DNA from: Peptoniphilus vaginalis
Lineage (GTDB): Bacteria; Bacillota; Clostridia; Tissierellales; Peptoniphilaceae
Assembly: GCF_900176605.1 (NCBI RefSeq)
Contig: NZ_FXLP01000005.1
Location: forward strand, 124,001 to 188,000
Reading direction: 5' to 3'
DNA length: 64,000 nt
The position numbers were made by a program, and so were the translations under genes. The notes under the pieces were generated by a model that did not search any database, was not told where the DNA came from, and saw only the letters and a list, made by a program, of their open reading frames with translations. Shown piece by piece: positions 1 through 64,000 of the stretch. Position 1 is the stretch's first letter. Every line of letters starts with the position of its first letter.

Positions 1-923
1 TTCCTCAAGATGGAAGATTTTCCTTTGACTTCAAGGGAGAGAAAATTGACATTAGGGTTGCAAGTACACCAACTGGTAACGGCGAAAAAATAGTTTTGAG
101 AATTTTGGATATTCAAAGAATTTCTTACACTCCAGAGGGCATTGGTCTTGTGGGAGAAAATTATGACAAGGTAATGAAATTAATTTCTCAACCCTCAGGC
201 TTAATTTTAATTTGCGGACCAACATCTACTGGTAAGACTTCATCCCTTTATACACTTCTAAGAAAGATTCAAGATGATGATATTAACATCATGACTATTG
301 AGGACCCAATTGAATATAAAATCGATGGGATAAATCAAATTGAAGTAAACCCCAACACAGGTCTAAGTTTTGAAAAGGGACTTAAGGCAATTTTGAGGAT
401 GGACCCAGACAAGATAATGATTGGTGAGATAAGAAATGAAGATACAGCCCATATTGCAATTTCATCTTCTATAACAGGTCACCTAGTCTTGTCTACTCTT
501 CACACAGAATCTTCTCCAGCATCAATAGGAAGACTTCTTGATATGGGTATTGAAGCCTACCTAATTTCGGCAGGTCTTATTGGAGTCATATCTCAAAGGT
601 TGATAAGAAGACTTTGTCCACATTGTAAAGAAAAAATTAAAAACACTAATCCACTCGTAAAAAGTGAATTTATTTATAGGGCAAAAGGATGTAATAAGTG
701 TAATCAAGGTTACTTAGGCAGGATGGCGGTCTTTGAAATTATGATTGTTGATTCTGAAATTAGAGAAATGATAAGCAAGAGAGAGTCTGTTAAAAATATA
801 AAAGCCTTGGCAATAGAAAAGGGAATGAAGACCCTATCAAGTGAAATTTTAAATTTAATAGAAGCTGGCGAGACAACTTTTGACGAGTTTTACAAAAACA
901 TAAATACTGTTGGTGAGTTATGA
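1..923 (+). CDS. pilB: Type IV pilus assembly ATPase PilB/GspE, 5' end outside window
   Basis: Cytoplasmic hexameric ATPase that powers pilus extension. The reading frame is open from base 3, and the residues before the first candidate start (PQDGRF, then IDIRVAS, then GEKIVLRILD) are the normal internal GspE/PilB sequence, so the gene enters from the left and the TTG at 96 is not its start. Visible motifs are Walker A GPTSTGKTSSLY (canonical GPTGSGKTTTLY), the RMDPDKIMIGEIR Walker B block, a His-box (STLHTESS) and a C-terminal zinc-type CPHCK...CNKC pair. It overlaps pilC by an ATGA junction, so translation is coupled. PilB is preferred over PilT because of the DPD block, the cysteine motif and the adjoining assembly genes. 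Confidence 0.93.
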   Translation, partial: PQDGRFSFDFKGEKIDIRVASTPTGNGEKIVLRILDIQRISYTPEGIGLVGENYDKVMKLISQPSGLILICGPTSTGKTSSLYTLLRKIQDDDINIMTIEDPIEYKIDGINQIEVNPNTGLSFEKGLKAILRMDPDKIMIGEIRNEDTAHIAISSSITGHLVLSTLHTESSPASIGRLLDMGIEAYLISAGLIGVISQRLIRRLCPHCKEKIKNTNPLVKSEFIYRAKGCNKCNQGYLGRMAVFEIMIVDSEIREMISKRESVKNIKALAIEKGMKTLSSEILNLIEAGETTFDEFYKNINTVGEL

Positions 924-2089
924 TTTACAAGTACAAGGCCTTTAGGGGCAGTGAAAAAGTTAAGGGAAATATTGAGGCTGACAACTTAAAAGAAGCCAAA
1001 GAAAAATTAAAGAGAGAGGGACTTAGACCCATAAAGATTGAAGAAAATATCGAGTCATCAAATTCCTTTGGATACAAGAAGAAGTTTAGGAATGAAGATC
1101 TCTATATTTTATTTAGACAGCTTTCTCTTTTTATAAACTCTGGAATAAATATAGAAAAGGCCTTTGAGATACTACCTTCACAATTTCCAAAGGACAAGGG
1201 AAAAATTTTAAGTGATATAAGAGACAGCCTAAGGTCTGGTAGTGACCTATCCGATTCAATGAAGATGACGGGAGCCTTTCCAAGTCTTGTGATAAATATG
1301 GTATATGTAGGAGAGAACACTTCGAGCCTAGGCAAAATTTTTGATAAGCTATCTGACTATTACATCAAAAAGAGAAAGACCCAGTCTAAAATAATTGAGG
1401 CTATGGCATATCCCTGTATCCTCTTGGTGACTTCAATCTTTATAATTAATTTTCTAATTATAAATGTCATCCCAAGTTTTGGAGAAATATTTGCTGACAA
1501 CAATAATTTGCTCCCACTTCCAACAAGAATTTTAATGGGATTTTCAAATTTTGTTTATAAGTATTATTTATTTATAATTTTACTTTTAATATTTGTGGTA
1601 GCGATTGCACTTGTTCATAATAAAAAGAAGCCGAAGACTTTTTATTCCTTACTGCTCAAGTCATCCTACTACAAGATGACAAGGTCTATGAACTTATCCT
1701 TTAATATGGATCTCTTACTTGGATCTGGTTTAACAGTGGACAGGAGTCTTGAAATAATTTCTAGTATGGAGAAGAACTCGGTCTTAAAAGAAAAGTATCA
1801 AGAAATTTTATTTAAACTAAAGTCAGGCGAGCCTCTCTATAAAGGTGCCCAAGAAGCAGGAGTGTTTTCAAAGGTTTTAGTTTCTATGATTAGGGTTGGT
1901 GAAGAGTCCTCTAGCCTTAGAGAAATTTTTTCTATTATGTCTTCTTACTATGAAGAAGAATTAAACTCTCGCAACCAAAAAATTCTCGGTCTAATGGGAC
2001 CAATTTTAATAATAATTATGGCATTGATAATTGGATTTATAGTGCTATCTATTGCACTTCCAATTTTTGACATGGTAAATCAATTTTAG
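920..2089 (+). CDS. pilC: Type IV pilus inner-membrane platform protein PilC/GspF
   Basis: Polytopic platform protein that couples the ATPase to pilin polymerisation in the membrane. It has 389 residues, close to the family norm. Two related GspF cytoplasmic domains (about residues 62-185 and 255-380) share the pattern of a Phe/Gly-rich helix followed by VGE(N/E)(T/S)SSL. Hydrophobic segments lie near residues 165-188, 212-232 and 360-385. The start overlaps the ATPase stop, and a pilin gene with its own strong ribosome site follows 9 bases after the stop. Confidence 0.93.
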   Translation: MIYKYKAFRGSEKVKGNIEADNLKEAKEKLKREGLRPIKIEENIESSNSFGYKKKFRNEDLYILFRQLSLFINSGINIEKAFEILPSQFPKDKGKILSDIRDSLRSGSDLSDSMKMTGAFPSLVINMVYVGENTSSLGKIFDKLSDYYIKKRKTQSKIIEAMAYPCILLVTSIFIINFLIINVIPSFGEIFADNNNLLPLPTRILMGFSNFVYKYYLFIILLLIFVVAIALVHNKKKPKTFYSLLLKSSYYKMTRSMNLSFNMDLLLGSGLTVDRSLEIISSMEKNSVLKEKYQEILFKLKSGEPLYKGAQEAGVFSKVLVSMIRVGEESSSLREIFSIMSSYYEEELNSRNQKILGLMGPILIIIMALIIGFIVLSIALPIFDMVNQF

Positions 2090-2098
2090 GAGGGACAT

Positions 2099-2479
2099 AT
2101 GAAGAACGCAAAGAAAAATAAGGGATTTACCCTAATCGAGTTGGTTATCGTAATAGCCATTATTGCAATTTTAATTTCCATTGCAGCGATGAAGTACAGC
2201 TCAACGAACTTAGCAGCAGAGGCAGCAGCTCACAATGCCAATGTCAAGGTCTTAAAGAGTGCAGGCATCTTATATCTAATTGATCATCCAGATTCTGATA
2301 AAAGTATTAATGTCGAAGCTTTAAAACCATACCTTGAAGGAGGAAAGATACCAAAGCCTGCTAAGCATTTAAAAGTAGAAAAATTTACTATTACTTCAAC
2401 AGAAGATGGAGACGTGACAGTTAGTCCAGGTCCACTTAAGGTTCAAGATAAGAAGTTAGTCAAAGAGAATGAAAGTTAA
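2099..2479 (+). CDS. Type IV major pilin-like protein
   Basis: Short precursor (126 residues) with a classical class III signal: a basic leader ending in KKNKG, then FTLIELVIVIAIIAIL, with Gly at -1, Phe at +1 and Glu at +5 for cleavage and N-methylation by the prepilin peptidase encoded next. The rest is a small, mostly charged globular domain. AGGAGGG sits just ahead of the ATG, the strongest ribosome site in the operon, which fits a highly expressed structural subunit. Its 3' end overlaps the peptidase gene by 11 bases. Calling it the major rather than a minor pilin rests on position and ribosome site only. Confidence 0.88.
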   Translation: MKNAKKNKGFTLIELVIVIAIIAILISIAAMKYSSTNLAAEAAAHNANVKVLKSAGILYLIDHPDSDKSINVEALKPYLEGGKIPKPAKHLKVEKFTITSTEDGDVTVSPGPLKVQDKKLVKENES

Positions 2480-3200
2480 TTTATATTTTATTTTTATATC
2501 TTTATTAGTATTTTTATTTGGTGGGTCTCTTGGATCCTTTTACCAAGTTTTTATTGAGAGAAGAGAAAGAGGAGAAGACTTTATATTTTCAAGAAGTTCT
2601 TGCAACTCTTGTAATAAGACTTTGAGGTTTTATGAGATGGTCCCAGTTTTTTCTTATATATTTTTAAGAGGAAGCTGTTCTTCCTGTGGAGAAAAAATTG
2701 GGAGAGAAAACTTTTATATAGAAGTCTTAACTTCTCTCTTAGCTCTCTTGGTTTTCATTAGATACAAGATTTCTCTTGAAGCCCTAATAATTATTTTTAT
2801 TGTAATAGTAGCAAGCTTTATAGGAGCCCTTGATTATAAGACAGGATACATTTATAACCTTGACCTCTTTATACTTTTATTCTTTGTGATAATCTATAAA
2901 ATTTTTATAAGTGGAGGGGTACTTGCTTCTATAAAGTTTTCTCTTGCTATGGGCCTTATATTTTTTTTATTGTATTATTTCACAGGAATGATGGGGCTAG
3001 GCGATGTCTACTATGCTTTTATCATGGGTTTAGTTGCCAACAATTTATTTGATGCCTTTCTATTATTTCGCGACTCCTTTATAATTGCTGGCATTGTATC
3101 CTTGATTTTGCTTTTACTAAAGAAGAAGACCCTTAAGGATTCAATTTCCTTTGGGCCCTTTATGACTACAGCTATAATTATTTTCTTTATTTGCAGGTGA
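2469..3200 (+). CDS. pilD: Prepilin peptidase (A24 family)
   Basis: Membrane aspartyl protease that cleaves the pilin leader and usually N-methylates the new N-terminus. Its 243 residues carry the N-terminal methylase-type domain with two CxxC pairs (CNSC and CSSC, about residues 42-68). Multiple transmembrane helices carry the two catalytic aspartates, in GALDYKTGYI and in the GLGDVYYAF block. Its substrates are presumably the pilin just upstream and the pseudopilins at 12.6-14.9 kb. It overlaps the pilin gene and is followed 3 bases later by the PilM/N-like gene. Confidence 0.93.
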   Translation: MKVNLYFIFISLLVFLFGGSLGSFYQVFIERRERGEDFIFSRSSCNSCNKTLRFYEMVPVFSYIFLRGSCSSCGEKIGRENFYIEVLTSLLALLVFIRYKISLEALIIIFIVIVASFIGALDYKTGYIYNLDLFILLFFVIIYKIFISGGVLASIKFSLAMGLIFFLLYYFTGMMGLGDVYYAFIMGLVANNLFDAFLLFRDSFIIAGIVSLILLLLKKKTLKDSISFGPFMTTAIIIFFICR

Positions 3201-3203
3201 ATT

Positions 3204-4487
3204 ATGTTTGACAGAAAAATAAAAATTAAACTTAACGATGGATTTATAAATATTTTTGATGAGACGAAAAAAGAAGAAGAAAAGATTAGTATTCCCATGC
3301 CCTATAGGATTTATAGGGATGGGAATATTTTAGATTATCATCATTTTTTCTACAAGATGGGCAAAGTTTTTAAAAAATTAGACTTAAATAAGAAGGACAA
3401 AGTCTTTATTATTTTTGCTTCTACTTCCTTCATCCATATCAACTACAAGGTCCCAGAAATTGATGAGAGTGAGATAAGAGACTTTTTAAAGCTTGAGTTA
3501 GAAGATTATGGAGATTTTAATCTAAGTGATTATGAAATTTTTTACAAGAAAAACTCTATAGGAAGTACTTTAGATTTTTCTATTGACCTTGTTCCTAAGA
3601 AAATGATTGAAGCTTTAAAAGAAGTTTTAGAAAAGTTAGAAGTTACAAACTATGAAATTCTCCCAGAGGCTCAAAGCTTATCTGGAGATGGTAAGTTTGT
3701 AGAGATACAAGCAGCTTACATAAAGTTAATTTCTCTTGAAGACAAGTTGGTAAAAACTTACAAGAAAATTTATGATGAGAACATTGAGGGTATGATTGGA
3801 GACAATGAACTAGAAGAAAAAAATGCCTCTAACATAATTAATCTTTGCTATGACATAGAAGAGCAGAAGGTTGAAGAGGACTTTCTCTTTAAGTATAGAA
3901 ATTTCTTCCTTAGGTACATAAGCAAGCTAGAAAACTTTGCTGGAGGAGATAAAATTTATATCTTTGGAAGGATTGCTGACTCAGAAACCATAAAGGACCT
4001 TTTAAAGTCTTATAGCAATTTAGAGTTTGAGTATATTGGAGAAAATTTGGAAGTTAGTCTTCCAGATGCAAAAGAAAAGAAGAAGGCTAGAATAAATAAA
4101 AATTATATTAATTTCATCCTTCCCTTGGCTATTTTAATTTTAATAACTTCCAACCTCATCTACTACAATAAGCTTAAGAAAGAAAAGGAACTTACAAGTA
4201 AAATGAAAAGTTCTCAAGAAGTAGAAGCTAACGAAAGAATAGATTTATCATCTGATAGGTTTCAAGAAAAAAATAAAAAATTTATAGAAAAGATTGCTGA
4301 GATACAAAAACTTGAAGACGATAACTTGGTTATAACTTCTTATAACTTTGACAAGGGAAGAATAATGGTTAAGGGACTTGTCAAAGATGAGTCTTATTTT
4401 AACAAAAAATTTAAAGACCTAAATATTGTTAGCAAGAATTTTTACAAGGAAAATGGATTTAACAAATTTGAAATGCAAATAAAATAA
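3204..4487 (+). CDS. PilM/PilN-like pilus assembly protein
   Basis: The 427-residue protein ends the first pilus operon. The N-terminal two thirds have the PilM-like pattern of an actin-fold assembly protein, including the VPEIDESEIRDFLKLELEDY segment that resembles the PilM element before its first lobe. A single transmembrane helix (about 301-319) follows, then a charged coiled-coil-like stretch (about 322-370) and a small C-terminal domain, which is a PilN-like layout. It may therefore be a natural PilM-PilN fusion linking the ATPase side to the outside. Family assignment rests on pattern and position; PilM alone normally lacks a membrane segment. Confidence 0.68.
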   Translation: MFDRKIKIKLNDGFINIFDETKKEEEKISIPMPYRIYRDGNILDYHHFFYKMGKVFKKLDLNKKDKVFIIFASTSFIHINYKVPEIDESEIRDFLKLELEDYGDFNLSDYEIFYKKNSIGSTLDFSIDLVPKKMIEALKEVLEKLEVTNYEILPEAQSLSGDGKFVEIQAAYIKLISLEDKLVKTYKKIYDENIEGMIGDNELEEKNASNIINLCYDIEEQKVEEDFLFKYRNFFLRYISKLENFAGGDKIYIFGRIADSETIKDLLKSYSNLEFEYIGENLEVSLPDAKEKKKARINKNYINFILPLAILILITSNLIYYNKLKKEKELTSKMKSSQEVEANERIDLSSDRFQEKNKKFIEKIAEIQKLEDDNLVITSYNFDKGRIMVKGLVKDESYFNKKFKDLNIVSKNFYKENGFNKFEMQIK

Positions 4488-4515
4488 GTGTAAAATTCTT
4501 GAGAGGTGTAAAAAA

Positions 4516-5499
4516 ATGGAGATTGGAAAATTAAAAACAGATTTGTTGGAAAAATATATTTTCAACAAGCTAGTTTCAAATAGAGAAGAAGTTATCATGG
4601 GCGGAGGAACAGGCCTTGACAATGCAGTGATGGACTTTGGAGGAGACCTTATTGTTGCATCAACTGACCCCATAACAGGAGCGACAAAAAATCTTGGCTC
4701 TCTTGCAATAAACATTTCTGTAAATGATGTGAACTGTCAATGTGCAGATCCAGTTGGAATCTTGATGACACTTTTAATTCCACCATCAGCTAGTCTTGAT
4801 GACTTAAAAGAAATTGTAGATGATGCGACAAGAACAGCAGGGGAATTAAATGTAGATATTGTAGGAGGTCATACAGAAGTCACTGACGCTGTAAATAAAA
4901 TTGTAATTTCAACAACTGTTATTGGAAGAGTTAATAAAAAGAGAAGACCAGACCTAAAGACAGTGATGGCAGGAGATGTCCTTGCTGTTTCCAAACATCT
5001 TGGAATTGAAGGCACAAGTATAATTGCTCATGAGAAGGATGAAGTAAAAAGTTTTTTAAGCGAAGAAGAATATGAACTTGCAATATCACTTTCAAGGGAC
5101 CTTTCTGTCCTTAAAGAATCAAAGCTTGCAGGCAAGTATGGTGTTAAGCACATGCACGATATAACTGAAGGTGGACTTTTTGGTGCAGTGTGGGAAACTT
5201 CTAAGGCCCTAGGTCATGGAATTAAAATTTTTGCCGATGCAATCCCACTACTTGATGTGACAAAAAAGATTTGTGATTTTTATAAAATCAATCCAATGAA
5301 ATTAATTTCATCTGGGTCTATGCTAATGGTTTTTGATGGCGAAAAATTTAATGACTTCAAAGAAGAAGCAGAAGCTAGTGGCATTAAGGTTACAAAAGTT
5401 GGCGAGGTAAACAATGAAGACCAAGCTGTAGTTAAGTATGAGGACAGAGAAATTATCTTACAAGATCCAGATCCTGATGAACTTTATAAGGTGGTTTAA
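4516..5499 (+). CDS. AIR synthase/HypE-related ATP-binding protein
   Basis: Member of the PurM/ThiL/HypE/SelD fold. An N-terminal GGGTGLDNAVMDFGGDLIVASTD stretch resembles the phosphate-binding start of the family. It is followed by the NDVNCQCADPVG and GGHTEVTDAV motifs and a C-terminal HDITEGGLFGAVWE motif. HypE ends in a Cys that is carbamoylated, but this protein ends in DELYKVV, so a hydrogenase-maturation role is not supported. The SelD Cys/Sec loop is also absent. It is probably an uncharacterised ATP-dependent enzyme of this superfamily. It lies 28 bases after the pilus operon with its own AGGTG ribosome site. Confidence 0.72.
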   Translation: MEIGKLKTDLLEKYIFNKLVSNREEVIMGGGTGLDNAVMDFGGDLIVASTDPITGATKNLGSLAINISVNDVNCQCADPVGILMTLLIPPSASLDDLKEIVDDATRTAGELNVDIVGGHTEVTDAVNKIVISTTVIGRVNKKRRPDLKTVMAGDVLAVSKHLGIEGTSIIAHEKDEVKSFLSEEEYELAISLSRDLSVLKESKLAGKYGVKHMHDITEGGLFGAVWETSKALGHGIKIFADAIPLLDVTKKICDFYKINPMKLISSGSMLMVFDGEKFNDFKEEAEASGIKVTKVGEVNNEDQAVVKYEDREIILQDPDPDELYKVV

Positions 5500-5523
5500 A
5501 ATTATTACAATTCAGTTACACTG

Positions 5524-5552
5524 TTGACATTAATTACTAAAATTTATAAACT
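5524..5552 (+). promoter_or_regulatory. Candidate sigma-A promoter for the amidase gene
   Basis: A perfect TTGACA at 5524-5529 is followed by TATAAA at 5545-5550 (15-base spacing) or TAAACT at 5547-5552 (17-base spacing). It lies about 20 bases ahead of the amidase start, in the only gap before the amidase-rph-NTPase group. Confidence 0.5.
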
Positions 5553-5570
5553 CTTATCTAGGTGAATTAA

Positions 5571-6917
5571 ATGAAAAGAATTATTAAAATTTCGATATTG
5601 TCTTTGGCACTACTTATAAGTCCAGTATTTGCCAATAATCTATTTAATGTAAGCATAGGTAGAACTCAGTTTCAAGTTAAGAAGGCTGGAGTTCTTGTGA
5701 ACGACAAAGTCTTGAAAACAGAATTTTCTCCCTACATAAAACAGGGAAGGACCTTCGTGCCTATTCGTGAAATCACAGAAAATCTTGGGGCAGAAGTAAA
5801 GTGGAATAACTTGGATAAGTCAATTAAGATTAGTCTTAATGGCGATACAATTGATATGAAGATTAACAGCCCCAATGTAAGTGTAAACGGCAAAAAAATT
5901 AGCCTAGATAATGCACAAGCTCCTCAACTTACTCTATACTCAAGTCCTAGAAAAGAAACTAAGACAATGGTTCCTTTGAGGTTCATATCAGAAACCTTTG
6001 GTTATGAAGTTGATTGGAATAATGATGAGCTTAGGGCAGAAATAAAGACTGATAAGTCTAAATCAATCGCTGAAGGCGACGATAAAGAAAATTCAAAAGA
6101 TACTAAGAAGGATAAAAATTCCAAGAACAACAAGAAGACTAAATCCAAGAATAAGTCAATTGATTCAAAATCTATTTTTGATAATGATTATTTTCAATCT
6201 AATCAAGAAAAGAAAGAAACTAATAAGATAAAGAAGGAAATCAAGGACGGCAATAAGGAAAAAGTCTTTGACCAAGCAGACCTTGAAAAGTCAGATGAAA
6301 AAGCACAAAGAGTAATAAAAGACAGAATTGAAGTAAATGGAAAATTAAAAATTGTAATTGATCCAGGACATGGTGGAAAAGATTCAGGTGCTATTGCCCT
6401 TGACGGAGAAACTTATGAAAAAACTGTCAACCTCTTAGTTGCAGAAAAACTTATGGATAAGTTGAGTGCAAATAGTGAAATAAGTCCAACAATAACAAGA
6501 ACTAGAGATGAATACATTCAGCTCTTAGATAGGGCAGGAGTTTCTAATAATGAAGATGCCCACTTATTCTTGTCAATTCACTTTAATAGTTCTGACAACT
6601 CTAGTGCCAAGGGAATAGAAGTCCTTTATGCATCAGAAAAGAATATAAGAATAAAGGATACAGTTCAAAAAAATTTTGCAAACTGTCTTCAAAAAGCTCT
6701 TATAAAAGAAACTGGAGCAGTAAACCGTGGAATTATAAATAGACCTGCAATCATTGTTTTGAATAAGACAAAAAATGTTGCAGCCTTAGCAGAGCTTGGA
6801 TTTTTATCAAATCCAGATGAGTTAGAAAAGATTAAAGACCCTGCCTACATTGATAAATTAGCTCAAGGACTCTATAATGGTATAGTAGATTATATGAATA
6901 CCTATGTAGACAAGTAG
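5571..6917 (+). CDS. N-acetylmuramoyl-L-alanine amidase with copper-amine-oxidase-like modules
   Basis: Exported peptidoglycan amidase of 448 residues. It has a signal peptide (about 1-21), two copper-amine-oxidase N-terminal-like repeats (about 28-165, each with a GRTFVPIR- or TMVPLRF-type signature) and a Lys/Asn-rich linker (about 165-250). The catalytic domain is Amidase_3 (about 258-443). The zinc ligands expected for the family are visible: His in DPGHGG, Glu in YEKTVNLL and His in LSIHFNS, plus the catalytic Glu in AELGFLSN. The same non-catalytic module occurs in the proteins at 50334 and 60255, so it probably serves wall association here rather than copper oxidation. Confidence 0.9.
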   Translation: MKRIIKISILSLALLISPVFANNLFNVSIGRTQFQVKKAGVLVNDKVLKTEFSPYIKQGRTFVPIREITENLGAEVKWNNLDKSIKISLNGDTIDMKINSPNVSVNGKKISLDNAQAPQLTLYSSPRKETKTMVPLRFISETFGYEVDWNNDELRAEIKTDKSKSIAEGDDKENSKDTKKDKNSKNNKKTKSKNKSIDSKSIFDNDYFQSNQEKKETNKIKKEIKDGNKEKVFDQADLEKSDEKAQRVIKDRIEVNGKLKIVIDPGHGGKDSGAIALDGETYEKTVNLLVAEKLMDKLSANSEISPTITRTRDEYIQLLDRAGVSNNEDAHLFLSIHFNSSDNSSAKGIEVLYASEKNIRIKDTVQKNFANCLQKALIKETGAVNRGIINRPAIIVLNKTKNVAALAELGFLSNPDELEKIKDPAYIDKLAQGLYNGIVDYMNTYVDK

Positions 6918-6927
6918 AAGGGAAAAT

Positions 6928-7644
6928 ATGAGAGAAGATAGACAAAATGACGAAGCAAGACAGATTAAAATCACTCCAAATTATTTAGAGCATCCCGATG
7001 GATCAGTTTTAATAGAATGTGGCAAGACAAGAGTTATTTGTAGTGCCATGATAGAAAACAAGGTTCCAGGATTTTTGAGAGGAAAGAATAAGGGATGGCT
7101 TTCAAGTGAATACTCAATGCTACCAGGCTCAACCCCTACTAGAAAAGTTAGAGACATATCAAAGGGGAAGCTTGATGGAAGAAGTAGTGAGATTTCTAGA
7201 TTAATAGGAAGAGCCTTAAGAACTTGTATAGATTTAGATAAAATTGGAGAGAGAACTATTTGGATTGATTGCGATGTCATATCTGCAGATGGAGGCACAA
7301 GGACTGCATCAATAACAGGGTCCTACATTGCCCTTAAACTTGCAGTTAAAAAAGCCTTAGAGAACAATAAGTTCGAAGAAGATCCAATTGTTTCAAAAGT
7401 TGCAGCTATTAGTGTTGGGAAAGTCAATGGAGTAAAGCTAGTTGACTTAGACTTTAAAGAAGATTCCAATGCAGATGTAGACTTAAACGTTGTGATGAAT
7501 GATGACTTCCAACTTATAGAAATTCAAGGTACTGGAGAAAAAGATACATTTTCTATTGAAGAGTTAAATGAATTTTTACAAGGAGCCAAAAGAGGCATTG
7601 GAGAAATTTTTGATTATTTTGAAATTTTGGAGCAAAACCTATGA
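6928..7644 (+). CDS. rph: RNase PH
   Basis: Phosphate-dependent 3'-5' exoribonuclease that trims tRNA 3' ends. It has 238 residues, the family length, with the N-terminal MREDR/LEHPDGSVLIECGKTRVIC block, the RGKNKGWLSSEYSMLPG substrate loop, the RSSEISRLIGRALR phosphate-binding arginine region and the DCDVISADGGTRTASITG core. It is translationally coupled by ATGA overlap to the NTP pyrophosphatase gene, an arrangement common in Firmicutes, and two tRNA genes lie just downstream. Confidence 0.95.
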   Translation: MREDRQNDEARQIKITPNYLEHPDGSVLIECGKTRVICSAMIENKVPGFLRGKNKGWLSSEYSMLPGSTPTRKVRDISKGKLDGRSSEISRLIGRALRTCIDLDKIGERTIWIDCDVISADGGTRTASITGSYIALKLAVKKALENNKFEEDPIVSKVAAISVGKVNGVKLVDLDFKEDSNADVDLNVVMNDDFQLIEIQGTGEKDTFSIEELNEFLQGAKRGIGEIFDYFEILEQNL

Positions 7645-8225
7645 AGAAAATAGTTTTATCTACTGACAACAAAAATAAATTAAGAGAAATAAGAGAAATT
7701 TTAGAAGACCTAGACATAGAAATTTTTGGAAAGTCTGATATTGAAGGACTTGATTTTGAAGTAGTCGAAGATGGAGACACCCTCTATGACAACGCATTAA
7801 AAAAAGCAGATGCCATGGCAAAAAGAGTAGACCTAGCAGTCCTTGCCGATGACACAGGACTTTTTGTAAATGCACTTAAGGGTGAGCCAGGAGTTCACTC
7901 AGCAAGATATGCATCAGAGCATGACGACAAGAAAAATAGAGAGAAACTCTTAAACAATTTAAAGGATAAGGAAGATAGGTCTGCCTACTTTAAAACTCAA
8001 ATAATTCTAATTGATTCTGAAAAAAATATAATTCCAATTGAAGGAGTTTGCCAAGGAAGAATTTCAAAAGTTGAAAGAGGAGACAATGGCTTTGGTTACG
8101 ACAGCATCTTCATACCAGATGGCTTTGATAAAACTTTTGCAGAAATGTCTCATGAAGAAAAAAACCAAATTTCTCACAGAGCAAGAGCCCTAAAGAATCT
8201 CAGAGAAAAGTTAGAAAACCTATAA
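7641..8225 (+). CDS. rdgB: XTP/dITP diphosphatase (Ham1/RdgB family)
   Basis: Hydrolyses non-canonical purine triphosphates (ITP, dITP, XTP) to monophosphates to keep them out of nucleic acids. The 194-residue protein starts with LSTDNKNKLREI (family S/T-x-N-x-x-K), then has LADDTGLFV, GEPGVHSARYA, GFGYDSIF and the C-terminal ISHRARAL signature. The ATG overlaps the rph stop. It is the last protein gene before the tRNA pair. Confidence 0.95.
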   Translation: MKKIVLSTDNKNKLREIREILEDLDIEIFGKSDIEGLDFEVVEDGDTLYDNALKKADAMAKRVDLAVLADDTGLFVNALKGEPGVHSARYASEHDDKKNREKLLNNLKDKEDRSAYFKTQIILIDSEKNIIPIEGVCQGRISKVERGDNGFGYDSIFIPDGFDKTFAEMSHEEKNQISHRARALKNLREKLENL

Positions 8226-8249
8226 AAGATATAAACTTATAAAAGTTTA

Positions 8250-8278
8250 TTGACAATACTTTTTTATTTTGCTATTAT
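8250..8278 (+). promoter_or_regulatory. Near-consensus sigma-A promoter of the tRNA pair
   Basis: TTGACA at 8250-8255, a 17-base spacer, then TATTAT at 8273-8278. The tRNA-His gene begins 16 bases later. This is one of the best promoter matches in the window and fits stable-RNA expression. Confidence 0.75.
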
Positions 8279-8293
8279 ATATTTATTGTTCGT

Positions 8294-8371
8294 GGTGGAT
8301 ATGGCCTAGCTGGTTAAGGCGTCAGATTGTGGTCCTGAAGATCGTGGGTTCGATTCCCACTATCCACCCCA
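8294..8371 (+). tRNA. tRNA-His (anticodon GTG)
   Basis: Cloverleaf with acceptor GTGGATA (8295-8301) paired to TATCCAC (8361-8367). The extra G at 8294 opposes C at 8368, the G-1:C73 identity pair of histidine tRNA. The D stem is GCCT/AGGC, the anticodon loop TTGTGGT, the T arm GTGGG-TTCGATT-CCCAC, and CCA is encoded. The last pair of the anticodon stem is an A-C mismatch as I read it. Confidence 0.95.
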
Positions 8372-8379
8372 CAATATTT

Positions 8380-8403
8380 AGAAGTGCCTGGCACTTCTTT
8401 TTT
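8380..8403 (+). terminator. Hairpin plus T-run between the two tRNAs
   Basis: AGAAGTGC and GCACTTCT form an 8-bp stem with a 3-base loop, followed by a T-rich tract. It could be an intrinsic terminator that allows partial readthrough to tRNA-Leu, or a processing structure. No clear second promoter is seen before tRNA-Leu. Confidence 0.6.
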
Positions 8404-8409
8404 ATTTAT

Positions 8410-8496
8410 GCTAGAGTGGCGGAATTGGCAGACGCACCAGACTCAAAATCTGGCGATCGAAAGATCGTATGGGTTCAAGTCCCATCTTTAGCACCA
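8410..8496 (+). tRNA. tRNA-Leu (anticodon CAA)
   Basis: 87-base class II tRNA. The acceptor GCTAGAG pairs with CTTTAGC (one G-U), the anticodon stem-loop is CCAGA-CTCAAAA-TCTGG with anticodon CAA reading UUG, and there is a long variable arm (CGATC...GATCG). The T arm is ATGGG-TTCAAGT-CCCAT, the discriminator is A and CCA is encoded. Confidence 0.95.
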
Positions 8497-8508
8497 CAAA
8501 ATTTTATT

Positions 8509-8568
8509 ACTCCTACAGAGTTTACTATCACAAATTTGTGATCATGTAAAACTTTGTAGGAGTTTTTT
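8509..8568 (+). terminator. Intrinsic terminator after tRNA-Leu
   Basis: ACTCCTACAGAGTTT (8509-8523) is complementary, with one wobble, to AAACTTTGTAGGAGT (8548-8562) and is followed by six T. A small inner palindrome TCACAAATTTGTGA lies in the loop. Confidence 0.85.
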
Positions 8569-8773
8569 ATTGTTGTTACATTAAATTTTTACCACCAATG
8601 CTATTAATTAAGTTGATAGTATAAAAAGATTTACTTATATTTTTGCTTTTAAAAAATTTTTACACCACTTTTACACCAACTTATTAATTCAAATTTAAAT
8701 TATTTGTAAGTTATAAAAATTTAATTTTTATTTATTAAGTCATTAGTAAATAGAAGTGTGCTATAATGAATTT

Positions 8774-9169
8774 ATGAATAAGATAAAAAAAGCTGATATT
8801 TTTGTTATTTTCTTAATAATAATTTCTTCATTTCTTATTTATTTTTTTACTAACAAACTCCCAAAGGGAAAAGATTCTTCATCTAAAAAAGTTGTGATCA
8901 CCGTTGATGGAAAAATTTTTAAGGAAGTTGATTTAAAAGAAAATACACATTTAGATATTAATGTAAATACACAATATGGTAATAATGAAGTCCATATTGA
9001 GAATGGAGAAGTCCAAATGCTAGAGTCTGATTGCAAGGACAAAATTTGCATGAAGATGGGAAAGATTAGTTTGCCAGGAGATTCTATTATCTGCCTACCT
9101 AACAGACTCATGGTTAAGATTGTAGAAGATAAACCTAACGATAAGAGTTTGGATATGATTATAAGATGA
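8774..9169 (+). CDS. NusG domain II-like membrane-anchored protein
   Basis: Small protein (131 residues from this start) with one N-terminal transmembrane helix (about residues 9-27) and an extracytoplasmic NusG domain-II-type beta domain. It contains the family cysteine pair in ESDCKDKICMKMG and the downstream IICLPNRLMVKI. A GTG at 8756 gives six extra residues, but the ATG at 8774 places the membrane helix normally. The function of the family is not settled; it is usually paired with a Gx transporter gene, as here by ATGA overlap. No Shine-Dalgarno sequence is visible, and a TATAAT lies only 7 bases upstream of the ATG. Confidence 0.8.
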   Translation: MNKIKKADIFVIFLIIISSFLIYFFTNKLPKGKDSSSKKVVITVDGKIFKEVDLKENTHLDINVNTQYGNNEVHIENGEVQMLESDCKDKICMKMGKISLPGDSIICLPNRLMVKIVEDKPNDKSLDMIIR

Positions 9170-9666
9170 AAAAAAACACAAAGTTAATTTACTTATCCCT
9201 CTTAAGTGCTCTTGGTATTGTGCTTGGTCTTTTTGAGTCCTTGATTCCACTACCTGTAGCTATTCCAGGAGCAAGGCTTGGTCTATCCAATATTGTTGTC
9301 CTGGTTACTATAGTTGCCATTGGTTACAAGGAGGGATTTTTTGTAGCTATTTTTAAGACTATACTTTTGGGACTTGTAACAGGAGCAGTATCAAGTTTAT
9401 TTTTCTCAATGGGTGGGGCAATCTTAAGTTCTATTTCAATGATTATGGCTCACAAATTTTTGAGAAAGCACTTATCTTTAATTGGCATTAGTGAAATAGG
9501 ATCCTTCTTTCACAACTTTGGTCAGGTACTTGTAGCTTCCTTTATTATGAAAACTACTGAAATTCTTGCTTACCTGCCAATTTTGGTAATTCTTGGAATT
9601 TTCACAGGATTTTTTGTTGGACTTACTTCTATGTTCATAGTTGACAATACAAATATTTCTAAATAG
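9166..9666 (+). CDS. Gx transporter family membrane protein
   Basis: Integral membrane protein of 166 residues with about five hydrophobic helices and the signature LFESLIPLPVAIPGARLGLSN typical of the family often mislabelled heptaprenyl diphosphate synthase component I. It resembles ECF-type substrate-binding membrane proteins (small, Gly-rich, AxxxA-type surfaces). The start overlaps the NusG-II gene, so the two are co-translated. The substrate is unknown. Confidence 0.82.
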   Translation: MKKNTKLIYLSLLSALGIVLGLFESLIPLPVAIPGARLGLSNIVVLVTIVAIGYKEGFFVAIFKTILLGLVTGAVSSLFFSMGGAILSSISMIMAHKFLRKHLSLIGISEIGSFFHNFGQVLVASFIMKTTEILAYLPILVILGIFTGFFVGLTSMFIVDNTNISK

Positions 9667-9674
9667 AGGAGCTT

Positions 9675-10250
9675 ATGGAAAAAATTATTTTAGCATCAAA
9701 TTCTCCAAGGAGGAGAGAAATTCTTGGGGAGTTTATAGATTTTGAAATCATCACAAGAGAAATAAATGAAGTTAAGGATGATGCCTTTTCTCCTTGGACA
9801 ACAGTAATGGGTCTTGCCTTTGGCAAGGGTATAGAGGTAGCCAAGGAAAATGAAGATTCTATTGTTTTATCAGCTGATACCTTGGTGGAACTTGATGGAA
9901 AATTAATGGGAAAACCTAAGGATAGAAATGATGCAAGGGACATGATAAGAGCACTAAGAGGAAAGACCCACAATGTATTCACAGGATATGCAATTTTTAA
10001 ATTATCTCAGGGAATAAAGTACGTGGATTATGAAAAATCTTCTGTAAAATTTTATGACCTAAGTGATGAGGAAATTGAAGATTATTTAGATACTTTAGAG
10101 TATAAGGACAAGGCTGGTGCCTATGGAATCCAAGGCAAGGGATCACTTCTAGTTGAAGAAATCCAAGGCGATTTTTTCAATATTGTTGGACTTCCTATTG
10201 GGAAAATAAATAGGGACTTAATTAAATTATTTGATTTTAATTTGTGGTAA
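9675..10250 (+). CDS. maf: Maf family nucleotide pyrophosphatase
   Basis: Cytoplasmic house-cleaning pyrophosphatase acting on modified pyrimidine nucleotides. The 191-residue protein begins with the hallmark ILASNSPRRREIL and has the VLSADTLVELDGKLMGKPKD catalytic Asp region, the THNVFTGYA motif and the KDKAGAYGIQGKGSLLVEEIQGDFFNIVGLP C-terminal block. GAGGAGC precedes the ATG. RadC follows, the common Firmicutes maf-radC order. Confidence 0.95.
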   Translation: MEKIILASNSPRRREILGEFIDFEIITREINEVKDDAFSPWTTVMGLAFGKGIEVAKENEDSIVLSADTLVELDGKLMGKPKDRNDARDMIRALRGKTHNVFTGYAIFKLSQGIKYVDYEKSSVKFYDLSDEEIEDYLDTLEYKDKAGAYGIQGKGSLLVEEIQGDFFNIVGLPIGKINRDLIKLFDFNLW

Positions 10251-10273
10251 TAAATTTTTTAATGGTGATTTAA

Positions 10274-10993
10274 ATGAAAGAGAAAGATTTTGAGAAGTAC
10301 ACTATAAAGGAAATGCCAGCAGATGAGAGGCCTCAGGAGAAATTAATTAAGTTTGGTCCTGATTATCTTTCTAATGCAGAGCTCTTGGCTCTTATTATTA
10401 GGACAGGAAATAGTAAGGGGGATTCTGCCATTGACACCGCCACTAAAGTTTTAAGGTCTCTTAGGTCAGCTAATGATTCTAATGGTCTAAACTCCCTTAA
10501 AAATGCCAGTCTTTCAGACCTAATGGAAGTTGATGGAATTGGAGAAGCCAAGGCTGCAATGATTCTTGCTGCAGTTCAATTGGGTATAAGACTTGCTGTT
10601 GCAAGTAATGGAACGAAGATAAGGGTTACGTCACCTTCTATCGCTGCGAATTATGTTTTAAGTGAGATGAGTGTCCTAGAACAAGAACACTTTAGGATAA
10701 TGACCTTAAACACAAAAAAAGAAATTAATTTTATTAGAGAAATTTCTAAGGGGACTATTAACATGACTATAGTCCACTGTAGAGAAGTATTTAGGACAGC
10801 TATATCTGACAATGCCCACAGCATAATTTTATTACATAATCACCCAACTGGTGATCCAAGTCCATCAAAGGAAGATATCAAATTAACAAAAGATTTAGTT
10901 GAAGCTTCGAAAATTATTGGGATAGATATCTTGGACCACATTATAATTGGGGATAACAAGTACTTTAGTTTTTTGGAAGAAGGACTTTTGTAG
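10274..10993 (+). CDS. radC: RadC/DUF2466 JAB-domain protein
   Basis: 239 residues. The N-terminal helix-hairpin-helix-like region (about 35-100, with the LMEVDGIGEAKAAMILAA element) is followed by the JAB/MPN metalloprotease-like domain with LLHNHPTGDPSPSKEDIKLT, containing the His-x-His...Asp zinc signature. The historical DNA-repair role is not supported for the family, and its activity is unknown. It lies immediately before the SGNH hydrolase gene, whose ribosome site overlaps its stop. Confidence 0.93.
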   Translation: MKEKDFEKYTIKEMPADERPQEKLIKFGPDYLSNAELLALIIRTGNSKGDSAIDTATKVLRSLRSANDSNGLNSLKNASLSDLMEVDGIGEAKAAMILAAVQLGIRLAVASNGTKIRVTSPSIAANYVLSEMSVLEQEHFRIMTLNTKKEINFIREISKGTINMTIVHCREVFRTAISDNAHSIILLHNHPTGDPSPSKEDIKLTKDLVEASKIIGIDILDHIIIGDNKYFSFLEEGLL

Positions 10994-11001
10994 GAGGTCT
11001 T

Positions 11002-11550
11002 ATGAAGTTTTGTGCCTTAGGCGATTCTATTTTTGAGGGATTTTTAGTTGGAGGAAAATCCTTAATTTATTACTTATCGGGAAAAGGTTATGATATAGAT
11101 AACTATGGGGTTAATGGTCTAACAAGTGATGAGTTACTTTTGACTCTAGACAATTTAATTCCCTACGATGTAAATTTGATTTGTATTGGTTTAAATGATT
11201 TTTACAACGGAAAGTCTCTTGACTATGTTTTAAAGAATATTATAAAAATTGTAGAAAAGCTCAAAGAGAATAAGGGAAAAATTTTTATAATCACGCCATA
11301 CCCCACTTCATTTTTAAATTTCGACGAAGCTTATAAGAGTTTTATCAACTTCACATCTGTAAACAATAAAATAAAAGAATTTGATAGGCTTTTAAAGGAA
11401 AGAGAAGGAGACTACAGGGTCATTTCCTTTTATGACTATGCAAAATCAAACTACATTGAAGAAGATTTAATCGATGGTATTCATCCAAACATCAAATTAC
11501 ATAAAGAACTAGCAGATTATCTTGAGGAAAAACTAAATGGATATTTATGA
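11002..11550 (+). CDS. SGNH/GDSL-type esterase
   Basis: Cytoplasmic 182-residue hydrolase with the four SGNH blocks: GDSIFEG (Ser nucleophile, residue 9), GVNG (about 37-40), GLNDFYN (Asn) and DGIHPN (Asp/His of the triad). No signal peptide is present. The preferred ester substrate cannot be read from sequence. Its 3' end overlaps the first gene of the minor-pilin cluster by 14 bases, so it may be transcribed with that cluster. Confidence 0.82.
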   Translation: MKFCALGDSIFEGFLVGGKSLIYYLSGKGYDIDNYGVNGLTSDELLLTLDNLIPYDVNLICIGLNDFYNGKSLDYVLKNIIKIVEKLKENKGKIFIITPYPTSFLNFDEAYKSFINFTSVNNKIKEFDRLLKEREGDYRVISFYDYAKSNYIEEDLIDGIHPNIKLHKELADYLEEKLNGYL

Positions 11551-12679
11551 TATTTTTTGCAAAAAAATTGGATATAGAAAACTTTCTAAGAGAGAAAAAA
11601 TTTTATTTAGTATTTTGATTTTACTTGTAATTGAATTCTTATTTTACACCTTCTTATTAAAGAACCAAGTTCAAAGTACATCAGAATCAAACTTGAAAGA
11701 AGATCGAGCCCCAATAGAAGATGAATTTACATATAAGGGTTTTGATGACTTTTCACAAGACAAGCTTGAAAAGATTTCTAATGAAGGCAATATAAGTAAA
11801 GAAGGTTTTTCTAAGGACTCTCAAAGTGATATTGAAAGTTTAATTATTAGTGGAAAAGTTAGCTCACTGGATTTAAATACAATTGAAAGTCTTACAAATT
11901 ATTATGGCTATTCAAACATTGACTTGTTAAGAAGTGATGAGGGAAACTTCACTTATAGCTTTAAGGCAGAAAAACCTTCCAAGGCAATTTCTTATAATGA
12001 CTTAAAGAAGGCTTACTTTGGAGAAAGTAATCTTAAAGAAGAAGTTAAGCTACAAGAAGAAAAGAAAGTTGCAAGTGAAGAAAATAAAGTTGAAAAAATT
12101 ACAAACTCTAAGAAGAATATAAAGATAGAAAATAAAAAGCAAACAAAAACAAGTAAGAAAACAAATTATAAGCACAAGAATCAAATTAAGGCTCACGAAG
12201 AAAAAATAAATAAGTTAAAGAAAAATCATTTTGCAGTGATACCTTCAATTTTGCCTGAAGAAAAGAAAAGCGAAAGTATATTTGATTTTGCTCATAATAA
12301 GGTGGATGAAGGGTTAAAGTTTGCTGAAAGCGATGGTATAAAGCTAGACTATTACCCAGAAGATAAAATAACATCTGTCTACGCAAGTAAGAAGGATATA
12401 AAAGATCTTGTTAAACTTGGTGTTGATAGGCACTGTAATGGTGTGTCTCTTTCAATTTATATTCCAAATAAGTCCTTTAAAGAGATGGGGACTATAAATA
12501 TTGCTGGACAAATCTTACCTTATAGGGGAGAATTTTTAGAAAGCGAGTGGACGAGAATAGACCTATATCAAAATGATATAAGCTACATTTACTTTATGCC
12601 AGAAGACGACAAGGACTTACTTATCTTTATAAAAGAAGTTGATTACCATGAAGAAGAACAAAGCCTTTACCCTAATTGA
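11537..12679 (+). CDS. Membrane-anchored protein of the minor-pilin cluster, family unknown
   Basis: Unrecognised 380-residue protein. It has a short basic N-terminus, one transmembrane helix (about residues 21-42) and a long extracytoplasmic part. A Lys/Glu/Asn-rich low-complexity stretch (about 170-235) separates two more ordered segments. It overlaps both the SGNH hydrolase gene and the pseudopilin gene at 12648, so it is translationally tied to the pilus cluster. A bitopic layout with the bulk outside would suit an alignment or assembly role like PilN/PilO/GspM proteins, but no motif proves this. Confidence 0.6.
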   Translation: MDIYDIFCKKIGYRKLSKREKILFSILILLVIEFLFYTFLLKNQVQSTSESNLKEDRAPIEDEFTYKGFDDFSQDKLEKISNEGNISKEGFSKDSQSDIESLIISGKVSSLDLNTIESLTNYYGYSNIDLLRSDEGNFTYSFKAEKPSKAISYNDLKKAYFGESNLKEEVKLQEEKKVASEENKVEKITNSKKNIKIENKKQTKTSKKTNYKHKNQIKAHEEKINKLKKNHFAVIPSILPEEKKSESIFDFAHNKVDEGLKFAESDGIKLDYYPEDKITSVYASKKDIKDLVKLGVDRHCNGVSLSIYIPNKSFKEMGTINIAGQILPYRGEFLESEWTRIDLYQNDISYIYFMPEDDKDLLIFIKEVDYHEEEQSLYPN

Positions 12680-13088
12680 GCTAGTAATTTGTATTGGAAT
12701 AATTTTACTTCTCTTTAGCATTGGAGGACTTAACTTTAAGATAAGAGACAGGGTTCAAGCTAGGGAACAAATAAAGGAACTGGCTCTTGATTTAAAATTT
12801 TTGAAAAATTATTCTCAAATAAACAACATAAGGACATCATTGACCTTAAGTGATGGTGGATATTCAATAAATTTTGGTGAGAAAGAAAAAACTGTTAAAT
12901 TCAATTCTCTTGTGAAGTTGGAATCTACAAACTTGGATAAAATTACTTTTTCAAGTAAGGGTAAGCCTTCTTACTTAGAAGAAAAGTCATCTGCTGGTAC
13001 AATGATTTTTTCTATTGGAGATAAGAAGTACAAGATAACAATTCAGCCAGTTACAGGTAAGGTGAATTTTATTGAAATTAAGGAATAA
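12648..13088 (+). CDS. Type IV pilin-like minor subunit (GspH-like)
   Basis: 146-residue prepilin with leader MKKNKA followed by FTLIELVICIGIILLLFSIGG. Glu+5 is present, but Ala rather than Gly sits at -1. The remaining beta-rich domain resembles GspH/PilU-type minor pilins in size. A TTG at 12639 would add three residues; the ATG at 12648 gives a normal short leader. It starts inside the preceding gene and ends inside the next. Confidence 0.82.
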   Translation: MKKNKAFTLIELVICIGIILLLFSIGGLNFKIRDRVQAREQIKELALDLKFLKNYSQINNIRTSLTLSDGGYSINFGEKEKTVKFNSLVKLESTNLDKITFSSKGKPSYLEEKSSAGTMIFSIGDKKYKITIQPVTGKVNFIEIKE

Positions 13089-13452
13089 AAACAAGGGACA
13101 CTTAATGCTTGAAGTTTTATTTTCTATTGCTCTCTTGGCATTAATTGCAACGACAATACTTCCAAATGCAATAAGTCTTTTAAAAAATCAGAACTACATT
13201 GGAGAAAGAGAAGAGTTAATTAGTCTTATGACTTCAAGGATGGAAGAAATTATTGGAAGTGCTTACAACAATGAGGACTTGAATTTTAATTTTGATTCTT
13301 CAGAAAATCATAATGACAAATTTAAAATAGAAATACAAAATGATTCTAGCGACAAGCTAAACCACCTAACTTTAAGAGGAAAGAGACGAGGTTCTGATGA
13401 AGAAATTAAGATGGAGGTTTACCTCAAAAAGCAAGGCCTATTCACTGATTGA
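13072..13452 (+). CDS. Type IV pilin-like minor subunit (PilV/GspI-like)
   Basis: 126 residues, starting at TTG with AAGGTG seven bases upstream. The leader MKLRNKNKG is followed by HLMLEVLFSIALLALIATTILP, a class III signal with Gly-1 and Glu+5. The hydrophobic helix and the later short beta segments match GspI/PilV-type pseudopilins. It overlaps the neighbours by 17 and 56 bases. Confidence 0.75.
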   Translation: MKLRNKNKGHLMLEVLFSIALLALIATTILPNAISLLKNQNYIGEREELISLMTSRMEEIIGSAYNNEDLNFNFDSSENHNDKFKIEIQNDSSDKLNHLTLRGKRRGSDEEIKMEVYLKKQGLFTD

Positions 13453-13903
13453 ACTTGTGATGTCCATGGCCATGCTCCTAATTATTGGTATGGTAATCAC
13501 GTCAATTTTAGGAGTATCACAAAAGGCTCTTACAAAAACTTACGAGAATGAAAATATTTCATCGGACTTGTCCTATGCTGTGGAGTACATAAAAGATGAA
13601 ATTAGTGCTGCTGATTATTACACTGTAATAGACGGCAAAATATATTTCATTCAGCCAAGGGGCAAAAAATATAATTATGTATCCTTTGGAGTCAATGAGA
13701 AAAAATTATACAGGTATTCTATCTTAATAGATAGTTTAAAAAAGAGAAATAAAATTCACAGCGACGGAGTTAACGCCCTAATAGATAATGTCAATTCATT
13801 TTCCCTTGAAGATGATGGCGATTATTTTGCTGTAAAAATTGGATACAAGGATAAAGAAAAAATTACAAGAAAGATTGCAAAGAGGTCAAGGCTTTATGAG
13901 TAA
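13397..13903 (+). CDS. Type IV pilin-like minor subunit (PilW/GspJ-like)
   Basis: 168 residues. The leader ends SKSKA and is followed by YSLIELVMSMAMLLIIGMVITSIL, again with Ala at -1 and Glu at +5. The globular part is of GspJ/PilW size and carries a SYAVEYIKDEISAADYYTV helix typical of minor pilins. CGAGGT lies upstream of the ATG. The 56-base overlap with the previous gene is long, so the exact start is less certain than the gene itself. Confidence 0.78.
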   Translation: MKKLRWRFTSKSKAYSLIELVMSMAMLLIIGMVITSILGVSQKALTKTYENENISSDLSYAVEYIKDEISAADYYTVIDGKIYFIQPRGKKYNYVSFGVNEKKLYRYSILIDSLKKRNKIHSDGVNALIDNVNSFSLEDDGDYFAVKIGYKDKEKITRKIAKRSRLYE

Positions 13904-14861
13904 AAGAAAAAAGGGATACATTTATATTTTTACAATTTTACTCATTAGCCTTCTTGCAATCTTTTTTTATTTTATGTACTCCTACATGACAAGCTCTACT
14001 TACATAAATAAAAATAGGTTGGAGTCCATACAGGCAAATTATGCTCTTGAGTCAACATTAAATATAAAATTATCACAAGATGACTTCCAAGATGAATTGG
14101 AAAATTTTATTTTTCATAAAACAACAAATAAGTTAAGCTTAGAAAAAATTCCAGAGGACACTGAGGTCCTAAGCCTTAACTTCAAGTTAGAAGACTACCG
14201 AGATGAAAATAAAAAGCTTGTCGATATGGTGAGCTTAAACAGTCAGATAAAATATAAAAACACCTTAGTTGGTGGAAAAGTAAAGGGCAACTATATGAAT
14301 AGGATTTACAAAGAAGAAGATGGTGTACTTAATTCTTCAAAAGTTAGTCCTGACTATCTCTCAGTCCTAAAAGAAAAATTTAAGGACGATAAGTGGTTAG
14401 ACAAGGGCAAGAAAAAAATTTATTTAGATGGAGATTTTGTTTATGATTTCAAAAATGGCAATTACATAATCTATGAAGAGTTAGAAGTCTTTGATGAAAA
14501 GAGTCAAAGCTATGTAAAGAAACTAAATCCACTTTATAAGCTAAAGGACAATGAAATAATAATTCAAGAATCTGGAAGCTTGAAAATTTTATCCATAAAC
14601 CCTATTCAAATTTTAATAATAAATGATAAAGTAATGTTTAATGATAATGCATTATCTGGTATAATTATTCTAAAGGAAAATGCACAAATTGCTAATACTT
14701 GTACTTTAAATGGATATTTAATAGACCTATATGACAGAAACTCAGGTATAGGAGTTAAATATTCATCACAAGTCTTCAGGATCTATGGTTATTTGTTGCC
14801 TGAATACATAAAATTTCAGCCAATTTCACTTAACTACTATGACATAGAAGATAATACTTAA
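13896..14861 (+). CDS. PilX/GspK-like large minor pilin or pilus accessory protein
   Basis: 321 residues from the ATG at 13896, which overlaps the previous stop by 8 bases; an in-frame upstream start at 13839 would lie inside the previous gene. A short basic leader (SKRKKG) precedes [24 protein letters not shown], with no Glu+5. This is a PilX/GspK-like N-terminal helix that could be a tip-type pseudopilin or a plain membrane anchor. The large C-terminal domain is exported and ends before EF-P. Position as the last, largest member after H, I and J-like genes matches the GspK slot. Confidence 0.65.
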
Positions 14862-14875
14862 ATATGGAGGATAAT

Positions 14876-15433
14876 ATGATCAACGCAGGAGAATTAAGAA
14901 AAGGACTTACATTTGAATGGGATGGAGATGTTTGGGAAGTTATTGACTTCCAACACGTTAAGCCAGGAAAGGGTGCTGCCTTTGTAAGGAGTAAAATTAA
15001 ATCAGTACTTACTGGTGGAATTAGAGATACAACATTTAACCCATCTGAAAAATTTGAAAAAGTTGTTATTGAAAACAAAGAAATGCAATACCTATATTCT
15101 GATGGTGAACTTTATTACTTCATGGATCAAGAATCTTACGAACAAATTCCACTAGAAAAAGATATGGTTGAAGATGCACTTAACTTTATCAAGGAAAATG
15201 ACATGGCAACTATTAACTTCTACAAGGGTAAGGCATTTAGGGTAACTCCTCCTAACTTTGTTGAGTTGGAAGTTACTCAAACTGAACCAGGAGTTAAGGG
15301 TGATACATCAAGTGGTGGATCTAAACCAGCTACAGTTGAAACAGGCTTTACTCTTAATGTGCCACTATTTATCAATACAGGCGATATGATAAGAATTGAC
15401 ACTAGAGATGGCGAATATATGTCTAGAGTTTAA
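14876..15433 (+). CDS. efp: Translation elongation factor P
   Basis: Relieves ribosome stalling at polyproline. The protein has 185 residues, the normal length, with the N-terminal KOW-like domain, the conserved loop [12 protein letters not shown] carrying the modifiable Lys32-type position, and the C-terminal OB signature ([17 protein letters not shown]). The ATG at 14876 has GGAGG six bases upstream; an upstream ATG at 14864 is less likely. It is followed 12 bases on by the CD1247-like gene. Confidence 0.97.
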
Positions 15434-15445
15434 TTTGGAGGGATT

Positions 15446-15754
15446 ATGGAATATTTATTAAAGAGAATATCTTACCTACAAGGTCTTTGTGACGGTTATG
15501 ATTTAGACACTACTACAAATGAAGGAAAAATTATTTCCGAACTTGTAGATATCCTAAGTGATGTTATTGATGAGATGAGAGAATCTCGTGAAGAAATCGA
15601 AGACTATGTAGACATTATCGAAGAAGATCTTGCTGATCTTGAAGATTATGTTTATGAAAATGACGACATTGATTTCGAATTATACGATGATGACTTCGAC
15701 TTTGACGACTTAGATATTTATGACGAAGACGAAGAAGAAGCAGAAGAAGAATAA
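15446..15754 (+). CDS. CD1247 N-terminal domain-like acidic protein
   Basis: 102-residue protein. The N-terminal 45 residues (YLLKRISYLQGLCDGYDL onward) match the short domain found in many Clostridia next to efp. The remainder is a strongly acidic Asp/Glu/Tyr-rich tail with coiled-coil-like spacing (about 48-102). It is probably co-transcribed with efp. The function is unknown. Confidence 0.85.
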   Translation: MEYLLKRISYLQGLCDGYDLDTTTNEGKIISELVDILSDVIDEMRESREEIEDYVDIIEEDLADLEDYVYENDDIDFELYDDDFDFDDLDIYDEDEEEAEEE

Positions 15755-15762
15755 AATATTTT

Positions 15763-15790
15763 AAAAGACGAGGGTGACCTCGTCTTTTTT
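15763..15790 (+). terminator. Intrinsic terminator after the efp pair
   Basis: AAAAGACGAGG and CCTCGTCTTTT form a perfect 11-bp stem with a GTGA loop and a six-T tail. Confidence 0.92.
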
Positions 15791-15844
15791 AGGATGTAGA
15801 TTTTTATTAATATTAATATAATTTTTTAAAACAAAGGAGATACT

Positions 15845-17110
15845 ATGATAATCAAGGGTGGAAGAGTAATTGATCCCCTATCTAAAAGAGATGAAGTTTT
15901 AGATATAAAAATTGAAGAGGGCAAGATTGTAAAAATTGTAAAAGAAATTGAAGCTTCTGATGTCAAAGAAGAAGTCATAGATGCAAGAGGAAAACTTGTA
16001 GTACCTGGACTTATTGATGTCCACGTTCACTTTAGAGACCCTGGTCAAACTCAAAAGGAAGACCTAGTGACAGGAAGTCAAGCTGCTATTGCTGGTGGAT
16101 TTACAAGTGTAGTCCAAATGGCAAACACAAGTCCAAAAATTGATTCAAAAGAAAAAATCATAGAACATTACAAAAGGGCGAGGGACCTAGCTCTAAAGGT
16201 ATATACAGTTTCAGCACTAACAAAAAATTTTGGAGACTTGGAACTTGTTGACATGGAAGAAAATTTTAAGAGGGGAGCTATTGCCTTCACAGATGACGGA
16301 ATCCCAAATAGAAATTCAAAACTTATACTTGAAGCAATGAATAGGGCAAAGGAACTTGGTGCAATAATATCCTTTCACGAAGAAGACCCAGAATTAATTG
16401 AGCAAAATGGAATAAACCACTCAGAAGTTTCTGATAAACTTGGCATTTATGGATCGCCAAACATTGCAGAAACATCTTTTATAGCAAGGGATGTAGCAAT
16501 GGCAATTTATACGGGAGCAAAAATTTCCATCCAACATATTTCCACAGGACTTGGGGTGGACCTAGTTAAGTTTGGCAAGGAAATGGGAGCAAATATTTAT
16601 GCAGAAGTAACTCCTCATCACATAGCCTTAAATGATTCAGCAGTATTAGAATATGGTAGTCTTGCCAAGATGAATCCACCCCTAAGAAGTGAAGAGGATA
16701 GACTTAGAATCATTAGGGGAATAAAAGAAGGAACAATAGAAATAATTGCAACAGACCATGCACCTCATACAGCCGAAGAAAAAGCTAAGGAATTAACTAA
16801 GGCACCATCAGGCATCATTGGACTTGAAACTTCTTTTTCTATTTGTTATGAAAATTTAGTTTTGACAAAGGAAATTAGTTTAATGAAGTTAATAGAACTT
16901 ATGTCTACAAATCCAGCGAGAATTTATGGACTCGAAGGAGGAGAAATTGGTGAAGGTAAGATTGCAGACCTTGCAATAATAGACTTGGAAAGTGAGTACA
17001 AGATAGATAAATATAAATCAAAATCTTCTAACACACCCTTTAAGGACAAAACTTTGAGAGGAGAAGTCCTATATACAATTTCTGAAGGAAAAATTGTATT
17101 CAAAAAATAA
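15845..17110 (+). CDS. pyrC: Dihydroorotase
   Basis: Zinc amidohydrolase of pyrimidine synthesis (carbamoyl-aspartate to dihydroorotate). The 421-residue type I enzyme shows GLIDVHVHFRDPGQTQKEDL (metal-binding HxH), later His residues in SFHEEDP and IQHISTG, and the ATDHAPHT catalytic Asp motif with a KMNPPLR loop. AAGGAGAT precedes the ATG. No other pyr gene is adjacent, so it stands alone here. Confidence 0.95.
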   Translation: MIIKGGRVIDPLSKRDEVLDIKIEEGKIVKIVKEIEASDVKEEVIDARGKLVVPGLIDVHVHFRDPGQTQKEDLVTGSQAAIAGGFTSVVQMANTSPKIDSKEKIIEHYKRARDLALKVYTVSALTKNFGDLELVDMEENFKRGAIAFTDDGIPNRNSKLILEAMNRAKELGAIISFHEEDPELIEQNGINHSEVSDKLGIYGSPNIAETSFIARDVAMAIYTGAKISIQHISTGLGVDLVKFGKEMGANIYAEVTPHHIALNDSAVLEYGSLAKMNPPLRSEEDRLRIIRGIKEGTIEIIATDHAPHTAEEKAKELTKAPSGIIGLETSFSICYENLVLTKEISLMKLIELMSTNPARIYGLEGGEIGEGKIADLAIIDLESEYKIDKYKSKSSNTPFKDKTLRGEVLYTISEGKIVFKK

Positions 17111-17199
17111 ATATGTCAAAGTGGATACAATGATTAAAGTTTTGCACAAATTCTTTAAAAATCCTTTTCATTAGTATATGATAAAAAAAGGAGGTAGTT

Positions 17200-18957
17200 A
17201 TGAAAAAACTAAATTTAAAAATTTTGGATTTTAAAAGTATAAAAGATACCTTTAAAAGATTTCCATTGACAATAACATCAGCAACACTTGCAAGTATATT
17301 TTTTATTATAGCTACTTATGATGAATATGCAGAAGACTTTAACAACAAGATGATTTCTTATGGTCTGGTCTTTGCCTTTGCAATTTTTTTATATGCTTTT
17401 ATAAAACTTTTTAACGAGGGACTTAGAAATTTTTATGACCTGAAAAATTTAAAAAACAATAATTTATTAAAAGTAATTTCCTATATAATAACTCTGCCCA
17501 TACTCTATGGAATTTATGAGCTAGTTTATGACGAGGCAGGACCTCTCTCAAACTATAATGACAATTTTGTATATTTTAGCTTGATTGCTTTCTTAGTTGT
17601 GGGGACCTCCTTTGTGGCAAAATTTAATTACCACAAAGACTATGTTGCCTATGTGGCAAAAATTTTAAGAGCCTTTATAATATCAAATATTTACAGCTTC
17701 ATAGTATTTGTAGGAATTTCAAGTATAGTTTTTGCCCTAGACTCACTTTTTAAATTGGAGTTTGGATCCTTAGTTTATTTGAGGATTGGAATTTTTTCCT
17801 TTATTTTATTTAACGTCATAACTTTTTTTCAAGATTTTCCAAAGGTAAGGGATTCCTTCACCGATTACAAGTATCCAAAGCCCATTGGAATTCTTTTGGT
17901 ATATATAATCACACCACTTGTGATTATCTACACCCTAATTCTATTGGCTTACTTTATAAAGATTTTAGCTCTTTGGCAAATTCCAAATAATTTAATAGTA
18001 AATCTTGTAATTTGGTTTGCAGCTTTTTCAGTTGTGTACTTATTCTTCCTATCAAGGGTGGACTCAATTGGATTTATAAATAAATTAAAGGTATTTTTTC
18101 CAATAAGTTTGTTCCCGCTCCTTGGCATGATGTTCTTTGCCATTTATTTAAGAGTTAGGGAGTATGGGCTAACTGAAAACAGGTACTTAGTAATAGCGGG
18201 AGGACTTTGGGTGTTTTTATCCCTAATTTATTATATTTTTTATAGGGAAAATTCAAACATCACTGTCCCAATTTTTCTTGCTGCAATAATTTTAGTTACT
18301 GGCATTGGACCGGCGTCGGCTACTAGACTTAGCGTTAGGTCACAAAATGCAAGATTTGAAAGATTGTTAAAGGAAAACAACATGATTGCAGGAGAGGACA
18401 TAAGGTCTGATGTAAATATTGATAGCTACGTAAAAAACCAACTAATAGATATAGTCTCCTACATGGATAAGCGAGATAGGATAGAGGACTTAAAGTATCT
18501 TCCAAAGGACTTTAAACTTAGCGAAGAGAACTTCACAAAAGTTTTTGGCTTCTCCAATAAGGTTGAAAATCAATCTTATCTTGGATACTCTTACACAGAT
18601 AACATTGTAGACAAGGGAGATCTTGGATTTAATATTGACATAGAAGGTTACAAAAATATGATTTTCGTCTATTCTCTTGATCATATTTCCACTTGTGGAG
18701 ATTACAAGTTTGAGAAAAAGAAGAAGGAAATAAATATTTATAAAAAATCTAAAGGTGACTACGAGCTTCAAAAGACAATTGACCTTCTTGCACTTAGGGA
18801 TAAGCTAAAGACCCTAAAGAAGACTAAAGATGAAATAAAACTTGATGACCTAGCAATAGAGGATGTAAACTTTAAAATTTATTTCACAAATATTTATTTT
18901 GGAAATGAAGACAATATTGAGAATGCCTACGTTGAATTCTATCTCTTGACTAAGTAG
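17200..18957 (+). CDS. DUF4153 polytopic membrane protein
   Basis: 585-residue protein. The first 375 residues contain roughly ten transmembrane helices, and the last 200 (from the ATRLSVRSQNARFERLL element) are soluble and charged. This matches the DUF4153 family seen in Firmicutes and Bacteroidetes, for which I know no proven function. It is preceded by AAGGAGG and followed 10 bases later by the His/Cys-tailed gene, so the two probably form a bicistronic unit. Confidence 0.82.
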   Translation: MKKLNLKILDFKSIKDTFKRFPLTITSATLASIFFIIATYDEYAEDFNNKMISYGLVFAFAIFLYAFIKLFNEGLRNFYDLKNLKNNNLLKVISYIITLPILYGIYELVYDEAGPLSNYNDNFVYFSLIAFLVVGTSFVAKFNYHKDYVAYVAKILRAFIISNIYSFIVFVGISSIVFALDSLFKLEFGSLVYLRIGIFSFILFNVITFFQDFPKVRDSFTDYKYPKPIGILLVYIITPLVIIYTLILLAYFIKILALWQIPNNLIVNLVIWFAAFSVVYLFFLSRVDSIGFINKLKVFFPISLFPLLGMMFFAIYLRVREYGLTENRYLVIAGGLWVFLSLIYYIFYRENSNITVPIFLAAIILVTGIGPASATRLSVRSQNARFERLLKENNMIAGEDIRSDVNIDSYVKNQLIDIVSYMDKRDRIEDLKYLPKDFKLSEENFTKVFGFSNKVENQSYLGYSYTDNIVDKGDLGFNIDIEGYKNMIFVYSLDHISTCGDYKFEKKKKEINIYKKSKGDYELQKTIDLLALRDKLKTLKKTKDEIKLDDLAIEDVNFKIYFTNIYFGNEDNIENAYVEFYLLTK

Positions 18958-18967
18958 GAGGGATAAG

Positions 18968-19516
18968 ATGTATTATATAAATTTTGAAAATGATGTTTTT
19001 ATTGATGAGAACATAGACCTTTCACACCTAAAGGACCTTGTAAGGATTTATTTAAATAGGTGCGATTCTTATCAAATTACAATCTTAAAAGAAGACAAGA
19101 AGTCGAAGAAAATTCTTGACGACTTTGCAGTTTATTCTGATGAGAATGGATACGAGTATATCCTTCAGGGAATTGTAGATGAGGACTTAAAAGAAATGAT
19201 TTTAAAAAATCTCATTGGTCATATGGCACTAAACTTTATGGGCCTCAGCCTTTATGATGATGGAATTTTAAAATTGGAAATCCTAAATTATGGCAGCGAA
19301 GTCTACATCTATGGCTTTGATAAAAAAACTGTTGTAGAATTTTCTGATGAACTTGAAAAAGTTTATGGGATAAGAGAAGTCAATGTCTATATAGATGAGA
19401 TGGGGCAAGAAGAAAGCCACGACCACGACCATCATGACCATGATCATTCTTGTGGTTGCTCGTCACAGGAAGACCAGGACAAGTCATGTGACTGTGGTGG
19501 GTCTAGTAACAATTAA
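18968..19516 (+). CDS. Protein with His/Asp/Cys-rich metal-binding tail, family unknown
   Basis: 182 residues. The first 145 form an ordinary acidic cytoplasmic domain without a recognised motif. The C-terminal 35 residues alternate His and Asp (SHDHDHHDHDHS) and then carry CGC and CDC cysteine pairs before an Asn/Ser end. Such tails bind zinc, nickel or cobalt in metallochaperones, so metal storage or delivery is possible, but it is an inference. It is translationally close to the DUF4153 membrane protein. Confidence 0.72.
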   Translation: MYYINFENDVFIDENIDLSHLKDLVRIYLNRCDSYQITILKEDKKSKKILDDFAVYSDENGYEYILQGIVDEDLKEMILKNLIGHMALNFMGLSLYDDGILKLEILNYGSEVYIYGFDKKTVVEFSDELEKVYGIREVNVYIDEMGQEESHDHDHHDHDHSCGCSSQEDQDKSCDCGGSSNN

Positions 19517-19527
19517 AAGTCAAACAA

Positions 19528-19565
19528 AAAGAGTCTATCATGTGATGTGATAGGCTCTTATTTTA
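19528..19565. terminator. Bidirectional terminator between convergent genes
   Basis: AAGAGTCTATCA and TGATAGGCTCTT form a stem with one wobble pair. There is an A-run on the left and a T-rich right flank, serving both the plus-strand metal-tail gene and the minus-strand pyrophosphatase gene. Confidence 0.8.
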
Positions 19566-19575
19566 GTACATAGTT

Positions 19576-21210
19576 TTATGAAAGTTCTTCTGATATAGCA
19601 GATGAAATTTTTGGAAGTAGTTGCTTCTTTCTTGATAGGAGACCCTCTGATAAGAATTTATCGCCCACAAGCTCTTTGTCAAACTTTCTTGCAATTGCTT
19701 CTTTGAAAGATCCTGCCAAGATTACTTCAGAAACTTCCTTAAAGATGTCGGTGATCATTAGGATGAAGGATTCTGCATCAGAAGAAGCTACAAAGTTTTC
19801 CATGGCTTCCTTGAGGTCATTTTCTACCGAAGCTGTGGAGTCAAGGTCCATAGTAAAGATTTGACAGACCCTAACATTAACTCCTTCAATGGAGAAGTTT
19901 TTGACGTCAGACTTTAGAAGCTCATCAGGTTTTCTACCTTCAAGGCTGGTACCTGCACGAAACATTTCCATAGCAAAGTCTTCTACATTTATGGCTGCAA
20001 TTTTCTTCATCTTGTTTAGGACATACTTGTCAGTTTCTGTTGAAGTAGGTGACCTAAAGAGTAGGGTATCAGAAATAATTGCTGCACAAAGAAGTCCAGC
20101 AACTTCACGAGATGGTTTTATTCCATTTTCGAAAAACATCTTTGACACAATAGTTGCAGTTGATCCAACAGGTTCATTCCTAAAATAAATTGGGGAAGAT
20201 GTAGACACATTTGCCACCCTGTGGTGGTCCACAATTTGAATGATTTCTGCTGAGTCTATGTCGTCAATGGATTGGTTTCTTTCGTTGTGGTCTACTAGGA
20301 TTATTTTTTTCTTCAAGTTTGAAATCAAATGGTATCTTGAAATATTTCCTATAACCTTGCCCTTGTTGTCAAGAACTGGGTAGGACCTAAATCTTGATTG
20401 GGACATTTTTTCTCTAACGTCGTCAATCAAATCATCCTTGTGAAAGACTACTAAGTCATCTCTTGTCATTACATATTCAACAGGAACAGCTTGGGGCAAA
20501 AGTCTTGCCACCATAAAAGTTGAAAGGCCAGTTGAAATTACTGCAACATTATTTTCTTTTGCAAGTTTCATAAGTCTATCATCAAGCTTGCTTGATATAG
20601 TTAGGATTAAAAGAGATATTCCCTTTCTTATTACAGATTCTTGGTCTTTGACATCATCGCCAACTATTACAATGTCTCCTTCACTTATGAGGTCTTGATT
20701 TTTTATTGCCTTGACAGCCATCTTACCTGAGAGACTTCTTGGCTTTTCGGGAAGGTAGAGAACCTTGCCCCTAAGTACATCTAAAATATTTTCAAAGCTT
20801 GTGTTGGACCTTCCAATGATGGAGTCGTCCCAAATCTCCATGTAAGTTGATGCTATGTTGGAAAGACTAACTATTCCAATTAAGTTGTCTTCGTCATCAA
20901 CAACTGGAAGAGAGCTAATATTATTTTTTTGAATTAGATCCATGGCAGAAGCCATTGATAGGCTTGGGTTGACACAGTAGGCAGCATCAATTTCAATGTC
21001 ACGAACTTGTGGCTTGATAGAAGTCTTTAACCTTGGCTTTTGCACCTTAAAATAATCAAGGACAAATTCTGTTTCCCTATTTAAGTTTCCCAACCTAATT
21101 GCTTCAGCGTCTTGCCCCATCTTGTTTTTTAATTCTGCAAGTGCAATGGCAGAACATATACTATCAGTATCTGGATTTTTGTGACCAGTAATATAAATTT
21201 TATTCTTCAT
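19576..21210 (-). CDS. ppaC: CBS/DRTGG-containing family II inorganic pyrophosphatase
   Basis: Manganese/cobalt-dependent DHH-family pyrophosphatase of 544 residues, larger than the plain ~310-residue form because a regulatory insert splits the DHH domain. Visible are GHKNPDTDSICSA (N-terminal metal site), two CBS modules (about 72-125 and 250-305) flanking a DRTGG-type segment (about 130-240), the DHHRVAN motif and a C-terminal DHHA2 domain with RKKQLLPKI. Enzymes of this layout are known to be regulated by adenine nucleotides bound to CBS. GGAGG lies upstream on the minus strand. Confidence 0.93.
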   Translation of the reverse strand: MKNKIYITGHKNPDTDSICSAIALAELKNKMGQDAEAIRLGNLNRETEFVLDYFKVQKPRLKTSIKPQVRDIEIDAAYCVNPSLSMASAMDLIQKNNISSLPVVDDEDNLIGIVSLSNIASTYMEIWDDSIIGRSNTSFENILDVLRGKVLYLPEKPRSLSGKMAVKAIKNQDLISEGDIVIVGDDVKDQESVIRKGISLLILTISSKLDDRLMKLAKENNVAVISTGLSTFMVARLLPQAVPVEYVMTRDDLVVFHKDDLIDDVREKMSQSRFRSYPVLDNKGKVIGNISRYHLISNLKKKIILVDHNERNQSIDDIDSAEIIQIVDHHRVANVSTSSPIYFRNEPVGSTATIVSKMFFENGIKPSREVAGLLCAAIISDTLLFRSPTSTETDKYVLNKMKKIAAINVEDFAMEMFRAGTSLEGRKPDELLKSDVKNFSIEGVNVRVCQIFTMDLDSTASVENDLKEAMENFVASSDAESFILMITDIFKEVSEVILAGSFKEAIARKFDKELVGDKFLSEGLLSRKKQLLPKISSAISEELS

Positions 21211-21301
21211 AAATCCTCCAAATTTCTAAGACATTATAACATAAAATGGCTTAAATCTTGTAATAATATGTGAACTTAGGATATAATTTAGGGGTGATAA
21301 T

Positions 21302-22504
21302 ATGAATATAATTATAATTGGAGCAGGGGCAAGTGGAATTGTCACTGCTATAAATGCAAAGAATGAAAATAATAGGGTTATTCTCTTGGAGAAAAATGAT
21401 AGGATTGGGAAGAAGTTATTGGCAACTGGCAACGGCAGGTGCAACTACACCAATATGATCTTGTCAGAGAAAAATTATTCTTCGCCTGACTTTGTAAAGA
21501 GAACTCTAGAAGAATTTTCTAATGAAGATTTAATAAATTATTTTAAAATGTTAGGTCTTGAATCTACACTTGATGGTAATAGGGTATATCCCATAAGCCT
21601 AAAGGCAAATTCTGTCTTAAATATTTTGATTTACTGGCTTGAGAAAAAGGGAATTGAAGTGAAAACCAAGAGCCAGGTTAAGGAAATCAAGAAAATAAAA
21701 ACAGGCTATGAAGTCATAACTAATGGTGAAATTTTTAAAGCCGATGTGGTAGTACTTGCCTTTGGAGGGAAGGCCATGCCAGCAAGTGGCTCTGATGGTG
21801 TGAGTTTTGAAATTCTAAAGAAGATGGGGATAAGGGTGACTGACCTAAAGCCAGCCCTTACTCAATTAAAGCTTGATTCAAAATATTTAAAGCACCTAAG
21901 TGGGACAAAGGTAATAGGTCGTGCAAGACTCCTAAGGGATGAAAAAGTCATAGAGGAGAGAGAGGGCGAAATTTTATTTACCAATTATGGTATAAGTGGT
22001 CCACCAATCTTGGATATGTCTATTAATGCTAAGGAGGGCGACATCATTGAAGTACCTCTAATCAATAACTTAAAGAAGGACAGCATTGATATGGTCTACA
22101 ACAGGTACTATATGTTTCCAGATTTTTCCCTTGAAGAATTTTTAATGGGGCTTGTTGACAAGAAGTTCATCCACTATATTGTGGACTCACTTGATATGGA
22201 CAAGAACACAGCGATGAATATGATTTCTATGGGAGACTTTGAAAAAATTATTGGACTTCTTTTAAAATCTCACTTTAAAGTAACAAGCAACACTGGATTT
22301 AAAAATGCCCAAGTGACAAGGGGTGGAGTTTCTTTAGAAGAAGTCAGCCCAGAAAATTATGAGTCAAAAAAGTTTAAAGACCTATATATAATTGGTGAAG
22401 CTCTTGATATTGATGGAGACTGTGGAGGCTATAATCTACACTTCGCTTTTGGATGCGGTTATAGACTTGGAAAATTATTGAGGGAAAAAAATTTACAAAA
22501 GTAA
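21302..22504 (+). CDS. BaiN/HI0933-type FAD-dependent oxidoreductase
   Basis: 400-residue flavoprotein. The N-terminal dinucleotide fold is IIGAGASGIVTAINA, then LLEKNDRIGKKLLATGNGRCNYTN (family signature), a mid-domain with the TNYGISGPPILDMS motif and the C-terminal FAD element GEALDIDGDCGGYNLHFAFGCGYRLGK. Members are predicted NAD(P)H-dependent reductases, and the substrate is not evident. It diverges from the pyrophosphatase gene, so the 91-base gap should hold two promoters. Confidence 0.9.
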   Translation: MNIIIIGAGASGIVTAINAKNENNRVILLEKNDRIGKKLLATGNGRCNYTNMILSEKNYSSPDFVKRTLEEFSNEDLINYFKMLGLESTLDGNRVYPISLKANSVLNILIYWLEKKGIEVKTKSQVKEIKKIKTGYEVITNGEIFKADVVVLAFGGKAMPASGSDGVSFEILKKMGIRVTDLKPALTQLKLDSKYLKHLSGTKVIGRARLLRDEKVIEEREGEILFTNYGISGPPILDMSINAKEGDIIEVPLINNLKKDSIDMVYNRYYMFPDFSLEEFLMGLVDKKFIHYIVDSLDMDKNTAMNMISMGDFEKIIGLLLKSHFKVTSNTGFKNAQVTRGGVSLEEVSPENYESKKFKDLYIIGEALDIDGDCGGYNLHFAFGCGYRLGKLLREKNLQK

Positions 22505-22584
22505 TTTGCAATAGAAGTAAAATCAGATTAAAATAATTTTTGTGAATAATTTTTTATAGATTTTGCAATAGATTTGGAGGAAGA

Positions 22585-23862
22585 ATGTTCTACTTACAGA
22601 AAAAATTAAAGGAATTTGGGAATATTTCTGTTGGAATTGTTGGCTCAGGTATTATGGGAAGTTCGCTTTTCACCTTGCTTAGCCAAAATGAAAATTTTTA
22701 TCCCATAGTGTTTTCCTCAAGAAATAAAAAGACACTAGAGTCTGCTATTGAAGCAGCAAATATAAATAAGGATGAACTTGCCTTTACAGATGACATTGAA
22801 GAGGCAAAGAAACTTTTAAAGGAAAAGAAATACATCGCCACTACAAATAATTTAATAGCGGCATCCCTTGTGGACTGTCTAGTGGACTGTACTGGGGACA
22901 CAGAAACTGGTACAAAATTATCCCTTGTTGCCATTGAGAATAAGGTTGATATTGTAAGTCTCAATGTAGAAATGGATGCAACAGTTGGCCCATACTTAAA
23001 AGTCTTGGCAGATAAAAAGGGCGTAGTCTATTCTGGAACCAAGGGCGATGAGCCAGGAGCCATTGTGGAAATTTTTGAGTTTGCACAAAACTGTGGCTTT
23101 GACGTCCTAGTCCTAGGTAAGGGAAAAAATAATGAATTAAATAATTATGCAACGCCAGATAGTTTAAGAGAAGCTGCAGAGAAAAAGGGAATTAACCCAA
23201 GGATGCTAACTTCCTTTGTTGATGGAACAAACACAATGATTGAGCTCAATGCAGTTTGTAATGCTCTTGGATTTGTGCCAGATGTAAGAGGTTGTCACTT
23301 TGTTAGTACTGAACCAAAAAATATAGCCGAAGACTTTAAGCTAAAGGAAGATGGGGGAATTTTAAATTCCTATGGGGTTGTTGACTTCGCTACAGGAATT
23401 GCTCCAGGAGTCTTTGCAGTAGTAAGACCTAAGTCAGACATAATAGATATGGAAATGAAATACTTATCTATGGGTGATGGTCCAAATTATACAATATACA
23501 GGCCCTACCACTTGACTAGCATCGAGACAATTATTTCTATTATAAAGGCAGTTGTATTAAGAGATGAATCAATAGCTCCACTTGGTAGACCCTTTGCAGA
23601 AACAGTTTCAGTTGCAAAGAGAGACATCAAGAAGGGAGAGAAGTTTGACTCCATTGGCGGCGAGATGATTTTTGGAAGTCTTGAAACTAAAGAAGAACAA
23701 GAAAGAGGCAACCATCTACCAATAGGGATAGTAACAGAAGGATCCTTTGCAAAAAGAGATATTAAAAAGGGAAGCCTGCTCACTTATGATGATATATCCT
23801 TAAATATGGATTCGGAAATAGTAAACTTGCGAAAAATTCAAGATGACTATTTTAAAATTTAA
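22585..23862 (+). CDS. Homoserine-dehydrogenase-like oxidoreductase with SAF domain
   Basis: 425-residue protein. The N-terminal Rossmann domain (VGIVGSGIMGSSLF) is followed by a homoserine-dehydrogenase-like dinucleotide region (LVDCTGDTETGTKL; DIVSLNVEMDATVGPYL) and a C-terminal SAF domain (about 335-420) as in antifreeze and sialate synthases. This is the layout of COG4091 proteins. No threonine-pathway genes are adjacent, so true homoserine dehydrogenase activity is doubtful; the family includes sugar-acid and branched-carbon pathway enzymes. GGAGG precedes the ATG. Confidence 0.75.
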   Translation: MFYLQKKLKEFGNISVGIVGSGIMGSSLFTLLSQNENFYPIVFSSRNKKTLESAIEAANINKDELAFTDDIEEAKKLLKEKKYIATTNNLIAASLVDCLVDCTGDTETGTKLSLVAIENKVDIVSLNVEMDATVGPYLKVLADKKGVVYSGTKGDEPGAIVEIFEFAQNCGFDVLVLGKGKNNELNNYATPDSLREAAEKKGINPRMLTSFVDGTNTMIELNAVCNALGFVPDVRGCHFVSTEPKNIAEDFKLKEDGGILNSYGVVDFATGIAPGVFAVVRPKSDIIDMEMKYLSMGDGPNYTIYRPYHLTSIETIISIIKAVVLRDESIAPLGRPFAETVSVAKRDIKKGEKFDSIGGEMIFGSLETKEEQERGNHLPIGIVTEGSFAKRDIKKGSLLTYDDISLNMDSEIVNLRKIQDDYFKI

Positions 23863-23867
23863 ATTTT

Positions 23868-23878
23868 GATGGTATAAT
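23868..23878 (+). promoter_or_regulatory. Extended -10 promoter of the Rrf2 gene
   Basis: TGGTATAAT matches the TGn-TATAAT extended -10 form and lies about 20 bases before the start codon. The -35 region is AT-rich and poor, as is usual for extended -10 promoters. Confidence 0.55.
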
Positions 23879-23897
23879 ATCGTAAATAGGTGATAAT

Positions 23898-24308
23898 ATG
23901 AGAATAACACAAGAAACAGACTATGCATTTCGTATTGTAAGTTATCTAGCAGCAAATGAGGGAAAGGTTGTTGGAGCGCCACAAATAGCTGAAAGCGAAG
24001 GTGTTACAAAAAGATTTACCCTAAGAATACTAAGAAAATTGAATTTAGCTGGAATTACAGATGCGAAGAGAGGCTCTAAGGGCGGATATTTTTTAAAGAA
24101 GCCTAAGGAAGAAACCACTTTGTATGATATAATTGTAGCAGTAGATGGTCCTATTGAAATCAATAGGTGTCTACAAGAAGAGGATTCATTCTGTAGCAAG
24201 CATCCTGATGGATACAAAAGAAGTTGTAAATTCCACCGTGCCCTTGCTGGTATGCAATCAGATATTATTAAGATGTTTAAGAGTCAAACAATTGACAACT
24301 TTATATAA
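23898..24308 (+). CDS. Rrf2/IscR-type transcriptional regulator
   Basis: 136-residue winged-helix regulator. The N-terminal MRITQETDYAFRIVSYLAA and the GSKGGYFLKKP wing are typical. The C-terminal loop has three cysteines, in NRCLQEEDSFCSKHPDGYKRSCKFHRA, the spacing expected for an IscR-like [2Fe-2S] cluster. It could sense iron-sulfur status, nitric oxide or redox. No suf/isc genes adjoin it; its neighbour is the ileS leader, so its targets are probably elsewhere. Confidence 0.88.
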   Translation: MRITQETDYAFRIVSYLAANEGKVVGAPQIAESEGVTKRFTLRILRKLNLAGITDAKRGSKGGYFLKKPKEETTLYDIIVAVDGPIEINRCLQEEDSFCSKHPDGYKRSCKFHRALAGMQSDIIKMFKSQTIDNFI

Positions 24309-24310
24309 GC

Positions 24311-24516
24311 TTTGATGAGGATGGTAATTTCTAGAAAGTTAGAGAACAGTTGGTTGGTGCAAAACTGCCTTTCGAAATTTTACAGATCACCTTGGAGCTC
24401 AAGAGTCAAAAGCTCTTGCGTAATTTTGCGTTAAGATATTAAGTGATAGTTTCCTATAATTAGGGTGGTACCGCGGTTAGTTCGTCCCTTCTCTTTTGAG
24501 AGGGGACTTTTTTTAT
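24311..24516 (+). promoter_or_regulatory. T-box riboswitch (isoleucine) controlling ileS
   Basis: tRNA-sensing leader. The T-box core GGGTGGTACCGCGG is at 24463-24476, preceded by stem I elements (AGAGAACAG and TTGGTGCAAAACTG, the distal AG-bulge/terminal-loop type). The likely specifier ATC (Ile) is at 24386-24388. A terminator hairpin GTCCCTTCTC/GAGAGGGGAC (24484-24507) with seven T follows, and it overlaps the antiterminator partner GTTAGTTCGTCCC. Uncharged tRNA-Ile should favour readthrough into ileS. The specifier call depends on a fold I did not compute. Confidence 0.9.
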
Positions 24517-24544
24517 ACAAAAATTGGAAGAAAAGGAGATTTAG

Positions 24545-27500
24545 ATGAAAGTATTTAAAGAATTATCTAAAGATAGTGTAAGTGTTAGAGAAGAACGAGT
24601 CTCAAAGTTTTGGGACGAAATTGATCTTCTACATGAATCTGTGGAATCAAGAAAAGATGGAGAAAATTATATATTCTATGAAGGACCTCCAACTGCTAAT
24701 GGAAAGCCAGGCATTCACCATGTAATGGCAAGAACTCTTAAGGATTTAACTTGTAGATACCATACAATGCTTGGTTATCAAGTTAAGAGAAAAGCAGGTT
24801 GGGATACACATGGTCTTCCTGTAGAAATAGAAGTAGAAAAGAAATTAGGTCTTCACAACAAACAAGACATAGAGTCTTATGGGGTTGAAGCCTTTAATAA
24901 AAAGTGTAGACAATCTGTTTTTGAATATGAAAAAGAATGGAGAACTCTTACAAGAAGAATGGGTTACTTAATCGACTTAGACCACCCATATATCACACTT
25001 GAAAACTCTTATATTGAATCAGTTTGGCACATCCTAGACAAGATGTTTAAGGATGGTCTAATTTATGAAGGCCACAAAATTGTTCCTTACTGCCCAAGAT
25101 GTGGAACTGGACTTGCATCTCACGAAGTTGCACAAGGTTATGAAGAAATAAAAACTACAACAGCAACTTGTAGATTTAAGTTAAAAGATAAGGAAAATGA
25201 ATACTTCTTGGCATGGACAACAACACCATGGACACTTCCATCTAACGTTGCCCTAGCAGTTAATCCAAAAGTTGAATACGTAAAGGTTAAGCATGCTGAC
25301 GGACACATCTACTATGTAGCAAAATCTCTTGCTAAGCAAGTCTTTAAGGATGATGAATATGAAGTCCTAGAAGAAATCCTTGGTAAGGATCTTGAATACA
25401 CAGAATATGAACAACTCCTTAATTTCCTTAAAGTAGATAAAAAAGCATTTTATGTAATCTGCGCTGACTATGTTACAACTGAAGATGGTACTGGTATTGT
25501 TCACATTGCTCCTGCCTTTGGTGAAGATGACTATCAAACTGCAAGAGGATATGACCTTCCAATGTTAAAACCAGTTGATGAAGAAGGTAAGTTTACAGAT
25601 ACACCTTGGAAGGGTCAATTTGTAATTGATGCTGACCACGATGTTCTTCACTACCTAATGGATCACGATCTTTTATTCGCAAAACAAAAGGTACTTCACA
25701 ATTATCCACACTGCTGGAGATGTCACACTCCACTTATTTACTACGCACACCCATCATGGTATATAGAAGTAACTAAGTTTAAGGACAAGTTAATTGAAAA
25801 CAACAATGGAGTAAATTGGTTCCCAGACTTCGTAGGAGAAAAGAGATTTGGAAATTGGCTAGAAAACTTAAATGACTGGGCAATCTCTAGATCAAGATAT
25901 TGGGGTACACCACTTCCAATTTGGAGATGTGAGTGTGGTCACACAGAATCTGTTGGCTCAATAGAAGATTTGAGAAATAAGGCAATAGAAGATGTGGCAG
26001 AAGATGTTGAACTTCACAGACCTTACGTCGACGATATCCATCTTAAATGTCCTAAGTGTGGCAAGCCAATGACAAGGGAAGCAGACGTAATTGATGTTTG
26101 GTTTGACTCAGGAGCTATGCCTTTTGCTCAATGGCACTATCCATTTGAAAACAAGGACAACTTTGGCGAACTATTCCCAGCAGACTTTATATGTGAAGGA
26201 ATTGACCAAACAAGAGGTTGGTTCTACTCACTAATTGCAATATCAACTTATATGACTGGCAAGAGCCCTTACAAGAATGTACTTGTTAATGACCTTATCC
26301 TTGATAAGGAAGGCAAGAAGATGTCAAAATCTCGTGGTAACACAGTTGCTCCTTTTGAACTCTTTGACAAGTATGGAGCTGACGTTGTAAGGTGGTACCT
26401 ACTTTATGTATCTCCACCATGGACTCCAACAAAGTTCGACGAAGATGGACTACGTGAAATTGAATCAAAATTCTTTAGATCTTTAAGAAACACTTACAAC
26501 TTCTTCAGCCTATATGCAAACACAGATAAGATTGACCCAAGAGAAGTTAAGGTTTCCTATGATGACTTAGAAGAAATTGACAAGTGGTTATTGTCTAAGT
26601 ACAACAGACTTGTTAAAAACGTAAGAAAAGATATGGATGAATTTGAACTTACAAAAGTTGTAAGAGAAATTCAAGATTTTGTTATAGAAGATGTTTCCAA
26701 CTGGTACATCAGAAGAAATAGAAGAAGATTTTGGAAGACTGACAAGGACAACACAAAGATTGCCGTTTACAAGACAACTTATGAAGTTTTACTTGGTGTG
26801 ACAAAATTAATTGCTCCTATGGTTCCATTCCTTTCAGAAGAATTATTTAAGTCACTTACTGATGAAGAATCAGTTCACTTAGCTGACTATCCAAATTATG
26901 ATGAAAATATGATTAAGGATAAGGTTGAAGAAAAGATGGACCTTGTAAGAGACCTTGTAACTCTAGGAAGAGCTTCAAGAGAAGAAGCAAAGATAAAGGT
27001 TAGACAACCACTTTCTAAGGTTATCATTGATGGAAAGTACAAGGAAATCATTGGCGACTTAACAGAACTTATCAAGGAAGAACTTAACGTTAAGGAAGTT
27101 CAATTTGAACATGACCTTTCAGAATATATGGAATTTGAACTTAAACCAAACTTTAAAGTTTGTGGTAGCATCCTAGGTGCAAAGGTTAAGGACTTTGGCA
27201 AGGCTCTTAGAGAAGCAGATGCAAAAGACCTACTAGCTAAACTTGAAGAAGGTAAAGTTAAGCTTGAACTTGCTGGCGAAGAAACAGAAATTGAAAGAGA
27301 CTTTGTTGAAGTAAAAATTTCTGCAAAAGAAGGCTTTGACGTAATAATGGAAAACAACCTCTTTGTTATCCTTGACACAGAACTTAATGAAGAACTTCTA
27401 AATGAAGGTTATGTAAGAGAATTTGTATCAAAGATCCAACAACTAAGAAAGAAGAAAGACTTAGATATTCTTGACAACATTAAGATTTCATACAAGTCTG

Positions 27501-27646
27501 ATGATGAAGTTGAAAGAGCTATTGAAGCAGATAAAGAATTTATCAAATCAGAAACTCTTGCACTTGAAGTTGTAAAGGAAGACAACGAAGCAGAAGTTGA
27601 AAGCCTAAATGGTCACGACATTAAAATAAATATTGAAAAAATGTAA
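24545..27646 (+). CDS. ileS: Isoleucyl-tRNA synthetase, type 2 with GIHH motif
   Basis: Charges tRNA-Ile with editing of valine. The 1033-residue class I enzyme has the ATP motif region GPPTANGKPGIHHVMART, where HIGH is replaced by Gly-Ile-His-His (residues 56-59), then GWDTHGLPVEIEVEK, an editing domain, KMSKSRGN (about 592-599) and a long C-terminal tRNA-binding part ending in a DILDNIKISY region. These are features of the eukaryote-like IleRS2 group, known for low sensitivity to mupirocin. Two CxxC pairs (CPRCG, CPKCG) lie in the body. It is controlled by the T-box upstream. The start has AAGGAGAT at the usual distance. Confidence 0.96.
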   Translation: MKVFKELSKDSVSVREERVSKFWDEIDLLHESVESRKDGENYIFYEGPPTANGKPGIHHVMARTLKDLTCRYHTMLGYQVKRKAGWDTHGLPVEIEVEKKLGLHNKQDIESYGVEAFNKKCRQSVFEYEKEWRTLTRRMGYLIDLDHPYITLENSYIESVWHILDKMFKDGLIYEGHKIVPYCPRCGTGLASHEVAQGYEEIKTTTATCRFKLKDKENEYFLAWTTTPWTLPSNVALAVNPKVEYVKVKHADGHIYYVAKSLAKQVFKDDEYEVLEEILGKDLEYTEYEQLLNFLKVDKKAFYVICADYVTTEDGTGIVHIAPAFGEDDYQTARGYDLPMLKPVDEEGKFTDTPWKGQFVIDADHDVLHYLMDHDLLFAKQKVLHNYPHCWRCHTPLIYYAHPSWYIEVTKFKDKLIENNNGVNWFPDFVGEKRFGNWLENLNDWAISRSRYWGTPLPIWRCECGHTESVGSIEDLRNKAIEDVAEDVELHRPYVDDIHLKCPKCGKPMTREADVIDVWFDSGAMPFAQWHYPFENKDNFGELFPADFICEGIDQTRGWFYSLIAISTYMTGKSPYKNVLVNDLILDKEGKKMSKSRGNTVAPFELFDKYGADVVRWYLLYVSPPWTPTKFDEDGLREIESKFFRSLRNTYNFFSLYANTDKIDPREVKVSYDDLEEIDKWLLSKYNRLVKNVRKDMDEFELTKVVREIQDFVIEDVSNWYIRRNRRRFWKTDKDNTKIAVYKTTYEVLLGVTKLIAPMVPFLSEELFKSLTDEESVHLADYPNYDENMIKDKVEEKMDLVRDLVTLGRASREEAKIKVRQPLSKVIIDGKYKEIIGDLTELIKEELNVKEVQFEHDLSEYMEFELKPNFKVCGSILGAKVKDFGKALREADAKDLLAKLEEGKVKLELAGEETEIERDFVEVKISAKEGFDVIMENNLFVILDTELNEELLNEGYVREFVSKIQQLRKKKDLDILDNIKISYKSDDEVERAIEADKEFIKSETLALEVVKEDNEAEVESLNGHDIKINIEKM

Positions 27647-27657
27647 AGCTTATAAGC

Positions 27658-27692
27658 TTAAGGCCTCTGGGGAACCAGGGCCTTATTTTTTT
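27658..27692 (+). terminator. Intrinsic terminator after ileS
   Basis: TAAGGCC-TCTGG and CCAG-GGCCTTA form a stable, slightly interrupted stem, followed by a T-run. Confidence 0.85.
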
Positions 27693-27793
27693 ACCTTGAT
27701 TTGCACATAAAATTAACTACGGTTAACAAGGTTGCAGTCCCTATAAATCAAGGCATAGGGCAAATACGATTAATATATTTAAGAAAAACAAAA

Positions 27794-27808
27794 TGATATA
27801 AGCTATCA
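27794..27808. promoter_or_regulatory. Candidate metal-repressor operator, TGATA-N5-TATCA
   Basis: The 15-base inverted repeat TGATATAAGCTATCA lies 78 bases ahead of the DUF454-ABC operon. Its outer arms are identical to those of the site at 32606 before the heme-uptake operon. The arms match those of the B. subtilis Fur box (TGATAATNATTATCA); the centre does not. Confidence 0.45.
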
Positions 27809-27885
27809 ATATTATTTACTTACAAAAACTTCTCTGCTAGTATTTATTTTGAAAAATTGAGAAAACAAAGTTAAGGAGGAAATAA

Positions 27886-28248
27886 TTGAAAATTTTATTT
27901 TTAATATTTGGATTTATATTTTTGGGGATAGGAATAGTTGGAATATATTTGCCCTTATTACCTACGACTCCCTTTTTGTTACTAGCAACCTATTGCTTCG
28001 CAAGAGGATCAAAGAAGTTTAATGACTATTTTATTTCTACTAAATTTTACAAGAATAATATTGAGCCAATAAAAAATAAGAGTGGAATGACAAGGAAGAG
28101 GAAGATAAAGATTCTTATGACAATCACTTTCTTTTTAGCTATATCATTTTATTTTGTAAACAACTTGCATGCGAAAATTACACTCTTATTAGTGCTTATT
28201 TTTCATTACATATATTTTATTTTTAAAATCAAGACAATCGAGGAGTAG
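27886..28248 (+). CDS. DUF454/YbaN family membrane protein
   Basis: 120-residue protein with three or four hydrophobic helices and the family signature GIVGIYLPLLPTTPFLLLATYCFARGSKKFNDYF near the N-terminus. The start is TTG with AAGGAGG six bases upstream. In several bacteria DUF454 genes sit in heme or iron loci. Here the gene opens an operon with two ABC half-transporters and a regulator, 4.8 kb before the heme operon. The biochemical role is unknown. Confidence 0.85.
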   Translation: MKILFLIFGFIFLGIGIVGIYLPLLPTTPFLLLATYCFARGSKKFNDYFISTKFYKNNIEPIKNKSGMTRKRKIKILMTITFFLAISFYFVNNLHAKITLLLVLIFHYIYFIFKIKTIEE

Positions 28249-28250
28249 AG

Positions 28251-29969
28251 ATGTTTAACAAAAAATTATTTAATGAGTTAAAGAGTGAGAAGATACAAAT
28301 TTTAAAGCTTTTACTTATAAAAATTTTACAAATGGCCACTAATGTTGCCATGATTTTTTTAATAGGTAAGTCAATAGAAAGTATAATTAATTCAAATTTT
28401 AGTGGGAGCAAATTTATTTTATTTATGCTCATATTAATTGGACTAAATATTTTCTTAATAAAAATAGAAGCAAGTATATCTTACAAAGCTTCCTATAGGA
28501 TTAAAAATACCTTGAGAGAGAGACTAATGAAAAAGGTTTTTTCTTTTAAGATGGAGTATGGCAGCAAAGTTTCTATTTCAGAACTTATAAATTTAGGAGT
28601 AGAGGGAATAGAGCAACTCAACTTATTTTACTCTGCCCTCTTGCCACAACTTCTATTCGCCTTAATAGGACCCATAATTTTATTTTGCATACTTTCATTT
28701 TTAAATTTTAAAATAGCGATAATAATGCTCCTATTAATACCACTAATACCTATTGCCATAATGATGGTGCAAAAACTTGCAAAAAAAGTTGTGAAAACTT
28801 ATTGGAAATCATATACAAACCTCTCAGAAGTTTTTATAGACTTCCTATATGGCTTAACAAGTTTAGAAGTTTTTAATGCAGATGAAGACTACAATGACTT
28901 GTTAAATGAGAAGGCAGAAGACTTTAGGAGCAAAACTATGAAGCTCCTCATGATGCAACTAAATAATATTACAGCCTTAGACTTAATTTCTTATTCAGGA
29001 TCAGCCTTGGGAATAATTTTATCAATTTATTATTATTCCAAGGGACAGCTTTCTGTCTTTGCAGCCTTTTCTTTTATACTCTTGAGCCAAGAATTTTTCT
29101 TGCCATTGAGGAGACTAGGGGCACTTTTTCATGTTGCGATGAATGGGATTACAGCTGCAAATTCTCTTTTTGAAATTTTAGATCTTGAAAACATAAAAGA
29201 TTTTGAAGATATCATAGAGGATGAGAAAGTGGATGTAGAAGTAAGAAATTTGAATTTTTCTTACGGAGAAAAGGAAATTTTAAAAGACTTAAATATGAAG
29301 ATTAAGTCGAACAAAATCACAGCCATAGTAGGAGCAAGTGGTTGCGGTAAGTCTACCCTTGCAAAATTAGTTGGAGGATTTGAGAGAAATTATAATGGAG
29401 AGATACTTTACAACGGCTTAAGTGAAGTTTCAAATGATTCTCTTAATGAAAATATAATGCTAGTAGACAATAACCCATACTTCTTTAAGGAAAGTTTTAG
29501 ATATAATCTTAAAATTGCAAATAAAAATGCAGATGATAATAGGTTAAGAGAAGTTTTAGAAGAAGTGGGTCTTTATTCCTACTTTAAAAAAATAGGTGGC
29601 TTAGATAGTATCTTGGAAAGTGCTGGTAACAACTTATCAGGTGGACAAAAACAAAGACTAGCTATAGGAAGGGTCCTTTTGAAAGAGCCAAAGATTTTAA
29701 TTTTAGATGAGTCCATATCAAATATAGATAAGGAATCTGAAGACTTAATTTTAAAGCTTATACAAAAATTAAAAGAAAAAATGACCATAATACTTATTAC
29801 TCATAGGCTCAACACAGTCCTTCAGGCAGACTATATTTACTATCTTGACAATAAGAAGGTAGCGGAAGAAGGAAATTTTGAAGAAATAAGTAAGGGTGAA
29901 TTGTTCTCTAGTATTTATAAGTATCAAAGGGAATTAGAAATGTGGGGTTTAAATGAAAAAATTAATTGA
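28251..29969 (+). CDS. ABC exporter half-transporter, ATPase plus permease (first of pair)
   Basis: 572 residues. An N-terminal type IV ABC membrane domain with about six helices (1-300) is fused to an ATPase domain. The ATPase has Walker A GASGCGKSTLAKL (about 361-373), signature LSGGQKQRLAIGR and Walker B ILILDES. It starts 2 bases after the DUF454 stop and overlaps its partner by 17 bases, so the two probably form a heterodimer, as in CydDC-like or peptide/heme exporters. The D-loop is SNIDKES. The substrate is not readable; the context suggests heme or porphyrin handling. Confidence 0.88.
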   Translation: MFNKKLFNELKSEKIQILKLLLIKILQMATNVAMIFLIGKSIESIINSNFSGSKFILFMLILIGLNIFLIKIEASISYKASYRIKNTLRERLMKKVFSFKMEYGSKVSISELINLGVEGIEQLNLFYSALLPQLLFALIGPIILFCILSFLNFKIAIIMLLLIPLIPIAIMMVQKLAKKVVKTYWKSYTNLSEVFIDFLYGLTSLEVFNADEDYNDLLNEKAEDFRSKTMKLLMMQLNNITALDLISYSGSALGIILSIYYYSKGQLSVFAAFSFILLSQEFFLPLRRLGALFHVAMNGITAANSLFEILDLENIKDFEDIIEDEKVDVEVRNLNFSYGEKEILKDLNMKIKSNKITAIVGASGCGKSTLAKLVGGFERNYNGEILYNGLSEVSNDSLNENIMLVDNNPYFFKESFRYNLKIANKNADDNRLREVLEEVGLYSYFKKIGGLDSILESAGNNLSGGQKQRLAIGRVLLKEPKILILDESISNIDKESEDLILKLIQKLKEKMTIILITHRLNTVLQADYIYYLDNKKVAEEGNFEEISKGELFSSIYKYQRELEMWGLNEKIN

Positions 29970-31611
29970 ATATAAAAATTTAATAGGGAAACTCCTATCT
30001 CTTGTGGACGATTTGAAGTTACAAATGTTTTTTGCCATATTTTTTGGCGCAAGTGGACACATATTTGCCACTTTATTGCCATCACTAGGATTACTATACC
30101 TAAGTAAAGTATTATTAAATCAAACTATAAATATAAAATTAATAATTGGGATTTTGTTCACTTTGGCTGTACTAAGGGCGATTTTTAAGTACCTAGAACA
30201 GCTCTTAAACCACTATATTGCCTTCAAAATTTTAGCAATATTAAGAGATAAAATCTTCAAAAAACTAAGGGCTTTGGGACCAGCCAAGATGAATGGAAAA
30301 AATAAGGGAGAATTAATTTCTATAATCACATCAGATATAGAGCTCTTAGAAGTCTTTTACGCACACACAATTTCGCCAGTTTGTATAGCCCTAGTTCACA
30401 CTATATTTTTCTTTATTATCTTATGGAGATTTAATCCAATTTATTCTTGGATACTTCTAGCTTTTCACTTAACACTAGCTATAATTATCCCAATTATTAC
30501 AGAGAAATCTGCGGGAGAAATTGGGCGAAAACAAAGGAAGAATTTATCAACTTTAAATTCTCTAATATTGGAAAGCTTTAAGGGAATAAAAGAAATTATT
30601 AATTTTTCCTATTTTGAAGATAGGTGTAGAGAGATTGAGTTTGAAGCGAACAAGTTAAATAGGTCTACAAAGGCACTTACAGAAAAGTCATCAAATAACT
30701 TTGCTCTTACATCTTTTACAATAATACTTGCAGATTTAATTTTTACTTTGGTGGCATTTAAGCTTTATAAGGAGTCAATCCTTGACCTTAGCGGCTTACT
30801 ATTTCCCTTGGGAGTTTTCATTTCTTCCTTTGGACCCACAAGTGCACTTTCATCACTTGCAAATAATTTAGTCTTGACCTTTGCTTGTGGCAAGCGAGTT
30901 ATGGAACTTTTAGAAGAGGATCCTATCACACCAATAAATGATCATGGAGAAGAAATTGATTATGAAAATATCTGTCTTGATGGTGTAAACTTTTCTTACG
31001 ATGACACAAAACTCCTTAATGGTTTTAATTTTAATAGTTCATTAAATGAGATAATAGGGTTAAAAGGCAAAAGTGGTTGTGGCAAGTCAACCTTAATAAA
31101 ATTAATGATGAGATTTTATGACACAAAGAGTGGTAAGATTTGTCTAAATGAAAAAAATATTAAAGACCTAAATACAATAAATTTAAGAGAGAACATCTCA
31201 TACCTAAGTCAAGAAACTCATCTCTTTAGGGGAAGCATTAGAGATAACTTAAAAATTGCAAAAAAAGATGCAAGTGAAGATGAATTAATAGAAGCTTGCA
31301 AGAAGGCAAATATTTATGATTTCATAATGACCCTTGAAAAGGGATTTGACACAGAGATAGTAAAAGAAAATAATGAAATCTCCACTGGACAAGCTCAGAG
31401 GCTTGCTTTAGCAAGAATCTTTTTACGAAAGTCCAAGTTATATCTACTTGATGAGCCAACAGCCAACATAGACGCTTTAAACGAAGGGATAATTTTAAAG
31501 TCCCTATATAAGGAGAGGGAAAATAAAAATATTATAATTTCATCTCACAGGGACAGTTCCCTTAGGATTTGTGACAGAATAGTAGAAGTAAAAAGAGAAA
31601 TGGAGTCATAA
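29953..31611 (+). CDS. ABC exporter half-transporter, ATPase plus permease (second of pair)
   Basis: 552 residues with the same layout as its partner: six-helix membrane domain, then Walker A GKSGCGKSTLIKL (about 373-385), signature STGQAQRLALAR and Walker B LYLLDEPTANID. The signature begins S-T-G rather than L-S-G, and the SHRD switch follows Walker B normally. Each partner has slightly different active-site elements, as expected in an asymmetric heterodimer. It is followed 4 bases on by the DtxR-like regulator gene. Confidence 0.88.
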   Translation: MKKLIEYKNLIGKLLSLVDDLKLQMFFAIFFGASGHIFATLLPSLGLLYLSKVLLNQTINIKLIIGILFTLAVLRAIFKYLEQLLNHYIAFKILAILRDKIFKKLRALGPAKMNGKNKGELISIITSDIELLEVFYAHTISPVCIALVHTIFFFIILWRFNPIYSWILLAFHLTLAIIIPIITEKSAGEIGRKQRKNLSTLNSLILESFKGIKEIINFSYFEDRCREIEFEANKLNRSTKALTEKSSNNFALTSFTIILADLIFTLVAFKLYKESILDLSGLLFPLGVFISSFGPTSALSSLANNLVLTFACGKRVMELLEEDPITPINDHGEEIDYENICLDGVNFSYDDTKLLNGFNFNSSLNEIIGLKGKSGCGKSTLIKLMMRFYDTKSGKICLNEKNIKDLNTINLRENISYLSQETHLFRGSIRDNLKIAKKDASEDELIEACKKANIYDFIMTLEKGFDTEIVKENNEISTGQAQRLALARIFLRKSKLYLLDEPTANIDALNEGIILKSLYKERENKNIIISSHRDSSLRICDRIVEVKREMES

Positions 31612-31615
31612 CTTT

Positions 31616-32449
31616 ATGATGAATTTTAATATAACTAAAATACAAATCGAATATTTATTGTTTATAAGAAATTATGAAGGCAGGAAGACTATAACAGAAG
31701 CAAGCTATTTTTTTAAATGTTCTCGTGCTAACTCAAAAAAGATTTTAGATAAAATGATTCTTACAGGTATGCTCTACAAGGAAGACAATGATTATAAGTT
31801 AACAAAAATAGGATGTGAGCTTTCAGAATTTTACAATGCAAATCTTGAAAAGAATTTATTTATTATGCAAAAATTTTTGGATATTGATGATGATCTTGCC
31901 AAAAGCATAAGCCTTGAAATATTGTCAAAAAGACTTCTTCCTTATCAAGAAGCATTGGATAAAAGATACAAAAGTTTGATTTTATCCAAGGATATTCAAG
32001 CTAGAGAAAAAATTTATGATATATCCCAATATTTAGAAAAAGGAAGACATAAAATTAATTTTGCAATTAAGAAGATTGATGAAGAAAGAAAAAGATCCTT
32101 TGTTGAAAATTCGATGGCACTTATGGGCTTTAATGATTTCGCCTACTTGGTAATGGGGGAAGAACCCTACATAGAACTTTCTACTAGGACCATAGAGAGA
32201 GCTCATCACGGTTATCTTAAAAAAGCAATTGCCACAAAGTTATTTTACTTCGACCAAGGGGAAGAAATAGAAATAGATTCTAAAGACAAGATTTTTAAAA
32301 TACCTCTCGACTTAATAGACTACTGGTCAACATCGGATGGAATAATTTTGGAAGCATCCTTGATTTTAAAAATTAAATCTCAAATGGGTATAACAATTCA
32401 TGCAAAAAAAGCAAATTTTGTATTTATAGTTAACCTTTGTTTAACTTAA
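31616..32449 (+). CDS. DtxR-like winged-helix regulator with unusual C-terminal domain
   Basis: 277 residues. The N-terminal 65 form a winged helix (ITKIQIEYLLFIRNYEGRKTITEASYFF, then a recognition helix SRANSKKILDKMILTGML). A DtxR/MntR-like dimerisation segment follows (NLFIMQKFLDIDDDLAKSISLEI). The distal half (about 130-277) is not a SH3-like domain that I recognise, and it contains ERAHHGYL and a Tyr/Phe-rich beta region. Metal ligands of DtxR are not clearly present. As the last gene of the ABC operon it may sense metal or heme and control both transport operons. Confidence 0.6.
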   Translation: MMNFNITKIQIEYLLFIRNYEGRKTITEASYFFKCSRANSKKILDKMILTGMLYKEDNDYKLTKIGCELSEFYNANLEKNLFIMQKFLDIDDDLAKSISLEILSKRLLPYQEALDKRYKSLILSKDIQAREKIYDISQYLEKGRHKINFAIKKIDEERKRSFVENSMALMGFNDFAYLVMGEEPYIELSTRTIERAHHGYLKKAIATKLFYFDQGEEIEIDSKDKIFKIPLDLIDYWSTSDGIILEASLILKIKSQMGITIHAKKANFVFIVNLCLT

Positions 32450-32490
32450 AAACTTAAAATTATACACTATAAAATTAATAAAAACATTCT

Positions 32491-32522
32491 AAATCCTAGT
32501 CACTGACTAGGATTTATTTTTA
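32491..32522 (+). terminator. Intrinsic terminator after the ABC-regulator operon
   Basis: AAATCCTAGTC and GACTAGGATTT form a perfect 11-bp stem with a 3-base loop and an ATTTTTATT tail. Confidence 0.85.
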
Positions 32523-32604
32523 TTACAAAAATTAAAATAATATATTTATAAATAAGTAAACCGACATTAACAAAAATTCTGGAAATTTTTTATGGTTTAT
32601 TTAA

Positions 32605-32632
32605 TTGATAAGTAATATCATTAGCCTAGATT
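32605..32632 (+). promoter_or_regulatory. Candidate promoter with Fur-like operator before the heme operon
   Basis: TGATAAGTAATATCA (32606-32620) differs from the B. subtilis Fur box TGATAATNATTATCA at two positions. It overlaps a possible -35 (TTGATA, 32605-32610) with TAGATT 16 bases downstream. A metal-loaded repressor bound here would block RNA polymerase. It shares TGATA-N5-TATCA with the site at 27794. Confidence 0.55.
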
Positions 32633-32656
32633 ATTATATTATAAGGGGGTTTTATA

Positions 32657-34138
32657 ATGAAAAATAAAAAAATTTATATATCTCTAGTATTTTTATTATC
32701 TTTATTATTCTTAACAAATTTTGTATTTGCGGATAATGAAAGCACACCAGAGAAAAAAGAAATTAATTTAGAAGATGGTTGCTATGAAATTCCAATCAAA
32801 TTGTGGCATGCCATTGAAGAAAAACCTAGTATGGGTAACAAGGCCCTTATACAAAGAGCCGAGATAGAAGTGAAGAACAAAGAAGCAAACTTATACATAG
32901 GGTCAGACAAGATGGAATATATGTCCATAACAGCGTCCTTGGTAAATATTTACTTCCAAAAGGAAGATGGAATTTATCGCAGGGCAGAAGCAGGTTGCTA
33001 TGACCTAGAAGTACCTAAGGAAAAGGACAAAAGACCAAGAGTATTTAGGACATCCCTAATTAATATGGATGAAATGACAAAGGTCTATGTAGATCCAAAG
33101 GTAGAGCCCATGGGGGACGAACCAATAAGGGCAAGAATAAAATTAGACTTTGACAAAATAAAAAAAATAAATGAAAGTGAAGCAACTTTAATAAAGAAGT
33201 TTAAAGACGGACCAAAGAAACCAGACTTTAATTCAAAGGAAGCTGGAGAAGTACAAAACAAAAACTTAATAGTCAACTACGGGCCAGAAACATTTAAGGA
33301 AGAATTTTCATTTTACGGGAACAAATTATCAGGCAAGCAGGCAGAAGAATTTACAAAGTCCTTTGATAAATTAGATCAAGTGAATGTTTTTAAGATTGAG
33401 TTTTTAGGGCCCCTAGAAGAAATAACAGGCAAGGAAGAAAGCATTCAAGCAAAGAGAAAAAAGATTTATGCGAACAAAGAATTTGATTTAAAATTACCTC
33501 TTTTAAAATTCAAAGGACAAGACAAGCTAAGCCTTTATGAAGTAAAGAATGGAGAAAAAAAGAAGATAAATTACAAAGTCAATGGAGATTACCTTGAATT
33601 TAAGACAAAAGATTCAGCAATCTTTATAGTGGTGAAAGGTGCTGGCTCAGGTGGGCAAGTAAATAAGCTTATAGATAATACAAATTTACCTACACTAAGC
33701 AATATAAGTACAAGCCCAAGTAGCTCAAAGATAGAAAGGGCAAAGGCCTTTATGGCGACAGTAAAAAAACCACAGGCACAAAAAATAACAAGCTCTTCAG
33801 ATTCCTCATCTCCTATGCCAGTAGAAGGACCACAAGTTAGTTCAACACCACTAAGCACAAGTCCACCTTCTATAGGTTCGCTACAAAGTAAAATTGCAAG
33901 CCAAGAAAACAAGGGAGCATCCTCCAAAGAAAATAAGAATAAAGAGGGTGGATTAGAGGGACAAGAAATCGAAGAAAAAGAATCAAAGGGCATCATTATT
34001 TTAATACTCCTAATATTTATAGGATTAAATGCAACAGCCTTTGTTGTAATTAGAAAAAATTTGCAAGAAGTAAAAGATATGAAAGATGAAATGATGTTTT
34101 TAGGAGGGCTAAAAGAAAATGAAAAAAATAATAAATAG
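32657..34138 (+). CDS. Membrane-anchored NEAT-like heme-binding protein
   Basis: 493 residues with a signal peptide (1-25). One NEAT-like domain (about 36-170) has GCYEIPIKLWHA, SMGNKALIQRAEI (Met59) and VYVDPKVEPMGDEPIRARI (Met152). The usual proximal Tyr pair of NEAT domains is absent, and the two Met positions are conserved across the related proteins in this window. A second beta-rich segment (about 215-330) precedes a Ser/Pro/Gln-rich spacer (about 335-440). A C-terminal transmembrane helix (about 446-467) has a basic cytoplasmic end. No sortase signal is present. It overlaps shp by 20 bases. It probably passes heme to Shp or to the lipoprotein. Confidence 0.85.
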   Translation: MKNKKIYISLVFLLSLLFLTNFVFADNESTPEKKEINLEDGCYEIPIKLWHAIEEKPSMGNKALIQRAEIEVKNKEANLYIGSDKMEYMSITASLVNIYFQKEDGIYRRAEAGCYDLEVPKEKDKRPRVFRTSLINMDEMTKVYVDPKVEPMGDEPIRARIKLDFDKIKKINESEATLIKKFKDGPKKPDFNSKEAGEVQNKNLIVNYGPETFKEEFSFYGNKLSGKQAEEFTKSFDKLDQVNVFKIEFLGPLEEITGKEESIQAKRKKIYANKEFDLKLPLLKFKGQDKLSLYEVKNGEKKKINYKVNGDYLEFKTKDSAIFIVVKGAGSGGQVNKLIDNTNLPTLSNISTSPSSSKIERAKAFMATVKKPQAQKITSSSDSSSPMPVEGPQVSSTPLSTSPPSIGSLQSKIASQENKGASSKENKNKEGGLEGQEIEEKESKGIIILILLIFIGLNATAFVVIRKNLQEVKDMKDEMMFLGGLKENEKNNK

Positions 34139-35081
34139 CCTTTGTCTTATGGCTCTCATTTTTATAAGTCTAATAAATGTTACCTTTGCCTATTCACAAG
34201 AAATAGCAAAGGCAACACCTTACTATATCCATCCGGTTACAGGAGTCATAGAGGACCCCGGTAACAATCCAGGAATAGGACAGGGTATGACAGAAAATGT
34301 AGTATGTCCACAAGCCTTGGTAGAAACAACAGATGATGGAAGAATATTTTTGTCAGTCCGTTATAACCTAGCCAACTATATAAAAAATGAAACCTTCGCA
34401 GTCCAAAATTATGGCGACAACAGTTTCATTTCTGTACCAGCAGAAGTTACAGGAAAGACAGCAGAAACACGAGATTACAGATTTGAGATACCAAGCAAAA
34501 ATGTAATCGTAAGGGCAACATTTTTTGTAGGACCAATGGGAAGGGATGTAATATTTTACTACACAATATCAGACCTTGTTAAAGGTAACACAGACTTTGC
34601 AACCCTTCAAAATGCTTCTTCAAGACACACAAATAAACAAGAAGTAGCAGCGGGAGCACCACAGGCACAGGCAAATATTCCCAAGACAAATACAAAGAAC
34701 ACTATACCTAACCTAAGCAATTTAAAACCAATAGACAATAGCGAGCAAGTTGGAGAAGTTTTACAAGCTCCTAACCAAGGAGAAGTAATAGAACAAAAAC
34801 CAGTTAACTCAAAATTTTCTGCTGGTGACTTGGGTTATGACCACGGACTATTAACAAAGGATTCTCCAATAATTAAAAAATTATATTATTCAGATGACCA
34901 AGATGAAAAAGAAACATCTAAGACAAAATTAGGCAAAATAACCTTGGCTTTTATTTATGGCTTAATAGGTCTATTTGTAATATTAACAGGAGGATTTATC
35001 ATACTAGCCCTTCTATCATATAACTACAAGAACAAAGTAGAAGATGAACTAGAAGAAAGAAGGAGAAACATCTATGAATAG
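34119..35081 (+). CDS. shp: Shp-like cell-surface heme-binding protein
   Basis: 320 residues: signal peptide (1-24), heme-binding Shp domain (about 33-160), low-complexity spacer (about 165-270) and a C-terminal transmembrane helix (about 277-300) with a charged tail, the same topology as streptococcal Shp. GIGQGMTENVV (Met57) and VGPMGRDVIFYY (Met140) match the positions of the two axial Met ligands of Shp (Met66 and Met153 there). The start overlaps the NEAT-like gene, and the end overlaps the binding-protein gene by 8 bases. In streptococci Shp hands heme to HtsA, whose counterpart is the next gene. Confidence 0.85.
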   Translation: MKKIINSLCLMALIFISLINVTFAYSQEIAKATPYYIHPVTGVIEDPGNNPGIGQGMTENVVCPQALVETTDDGRIFLSVRYNLANYIKNETFAVQNYGDNSFISVPAEVTGKTAETRDYRFEIPSKNVIVRATFFVGPMGRDVIFYYTISDLVKGNTDFATLQNASSRHTNKQEVAAGAPQAQANIPKTNTKNTIPNLSNLKPIDNSEQVGEVLQAPNQGEVIEQKPVNSKFSAGDLGYDHGLLTKDSPIIKKLYYSDDQDEKETSKTKLGKITLAFIYGLIGLFVILTGGFIILALLSYNYKNKVEDELEERRRNIYE

Positions 35082-35994
35082 GATAAAAAAAATTCTAAGC
35101 ATTCTTCTTGCAAGTCTATTATTAACGTCTTGCGTAAGTCAGAAAACTGGCAAGAAAGCAAACAATGGCGAGCTGAGAATAGCAGCAACATCAATGGCAA
35201 CAGTTTATATTATGGAAAAATTAAACATAGACCTAGTTGCAGTACCAGACTCAAAGATCGATCCAATGCCAGAACGATATAAGGATGTCCCTAAGGTAGG
35301 GATGGCAATGACACCAGACATAGAAAAATTAAAACAAATAAATCCAGACTATGTATTCTCACCAGTGTCCTTAATCTCAGACCTACTTCCAAAATACAAG
35401 GCAGCAGACCTAGACTATGGATTTTTGAATCTAAACAACACAGATGGAATGTATAAGTCAATAGATGATCTGGGAAAATTACTTAACAGAAAAAAAGAGG
35501 CCAAAGCCTTAATTGACGACTACAAAAAATTCATAGACGACTACAAAGAAAAGCACAAGGACAAAAAAGCACCAAAAGTATTAATTCTTATGGGTTTGCC
35601 AGGGTCCTATGTAGTAGCAACAGAAAACTCCTATGCAGGAAGCCTTGTAAAACTTGCAGGTGCAGAAAATGTATATGAAGGGACAAATCAACAATTCATA
35701 ACAATAAACACAGAAGATATGTTGAAAAAAGACCCAGACATGATCCTTAGAACAGCCCATGCTCTACCAGATCAAGTAATGGCAATGTTCAAAAAAGACT
35801 TTGCAGAAAATGACATTTGGAAACACTTTAGGGCAGTTCAAGAGGGAAAGGTTTACGACCTTGACTACAAAAAATTTGGTATGAGTGCGAAATTCAACTA
35901 CAAGGAAGCCTTAAATGACTTAGACAAACTCTTCTATGGAAAAGACTCAAATGAAGTAGGAAATACAGGTGATAAGACAAATGAAAAAAAATAA
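35074..35994 (+). CDS. isdE: Heme ABC transporter substrate-binding lipoprotein (IsdE/HtsA type)
   Basis: 306 residues with a type II signal ending LLTSC (lipid-attached Cys20). It is a TroA-like two-lobe binding fold with IAATSMATVYIMEKLNIDLVAVP, then VGMAMTPDIEKLKQINPDYV. Met79 (in GMAMTP) and His229 (in RTAHALPD) fall at exactly the residue numbers of the heme ligands reported for HtsA, and the surrounding sequence also agrees. It is coupled by overlap to Shp upstream and to the permease downstream. Confidence 0.92.
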   Translation: MNRIKKILSILLASLLLTSCVSQKTGKKANNGELRIAATSMATVYIMEKLNIDLVAVPDSKIDPMPERYKDVPKVGMAMTPDIEKLKQINPDYVFSPVSLISDLLPKYKAADLDYGFLNLNNTDGMYKSIDDLGKLLNRKKEAKALIDDYKKFIDDYKEKHKDKKAPKVLILMGLPGSYVVATENSYAGSLVKLAGAENVYEGTNQQFITINTEDMLKKDPDMILRTAHALPDQVMAMFKKDFAENDIWKHFRAVQEGKVYDLDYKKFGMSAKFNYKEALNDLDKLFYGKDSNEVGNTGDKTNEKK

Positions 35995-36970
35995 AATCAT
36001 CCTAGTTTACACAATTTCAATCCTGGTCCTAATAGGACTCATACTTTATTCAGCAAAAACAGGCTCCATAGAAATGACCTTTGGCAAATTAATAAAAGGC
36101 TTGTTCATAAAATATGATCCCGACGTAGCGACAATATATGACCTTAGATTTCCAAGAATAATAATATCAATACTAGCTGGGGCAGCTCTTGCAACATCAG
36201 GAGTTCTCCTTCAAGCAGTAATGCAAAACCCCCTCACAGATCCAGGGATAATAGGCATATCATCAGCAGCAAGCCTATCAACAAGCCTTGTAATGATATT
36301 ATTCCCAGGACTATATGCCTTTAGCCCATTCTTTTCAGTAGTGGGAGGACTCCTAGCCTACCTCTTAATATATTCACTAGCCTGGAATGGAGGATCCAAC
36401 CCAATAAAACTAATCCTCGTGGGTGTAGCACTTAATATGACCCTTATGGGAGTAAACGAAGGAATAAAATCCATGATGGGTGGCAACCTAACGAACGTTC
36501 AATCAATAATCGAAGGCAATGTAGCACAAAAAACTTGGGCAGATGTAAAAATTATGGCAGTTTATGGAATCCTATTTCTAATAATATCACTCTTCACAAT
36601 AAGGTCAGCAAACCTACTTCAACTAGAAGACCAAACAGCACAAGCCTTGGGAGTAAATGTAAATAGAGATAGATTTATCCTAGCCTTAATAGGAATAATA
36701 CTAGCATCAGTATCCACAGCCATAGTTGGTGTAATAGGATTCTTAGGTCTAGTAGTGCCACACATAGCAAGAATAATTCTTGGCTCAAACCACAAGAACC
36801 TAATACCCTATTCCATGATACTGGGAGCAATAACCCTCCTCCTATCAGACACCTTGGGAAGAGTGATAGCCTACCCTTACGAAATAAAGCCATCAGTAGT
36901 AATGACAGTAGTGGGCGGAATATTCTTTATAGGCCTATTAAAAGTAGGAGGAAAAAATTATGGAAATTAA
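35981..36970 (+). CDS. FecCD-type heme/iron ABC transporter permease
   Basis: 329 residues from the ATG at 35981; a GTG at 35969 is possible but gives a poorer leader. The FecCD/BtuC family is indicated by about nine to ten helices, the DLRFPRIIISILAGAALATSGVLLQAVMQNPLTDPGIIGISS block and the GFLGLVVPHIARIILGSNHKNLIP coupling loop. It overlaps the lipoprotein gene by 14 bases and the ATPase gene by 11. Import of heme is inferred from the neighbouring lipoprotein. Confidence 0.93.
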   Translation: MKKNKIILVYTISILVLIGLILYSAKTGSIEMTFGKLIKGLFIKYDPDVATIYDLRFPRIIISILAGAALATSGVLLQAVMQNPLTDPGIIGISSAASLSTSLVMILFPGLYAFSPFFSVVGGLLAYLLIYSLAWNGGSNPIKLILVGVALNMTLMGVNEGIKSMMGGNLTNVQSIIEGNVAQKTWADVKIMAVYGILFLIISLFTIRSANLLQLEDQTAQALGVNVNRDRFILALIGIILASVSTAIVGVIGFLGLVVPHIARIILGSNHKNLIPYSMILGAITLLLSDTLGRVIAYPYEIKPSVVMTVVGGIFFIGLLKVGGKNYGN

Positions 36971-37721
36971 TCACTTATTTTTCGCCTATGACAAAAATAT
37001 GGTTATAAAAGATCTTTCTCTAAAAATAGAAAAAAATAAAATCACAACCCTCCTAGGTGCCAATGGCTGTGGCAAGTCAACACTTTTGAAATTAATAACA
37101 AGAGTAGAAAAACCAAAAATGGGATTCATAAGTCTTGACGGCAAAAATATAAAAAATATAGAGAGAAAAGAATTTGCAAAAAAAGTTGCCATAGTTAGAC
37201 AAAAAAATCAAATAGCAGGCGACATCAAAGTCGAAGAACTTGTTGCCTATGGAAGAAACCCCTACCTAGGTTTTATGCAAAAGCCAAACCAAGAAGACAA
37301 AAACAAAATAAATGAAGCAATAGAAGTTTGTGGCTTAGAAGAAATAAGAAAAGAGAGAGTCAACTCCCTATCAGGTGGGCAAGTCCAAAGGGCATGGATA
37401 GCCATGGCAATAGCACAAGATAGCGAGCTACTTCTCTTAGACGAACCAACCACCTACTTAGACATCAAATACCAAATAGAAATTTTAAAACTAATAAGGA
37501 ACTTAAATAAAAATCTTGGCAAGACAATAATCATGGTCCTTCATGACATCAACCAGTCCCTAGAATATTCAGACACCATAGTGGGAATGATGAAGGGGAA
37601 AATTGAATTTCAAGGAAAGGCAAGTCAAGTCTTGACAGGAGAAAATATAAGTAAGATCTACGACACAAAACTAAAAATAATAGACATTGAAGATAAAAAA
37701 TTTGTATTTGCAGAAGATTAA
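36960..37721 (+). CDS. Heme/iron ABC transporter ATPase (FecE type)
   Basis: 253 residues with Walker A GANGCGKSTLLKL, signature LSGGQVQRAWIAMA, Walker B LLLLDEPTTYLD and the switch His in MVLHDINQS. It is coupled by overlap to the permease, and together with the lipoprotein it completes a class II importer. The family serves siderophores, cobalamin and heme; the Shp and NEAT-like partners argue for heme. Confidence 0.93.
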   Translation: MEINHLFFAYDKNMVIKDLSLKIEKNKITTLLGANGCGKSTLLKLITRVEKPKMGFISLDGKNIKNIERKEFAKKVAIVRQKNQIAGDIKVEELVAYGRNPYLGFMQKPNQEDKNKINEAIEVCGLEEIRKERVNSLSGGQVQRAWIAMAIAQDSELLLLDEPTTYLDIKYQIEILKLIRNLNKNLGKTIIMVLHDINQSLEYSDTIVGMMKGKIEFQGKASQVLTGENISKIYDTKLKIIDIEDKKFVFAED

Positions 37722-37730
37722 GGAGGAAAA

Positions 37731-38240
37731 GTGAAGGGACTAATACTATATTCATCAAAGACAGGCAACACTAAGAGAATGGCAGAAAAAATTTATGAAG
37801 TCTTAAAGAAAGAACACCTAATGACTATAAAGGACATAAGAAATGCACCAAATATAAAAAATTATGACTTTATACTCTTGGGTGCCTGGATAGATAGAGG
37901 GACCTTAGAGCCAAAGACACTAAAATTCTTAAAGACTATAGAAGATAAAAAACTTGGCTTATTTGCGACCTTGGGAGCAATGCCAGACTCAGAACATGGA
38001 AGAAATGTGATAAAAAATTTAGAAGACCTATTAAAAGATAGAAACTCACTAGGACAGTACATATGTCCAGGACTAGTAGACCCGAAGATGATAGAAAAAT
38101 TAAAAGGAATAACAGGACTAGTAGTTCCAAAAAAGATAAAAGAAAAAATGATAGAAACATCTTATGCGTCTAGGTATGCAACAGATGAAGAACTAGAAGA
38201 AGCAGCAAACTACTTCTATGAAAAATTAATTAATTTATAA
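37731..38240 (+). CDS. Flavodoxin family protein of the heme operon
   Basis: 169 residues, GTG start with AAGGAGG in the stop of the ATPase gene. The FMN phosphate loop YSSKTGNTKRMAE is at residues 7-19, and the ring-binding loops LGAWIDRGT and ATLGAMPDS follow. Flavodoxins in anaerobic heme loci can supply electrons for radical-SAM heme degradation (HmuF in Fusobacterium) or reduce iron. No radical-SAM gene is in this window, so the partner would be elsewhere. It probably reduces heme or a heme-derived product after import. Confidence 0.82.
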   Translation: MKGLILYSSKTGNTKRMAEKIYEVLKKEHLMTIKDIRNAPNIKNYDFILLGAWIDRGTLEPKTLKFLKTIEDKKLGLFATLGAMPDSEHGRNVIKNLEDLLKDRNSLGQYICPGLVDPKMIEKLKGITGLVVPKKIKEKMIETSYASRYATDEELEEAANYFYEKLINL

Positions 38241-38338
38241 AATTAGTGGGTGGTTGGGTGGGATTAGGAAAGTACGTTTATAACCTTATAAGGATTAGTT
38301 ATGAAAAAATAAATAATATAAAGAAAGGATAAAAAAAT

Positions 38339-38947
38339 ATGAAATATTTAAAGAAAATTAGTTTATTACTATTAGTATTAATGATGTTAGTTCCAACTTT
38401 TACATTTGCTCAAGAAATGAATCTAGAAGCCATAAAGGAGCAAATTAAAGAAACTATAGACTACTCTGATTCAGAACTGTATGGATTTAAATATTCTGAT
38501 AGATCCGTAAGGGAAGTAGCAGATTTTGCTATATATCACATAACAAAAGCAAAACTTTCTATGGCTGATGATGCATTCAATAAAGATTTATCAAAAGTTG
38601 AAGATAAGGGCGACAGCTACGAAATAACTTTATATACAAAGCCAGTTAGTAAAGAAATGCTTAATAATGTATACTACGCAGATTGTACAGGAATTACACC
38701 CGTTATAGATGGAAAAGAAATTAAAGTAGAAGCCTTTGGTTCTAAAGAAGCTGTAAATAATAAAAATAAGACTGTGCCTGAAGGTTTTAAATTCACTGTA
38801 TTAAAGGATGACCTAGAAGAAGAAAGTATAGGAGAATATAATAATTATTTTAAAATTAAATTTACAACTAATTTAGCTGACTCTGGATTTTTAGGAAAAA
38901 TCGGTGCAGCTATGATGAAACCAGAGGCAAGATTTTTTGTAAAATAA
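38339..38947 (+). CDS. Small secreted NEAT-like heme-binding candidate
   Basis: 202 residues with a signal peptide (about 1-24). A helical-looking segment (about 28-65) is followed by a NEAT-like domain: AKLSMADDAFNKD (Met75) and a C-terminal GFLGKIGAAMMKPEARFFV strand. The latter resembles the last strand of the NEAT-like domains in the 43261 and 45922 proteins (YARPTIYW, ACPTIDW). No membrane or wall anchor is seen, so it may be a free hemophore. The family match is weaker than for its neighbours. Confidence 0.6.
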   Translation: MKYLKKISLLLLVLMMLVPTFTFAQEMNLEAIKEQIKETIDYSDSELYGFKYSDRSVREVADFAIYHITKAKLSMADDAFNKDLSKVEDKGDSYEITLYTKPVSKEMLNNVYYADCTGITPVIDGKEIKVEAFGSKEAVNNKNKTVPEGFKFTVLKDDLEEESIGEYNNYFKIKFTTNLADSGFLGKIGAAMMKPEARFFVK

Positions 38948-39007
38948 ATTATAATAAATAACTAATCCTTAAAAATTTACAATTCAAAAGATGTTTATTG
39001 TGAATAG

Positions 39008-39044
39008 TAATAGATGTATAGCGAATAGACCTATACATCTATTA
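39008..39044. repeat. 14-bp inverted repeat in the leader of the first SLH receptor gene
   Basis: TAATAGATGTATAG (39008-39021) and CTATACATCTATTA (39031-39044) are perfect complements with a 9-base loop. There is no T-run behind it, and the start codon is 28 bases downstream. It could be a weak terminator of the 38339 gene, a leader hairpin or an operator. Confidence 0.6.
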
Positions 39045-39071
39045 ACTATATAAAAAAGAAAGGAAAATAAA

Positions 39072-42000
39072 TTGAAAAAAAGTATAAATTTTATTTTATT
39101 TTTACTGGTATTTTTATTCGCAAGTGGGTCTAATGTATTAGCAGCAGACCATTCTGGTATAATTCCAATTACTGGAGATAAGAGAGCACACTTTGAAATC
39201 CATCCAGAAGTATATAAAAGATGGGCTCAAGGAAAAGAAGTATCTACGGATCAAAAGGTAATTTATCCCCTATTTGATGAAAGTAGATTAAGGATGTCAG
39301 GCAAAAAAATACCTGATGATGATCAAAACTTTAAAGAATTTAGAGAAAAACATAAAGATGAAGCAGCTTTTAATAAAGCGGATGCGCCTCAATGGAATGC
39401 TTATGAATTAGACTTAATGCAAAATGTTGGGTACGCAGTTTATGGTAATTTTGATATAAATAGTTCTGGTATTGATGACGGAAGTATGTATAACATTTGG
39501 CCTGAACAAGTTGAAATGTATTTATCATACTTCGATAAATCCACTAATTCATGGAGTGAACCTAAGAAATTAGATAAAAGAAGAGGTTATGACGACCAAG
39601 GGAAAGGATTTTTGGTAATACAGGATTATAAATCAAGCCATGATGGAAGGAAATATTCAATAGATCTTAGCCTCCAACCGGTAGATTATTACCAAAGTAC
39701 ACATGACAAGTTTAGGATATATATATTTCAGGGTTGGCCTAAGCCAATACCTAAAGACTTGCTTCCGGGGACTTATAATATTCCCCTATCTATAAGGTAT
39801 TCAAATTCACCAGGAAAATATTCAATGGCAGATGGTGCAGTAGGAGATAATGGAAAACTAATTGTGGGGCAAGATGGTTCTATTAAGTTGAGAATAAAAT
39901 TCAATGCAATGACATTGAGTGATCCTGCTTATACAGGAGGAAAACCTATTACAGGGCATCTCATGAAACTGTGGACTTATAATTCAGTAAATGATTTTGA
40001 TCAATATATGAAAGCTCCTACAGTTTTTACAGCAAGGGAAATAGACTTAGATAATCCACAATACTTAAAGAAATACTATTCAGAAGAAGTAGATGGTATT
40101 GAATTATCTTTTCCGGAAATTTATGAAATACCATTAAAATATGAAAATGGTTCGACAAATTATGAATCTCAAAAACTTTTTAAAGTAAAGGTTGATGCGA
40201 TGGGTAATTCTTTACAAAATTTCAATCTTCTAATGAGATGGGAAGATATGAAATTGGAAAAGTTAGATTTGCAAAGTGGTAAATATAAAGCTTTGCAAAT
40301 AATAAGTTTACCAGCAAACCAAGCTACGCTTGATACTTTATGGGATAAGGAAAATAATAAGTTAAAATACACGAAAGAGCAATACATTGATGAACTATTC
40401 AAAGGAAACTATAAATCACTTAGATTCGATCCTGGAAAAAGCATTATACCAATATACGATTTGGAAATAAAAAAGAATAAAGCGGATATTACCGTGTATT
40501 GGGCTGAACAATACAAGAAAGAAAAAAAGATTAGAGAGACTGGGATAGTAAAAATTGATGATTCTAAACCCATCCAATATAAGTCATCTGATGGAAGTAT
40601 AAAAGATGCAGAAGTATTGGAAAGCAAGGATTTTACCGTTACAAACAAAAAGAACACTTATAAAAATAGAATAACAAAGATAAAGTTAAAGGATGTTCCT
40701 TTGTCAATTGGTGATGAAGATGAATATGGAGATGAAAAGATAGGATTAATTAATGCTAGGTTTATAAGTGTAGAAGATAATGGAAGAATGACTTTAGCTC
40801 CTAAGAAAACAGAAGATCCTGTAGAAAGGATGTTTAAAATACCAAACTATGATATATGGAAAAAGGTATTAGTAGAAAAGATAGAAGAAATCAATAAAGA
40901 TAAATTAAATCAAGCAATAGAGGATGCTAAAAGCATAAAAATAGGGAAACACTCTGGGGAGGATTTTAATAAGCTAACTAAAGCCATTGAATCAGCAGAA
41001 AATGTAGCAAAGAATGAAACAGAAAATCAAAATAATGTAAATGAAGCGCTCAAAGCTTTGAACAAGGCTATAGAAGAATTTACTAATTCAAAAATTGAAA
41101 ATCCAAAACAAGTAGAAAGCTTAGAAGTCCCTGTTATGCTATGGCATGCTTACCAAGATAATCCTTCTATGGGTAATGGTGCTTTAGTTCAAAAGGCAAA
41201 AATTGAAGAAGAAAATGGCAAAACTTATATGACTATAAAATTAAAGGGTCTTGATTTTATGAGTATGCGTGGCCATTTATTACAATTTTGGACATACAAA
41301 GAAAATGATTTTAACTCTGACAAAATAGAATCGACAATAATTGAGAACAAAAGAGATAAAGGACTAGGAAATGAAGAAAAAGAATTTCCATCTTTATTCA
41401 AATTTGAGATAGATCCTAAGTTTAAAACACAAGATGGAGAAATTTATTGTCGTGTAAGAGTAGATGCTATGGAAAAACTAGGTGGAGCTGAACAAAATGC
41501 AAAATTGAAAATTATGGGATCTAAAGCAAAAAAATGGACTGGATGGGGAGATGAAAACCAATCTAATCCAAGCAACCCAAGTAATCCTAGCACGCCAGGA
41601 TATTCCTTCCAAAATTTTGCTATAGAAAGATCTGCGCTAGGCTCTGCTATGGCAAGTGCAAGTGCATCTATGAGTAAGGGAGCTGACTCCAACTTAGTAG
41701 CAGCAATGGCAAGGGCAGGTGCAATTGCTAACAACCCATACGCATCAAGAGAAGAAATATTAAGTGCTACACAAGCCCTAAACAATGCAGTTATTAACAA
41801 TAAGGGTAGTATGAATAACCAAAACAATAATAATTCTTGGGGCAATAACAACCAAGGCTGGGGCAACAACTCCGGATGGGGAAATAACAATTCTTCATGG
41901 GGAAGCTATGGCAATAACAACCAAGGCTGGAATAACAACTCATCATGGGGAGTTTACAACAACAACCAAAACAACAATAAAAACAATGGACCAGTAACAA

Positions 42001-43019
42001 TCCAATATGAAGTACCTGTAGAAGTTCTTCACGCTTATCAAGATGGATACTCTATGGCAAATGGAGCAATAAACCACATAGCGAGAGTAGAGGAAAGAAA
42101 CGGTCAATTCAGGTATAGCGTTCAATTCAATCCTCTTGAAAGAGAATTTAATGGACAAAAACTTGTTGGAAATTTAACCCATCTATTTATTCATGATGGT
42201 AATAAATATTTAGCAGAACAATCATCTGGAAATGTATGGTCATGGGTTATGAATGGCAAATATAACAGAGTAAATATCAGCGTTAAAGTAGACGTAATGG
42301 ATCAAATTGCCGTGAATGAACAAAAGGCAATCCTATCTTTTAACTGGAATGCTGCAAGAGAAGTAGGAAGAGTTGGCGGAAACAACAACAACCAAAACCA
42401 ACAAAACCAAAATCAACAAAATCAACAAAATCAACAAAAGCAAGCACCACAAGTAGTACAAAATAACAGTGCATCTAATAACTTTACAGACACAAGTGGT
42501 CACTGGGCTAAGACAGCAATTGATTACGTTGTAAGCAAGGGATACTTTGCAGGTCTAAGCAATACTGAGTTTGGACCAAACAAGTCCATAACAAGAGGAC
42601 AATTTGTAAGTGTTCTAGGAAGAATGTTAAAGGTCAATGTAAATGACTACAAGGATCAAAACTTTAAAGATGTTAAGTCAGGAATGTATTACAGTCCATA
42701 CATCACATGGGCAAACAAAGTTGGAATAGTATCAGGAGTAGGTCAAGGAAACTTTGCACCTGATAAAGAACTAACAAGAGAAGAAATGGCTGTAATGATG
42801 ACTAAGTTCTTAAAGGTATCAGGCAAGAATCTCAATGCCAAGGGTAATACTAATAGCTTCAAAGATGAAGAAAAGATTCAAGGCTGGGCTAAGGATTCTG
42901 TAAAAGAAATGGCAAGACTTGGTATAGTAAGTGGTATGGGCGATGGAAGCTTCGCACCAAAATCTCAATTTACAAGAGCACAAGTTGCACAAGTTCTTTA
43001 CAACATTGATCACAATTAA
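39072..43019 (+). CDS. SLH-anchored multi-NEAT-like heme receptor (1315 residues)
   Basis: Exported S-layer-type protein starting at TTG with GAAAGGA upstream. The order is: signal peptide (1-24); an uncharacterised N-terminal region (about 30-230); NEAT-like 1 (about 232-396, SMADGAV and VKVDAMGN); a linker; a FIVAR-like helical segment (about 612-678); and NEAT-like 2 (about 684-820, SMGNGAL and VRVDAMEK). Then come an Asn/Trp/Gly-rich linker (about 915-970), NEAT-like 3 (about 975-1105, SMANGAI and VKVDVMDQ), a Gln/Asn tract and three SLH repeats (about 1135-1312) that should bind pyruvylated wall polymer. It is a likely surface hemoprotein receptor; the C-terminal third is nearly duplicated in the gene at 46637. 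Confidence 0.87.
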   Translation: MKKSINFILFLLVFLFASGSNVLAADHSGIIPITGDKRAHFEIHPEVYKRWAQGKEVSTDQKVIYPLFDESRLRMSGKKIPDDDQNFKEFREKHKDEAAFNKADAPQWNAYELDLMQNVGYAVYGNFDINSSGIDDGSMYNIWPEQVEMYLSYFDKSTNSWSEPKKLDKRRGYDDQGKGFLVIQDYKSSHDGRKYSIDLSLQPVDYYQSTHDKFRIYIFQGWPKPIPKDLLPGTYNIPLSIRYSNSPGKYSMADGAVGDNGKLIVGQDGSIKLRIKFNAMTLSDPAYTGGKPITGHLMKLWTYNSVNDFDQYMKAPTVFTAREIDLDNPQYLKKYYSEEVDGIELSFPEIYEIPLKYENGSTNYESQKLFKVKVDAMGNSLQNFNLLMRWEDMKLEKLDLQSGKYKALQIISLPANQATLDTLWDKENNKLKYTKEQYIDELFKGNYKSLRFDPGKSIIPIYDLEIKKNKADITVYWAEQYKKEKKIRETGIVKIDDSKPIQYKSSDGSIKDAEVLESKDFTVTNKKNTYKNRITKIKLKDVPLSIGDEDEYGDEKIGLINARFISVEDNGRMTLAPKKTEDPVERMFKIPNYDIWKKVLVEKIEEINKDKLNQAIEDAKSIKIGKHSGEDFNKLTKAIESAENVAKNETENQNNVNEALKALNKAIEEFTNSKIENPKQVESLEVPVMLWHAYQDNPSMGNGALVQKAKIEEENGKTYMTIKLKGLDFMSMRGHLLQFWTYKENDFNSDKIESTIIENKRDKGLGNEEKEFPSLFKFEIDPKFKTQDGEIYCRVRVDAMEKLGGAEQNAKLKIMGSKAKKWTGWGDENQSNPSNPSNPSTPGYSFQNFAIERSALGSAMASASASMSKGADSNLVAAMARAGAIANNPYASREEILSATQALNNAVINNKGSMNNQNNNNSWGNNNQGWGNNSGWGNNNSSWGSYGNNNQGWNNNSSWGVYNNNQNNNKNNGPVTIQYEVPVEVLHAYQDGYSMANGAINHIARVEERNGQFRYSVQFNPLEREFNGQKLVGNLTHLFIHDGNKYLAEQSSGNVWSWVMNGKYNRVNISVKVDVMDQIAVNEQKAILSFNWNAAREVGRVGGNNNNQNQQNQNQQNQQNQQKQAPQVVQNNSASNNFTDTSGHWAKTAIDYVVSKGYFAGLSNTEFGPNKSITRGQFVSVLGRMLKVNVNDYKDQNFKDVKSGMYYSPYITWANKVGIVSGVGQGNFAPDKELTREEMAVMMTKFLKVSGKNLNAKGNTNSFKDEEKIQGWAKDSVKEMARLGIVSGMGDGSFAPKSQFTRAQVAQVLYNIDHN
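41841..43019 (+). repeat. Long direct repeat, copy A (linker-NEAT3-SLH segment)
   Basis: Within the first SLH gene, 41841-42013 (linker) and 42354-43019 (Gln/Asn tract plus SLH) are nearly identical in DNA to 49091-49260 and 49616-50272. In the SLH part I count under a dozen substitutions and one 9-base length change, while the NEAT-like domain between them has diverged more. Confidence 0.85.
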
Positions 43020-43025
43020 AAATAT

Positions 43026-43068
43026 TTCTTAAGGCTATCCTTAACCTAATGAGGATGGCCTTAAGAAA
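43026..43068 (+). terminator. Long hairpin after the first SLH receptor gene
   Basis: TTCTTAAGGCTATCC and GGATGGCCTTAAGAA form a 15-bp stem with one G-T pair. The T-tract is missing, so termination may be inefficient. Confidence 0.7.
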
Positions 43069-43260
43069 CTTAATATTTATTGAAAAAAATCTCATAAAAT
43101 TTCATAAAAACAAATAAAAGAAAAGTGTTTTAATGATGGAGAAAACAAGATTTATAAGTAAATAGATAAAAAAGAAGGTGGTTAAAAAATTTAGGACATA
43201 ATAAGCGACAAGTAAGAACGTAGGCATTTGTATTTTTAATGTTAAGAGAGAGGAGCTGAA

Positions 43261-45906
43261 ATGAAAAAAATTAAAAGTTTCATATTTTTTAGCTTATTAA
43301 TCTTTATATTAACAGGTCAGACTTTTGCAAAGACAAAGCTTGACTACAGGAATTTGCCAGATGGCGAATATAGTGTAAAGATTGAAGTTAGAAAAGATTT
43401 TTATATCAAAAAACCTAAATTATCCATGATGGATGATGCTGTGGAAAAACCAGCAAGTATTGTAGTAGAGAATGGTAATTATTTTCTCAAGTTTAAAATG
43501 TTACCTTTAGAACTTGCACAATTCAAAGCAAAAGGTTATTTAGGGGATATTAATTATATTGATTCTAAAAATAATGAGAATAAAGTTGAGGTTTTAAAAT
43601 ATTATGATTTTGAAGATGAACTTTCAAAAAAATATAATTTAAAATATCCTGAAACAATTATGTATCCTATTGAAAAAGAAAATATTTCTAAAATACAAGA
43701 AACTAGAGTAAAGGTATTTGTTCCAATAATGGAAGAAATAGGTAAAAAAGGCGAAGAAATGGGGACTCAATATGCAAGACCAACTATATATTGGGACACT
43801 CTTCAAGAAAAGGATTCAAGCGAATTTGTAAATATCAATTTAGCGGATACAAAATTTGCACAACCAAAACTAAGGAAGATAGTTGACCAAGTTGGAAAAG
43901 TTGTTGAATACCAAGGGAAAAAATACTTATATATTAACTTCTTCAATTTAAAACTTGATAGTAGTGGATATGATGATGGTACAGAAACTTTAGAATACTC
44001 CTACGGAGAAGACCAAACACGTTATAGCTTACAAAGTAAAGTAATAGAAGAAGGAAAAATTGGTGGCAGATACCAACTATCAGAAGCCTATATTCCAATA
44101 GATGGGGCTGAAGAAATTTATCTTTATGGTAAATTCCAAACAACAAAGTACAAACAAGAAAGATATGAGCAATCTGCTAAAATTAATTTAAGCCTATTGA
44201 CACCAGCAAAATCCAATTCAGATGACTTAAAACTTGAATTTGTAAAACAAGATGATGTAAGTGTAAAGAAAAACAAGTCTAATAAACTTCCTTATGATTT
44301 CAATATAGGAGGAGTCTTATATTCACCTTACACATCAATAGATGGAAATAAGTTTAGATTAACAAGAGATGGTGAAGATGTAAGGTTTATATTTAATAAA
44401 AATTCATTCCTTACAAGTAATATAAGAAATATTAAATATACCCTAGATGGGAGTGAACCTAATGAATCTTCCTTTGATGCAGATTTAAGTTTTTACAATC
44501 AAAGTAAGTTTCATGAAGACTCTTATTATAATGTTGAAATTGATCCCTTTAATATGACAAATATATCTTCTATGGGTGGAAATGTAACTTTAAAGGTAAA
44601 AGCCTTTGATAAAAATGGTATGGGAGTAGGTAATACCCAAACTTATGTTATACCTTACGACAAGGAAACTATATCAGAAGTCAAGGGAGATACTATGCCA
44701 GACCTAGGATGTCCTATGATTTTAAGCACTGGTAAAAAAGCTGCATTACCAAAGAATTCAATGATATATGCAGAGGAATTATCAGACTACAATATGCAGG
44801 AGGAATTAAACAATCTTGTAGAAGAAGAGGGGATTTATAATCCGAGCCTTGTAAAGTTAAGCCTATATGATGGCAATAAGCCTTTAGAATTAAATTATAA
44901 TGGTTCATGGAATGCCAATGTATGTCCTCTTGCCACAGTAAAACTAAAGGGAAATAATTTAGGCAATTATTTCGCTTATGAATATAAGGATGGTAAGTTA
45001 ATTCCATTGGCAACAAAGGCAAGCCCAAGGGAACTTGCATTTAATATTTCAAGTAACCAAGGATATTATGTTATTGGACAAGTTGATAAAAATAGTGTTA
45101 GGAAAATGGCAATAAATCTATTGTCTAATAAGATTAAAGAAGCAGAAGCTTATTTAAACAGCGGAGAAGTAAACCTATACTCACTTATCTTAGAAGGAGA
45201 TATAGAAAAGGCGAAAAATGACCTTGGAAAATTTAAAACTCCTTATATCTGTTTAAGTGGAGTTGAAAAGATTGAAAGAACTATGAACTTAGCAAAATCT
45301 TCTGGTGATGAATCCCCAGAATTTTATAAGGAAAAGGCTAAGGTATTAGTCCAAGTAGCAAATGAAATATTAAATAAAAATATTTTAAATAAGTCTAGTG
45401 AAAATGAACTACAAGGGACAAGAGATAGACTTCAATATGCTATTAGTAATAATGACCTTAATAGTCTAAGGGATTCTATAAAAAATCTCGATAAGGCCTT
45501 AAATAATCTTTCATATAAGGGTAAGGGACAAGCTGTAAATATAAATATACTAAAGGAAAACTCTAATCAAAGATCTATGGCAAGTAATGTTTTTGAAAAT
45601 CAAGGAAAATTGTTACAAATAGATGGAAAATATTATTTGGAACTTGGCTTAAAAACAATGTACTTTGGAAATATTAGAGCCCACCTACTTGATCTTGAAG
45701 TTTTTGAAAATGGTCTAGGTTCAAGGCTATTAAATCTTACTCCAATATCAAAGTTTTCAGATACAGGACTCCAAGGAGTTGAATTTTACAACAAAAAAAT
45801 TCTTATTGAATTAGGAGATAGACCAAGTAGTGAATATTATATAAGAGTTAAAAATGATGCAATGGGAAATGCAAGACCTGTTGCTAGATTAATAATAAAT
45901 TATTAA
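43261..45906 (+). CDS. Large secreted multidomain NEAT-like protein without SLH
   Basis: 881 residues. Signal peptide (1-22); NEAT-like 1 (about 28-178, LSMMDDAV and VKVFVPIMEEI...YARPTIYWD); a second beta domain (about 195-318) that looks NEAT-derived but lacks the SM motif; a chitobiase-C-type element IKYTLDGSEPN in a beta domain (about 340-470); another domain (about 475-610); a helical region (about 620-760); and a C-terminal NEAT-like domain (about 765-881, SMASNVF and VKNDAMGN). There is no LPXTG, SLH or membrane helix, so surface retention must rely on partners. The mosaic design recalls streptococcal Shr, a hemoprotein receptor, but without sequence-level proof. Confidence 0.8.
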   Translation: MKKIKSFIFFSLLIFILTGQTFAKTKLDYRNLPDGEYSVKIEVRKDFYIKKPKLSMMDDAVEKPASIVVENGNYFLKFKMLPLELAQFKAKGYLGDINYIDSKNNENKVEVLKYYDFEDELSKKYNLKYPETIMYPIEKENISKIQETRVKVFVPIMEEIGKKGEEMGTQYARPTIYWDTLQEKDSSEFVNINLADTKFAQPKLRKIVDQVGKVVEYQGKKYLYINFFNLKLDSSGYDDGTETLEYSYGEDQTRYSLQSKVIEEGKIGGRYQLSEAYIPIDGAEEIYLYGKFQTTKYKQERYEQSAKINLSLLTPAKSNSDDLKLEFVKQDDVSVKKNKSNKLPYDFNIGGVLYSPYTSIDGNKFRLTRDGEDVRFIFNKNSFLTSNIRNIKYTLDGSEPNESSFDADLSFYNQSKFHEDSYYNVEIDPFNMTNISSMGGNVTLKVKAFDKNGMGVGNTQTYVIPYDKETISEVKGDTMPDLGCPMILSTGKKAALPKNSMIYAEELSDYNMQEELNNLVEEEGIYNPSLVKLSLYDGNKPLELNYNGSWNANVCPLATVKLKGNNLGNYFAYEYKDGKLIPLATKASPRELAFNISSNQGYYVIGQVDKNSVRKMAINLLSNKIKEAEAYLNSGEVNLYSLILEGDIEKAKNDLGKFKTPYICLSGVEKIERTMNLAKSSGDESPEFYKEKAKVLVQVANEILNKNILNKSSENELQGTRDRLQYAISNNDLNSLRDSIKNLDKALNNLSYKGKGQAVNINILKENSNQRSMASNVFENQGKLLQIDGKYYLELGLKTMYFGNIRAHLLDLEVFENGLGSRLLNLTPISKFSDTGLQGVEFYNKKILIELGDRPSSEYYIRVKNDAMGNARPVARLIINY

Positions 45907-45921
45907 AGAGGAGATAATAAA

Positions 45922-46539
45922 ATGAAAAATATTTCAAAAAATTTAGTAGTTGCAGGCTTAGGCCTTGCAATAATAGCAAGTGGTTCTGTTTTTGCAGAAG
46001 GTAGCAAGACATTAAATGATAATAATAGTTTATTTGGTGGAAATCTTGTAAAAGAAGCTTCAGTAAGAGCTAACGATTTAAATTATCAAAAGCTTCCTGA
46101 AGGTGAATATAAAGTTAATATGAAAGTTATGAATGCAAATCCTAATAAAAAAGATCATGAATCTATGATGAATGGAGCTGTTATTGCAGAAAAAACAAAA
46201 GTAATAGTAGATAGTGCTGGAAATTATTATTTAGATATAACTTTGCAACCCATTTTAGTAGAATATAATAACGAAAAAGTTATAGGCTATTTAGATTGGT
46301 TAAAATACTATGATGATGAAGAAAACGAGCAACCATCTACTGTATTATCTTGGCAATCTGACTTAAAAGGAAATAAACATCCTAAAGAAATCAAATTCCC
46401 AATATCTAAACCATCTGAAATTGTGCAAAAAGAATATGTTGAGGTATACTCAAAGGCCATGGCTGAAAAAGCTATGAAAGGAGCTCAAGTTGCATGTCCT
46501 ACTATAGACTGGTCAAATTTTAGCAGGATATCAAGATAG
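45922..46539 (+). CDS. Small secreted single NEAT-like protein
   Basis: 205 residues: signal peptide (about 1-25), an Asn-rich short spacer and one NEAT-like domain (about 50-200) with GEYKVNMKVMN, ESMMNGAVIAEKTKV and the final VEVYSKAMAEKAMKGAQVACPTIDW. It is closest to NEAT-like 1 of the 881-residue protein 15 bases upstream, so it may be a released duplicate of that domain. With AGAGGAG in front and no anchor, it would act as a diffusible hemophore. Confidence 0.78.
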   Translation: MKNISKNLVVAGLGLAIIASGSVFAEGSKTLNDNNSLFGGNLVKEASVRANDLNYQKLPEGEYKVNMKVMNANPNKKDHESMMNGAVIAEKTKVIVDSAGNYYLDITLQPILVEYNNEKVIGYLDWLKYYDDEENEQPSTVLSWQSDLKGNKHPKEIKFPISKPSEIVQKEYVEVYSKAMAEKAMKGAQVACPTIDWSNFSRISR

Positions 46540-46558
46540 TTTTAAATAATATGAAATG

Positions 46559-46606
46559 TGCAATTCATATTATAGGTGTTTATAAATTTCTATAGTATGA
46601 ATTGCA
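46559..46606. terminator. 17-bp inverted repeat between NEAT-like genes
   Basis: TGCAATTCATATTATAG (46559-46575) and CTATAGTATGAATTGCA (46590-46606) pair with one G-T, around a 14-base loop. There is no T-run. It may be a terminator or a leader structure for the gene at 46637. Confidence 0.6.
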
Positions 46607-46636
46607 TTAATATTACTTATTGTGAGGTCGGTTATT

Positions 46637-49600
46637 ATGAAAAAAAAACTATGTTATGTTCTATTACTTCTTTTTATATTATTTCCATTAAATATATTTG
46701 CCGAGAAGAGTATAGACATAAAAAATGTTGACGAAGTAAAACAATACTATATAAATTTAGTTCCTAAAATAGAAGGAATAAACAAGCAAGAATCTGAAAG
46801 TATAATAACAGAAATAAATAAATGTCAAACACCATCTTTAGTAAAAGGCTGTGTTGAAGATTATGTTTTCAAAGATATAGATAAAATAAAAGGATATGAG
46901 GTAGTAAAATCAAATAAAAAGTTTAGTGAGTGTAAAGAAATTTTTGATATATTAGAATATGCATTAACAGAAGATGTTAAAGCTGTTGAAGAAATGGAAA
47001 AAATGGACTTATTAACACTAGATTATGTTAATGGTAAGATAAAATTATTTAATCAAATATATAAAGAATTTGTTGAAAAATATAATAAATACAAAAAAGC
47101 TGGTTTAAATAATGCTCCACTTATAATAGATAATCTTAAAAATGGTGAATATGTAGTTGATTTAAGTATATATAATGATATTACAGGACAAATGCTTGGA
47201 AGAAGATTACCTGAACCTAAATTATCTATGATGGATGATGCAGTATACAAACTTGGGAAAATTGTTGTTAAAGATGGAAAAAAAGAATTAATAATAAAAA
47301 TGATTCCATTGCATCAAAAATTGAGTGGATTACATTTTAGTGGATATTTGTTAAACTTAAAAGTTAAAGATAAACACGAAAAATTCAATCCCGCAAGTGT
47401 CGACTCAAGATATGAGGATTATGAAGATTCTTTATTAAAAGAATTCAGAAAAGATGCTAATGAAAGGTATCCAAAAGTAATACGTTTACCATTAGATAAT
47501 ATGGAAACTAAAACATGGGAGATGTATAGAGATTTTAAAACTAAGAAAAATATAGAGAAATATAAAGAGTTATATAACAAAAAATACACTGATGCCAAGA
47601 GTATACAAGTAAGAGTCTTTGTCCCTATAATGGAACATATACAAAAAGATATGGGAGATCAATTCGCTAAACCCACAATTTTTACTAATAGTATAGAAAA
47701 ATATAATCCCGGTAATAGAGATACCCTAAAAAATAAGATTGCAACAGTGAATATAAATAAATATAAAGATAATTCTAATAAGGATAAAGTGGATGAATTA
47801 AAAAAAATATTGGAGAAAGCTAAAGTTGCAAGTGACAGTTTTATTCTTACTGATGAAGAAGTTCAAGAATATATAAATAAAATAGATAATTTAGTTAAAA
47901 CACTAGATGCAGACACGCAAGCACCACTAAAAAAAGAAGCTTTAACAAAAGAAATAGAAGAAGCTAAGAAAGTTGAACAAGGCAAGAAGACAGACGAAGC
48001 TTTTAATGCTCTTAAAGCCGCAATAAAATCTGCTGAAGAAGTTTTAAGTAGTGCAAGTGAACAAACTGCAATAGATGGTGCGGTAAATGAATTAAATAAA
48101 GCTATACAAACTTTTAACTCTAGTCAAGATAAGAAAGTAGAATTAAACAAAACAGCTCTTGACGCTAAGATAAAGGATGCAGACAAGATAAGCCAAGGTA
48201 AAAAAAGCGAAGATGCTTTTAAAACTTTAAAGGCTGCGATTGAAGCCGCTAAAAATATTTTAAACAGTGCTAATACTCAAGAGCAAATCAACGAAGCTTT
48301 AACTAATTTAAACAAAGCCATAGATGCTTTTAATAACAGTGCTGATGTAACTGTTACACCGGAAATAAGAGAAAAAGTTTATACTATACCTGTTAAGCTT
48401 ATGCACTTAGTTCAAAATAAGGAGTCTATGGGCAATAAAGCCCTAATTTCTCCCGCTAAGGTAAGCATAAAAGGCAATGATGTAAATATTGATTTAACTT
48501 TCAAAGGTATTGAAGTACCTTTGGGCACAAATAAATTCTACGGACATTTAACTAATTTATTTAGCTATAAGGACAATATCCTTAGTGAAGAGGCAATTGA
48601 GGCTGAAGTTTTAGAACGAGTGGAAGACAATGCCATGGACGGCTTTAAAACGAAATTCCCCAAGGTATTTAGAATTAAACTTACTAAGGATGCTTTTGAT
48701 AACTTAAAAGACAACACTCTTTATGTAAAAGTTTGGGTAGATGCTATGGACAGTATAGCAGGTCGTGGTCCTGGTTCTGGAGAACAAAATGCAAGAGTTG
48801 TATTTGACAAGAGCAAAATGACTGAAGATAAACCAGGCGGAGAAGTGCCAACACCTACTCCAAATGTACCGAATAGGGAGGCTGTTATAGATGCTTTGAG
48901 GAGATATTCTAATTTAGGTGGACCTCAATACACTTATCAAAGCAATATGAGATATGTAAATGCTTATAATTCTTTAATGGGCTTATTATCCAAATCGATA
49001 GTTACAGAAAGCGAACTTAAATCTGCTATTGATGAACTTAAATCTGCTGTAACTAGCCTTACTTTAGATACAAGTAAGCCAAATAATTCAGGCAATAACA
49101 ACCAAGGATGGGGCAATAACTCCGGATGGGGAAATAACAATTCTTCATGGGGAAGTTATGGCAATAACAACCAAGGCTGGAATAACAACTCATCATGGGG
49201 AGTTTACAACAACCAAAATAACAATAAAAATAATGGACCAGTAACAATCCAATATGAAGTGCCTGTTGAAGTTATTCACGCACATGAAAATAGGTATTCT
49301 ATGGCTAATGGGGCAATAAACCACACAGCAAGAGTAGAAGAAAGAAATGGACAGTTCAGGTATAGTGTACAATTTGGACCAATGCAAAGGGAATTTGCTG
49401 GCAAGACATTTATAGGCAACCTATATAACCTATTTATCTACGATGGAAGCAAGTATCAAGCAGAGCAATCATCTGGAAATGTATGGTCATGGGTTATGAA
49501 TGGCAAGTATGACAAGGTTAAAATCGCAGTTTGGGTTGATGCTATGGATGAAATAGCAGGCAAGGGACAAGGTGGAGGAGAGCAAGATGCAATCCTATCC

Positions 49601-50272
49601 TTTAACTGGAACAATGCAAGAGAAGTAGGAAGAGTTGGCGGAAACAACAACAACCAAAACCAACAAAATCAACAAAACCAAAATCAACAAAAGCAAGCAC
49701 CACAAGTAGTACAAAATAACAGCGCATCCAATAACTTTACAGACACAAGTGGACACTGGGCTAAGACAGCTATTGATTACGTTGTAAGCAAGGGATACTT
49801 TGCAGGTCTAAGCAATACTGAGTTTGGACCAAACAAGTCCATAACAAGAGGACAATTTGTAAGTGTTCTAGGAAGAATGTTGAAGGTCAATGTAAATGAC
49901 TACAAGGATCAAAACTTTAAAGATGTTAAGTCAGGAATGTATTACAGTCCATACATCACATGGGCAAACAAAGTTGGAATAGTATCAGGAGTAGGTCAAG
50001 GAAACTTTGCACCTGATAAAGAACTAACAAGAGAAGAAATGGCTGTAATGATGACTAAGTTCTTAAAGGTATCAGGCAAGAATCTCAATGCCAAGGGTAA
50101 TACTAATGGCTTCAAAGATGAAGAAAAGATTCAAAGCTGGGCTAAGGATTCTGTAAAAGAAATGGCAAGACTTGGTATAGTAAGTGGTATGGGCGATGGA
50201 AGCTTCGCACCAAAATCTCAATTTACAAGAGCACAAGTTGCACAAGTTCTTTACAATATTGATCACAATTAA
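46637..50272 (+). CDS. SLH-anchored multi-NEAT-like heme receptor (1211 residues)
   Basis: The start is the ATG at 46637 with GAGGT upstream; a GTG at 46622 would add five residues and displace the signal peptide. Order: signal peptide (1-22); helical region (about 25-155); NEAT-like 1 (about 160-360, LSMMDDAV and VRVFVPIMEHI); two FIVAR repeats (about 435-500 and 503-568); NEAT-like 2 (about 575-730, SMGNKAL and VKVWVDAMDSI). Then a FIVAR-like segment (about 750-810), an Asn/Trp/Gly linker, NEAT-like 3 (about 875-1000, SMANGAI and VAVWVDAMDEI), a Gln/Asn tract and three SLH repeats (about 1032-1209). It is a paralogue of the 39072 gene, sharing an almost identical C-terminal third but different N-terminal modules. 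Confidence 0.88.
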   Translation: MKKKLCYVLLLLFILFPLNIFAEKSIDIKNVDEVKQYYINLVPKIEGINKQESESIITEINKCQTPSLVKGCVEDYVFKDIDKIKGYEVVKSNKKFSECKEIFDILEYALTEDVKAVEEMEKMDLLTLDYVNGKIKLFNQIYKEFVEKYNKYKKAGLNNAPLIIDNLKNGEYVVDLSIYNDITGQMLGRRLPEPKLSMMDDAVYKLGKIVVKDGKKELIIKMIPLHQKLSGLHFSGYLLNLKVKDKHEKFNPASVDSRYEDYEDSLLKEFRKDANERYPKVIRLPLDNMETKTWEMYRDFKTKKNIEKYKELYNKKYTDAKSIQVRVFVPIMEHIQKDMGDQFAKPTIFTNSIEKYNPGNRDTLKNKIATVNINKYKDNSNKDKVDELKKILEKAKVASDSFILTDEEVQEYINKIDNLVKTLDADTQAPLKKEALTKEIEEAKKVEQGKKTDEAFNALKAAIKSAEEVLSSASEQTAIDGAVNELNKAIQTFNSSQDKKVELNKTALDAKIKDADKISQGKKSEDAFKTLKAAIEAAKNILNSANTQEQINEALTNLNKAIDAFNNSADVTVTPEIREKVYTIPVKLMHLVQNKESMGNKALISPAKVSIKGNDVNIDLTFKGIEVPLGTNKFYGHLTNLFSYKDNILSEEAIEAEVLERVEDNAMDGFKTKFPKVFRIKLTKDAFDNLKDNTLYVKVWVDAMDSIAGRGPGSGEQNARVVFDKSKMTEDKPGGEVPTPTPNVPNREAVIDALRRYSNLGGPQYTYQSNMRYVNAYNSLMGLLSKSIVTESELKSAIDELKSAVTSLTLDTSKPNNSGNNNQGWGNNSGWGNNNSSWGSYGNNNQGWNNNSSWGVYNNQNNNKNNGPVTIQYEVPVEVIHAHENRYSMANGAINHTARVEERNGQFRYSVQFGPMQREFAGKTFIGNLYNLFIYDGSKYQAEQSSGNVWSWVMNGKYDKVKIAVWVDAMDEIAGKGQGGGEQDAILSFNWNNAREVGRVGGNNNNQNQQNQQNQNQQKQAPQVVQNNSASNNFTDTSGHWAKTAIDYVVSKGYFAGLSNTEFGPNKSITRGQFVSVLGRMLKVNVNDYKDQNFKDVKSGMYYSPYITWANKVGIVSGVGQGNFAPDKELTREEMAVMMTKFLKVSGKNLNAKGNTNGFKDEEKIQSWAKDSVKEMARLGIVSGMGDGSFAPKSQFTRAQVAQVLYNIDHN
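49091..50272 (+). repeat. Long direct repeat, copy B (linker-NEAT3-SLH segment)
   Basis: Second copy, in the 1211-residue paralogue. The two copies are in direct orientation about 7.2 kb apart, so recombination between them would delete the intervening NEAT-like genes and fuse the two receptors. Confidence 0.85.
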
Positions 50273-50284
50273 GTTTAATAATTT

Positions 50285-50313
50285 AAAGGGACTTTTAAAT
50301 TAAGAGTCCCTTT
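50285..50313 (+). terminator. Short hairpin between the SLH gene and the last NEAT-like gene
   Basis: AAAGGGACT and AGTCCCTTT form a perfect 9-bp stem with an 11-base loop. No T-run follows, so partial readthrough is likely. Confidence 0.65.
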
Positions 50314-50333
50314 AGATAAAAATGAGGTGTAAT

Positions 50334-51206
50334 ATGAAAAAAATTATTTTATCATTATTGTTAGTTTTAGTTTTATTACCTAATGCTATTTTTGCTGCAA
50401 GTTCTTATGAAGTACCAGTAAAGTTAGTTAAGTATGGTGAACCAGACAAGGATTCTATGGGTAATCCTTCTTTAAAACAAGTTGCCCAAGTTGAAGAAAA
50501 GGATGGTAAATTTATTTACAATATTTTTCTAAAGAAGATGGAATTTATGAATATGGAAGGTGAACTTACAAATTTATTTATCTATGATGGCGATAAGGAC
50601 TCTAAGAGGGTTGAAACTAAGCAAAGCCCTATTAATGGTGAATACACAAAGAAGCACGAGTTTGTAAGAACTAATCCAAAGGAAGATAAAATTCTTGTTG
50701 CTGTATGGGTTGATGCTATGGATGCTATTGCTGGCGGTGGAAAGGGTTCAGGAGAACAAAAGGCTTACCTAAAGTTTGACTGGGCTAATGCAAAGGCCAT
50801 GGAAGCTAAGGATTCTAAACCTGCAAGCAAGAAGGATGTAAAGGCTGAAAAATCTTCAGCTCAGTCTGATATTAAAATTTTTGTGTCAGACAAGGAAATC
50901 AAACCAGAGACTCCAGCTTACATTGAAAATGGAAGGACAATGGTTCCTCTAAGATTTATCTCTGAAGCTCTTGGTGAAAAAGTTGATTGGAAGGCTGATA
51001 CAAAAACTGTTATCATTGGTGATAACAAAGCAAGTCTTGTAATTGGTGAAAAAGAAATTGAAGCTAATGGAAAGAAAATTGCAATTGATTCACCAGCAGT
51101 GATTAAGGATGCAAGAACTTTTGTACCCCTAAGAGCAATTTCAGAAATCTTAGGTGCTAAAGTAGATTGGGATGCTTCAACAAGAAGTGTAAAGATAAGT
51201 AAATAA
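50334..51206 (+). CDS. NEAT-like protein with copper-amine-oxidase-like wall modules
   Basis: 290 residues from the ATG at 50334, which has GAGGTG upstream; an upstream ATG at 50322 overlaps that ribosome site. Signal peptide (about 1-21), one NEAT-like domain (about 22-150: KDSMGNPSLKQVAQV and VAVWVDAMDAIAG), a Lys/Ala-rich linker, then two copper-amine-oxidase N-terminal-like repeats (about 175-290: GRTMVPLRFISEALG and ARTFVPLRAISEILG). These modules also occur in the amidase at 5571 and the glycosidase at 60255, suggesting an alternative wall tether to SLH. Confidence 0.87.
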   Translation: MKKIILSLLLVLVLLPNAIFAASSYEVPVKLVKYGEPDKDSMGNPSLKQVAQVEEKDGKFIYNIFLKKMEFMNMEGELTNLFIYDGDKDSKRVETKQSPINGEYTKKHEFVRTNPKEDKILVAVWVDAMDAIAGGGKGSGEQKAYLKFDWANAKAMEAKDSKPASKKDVKAEKSSAQSDIKIFVSDKEIKPETPAYIENGRTMVPLRFISEALGEKVDWKADTKTVIIGDNKASLVIGEKEIEANGKKIAIDSPAVIKDARTFVPLRAISEILGAKVDWDASTRSVKISK

Positions 51207-51213
51207 TTTTTAT

Positions 51214-51249
51214 AAATCTCTCATAATAATTTTTATGAGGGATTTTTTT
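51214..51249 (+). terminator. Intrinsic terminator closing the heme region
   Basis: AAATCTCTCATAA and TTATGAGGGATTT form a 13-bp stem with one wobble and a run of seven T. The following 240 bases up to the regulator gene are AT-rich with a TTGACA at 51414. Confidence 0.88.
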
Positions 51250-51489
51250 GTTTTTTGAGAAGCCTTTTATCTGTGAATTAAAAATTTTTATTTTATATGC
51301 TTGAAATATTTGATTTGAGGAATTAAAAAATTTTAATTTTATAAAATACGAGTCTTATTTGCTAAGCTATTCTCTTGTAAATATTTGTATGAGTCCCACT
51401 TATGCAAAAGATGTTGACAAATGTTTTATTATTACATAACCTAAATATATAAAATTAAATTGTGACTCGCACACACTTGGAGGTAAGAA

Positions 51490-51768
51490 TTGAAGAAGAA
51501 AATAGACAAGTTTGAAAACACAACTGAGCTTTTAAAGGCTATGGCTCATCCAGTTAGACTTAAGATTTTAAAAAATTTAATTGACAATGGACCAACTAAG
51601 GTTGGATCTATGCAAGAAATCTTTCAAATCCAACAACCCGTTGTTTCAGCTCACCTAGGCAAGCTTAGGAGAGCTGGAATTTTAGTATCAAATAGAAGGG
51701 GAACAGAAATCTATTACAAGGTGGAAAGTGAATTTATTTTACGACTTGCTAAAGTTCTCTTCGATTAG
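51490..51768 (+). CDS. ArsR-family winged-helix regulator
   Basis: 92 residues, TTG start with GGAGGT upstream. The ArsR fold is indicated by LLKAMAHPVRLKILKNLI and the recognition helix QQPVVSAHLGKLRRAGILVSNRRGTEIYYKV. The metal site ELCVCDL is replaced by SMQEIFQI, and no cysteine is present, so it is unlikely to sense metals in the classical way. It is followed 17 bases later by the helicase gene. Whether it controls the heme region on its left is untested. Confidence 0.87.
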   Translation: MKKKIDKFENTTELLKAMAHPVRLKILKNLIDNGPTKVGSMQEIFQIQQPVVSAHLGKLRRAGILVSNRRGTEIYYKVESEFILRLAKVLFD

Positions 51769-51785
51769 TAAGGAAGGCTACAATT

Positions 51786-54713
51786 ATGGAACTAAGTGAA
51801 GTTCAAAAAAAAGCAGTTTACACTCTTGACAAAGATATATCCTTAATGGCAGGAGCTGGCACTGGTAAGACTAGGGTCCTCACTAGCAGGTTTATAAATA
51901 TTGTAAAAAATAATATAAATCCTAAGCAAATCTTGGCGATAACTTTTACAAAAAAAGCTGCTCAGGAAATGCTGGGGAGAATATCAAAAGAACTTGTTCT
52001 CAACAATATTGACTTCGAAGAAAGGGATCTCAATGTGATGACAATTCACTCCTTTGCTCTTGAAATTGTTGAGAATTATTCTTTTATTCTTGGAATAAAT
52101 CCACGCTTTAAAATTTTAGATGACATAGAATCAGACTTCCTCCTAGAGGAAGCTGTTAAAGAATGCTTAAATAATTTCGAAGATGAAAGATTTAAAAATT
52201 ATCTTTTGGCTTTCAAGTCCTCTCCCTTTGAAGAAAAAAATATTTTTATAAGTCTTTATAGGGATTTTAAAAATAACAACTTGGATTTTGATGATATTTT
52301 AAATAAGTCCTTAAATTTTACTGGGACAGAAAAAAGTTTTGATGACTTGCTTGTACTTTTAGATGAATTCAGAAACCTAAGTGGAAATAAATTTAAGACC
52401 TTTTACGATAATAAGATCGATGAAATAAAATCTTTAAAGACCTTTGACAGTGAAATTTTAAATGAAATAGAAGATAATCTTGGCACATCTACAAAACACA
52501 ATGACAAGCTTATAGAAATCAAAGACCTTATCCAAGAATTGAAGAAGGACTTGGAAGATAAGAACAAGGACTATTATGAGGTCATAATAGAAATATTAAA
52601 GGAGATTGACAAGAATTATAAGGATTCTAAGGAGGCTTTAAAGGGGCTTGATTACGAAGATATAATTTCTTATGCAGAGCTTCTTTTAAGAAATCCTCTT
52701 GTCAAGTCTGAACTTGTGTCTAGGTACTTTTACATACTTGTTGACGAATACCAGGACACAAACGAAATTCAAAATGAAATCATTAGGGCCTTTTCTTCTT
52801 CAAATATTTTTATAGTTGGTGACCCCAAGCAGTCCATCTATGCCTTTAGGGGAACAGACCTTTCATCTTATTTTTCTTTTTCTGGGGATATAGAAGACAG
52901 GGGAGTTTCCCTCTTAATGAACAAGAATTATAGGTCTGATGGTCAAATAATAAATTTTATAAATGAAAAATTTAAGGACTTAATTGACCCTTATGAAGAA
53001 ATGGAATTTTCTTATAGGGAGGGTGGGGGAGTCTACCTCTATAATTCTCCTGAAATTTCTGAAATAGCAGATCTAGCAGAAGATTTATTAAAAAAATATG
53101 AGCCAAAGGATATTGCAATCCTATCAAGGTCCAACTCCCAAATTGATGAGATTGGTCAAGTCTTATCTGCAAGGGGAATTAAGTATAAGAAGGGCGAGAG
53201 AGGACTTGATGAAATTGAAATTTTGCGACTTATTAAAAACATTCTCTCTGCAATTTACAGTCCAAAGGAATTTTTAGAATTTTTATCACTCTTTAACTCA
53301 AAGCTTTTGAACTTTGAATTCAAAGATTTGGTGACAATATTAAATGAGGGAATTAATAACTCAGAAGACTTATTAAACTACAAATCATCTCAAGAAAACA
53401 TAAAAAACTTTTTGAACTTTTTAGGGGAGATAAGAGAAAAGTCATCTTACCTAATGATAGATGAAGTTCTTGATGAGTTGATGGATTATTTTTATAAGCT
53501 TGGAACTTTAAGAGGAAGTGACTGGGAATATATTTATAGGTTCAAGGAAGAAGCAAGGGACTTTGTAGAAAATTATTCCAATGACTTTAGGGCCTTTGAA
53601 AGGCAAATTTTTTCAATGACCTTTGAAGACCTTGAAGATGGGATTAATCTTCTTACCATTCACAAGTCCAAGGGTCTAGAGTTTGATGGCCTAATAATTT
53701 CTCACATGGACAAGGGTAAGAAGCTTTCTAGTAACAATAGGATAATAGTGGATAGGGACTTGGGACTTGGAATAAATTCAGACCTTTCTAATTATTCTCA
53801 CAGGGAAATTGCAAATAAACTAAGGGCAATTGATGAGGAAGAAGAGATTAGGGTTCTCTATGTAGCTATGACTAGGGCAAAAAAAGAATTAGTTTTATTT
53901 GGGGATCATGAAAATGCAAGGGCAGGTTCTTACTTTTCTCTCTTGGGTGATCTTAATAATCTAAGAGAATATAAACTTTCTAATGTAGAAGAAAGGCGAG
54001 TAGAAGAAAAGTTTCTTCCACTTGATATAGATATAAAATTTGAAAATAGGATAAGAGAATATTACACAGTCACAGATTTTATAAACTTCGTGAGAAGTAG
54101 GAAAGACTTTTTCTACAAGTACTTCTTGGGAATAGACAGGTACACCAAGGGTCAAGGCACAGATCAAGTAATGGACCCCAAGACTCTTGGTAATATTGTT
54201 CATATGTTTGCCTATAGGCATGGGAAAAATGATTTAAAGAGTGAGAACATAGATGAGCTTATAAAAGACATATTTGTATATTATGAAGAAGAATTAAATG
54301 AAGATAAACTAAGTCTTTCAAAACAATTAATTTCTAACTACCTAGAAATGGAAGAAGAATGTATAATAGATAAAGAGCTTTTATTTTACTATGACTTAAA
54401 AGGTTTTCTTGTAAAGGGTTATATGGATCAAGTTATAAATATAAGTGGCGATTATTATATCATTGATTTAAAGACCAGCAAGGGTAGTGTAGAAGATTTA
54501 AAAAAGACCTACGAGAAGCAACTAATACTTTATTCAGCAATCTATGAGAACCTATATAAAGTTAAGATAAGGGCAGCATATATATTTGACCTAAGGGGTA
54601 AAAATAAAATAGTTGTAGAGACAAGCGATGAAAAATATAAAAAAGTAATGGATGAATTCTTAAGTTACATTAAGTTTATAAGGTCTCACAAGCTATTAAG
54701 GGATTATTTATAA
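51786..54713 (+). CDS. UvrD-like helicase with C-terminal nuclease domain (AddA-like)
   Basis: 975 residues. Superfamily 1A helicase motifs: AGAGTGKTRVLTSRF (Walker A, residues 17-31), TFTKKAAQEM, VDEYQDTNEIQ (motif II), GDPKQSIYAFRG (III), TIHKSKGLEFDGL and VAMTRAKKEL (V/VI). The C-terminal PD-(D/E)xK-type domain has MDQVINISGDYYIIDLKTSKG. This is the AddA/RecB-like arrangement for double-strand break processing, though shorter than typical AddA (about 1200). No addB lies beside it here, so it may be a stand-alone helicase-nuclease. Confidence 0.85.
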   Translation: MELSEVQKKAVYTLDKDISLMAGAGTGKTRVLTSRFINIVKNNINPKQILAITFTKKAAQEMLGRISKELVLNNIDFEERDLNVMTIHSFALEIVENYSFILGINPRFKILDDIESDFLLEEAVKECLNNFEDERFKNYLLAFKSSPFEEKNIFISLYRDFKNNNLDFDDILNKSLNFTGTEKSFDDLLVLLDEFRNLSGNKFKTFYDNKIDEIKSLKTFDSEILNEIEDNLGTSTKHNDKLIEIKDLIQELKKDLEDKNKDYYEVIIEILKEIDKNYKDSKEALKGLDYEDIISYAELLLRNPLVKSELVSRYFYILVDEYQDTNEIQNEIIRAFSSSNIFIVGDPKQSIYAFRGTDLSSYFSFSGDIEDRGVSLLMNKNYRSDGQIINFINEKFKDLIDPYEEMEFSYREGGGVYLYNSPEISEIADLAEDLLKKYEPKDIAILSRSNSQIDEIGQVLSARGIKYKKGERGLDEIEILRLIKNILSAIYSPKEFLEFLSLFNSKLLNFEFKDLVTILNEGINNSEDLLNYKSSQENIKNFLNFLGEIREKSSYLMIDEVLDELMDYFYKLGTLRGSDWEYIYRFKEEARDFVENYSNDFRAFERQIFSMTFEDLEDGINLLTIHKSKGLEFDGLIISHMDKGKKLSSNNRIIVDRDLGLGINSDLSNYSHREIANKLRAIDEEEEIRVLYVAMTRAKKELVLFGDHENARAGSYFSLLGDLNNLREYKLSNVEERRVEEKFLPLDIDIKFENRIREYYTVTDFINFVRSRKDFFYKYFLGIDRYTKGQGTDQVMDPKTLGNIVHMFAYRHGKNDLKSENIDELIKDIFVYYEEELNEDKLSLSKQLISNYLEMEEECIIDKELLFYYDLKGFLVKGYMDQVINISGDYYIIDLKTSKGSVEDLKKTYEKQLILYSAIYENLYKVKIRAAYIFDLRGKNKIVVETSDEKYKKVMDEFLSYIKFIRSHKLLRDYL

Positions 54714-54733
54714 TTTTATTTTAAGGAGGAAAT

Positions 54734-56077
54734 ATGGATTATTCTAAGGACTATAAGGAGAAATTAATTACAGCCAAAGAGGCAGCCGGACTGGTTAAGG
54801 ACAAGATGTGGATTGACTACGCTTGGGGTGCAAGTACACCTCTTGCCTTTGACAAGGCTCTTGCTGAAAGACTAGATGAATTAAATGAAATTTATTTGAG
54901 AGGCGGGGTACTTCTTTGGGAGCCAGAAGTATTTAAAAAGGACCCAACAGGAGAAAAAGTTGTTTGGAATTCTTGGCACGCAGGTGGACCAGATAGAAAT
55001 AGAATTAACAAAACACCTGGAGGTTTTTATATTCCATTAAGGTACTCAGAACTTCCAAAAATGTATAGGGAAAATTGCAAGGTTAATATAGCAGTTATTG
55101 TAACTCCTCCAATGGATAAGCATGGTAATTTTAATTTTGGTCTTAATGCTTCACATTTGAGAGCAGTTACAGAAGTTGCTGACAAGGTAATTGTTGAAAT
55201 TAATAAAAATATGCCAACTTGCCTTGGAGGATTCGAACACGAAATTAATATTAAGGATGTAGACTACATTATCGAAGGAGAAAATCCAGAAATTGCTGCA
55301 CTTCCAAAGGGAAGCTTCGGTGAAGTTGATAAAAAGGTTGCAGAATTAATTGTAGAAGAAATTCCTAACGGTGCAACACTTCAACTAGGAATTGGTGGAA
55401 TGCCAAATGCTGTTGGCTCTCTAATTGCTGACTCTGACCTAAAGGACCTTGGAGTTCATACAGAAATGTATGTTGATGGTTTCGTAGATATGGCGAAGAA
55501 GGGTAAGTTAAGTGGTTCAAAGAAGTCAATTGATAGATTTAGACAAGTTTATGCCTTCGCAGCAGGTTCTCAAGAAATGTATGATTATTTAGATTTTAAT
55601 TCTGATGCTATGTCTGCTCCTGTTTCTTACACAAATGATGCAAGAGTAATTGCTCAACTTGACAACTTTATTTCAATTAACAACGCTGTTAACGTAGACT
55701 TATTCGGACAAGTAAGTTCTGAATCTTCAGGATCAAAACACATTTCTGGAGCTGGTGGACAACTTGACTTCGTCCTAGGAGCTTATTTATCTAAGGGTGG
55801 AAAGTCCTTTATCTGTCTATCTTCTAAGTTTATGAACAAGAAAACAGGTAAGGAAGAATCAAGAATCGTTCCAAACTTTGAAACTTTCTCAGCTATTACA
55901 GCTGCAAGACCTAACACTCACTGGCTAGTAACTGAATATGGTAAGTTCAACTGCAAGGGCCAAGCAACATGGCAAAGAGCAGAAGGTATCATTAACATAG
56001 CTGCACCAGAATTTAGGGATGACCTAATTAAGGAAGCAGAAAGAATGAATATCTGGAGAAGAACTAACAAGAGATAA
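54734..56077 (+). CDS. Butyryl-CoA:acetate / 4-hydroxybutyrate-type CoA-transferase
   Basis: 447 residues, class I CoA-transferase of the acetyl-CoA hydrolase family. It has the [17 protein letters not shown] oxyanion glycine loop, the [10 protein letters not shown] motif with the catalytic Glu, and a C-terminal [22 protein letters not shown] stretch. Such enzymes release butyrate from butyryl-CoA with acetate as acceptor, the final step of butyrate fermentation in anaerobic cocci. It is monocistronic, with AAGGAGG ahead and a strong terminator after it. Substrate preference between butyrate and 4-hydroxybutyrate is not settled by sequence alone. Confidence 0.88.
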
Positions 56078-56090
56078 TTTATAAATTATT

Positions 56091-56118
56091 TCCCCTGATT
56101 TTTTCAGGGGATTTTTTT
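56091..56118 (+). terminator. Intrinsic terminator after the CoA-transferase gene
   Basis: TCCCCTGA and TCAGGGGA form a perfect 8-bp stem with a T5 loop and a seven-T tail. Confidence 0.93.
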
Positions 56119-56204
56119 GCCCTTTAACAAGGTGTTATGGCAAGAAAATGTAAGGTTCTTAAATATTGTGAGAGAAGCATTTAAAAGTAAGCTTGTGACT
56201 TTTT

Positions 56205-56455
56205 ATTAAGTTAAAAATACTTATAAAGTTATAAGATTCTATGAAGTTGAAAACAAATACAAAGTTATAAGATTCTATAAAGTTATGAGAATTTATTAAA
56301 TAGAAAATAATTACAAAGTTATAAGAGCTTGCTAAGCTGTAAAAAATTATGAACTCATAAAGACTTACAAGTTAATAAAAAAAAGCAAAGTTATAGTTTG
56401 TTACTAAAGTAAGAATAAAAAGCAAAGTCATAAGGTCTTATAAGGTTAAACTTTA
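56205..56455. repeat. Degenerate AAAGTTATAAGA repeats in a 645-base gap
   Basis: The gap 56078-56722 has no convincing gene. Its middle carries at least six imperfect copies of a motif close to (A)AAAGTTATAAG(A/G), for example near 56225, 56263, 56315, 56389 and 56421, several with a following TTCTAT. Spacing is irregular (about 30-75 bases). The remainder is AT-rich without clear structure until the carD promoter. Confidence 0.55.
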
Positions 56456-56667
56456 TTGCAAGACTCAAAGGAAATATTAAATAAAAATTTATTAAACTGT
56501 TATTCTTAATAAAAATACATTAAATATTTAATAGTTTTTTTATTTACTTCAATAAAATTTCACAATGCCCATCTATATCTTTCACAAAGAAAAATTATAA
56601 TAAATAAAATACAAAAAATTAAAAAAAATCTTTGCATAATGTAATGGATTATGATATAGTATTACGT

Positions 56668-56695
56668 TTACTTTTCTAAAAAGCTCTGTTATACT
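56668..56695 (+). promoter_or_regulatory. Candidate promoter of carD
   Basis: TTTACT (56668-56673), a 16-base spacer and TATACT (56690-56695) lie 28 bases ahead of the carD start. Confidence 0.5.
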
Positions 56696-56722
56696 AGTAT
56701 AAGGGACAATAGGAGGTAAAAA

Positions 56723-57205
56723 ATGTTTAATATTGGTGATAAGATTGTATATCCTATGCATGGTGCCGGTGAAATTGTAGCAATTGAAGAGAGAGAGATC
56801 CTTGGAGATGTACACAAGTACTACATAGTGAGGTTGCCTATAAATGACCTTAAGGTCATGGTGCCTGTAAAAAATGCAAAAGAAGTTGGTGTTAGAGATA
56901 TTTCTGATGCTGATACTATGGAGAAGGTTTTAAAAAACCTATCTTCTGGAGAGATAATTTCTATGCCAAAAAATTGGAATAGAAGATATAGATACAATCT
57001 TGACAAGATTAAATCTGGTGATTTAATGGAAATTGCTGATGTTGTAAGATCTCTTGAGAGCCTAGATAGAGAAAAGTCCCTATCAACTGGTGAGAGGAAG
57101 ATCTTGAATGAGGCAAAGCAGATTATTGTATCAGAGATGGTTCTTGTTTTTGAAAAAAATGTTGAAGAAGTGACAAAATTAATTGATGATGCCATTTTTG
57201 GATAA
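56723..57205 (+). CDS. carD: CarD family transcriptional regulator
   Basis: 160 residues. The N-terminal RNA-polymerase-interacting Tudor-like domain (FNIGDKIVYPMHGAGEIVAIEEREI, about 1-60) is followed by a helical DNA-interacting domain (about 65-160) with the WNRRYRYNLDKIKSGD element. CarD proteins stabilise the open promoter complex at many promoters. AGGAGG precedes the ATG, and the YacL-like gene follows immediately, a conserved Firmicutes pair. Confidence 0.93.
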   Translation: MFNIGDKIVYPMHGAGEIVAIEEREILGDVHKYYIVRLPINDLKVMVPVKNAKEVGVRDISDADTMEKVLKNLSSGEIISMPKNWNRRYRYNLDKIKSGDLMEIADVVRSLESLDREKSLSTGERKILNEAKQIIVSEMVLVFEKNVEEVTKLIDDAIFG

Positions 57206-57217
57206 GGAGGGATTTTT

Positions 57218-58327
57218 ATTAGCAAAAACCGAAAAATTGTGTCCAAAATTTTTAAGTTTCTATTTACTGTAATAGGCGCGTTAGTAGGTGTTTTTATTGT
57301 ATCTGTTTTATCAGATGTTAACTTTGTAAAAGCTATTGGTAGCCAAAAAATTACAACAGGCATTTCTGTTGTTGTTGTACTTTTATTTGCACTTATATTT
57401 TTTATGCTTTCTCCAAAGGCCTTTAGGGCTTTGGAAGATTTGTTGGCTATCTGGGAGAGACAAATTCAAAGAAAATCTTTTACAGAAGTTATACTAGGCG
57501 CTGTGGGACTAATTCTTGGTCTCATAATAGCATTCTTAATTTCACAACCTATTTACAAGATTCCAATCCCCTATGTGGGTTCGGTAATTTCAATATTGCT
57601 TTATGGTATGCTTGGTTATTTAGGTCTTAATATTGGGATGTCAAATAAGGACACTATATCAGAAAAAGTTAAGGATCTTACATCATTGGCTGTTAAAAGA
57701 AATGCAAAGCCCAAGGATGTGGTAAAGGATCGCACAGGCATTCCCAAGGTCTTGGATACTTCTGTTATCATTGACGGAAGGATACTTGACATAGCAAGGG
57801 CAGGGTTTATTGAAGGCCCTCTTGTTGTTCCTGTTTTTGTACTTGAAGAACTACAACACATAGCTGATTCTGCTGATGGCTTAAAGAGAAATCGTGGCAG
57901 GAGAGGTCTTGATACAGTTGCAGAAATTCAAGAGCTAAAAAATGTTGAAGTTATAATCTACAAGGGCAAGATTGAAGAAATTCCTGAAGTGGATTCCAAA
58001 CTTTTGAAGCTTGCCATTGAATTAAATGGAAAAATCGTGACTAATGATTTTAATTTAAACAAGGTAGCTAAGGTTCAAAATTTAGATGTTTTAAATATCA
58101 ATGAGCTTGCCAATGCAGTTAAGCCTCTATATCTTCCCGGCGAAGAGATGGATATCTTAATTGTAAGAGAAGGTAAGGAGCACAACCAAGGTCTTGCTTA
58201 TTTAGATGACGGCACTATGATTGTTGTTGAAAATGGCAAGGACTTAATTGGAGAAAAGGTAAATGTTGTTGTTACATCGGCTCTTCAAACTTCAGCAGGC
58301 AAGATGATTTTTGCAAAATTAAAATAA
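57218..58327 (+). CDS. YacL-like membrane PIN/TRAM domain protein, probable ATT start
   Basis: The N-terminal membrane part has about four helices (to about 145). It is followed by a PIN nuclease-like domain (about 175-290: VLDTSVIIDGRILDIARAGF, LEELQHIADSAD, IVTNDFNLNKVA with the acidic residues) and a C-terminal TRAM domain (about 310-365). The first ATG/GTG/TTG start is GTG at 57239, 28 bases behind AAGGAGG (57204-57210). An in-frame ATT at 57218 has ideal 7-base spacing and adds SKNRKIV, giving 369 residues. I therefore place the start at ATT. The role of YacL is not well defined; it may act as a membrane-linked RNase. Confidence 0.85.
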   Translation: MSKNRKIVSKIFKFLFTVIGALVGVFIVSVLSDVNFVKAIGSQKITTGISVVVVLLFALIFFMLSPKAFRALEDLLAIWERQIQRKSFTEVILGAVGLILGLIIAFLISQPIYKIPIPYVGSVISILLYGMLGYLGLNIGMSNKDTISEKVKDLTSLAVKRNAKPKDVVKDRTGIPKVLDTSVIIDGRILDIARAGFIEGPLVVPVFVLEELQHIADSADGLKRNRGRRGLDTVAEIQELKNVEVIIYKGKIEEIPEVDSKLLKLAIELNGKIVTNDFNLNKVAKVQNLDVLNINELANAVKPLYLPGEEMDILIVREGKEHNQGLAYLDDGTMIVVENGKDLIGEKVNVVVTSALQTSAGKMIFAKLK

Positions 58328-58330
58328 AAA

Positions 58331-58376
58331 AATAATCATTAGATTAAGTATTTTAATCTAATGATTATTTTTATTT
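58331..58376. terminator. Bidirectional terminator between yacL-like gene and dps
   Basis: AATAATCATTAGATTAA and TTAATCTAATGATTATT form a perfect 17-bp stem with an A-run on the left and a T-run on the right. Confidence 0.9.
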
Positions 58377-58389
58377 AAGAATTATTATT

Positions 58390-58818
58390 TTATTTTAAGC
58401 TTGATTCAATAAACCAAATTTGTTTATTGTAGTCTGAGATATGGTCTTCCATAGTATTAGCTACTGGGAAGTTGTCCTTATCATTTGCTTCTTTTCTAAT
58501 TTCTAATGCAAGTTCCTTTTGTAGCTTAATGTCAGCAAGAAGAATCTCTAAAGCTTCATTTGTTGGAATTTCCTTAGAGTCTTCAATTTCTTTAACTGTT
58601 GCAACTTCAAGATATTTTTTAAAGCTTGCTGTTGGGAATTGTCCACTCATTCTAATAAGTTCAGCGATTTCATCAAGTCTGTCAGCAGCTTTATCATATT
58701 CGGATTCTAAATATACATGAATAGCCACGAATTGTTTTCCAACTATATTCCAATGAAGATTGTGAAGCTTAATATGTTCAACTGCAAGATTTGCTAAATA
58801 AATATTTAATTTTTCCAT
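58390..58818 (-). CDS. dps: Dps/ferritin-like iron-storage and DNA-protection protein
   Basis: 142 residues on the minus strand. It is a four-helix Dps with ferroxidase ligands in HIKLHNLHWNIVG and in YDKAADRLDEIAELI, and a C-terminal DHISDYNKQIWFIESSL helix. It oxidises Fe(II) with peroxide and stores ferric iron, protecting anaerobes from air exposure. GGAGGAAA precedes its ATG on the minus strand. It would complement the heme-iron uptake region as an iron sink. Confidence 0.94.
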   Translation of the reverse strand: MEKLNIYLANLAVEHIKLHNLHWNIVGKQFVAIHVYLESEYDKAADRLDEIAELIRMSGQFPTASFKKYLEVATVKEIEDSKEIPTNEALEILLADIKLQKELALEIRKEANDKDNFPVANTMEDHISDYNKQIWFIESSLK

Positions 58819-59035
58819 TTAATTTCCTCCTAATATTTTATTTATATTTAGTATAAAGCATATAAAAGAAATAAGCAATATATTTAACATCTGTATATTA
58901 GGAGTATATAGTTTTTAATAAAACATAGAATATATACTTAATAAACAAATTTTATTGTAATAAGTTAAAAAGTTTTTTGTTTGACTATAGTTTTGATTTG
59001 TATTATTATTTCTTAATAGATAAGGGGGAACGAAA

Positions 59036-60103
59036 ATGAAATTATTTTTACCCGGTCCTGTGTCTGTTCGCAGTGAAGTTTTAAAACAATTTGACAAACC
59101 TGTAATTGGACATAGAACTAAGGAAGCATCAGAAATTCAAAAATCAATTACAATAAATATGCAAAAGATATTTGGAACTAAGGAACAAATCCTTGTTTCA
59201 ACATCATCAGGTACTGGACTTATGGAAGGTGCCATTAGGTCTTGTACTAAGAAGAGGGCTCTTATTTGTGCCATAGGATCCTTTGGAGAACTTTGGCAAA
59301 GGTTGGGACTTGAAAATGGAATAGAAACTGACATCTTAAGATCAGATGACGGAGAAGCTACTGACCCAAATAAGTTAGAAGAAGCTTTAAAGGCAAAGGA
59401 ATATGATTTTGTTGGTATAACTCACAACGAAACATCTTCTGGTATCTTAAATAGTTTGGATGAATTAAAGCCTCTTATTGACAAGTATCCTCATATTATT
59501 TGGGCTCTTGACACAGTAAGTTCTGCTGGTGGAACTCCAATTGATCAAGACAAGTATGGAATTGATATAGCAATTACTTCTTCACAAAAATGTCTAAGTC
59601 TTGTACCAGGACTTAGCTTTGCATCTTTTTCACAAAAGGCTGTAGAAAAGGCAAAGACTGTTGAGAATAGGGGTCACTACTTTGACTTACTTCTTTTATA
59701 CAAGTATGTAAAAGAACACAACTACCAATATCCATCAACTCCAGCTATTTCTAATATGGTTGCTGCTGAATATCAATTGAATTATATTGTTAATGAAGAA
59801 GGACTTGAAAACAGATTCAAAAGACATGAAGAAATGTCTGAGTATTTTAAGAAGTGGGCTAATGAAAACTTTGAAGTCTTTGGCAACAAGAAGTACCTTT
59901 CTCCAACAATAACTTGTGTAAAGAATACAAGAAACTTGGAGTTCGATACTATAAGCCAAGAATTTATGAAGAAGGGATTTTTAATTTCTAACGGCTATGG
60001 AAAACTTGCTGGCAAGACTTTTAGAGTTGGTCACATGGGCGACACAAGACTAGAAGATATTAAAGAGTTTACAAAAACTTTTGACGAAATTCTAAATAAA
60101 TAA
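59036..60103 (+). CDS. Class V aminotransferase (alanine-glyoxylate / serine-pyruvate type)
   Basis: 355-residue PLP enzyme with LPGPVSVRSEVL and GHRTKEASEIQ at the N-terminus, STSSGTGLMEGAIRS (cofactor phosphate), HNETSSGILN, LDTVSSAGG (Asp to the PLP nitrogen) and SSQKCLSLVPGLSF with the Schiff-base Lys. The C-terminal FRVGHMGD arginine motif binds the substrate carboxylate. The family covers serine-pyruvate, alanine-glyoxylate and 2-aminoethylphosphonate-type activities; no serine-pathway neighbour refines this. Confidence 0.88.
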   Translation: MKLFLPGPVSVRSEVLKQFDKPVIGHRTKEASEIQKSITINMQKIFGTKEQILVSTSSGTGLMEGAIRSCTKKRALICAIGSFGELWQRLGLENGIETDILRSDDGEATDPNKLEEALKAKEYDFVGITHNETSSGILNSLDELKPLIDKYPHIIWALDTVSSAGGTPIDQDKYGIDIAITSSQKCLSLVPGLSFASFSQKAVEKAKTVENRGHYFDLLLLYKYVKEHNYQYPSTPAISNMVAAEYQLNYIVNEEGLENRFKRHEEMSEYFKKWANENFEVFGNKKYLSPTITCVKNTRNLEFDTISQEFMKKGFLISNGYGKLAGKTFRVGHMGDTRLEDIKEFTKTFDEILNK

Positions 60104-60118
60104 AAAATTTATTTTCAC

Positions 60119-60163
60119 AAAGACCTAGATGGGGAGTAAAAATTTCTCATCTGGGTCTTTTTA
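60119..60163 (+). terminator. Intrinsic terminator after the aminotransferase gene
   Basis: AAAGACCTAGATGGGGA pairs with TCTCATCTGGGTCTTT (with wobbles), followed by TTTTAATTT. Confidence 0.82.
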
Positions 60164-60254
60164 ATTTATAATTAAGTTTTTGTTACAAGTCACAATATTC
60201 TTTGTGAATGGCTTAGCTATGATTTATAATTTTTAATTAAGTGAGGTAGATTAA

Positions 60255-62504
60255 ATGAATAAGAAAAAAATTAGTATTGCATTGATTTTATTTTTTCTCT
60301 TAATAAGTTCAAAGGTATTTGCAGAGAACAATTTGCTATTCCAAGAGCCAATAGGTCCTGGAGTTGTAAGATACAAGTACCAAGTTAAGAGAGGTAAAGG
60401 AAATGCAGAGGTAAATGTAATAAAGGTTGATTTAAACAATCCCTATGCAAAGATTAACACTGTAGCTGGTGGTGGAACTTATACTAATAAGGCCACAGTT
60501 TCTCAAATGGCAAATAGGACTAATGCAATAGCCCTTGTCAATGGTGACTTCTTCACTATGCAGTTAGAAGGTGCTCCACAAGGTCCATCAGTTATTAATG
60601 GAGAGACTAAATCATCGCCAGCAGTTTTAAATGACATCTGGTCTTTTGGAATTGACAGTAATGACAAGGCTTTTATTGAACTTACAAAGTTTGTTGGAAG
60701 CGTCACTGCTCCTAATGGTAGATCTTTTCATATTGATGGATTAAACAAAACTAAGTATTGGTACCAACCATCTATGGAGTATTCCCACCAAAATAAAATT
60801 CAATTGTATGATTCCTTCTGGACAGCTAAGACTAGGGGAGATAAAAATGGTGGAGAAGTCCTCTTAAATGAAAACAATGAAGTTGAACAAATTTCTTACA
60901 ATAAGGGACTTGATATGTCTATCCCTAAGGGAAAGAAAATCCTACAATTTTCTGGTTCCGCCATCAAATTTATCCAAGACAATGTAAAAGTGGGAGACAA
61001 GTTAGGCATAAAATACAACATTGAACCTAATAGAAACTGGAAGATGATGATTGGTGGTCACGCAGTCTTAGTTGACAATGGAGCTGTAAAACCCTACACA
61101 AGAGATATTAAATTTATTGACGGTGTAAGGGCAAGGACTGCTGTTGGAATTAGTCAAGATGGTAAAACAGTTTATGTAGTAACTGCTGAGGGAAGGACTA
61201 AAAGATCGTCAGGCTTAACAATTGCTGAACTTGCAAAATTTATGCAGGAAATAGGAGTTTATAAGGCTATGAACCTTGATGGTGGTGGCTCAACAGCCAT
61301 GGCTATTAGAAATCTTGGAGACTTAAACAGGACTAGGGCAACAAATCCAGAGAGAAATGGTGCTGAGAGAAGGGTTGTAAATGGACTTGGAGTTTATAAC
61401 ACAAGTAAGAACACTGGCTTAATTACTGATGGAAAATTTGAAAGTGATGTAGACACTATTGTTGGTGAACAAGTTAACTTAAAATTAAAATCAGCTTGGG
61501 ATGAATTTTTAAACCCAATTGATATAAATACAAGGACTTACACTATTTCAGATTCTTCCAATGGAGCAAATATCTTAAATGGTCAAAGCTATCTTCCATT
61601 AACTCCTGGCAAGTTTACAATTAAGCTTCAAGCTGATAAGGGCGATGGCTTTAGCAAGGAGCTTAATGTTGCTGATCCATCAAGCTATAGCAATCTAAAG
61701 CTTTCAACAAAAAACAATATTGTTAAAAAGGGTAGCGAAATTAAAGTTGATGCAACAGGAGAGTACAAGGGAAGAAAGATTAATATTTCTCCAAGAGTTT
61801 TAACTTACTCCTTTGAAGACTTAAAGGCTGAAGTAAATCCAAATAATTTTAATATAAAAATTAATGACTATGGAAAAAATCCAAAGATTATTGTAAAACT
61901 TGGAGCTAAAACTACAAGCCTTTCACTTTATGATGAAAACACAAGACTTATAAAGATGAAAATAAATGATGTGAACTACACAGTTAATGGTCAAGTTAAG
62001 AAGATGGATGCAAAACCATTTATTTCAAACTCAAGGACCCTTGTCCCTCTTAGATTTATCGTTGAGGCAATAGGCGGAGATGTTCAATGGGATGGAGATA
62101 GTAGGGTAGTGACAGTAAATAGCAATGGCAAAAATATAATTCTTCCAATTAATTCTAAGAAAATCACAGTTGATGGAAGGGAAATTGCTATTGATCAAGC
62201 TGCAATAATTAAGGGCGACAGGACTTATGTGCCAATTAGGTTTATTGCAGAGAACTTAGGTATGAATGTAAACTACATCAATGAAAGTCGTGAAATTGAA
62301 ATTTCATTCTTCGAAGATAAAAAAGACTTAGATAAGAAAAATATTGAAGCTAATGGAGATGTTAATACTTCTAGTAACAATGTAAATAACTCTAAGAATA
62401 ATGCAAATAATAGTGAAGCCAATAAGGCTATTAAGAATAAGAACTTAGAAACAAATAAGAATGCTATAAATGTAAATCAAAACAATAAGAGCATATTAAA
62501 TTAA
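60255..62504 (+). CDS. Secreted phosphodiester glycosidase with copper-amine-oxidase-like modules
   Basis: 749 residues. A signal peptide (1-22) is followed by a NAGPA-type phosphodiester glycosidase domain (about 60-380) with VNGDFFTMQLEGAPQGP and MNLDGGGSTAMAIR (catalytic/metal aspartate region). A beta-rich middle (about 385-565), two copper-amine-oxidase N-terminal-like repeats (about 575-690: SRTLVPLRFIVEA and DRTYVPIRFIAEN) and an Asn/Lys-rich tail (about 695-749) complete it. The domain removes sugars attached through phosphodiesters, so wall teichoic-type polymers or glycolipids are plausible targets. It is a single gene with flanking terminators. Confidence 0.88.
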   Translation: MNKKKISIALILFFLLISSKVFAENNLLFQEPIGPGVVRYKYQVKRGKGNAEVNVIKVDLNNPYAKINTVAGGGTYTNKATVSQMANRTNAIALVNGDFFTMQLEGAPQGPSVINGETKSSPAVLNDIWSFGIDSNDKAFIELTKFVGSVTAPNGRSFHIDGLNKTKYWYQPSMEYSHQNKIQLYDSFWTAKTRGDKNGGEVLLNENNEVEQISYNKGLDMSIPKGKKILQFSGSAIKFIQDNVKVGDKLGIKYNIEPNRNWKMMIGGHAVLVDNGAVKPYTRDIKFIDGVRARTAVGISQDGKTVYVVTAEGRTKRSSGLTIAELAKFMQEIGVYKAMNLDGGGSTAMAIRNLGDLNRTRATNPERNGAERRVVNGLGVYNTSKNTGLITDGKFESDVDTIVGEQVNLKLKSAWDEFLNPIDINTRTYTISDSSNGANILNGQSYLPLTPGKFTIKLQADKGDGFSKELNVADPSSYSNLKLSTKNNIVKKGSEIKVDATGEYKGRKINISPRVLTYSFEDLKAEVNPNNFNIKINDYGKNPKIIVKLGAKTTSLSLYDENTRLIKMKINDVNYTVNGQVKKMDAKPFISNSRTLVPLRFIVEAIGGDVQWDGDSRVVTVNSNGKNIILPINSKKITVDGREIAIDQAAIIKGDRTYVPIRFIAENLGMNVNYINESREIEISFFEDKKDLDKKNIEANGDVNTSSNNVNNSKNNANNSEANKAIKNKNLETNKNAINVNQNNKSILN

Positions 62505-62506
62505 AA

Positions 62507-62530
62507 GATCTCCCTGAGGGGAGATTTTTT
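62507..62530 (+). terminator. Intrinsic terminator after the glycosidase gene
   Basis: ATCTCCC and GGGAGAT form a 7-bp stem with a short loop and a T6 tail. Confidence 0.82.
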
Positions 62531-62557
62531 AATGAAAGAATATCTTTATAAGAGTAA

Positions 62558-62583
62558 GAAAAAAGGAACTCACGAGAGTTCCT
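62558..62583 (-). terminator. Intrinsic terminator of murC (minus strand)
   Basis: AGGAACTC and GAGTTCCT form a perfect 8-bp stem with an ACGA loop. The plus-strand A6 run at 62558-62563 is the U-tail on the minus strand. Confidence 0.85.
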
Positions 62584-62590
62584 AATTTTT

Positions 62591-63985
62591 TTAATTATTG
62601 TTATCTTCAGCTAAGAGCATCTCGCCAATTTTATAAACGTCACCAGCTCCCATAGTTACAAAAATATCGTCCTTTGAAATATTTTCTTTTACAAACTTAG
62701 CTATGTCTTCAAAACCAGAGATGTAAAAGGCATTGTCCCTGTGTTCAGCAATAGCATTTCTGAGAGTCTTTGAGTGGATATCACCATAGTCCTTTTCACG
62801 AGCTGCATAAATATCAGTGATTATAATCACATCAGATTCGTCAAAGGAGTTTGCAAAGGCATCAAGAAGAAGCTTTGTTCTTGTAAAAGTATGAGGTTGG
62901 AAAACTGTGTAGAGTTTACCCTTGCAGGCATTTTTAATTGCATGAATTGATGATTTTATTTCAGTTGGGTGGTGGGCATAGTCGTCCATTACCTTAGCAC
63001 CCTTGTAGAATCCTTTCACTTCAAGTCTTCTCTCAACGCCCTTGTAAGTTTTTAAACCAGCAATAGAATCCTCAATTGAAATTCCATTTACATAGGCTGC
63101 CCCAATTGCTGCAAGAGAATTTAAAATATTGTGTCTGCCAAGAACTGAAAGTTCAACGTGGGCAAGATTTTCGCCCCTAAGGTAGAGGTCATAAGCTGGG
63201 AAACCTTCTTCGCTAAACTCGATATTCTTAGCCATAAGGTCTGCATGATTATTTATTCCAAAAGTAAAGGCCTTGCAGTTTGTAATAGGCAAGAGGGATT
63301 TTGTATTTTCATCATCAATATTTATAATTACATAATCACTTTCACTTAAGTTATCAACGTAAGCCTTAAAGGTTCTTATTATGTGGTCAATGTTGTCAAA
63401 GTAATCTAGGTGGTCCTCGTCAATATTTAAAATAATTTCTGTTGTAGGGAAATACTTTAGGATGTTTGCCTTGTACTCGCAGGCTTCAGTTAAAAATAAT
63501 TTTTTATCCCCAATTTTTATATTTCCATCAATATCCTTTAGTTGACCACCAAGCATAATTGTAGGATTGACATCAAGGTCCTTAATAATTTCTGTAAGCA
63601 TTGATGTAGTAGAAGTCTTGCCATGTGTTCCTGAAACGGCAATTGATTTGTCGTAGTTCTTCATCACTGCTCCAAGGAAACTTGCACGGTCTACAAGATC
63701 TATTTTTTGTTTTACAGCTTCAACATATTCTTCGTTATCAAAGGAGATTGCATCTGTAAAGATGACAAGGTCCATTCCATTAATGTGGTCTTTCTTGTGT
63801 TCGTAATAAATAGTAGCACCATTCTTTTCTAATTTTTCTGTGTTAATGGAAGGACTCCTGTCGCTTCCAAAAACCTTATAACCCTTAGCCAACATTAACT
63901 CTGCAAGAGCAGACATAGAGATGCCACCGATGCCAATAAAAAATATATTTTTGTAATCACTTTTATCTATATTAATTTCAAACAA
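62591..63985 (-). CDS. murC: UDP-N-acetylmuramate-L-alanine ligase
   Basis: 464-residue Mur ligase adding L-Ala to UDP-MurNAc. Present are the N-terminal FIGIGGISMSALAELMLAKGYKVFGSD substrate-binding motif, the ATP loop VSGTHGKTSTTSM (about 117-129), the central HxDYF-type EDHLDYFDN segment, LGRHNILNSLAAIGAA, and the C-terminal DDYAHHPTEI and VFQPHTFTRT motifs. GGAGG lies just upstream on the minus strand at the window edge. It may be led by other genes outside the window. Confidence 0.96.
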   Translation of the reverse strand: MFEINIDKSDYKNIFFIGIGGISMSALAELMLAKGYKVFGSDRSPSINTEKLEKNGATIYYEHKKDHINGMDLVIFTDAISFDNEEYVEAVKQKIDLVDRASFLGAVMKNYDKSIAVSGTHGKTSTTSMLTEIIKDLDVNPTIMLGGQLKDIDGNIKIGDKKLFLTEACEYKANILKYFPTTEIILNIDEDHLDYFDNIDHIIRTFKAYVDNLSESDYVIINIDDENTKSLLPITNCKAFTFGINNHADLMAKNIEFSEEGFPAYDLYLRGENLAHVELSVLGRHNILNSLAAIGAAYVNGISIEDSIAGLKTYKGVERRLEVKGFYKGAKVMDDYAHHPTEIKSSIHAIKNACKGKLYTVFQPHTFTRTKLLLDAFANSFDESDVIIITDIYAAREKDYGDIHSKTLRNAIAEHRDNAFYISGFEDIAKFVKENISKDDIFVTMGAGDVYKIGEMLLAEDNNN

Positions 63986-64000
63986 TTTACTTCCTCCAAT

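Follow-up and report, generated by a model that had tools for sequence, protein, structure and literature searches.

Shr of Streptococcus pyogenes is a single protein with two NEAT domains and a hemoglobin-binding part of its own. In the second of these domains, NEAT2 (PDB 9W5Y), heme is held by two Met residues, and a double Met-to-Ser variant has drastically lower heme binding (PMC12796733). The streptococcal operon shr-shp-siaABC (htsABC) encodes, in this order, a NEAT protein, Shp, a binding lipoprotein, a permease and an ATPase (in part after PMC12796733). Another set of relatives comprises a clostridial NEAT group and ChtD and ChtE of Clostridium perfringens, which bind heme. These domains also lack the YxxxY motif, and a Met linking their strands 7 and 8 is conserved; in the available parts of the reports, either Phe is favored as the ligand, with Met as just an extra contact, or the ligand is left open (PMC4143258; PMC5026354). 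A 2014 survey left the clostridial ligand open and favored Phe. A December 2025 structural paper concludes that Met ligation seems to set the NEAT domains of S. pyogenes apart from those of other Gram-positive species.

The window, which is the whole 64,000-nucleotide stretch of Peptoniphilus vaginalis DNA analyzed here, contains a locus that most probably encodes a heme relay of the Shr/Shp type in a clostridial form. It encodes 12 NEAT-type domains over seven proteins: one each in the 32657, 38339, 45922 and 50322 proteins, two in 43261, and three each in 39072 and 46622 (Table 1). The original prediction had counted about ten domains in seven proteins; the number of proteins stands and the number of domains is raised. 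Judged by sequence, the nearest solved relative of these domains is NEAT2 of Shr, a protein that the prediction had not named. Whereas Shr is a single protein, the window distributes its domains over seven, two of which are SLH-anchored. We consider it very probable that the locus serves Shr/Shp-type heme acquisition, in which 11 extended NEAT domains grip heme by two Met residues, the 38339 domain may differ, and heme is relayed to the permease.

Companion genes and gene order

A thirteenth domain, with the same two Met residues, lies in the 34119 protein, a true Shp homolog (163.1 bits against PF11545, cut-off 26.4). This protein belongs to the same family as Shp of S. pyogenes (PDB 2Q7A) and aligns with that structure at E 1.6e-22 with both axial Met residues in register; both were present in 15 of the 15 family-selected Shp sequences tried, the window's included. 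The original prediction cited Shp without mentioning that the locus encodes one. Immediately before the Shp gene lies that of the 32657 protein, which has 493 residues and a transmembrane-like stretch at its C-terminus, consistent with membrane anchoring. The second Met of its NEAT domain stands in a PMG register, as in Shp.

The 35074 protein exceeds the IsdE equivalog cut-off of TIGR03659 (298.65 bits), and its GMAMTPD and TAHALP segments align with GQPMEPN and LPHGMP of IsdE (2q8p). These contain the Met and His that we take to be the heme ligands of IsdE. Among 79 named Shp loci, IsdE follows Shp directly on the 3′ side in 78, the run Shp-IsdE-permease-ATPase is kept in 75, and a NEAT open reading frame directly precedes Shp in 65. 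The window shares the order of the streptococcal operon; it differs in that its lipoprotein scores as IsdE and in the flavodoxin and many extra NEAT genes downstream. The flavodoxin is a possible partner in heme use. A search of the window with one Fur box consensus, allowing up to three mismatches, gave no match. All eight matches of the genome to the anaerobic heme cleavage model TIGR04107 fell under its cut-off, a search that is uninformative because the model also matched in all 14 control genomes.

Table 1. Features of the heme relay locus, in positions of the window (A1 is the window alignment).
Feature	Positions	Strand	Met codons	Other evidence
NEAT domain of 32657 protein	32747..33172	+	32831-32833, 33110-33112	PF05031 E 1.9e-6; A1
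Shp heme-binding domain of 34119 protein	34224..34580	+	34287-34289, 34536-34538	PF11545 E 5e-48
IsdE-type heme-binding lipoprotein	35074..35994	+		TIGR03659 IsdE 363.9 bits; axial Met and His kept
FecCD-type permease	35969..36970	+		PF01032 E 8.7e-81
ABC transporter ATPase	36960..37721	+		PF00005 E 1.9e-35
Flavodoxin, weakly BilS-like	37731..38240	+		PF12641 E 3.2e-37; BilS 92.1 bits, under cut-off of 155
Divergent NEAT-like domain of 38339 protein	38516..38944	+	38561-38563	Displaced AAMM with last codon 38915-38917
NEAT domain A of 39072	39735..40259	+	39825-39827, 40200-40202	A1; masked-profile survey
NEAT domain B of 39072	41094..41540	+	41169-41171, 41469-41471	Profile search; A1; masked-profile survey
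NEAT domain C of 39072	41976..42368	+	42054-42056, 42297-42299	Profile search; A1; masked-profile survey
NEAT domain A of 43261 (VFVPIME type)	43333..43812	+	43426-43428, 43729-43731	Profile search; A1; masked-profile survey
NEAT domain B of 43261 (VKNDAMG type)	45532..45900	+	45577-45579, 45862-45864	A1; masked-profile survey
Single NEAT domain of small 45922 protein	46072..46533	+	46165-46167, 46459-46461	PF05031 E 2.3e-4
NEAT domain A of 46622	47114..47707	+	47228-47230, 47630-47632	A1; masked-profile survey
NEAT domain B of 46622, representative for modeling	48362..48832	+	48428-48430, 48746-48748	AF2
NEAT domain C of 46622	49223..49630	+	49301-49303, 49544-49546	Profile search; A1; masked-profile survey
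NEAT domain of 50322	50391..50801	+	50457-50459, 50718-50720	PF05031 E 0.0032

Three SLH domains follow NEAT domain C in both 39072 and 46622, a PF07833 domain (E 3.3e-36) follows the NEAT domain in 50322, and the small 45922 protein is probably secreted. None of the 11 single-domain PF05031 matches in the genome exceeds the curated cut-off of 32.8 bits, which the summed whole-protein score passes in three proteins; domain A of 39072 had no match in the Pfam scan of the genome. Among 108 related domains, 48 match PF05031 at E 1e-7. Alignment to the PF05031 and Shp profiles, proposed as a check in the original prediction, gave several matches to the former, and PF11545 had no match at E up to 1 on the seven NEAT proteins.

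The two Met positions and Shr NEAT2

Near the start of the domain, a Ser-Met motif of the form SM-x-(N/D/S) occurs in all 12 window NEAT domains, as read from alignment A1 and the codons. The second Met is present in 11 of them, as VEPM, VDAM, VDVM, VPIM, NDAM or YSKAM, so that both ligand positions are Met in 11 of the 12 and in Shp, the exception being 38339. The last strand carries no YxxxY in any of the 13 window domains, Shp included. Counted from 10 residues ahead of the second Met to 12 residues past it, the string is absent from 12 of the 13; the sole case, YVEVY of 45922, comes ahead of the Met, on the strand before the last one. The two motifs and the missing Tyr pair are therefore as originally described. 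Cys or His ligands were ruled out, as A1 has no such conserved column and all eight proteins together contain 15 Cys residues. Chance Met matches were also rejected, given the Met share of these proteins (124 of 4926 residues, 2.5 %), the column conservation and the masked-profile survey described below.

A profile of 108 domains (A5), each included only if it had both Met residues, matches Shr NEAT2 at E 1.2e-41 (145.6 bits) over positions 2-157 of 159; the second-best PDB match, IsdX2, reaches 42 bits. The 13-row window profile matches Shr NEAT2 at E 2.6e-14. The two Met columns fall on the crystallographic heme ligands of Shr NEAT2 (ligands from PMC12796733), the aligned residues being 110 apart in the chain (1107 minus 997). 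Individual similarity is low, with 13-31 % identity for the 11 window domains and E 0.0037 for the whole 46622 protein alone. The match of A5 to Shr NEAT1 (9W5Z; E 6.5e-6) covers positions 3-51 only. Both Shr domains resemble those of the window in being extended NEAT domains with a lip-helix Ser-Met and, ahead of the last strand, V-x-V-P-I-M; in the crystals of both, the two Met residues coordinate heme. A single FastTree run placed Shr NEAT2 within a clade of 12 alongside clostridial domains (support 0.99); the tree took extended rows prefiltered for both Met residues, 13 of 18 compact clostridial domains (G350 and G416 omitted) and the first 15 Tyr-type domains bearing YxxxY. Unlike the extended domains of the window, the clostridial group with ChtD and ChtE is probably of the compact type.

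AlphaFold2 models cover two of the 12 window domains, 48362-48832 and 38339. The former is predicted to adopt the NEAT beta-sandwich fold (pLDDT 95.9, pTM 0.89): it matches IsdX2 NEAT5 with Z 13.9 and an rmsd of 2.9 over 118 residues, and Shp with Z 8.5. Its structural matches 1-44 are all NEAT or Shp, and row 45 has Z 6.1. The Foldseek matches listed (library to April 2026) do not include 9W5Y, an absence not counted as evidence. In the model, Met23 opens helix 23-27, and strand 119-126 is followed by helix 127-133, which contains Met129. One ligand Met would lie in the lip helix (Ser-Met) and the other just after strand 7 (for example in VDAM), as in Shr NEAT1, Shr NEAT2 and Shp.

The 38339 domain has N/L where the second Met is expected and a Met-Met about 13 residues further on, which all eight distinct rows of an alignment share, the window's included (7 of 7 in another alignment). 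It matches PF05031 at E 0.093 only, and its model has pLDDT 72. The first 32 structural matches are all NEAT domains, at Z 5.1-7.6, below the value of 8 under which a common arrangement may explain the similarity; the domain is taken as NEAT-like because the next match drops to Z 4.8. With its displaced second Met, it may bind differently.

As a prediction, two-Met, non-Tyr heme coordination across the window set is well supported, because the Met columns align with the Shr NEAT2 ligands and a true Shp lies in the gene block. The claim of such coordination across a whole family is supported by homology for the extended domains and not for 38339. The 11 extended NEAT domains, whose proteins are wall-bound (SLH), probably secreted or anchored in the membrane, would each hold heme between two Met residues. 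Starting at the wall proteins, heme would travel by way of the membrane-anchored 32657 protein and Shp to the IsdE-type lipoprotein (Met/His), and from there through the permease. We infer that the domains bind heme, that transfer runs in this direction and that both Met residues act as ligands simultaneously.

Distribution of Met and Tyr ligands

A profile was built from 11 window domains after the two Met columns had been set to X. It found 277 distinct domains, of which 245 span both columns. The two positions are Met in 242 of the 245, in 231 of 234 once the training domains are removed, and in 85 of 87 clusters at 50 % identity. After clustering, conservation is highest at Ser31, Met32 and Met138, and the next Met-rich column reaches 37 %. 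In two of the three exceptions a Met occurs 3-4 residues on; L085 is a real loss. The loci that encode extended domains with both Met residues include some titled Peptoniphilus, Peptostreptococcus and various Lachnospiraceae. The surveyed loci are no random sample, since most were chosen through Shp or same-family NEAT matches: L061-L139 were located by Shp patterns, one containing a Met, and L041-L060 are 20 regions taken from the 33 family genomes with NEAT matches.

A count made through PF05031 started from 99 matches. Ten without the N-terminal part were excluded (eight in Shp genes), and 65 of the remaining 89, ten of them the window's own, were used for the window's class. The Ser-Met string is absent from eight of the 65: by eye, four retain a lip Met and have lost just the Ser, three have only the second-place Met, and one (G248:C39) apparently has neither, so one-Met and no-Met sites exist among relatives. 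Scanning residues 80-150 of the same 65 matches for YxxxY gave two strings, both in the window (43261 and 45922) and by eye off the last strand. In two genomes outside both classes (G803, G860), nine of ten matches have Ser-Met and two have YxxxY, before PMG.

Tyr-type NEAT domains (IsdA, IsdC, IsdX1, IsdX2) share the fold of the window domain (Z 11-14) and carry their Tyr ligand pair on the last strand, whereas the window Met stands about two residues earlier, in the hairpin. A simple one-position Tyr-to-Met swap is rejected, because the second Met lies two residues ahead of the first YxxxY Tyr in the joint alignment and the gaps shift when the two are aligned with a Tyr-masked profile. In the second class (that of genome G642, which we read as Bacilli, the window's own being read as Clostridia), 71 of 85 domains have Tyr at the first Tyr column; the 85 come from 94 matches, after removal of the eight weakest and one outside the fetched stretches. 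YxxxY occurs after the second Met column in none of the 245 extended domains and after residue 70 in none of 18 compact domains. Shp was found in none of 299 genomes of the second class, in a search without any positive, so that its absence is not proven; in a separate search the same family model matched in 22 of 391 genomes.

Readings of the Met pair

An improbable alternative is ligation by the Met after strand 7 alone, with the lip Met structural or swinging and the site five-coordinate or mixed. Three clostridial domains (two of G350, one of G240) by eye have the second-place Met and no lip Met, and in Shr NEAT1 Met475 matters more than Met390, one Met sufficing in NEAT2 (PMC12796733). 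In the extended class, however, the lip Met is if anything the more constant residue (present in all 87 clusters, where the second Met is kept in 85). It is less probable still that the domains mainly bind hemoglobin or another host protein, like NEAT1 of IsdB and IsdH, with the Met residues in the core and of no ligand role. Several Staphylococcus NEAT domains bind no heme (PMC4143258), multiple domains per protein allow a division of labor, and 38339 lacks the usual second Met. Yet both Met residues coincide with proven heme ligands and, even with masking, rank in the top three columns for conservation, and the non-heme domains named in PMC4143258 lack the lip-helix motif, whereas the window domains retain its Ser.

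Two-Met ligation is compatible with a further view, to which we give an even chance: the pair was inherited within the clostridial branch and is uninformative on reduced heme, and its link to anaerobes is a taxonomic coincidence. This view competes solely with the rationale, offered in the original prediction, that the pair suits reduced heme in an anaerobe, which is only a correlation between two bacterial classes. Ligand type tracks class in the Tyr, YxxxY and Shp counts above, and Met is used by S. pyogenes, a species that tolerates air. Inheritance alone nevertheless leaves the fixation of the pair across very divergent domains unexplained; heme binding would suffice for that, and reduced heme is not needed.

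Bis-Met ligation was already known in S. pyogenes; what is new is its breadth, as the sequences suggest a two-Met heme grip common in anaerobes rather than a streptococcal oddity. A joint reading, put forward tentatively and as somewhat doubtful, would make two-Met ligation the norm among NEAT domains of anaerobic clostridia, in a thioether relay from wall to membrane suited to reduced heme, with streptococcal Shr as one twig acquired from clostridia and the Phe ligand proposed in 2014 for clostridial NEAT domains really the neighboring Met. The widespread Met ligation suggested for clostridia stands against the restriction to S. pyogenes in the December 2025 paper, and offers a candidate answer to the 2014 question of how NEAT domains without YxxxY bind heme. 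Both published views can now be tested, and these small, well-predicted domains would make testing easy and would let Tyr and Met heme relays be compared cleanly in anaerobic settings.

Gene block and predicted fold

Between 32657 and 51206 of the window, seven proteins with NEAT-type domains are encoded on the + strand, the number given in the original prediction. Their 12 NEAT domains slightly exceed the "about ten" stated there; one Shp domain lies in the same stretch. A PF05031 search of the genome (E up to 10) returned 11 matches, all within this locus, and missed domain A, the first NEAT domain of protein 39072 (proteins are named by window position). The nearest named Shp locus is that of P. 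gorbachii, 99 % identical over the Shp domain.

Genes of the putative heme import block, by window position
Feature	Position	Strand	Place
NEAT protein	32657	+	first of gene block
Shp	34119	+	gene block
IsdE-type lipoprotein	35074	+	gene block
FecCD permease	35969	+	gene block
ATPase	36960	+	gene block
flavodoxin	37731	+	end of gene block

The flavodoxin (37731-38240), which comes after the heme importer, is weakly BilS-like; 15 of 79 named Shp loci also have a relative of it, which hints at a link to heme use or reduction. Upstream of the heme genes lie two exporter-type ABC proteins (28251-31611), for which porphyrin traffic is a possible role. In 13 of the 14 loci L061-L074, two or three ABC-ATPase ORFs, possibly the same exporters, flank the NEAT gene on the corresponding side. 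A 277-aa protein directly before the heme genes (31616-32449; best Pfam match only E 0.084), with a start that looks helix-turn-helix-like by eye, is a candidate regulator. The final ~1.2 kb of genes 39072 and 46622 (41829-43019 and 49082-50272), comprising the third NEAT, an Asn/Trp-rich linker and SLH domains, are 89 % identical in DNA, a recent duplication or conversion. Stretches adjoining NEAT domains in 43261 (43831-44250) and 39072 (39150-39735) appear to be additional domains of an unknown type; by eye, both contain SSG(Y/I)DDG.

The proposed NEAT-like fold was recovered in a protein-only AlphaFold2 model of 48362-48832 (108 sequences; mean pLDDT 95.9, pTM 0.89). The best structural match was IsdX2 NEAT5 (Z 13.9, rmsd 2.9 over 118 residues), with IsdA at Z about 11-12 and Shp at 8.5; the first 44 matches were NEAT or Shp, and the 45th stood at Z 6.1. 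Met23 is predicted to open the lip helix (23-27), and Met129 to lie in a short helix following strand 119-126. The model of the 38339 domain is weaker (pLDDT 72, 7 sequences), its first 32 matches being NEAT (Z 5.1-7.6) and the following one 4.8.

Two methionines and the likeness to Shr NEAT2

In a MAFFT alignment of 13 window domains both Met columns are invariant, the Met of 38339 in the second column being an alignment choice. The usual place there holds N/L, and a conserved Met-Met lies ~13 residues beyond it, before the last strand. Both Mets are clear in the other 11 NEAT domains and in Shp. The classical YxxxY, which had been described as missing, occurs on the last strand of no window domain; 45922 contains YVEVY on the strand preceding the last. 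The observation of Met motifs in these NEAT domains is correct, and slightly larger than stated.

Searched against PDB sequences, a profile built from all 13 window domains matched Shr NEAT2 best (9W5Y, E 2.6e-14). A 108-row profile matched it across nearly the whole domain at E 1.2e-41, the next PDB match scoring 42 bits. The Ser-Met and VPIM Mets of Shr align with both window Met columns at a spacing of 110, the same as Met997 to Met1107. These two residues coordinate heme in Shr NEAT2, as do Met390 and Met475 in NEAT1, and in a double Met-to-Ser variant NEAT1 binding was lost and NEAT2 binding was far lower (PMC12796733). Identity of 11 window domains to Shr NEAT2 is 13-31 %, and the ligand assignment therefore rests on profile and motif, not on overall identity. 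By homology to the solved structure, bis-Met heme ligation is probable in 11 of 12 window NEAT domains; the family-wide coordination originally proposed is retained on these terms, except for 38339. It had been rationalized as suiting reduced heme in an anaerobe, and could instead be plain inheritance.

Met-type and Tyr-type domains across genomes

A profile of the 11 regular window domains, with both Met columns masked, was searched against ORFs from 99 loci (L041-L139) as well as the window; these loci are no random sample because they were picked through Shp or family NEAT matches. The search yielded 277 distinct domains, 245 covering both columns; Met occupies both in 242 (231/234 once the 11 training domains are removed). 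After clustering, the counts are 176/179 at 80 %, 120/122 at 60 %, 85/87 at 50 % and 48/49 at 40 % identity, and the pattern exceeds chance and paralogy. The top conserved columns of the 50 % set were Ser31, Met32 and Met138, two of which had been hidden from the profile. In two of the three exceptions a Met follows 3-4 residues further on, the arrangement of the 32657 type; in the third (L085) the second Met is truly gone. Over the stretch that starts three columns ahead of the second Met and runs to the end, a YxxxY string occurs in 0 of 245 domains.

Among sampled genomes of the window's class, taken to be Clostridia, 25 of 391 have NEAT matches (E 1e-3) and 22 have Shp-model matches (E 1e-4). 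All 22 fall among the 25, and six of the 22 Shp matches are partial, mostly NEATs cross-matching the Shp model. A second class (that of genome G642, taken to be Bacilli) has NEAT in 17 of 299 genomes and Shp in 0 of 299, a search without a single positive match, the same model having matched 22/391 in the window's class. Of the Tyr-type sample, 85 domains from 16 of these 17 genomes, 71 carry Tyr at the first Tyr column, 5 (from five genomes) carry Met there, and 49 contain a YxxxY string. In the window's class, 57 of 65 PF05031 matches with sequence contain Ser-Met; the remaining eight comprise four with lip Met but no Ser, three with the second Met only and one with apparently neither. Compact clostridial NEATs often read SMA and VPMG (Ser-Met 14/18; YxxxY in none of the 18 listed), and 12 of the 13 entered into a joint alignment carry Met at each Shr Met column. 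In that alignment the Tyr of Tyr-type domains sits two residues beyond the Met column, which places the ligand at another point of the hairpin. Near the Tyr site, several NEAT domains of a Tyr-type-class locus (L175, G1148) read GVMHHDV or similar. A single 1117-aa frame (L051, G108) has a NEAT match and Shp-model matches in two pieces (2-43, 43-145), and may connect the NEAT and Shp families.

Proposed heme relay and published NEAT domains

The window Shp matches PDB 2Q7A with both Mets aligned, and 35074 keeps Met and His at the places of the IsdE heme ligands. IsdE immediately follows Shp in 78 of 79 named Shp loci, Shp-IsdE-permease-ATPase order is found in 75, and a NEAT ORF immediately precedes Shp in 65, several contigs being truncated. 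This gene order, like that of the window block, is the same as in streptococcal shr-shp-siaABC. A heme relay would start at the SLH-bound NEATs 39072 and 46622 and the probably secreted 43261, 45922 and 50322, pass to 32657 and Shp at the membrane, and end at IsdE and import. A MAG titled Thermacetogenium (L081), a thermophilic genus not known to be host-bound, has the same four-gene block.

PMC5026354 gives Met-79 and His-229 as the heme ligands of streptococcal HtsA, reports heme binding by ChtD and ChtE, which lack the Tyr pair, and also refers to the Mets of Shp. PMC4143258 reports YxxxY missing in 51/51 clostridial-group domains, proposes Phe-108 as ligand and describes Met-101, in the loop joining strands 7 and 8, as highly conserved. 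Met-101 and Phe-108 are spaced by seven, as are M and F in PMGNAEVKF of genome G314; by this spacing, Met-101 would correspond to the Shr ligand. The idea of a Met role in clostridial NEATs is therefore already partly published. In the three papers cited here and in listings of the open-access literature, nothing was found tying Peptoniphilus or extended clostridial NEATs (the type of the window domains and Shr NEAT2) to Shr-type ligation. According to PMC12796733, Met ligation seems characteristic of S. pyogenes and not of other Gram-positive NEATs; at the sequence level, the family is a broad set that contradicts so narrow a distribution.
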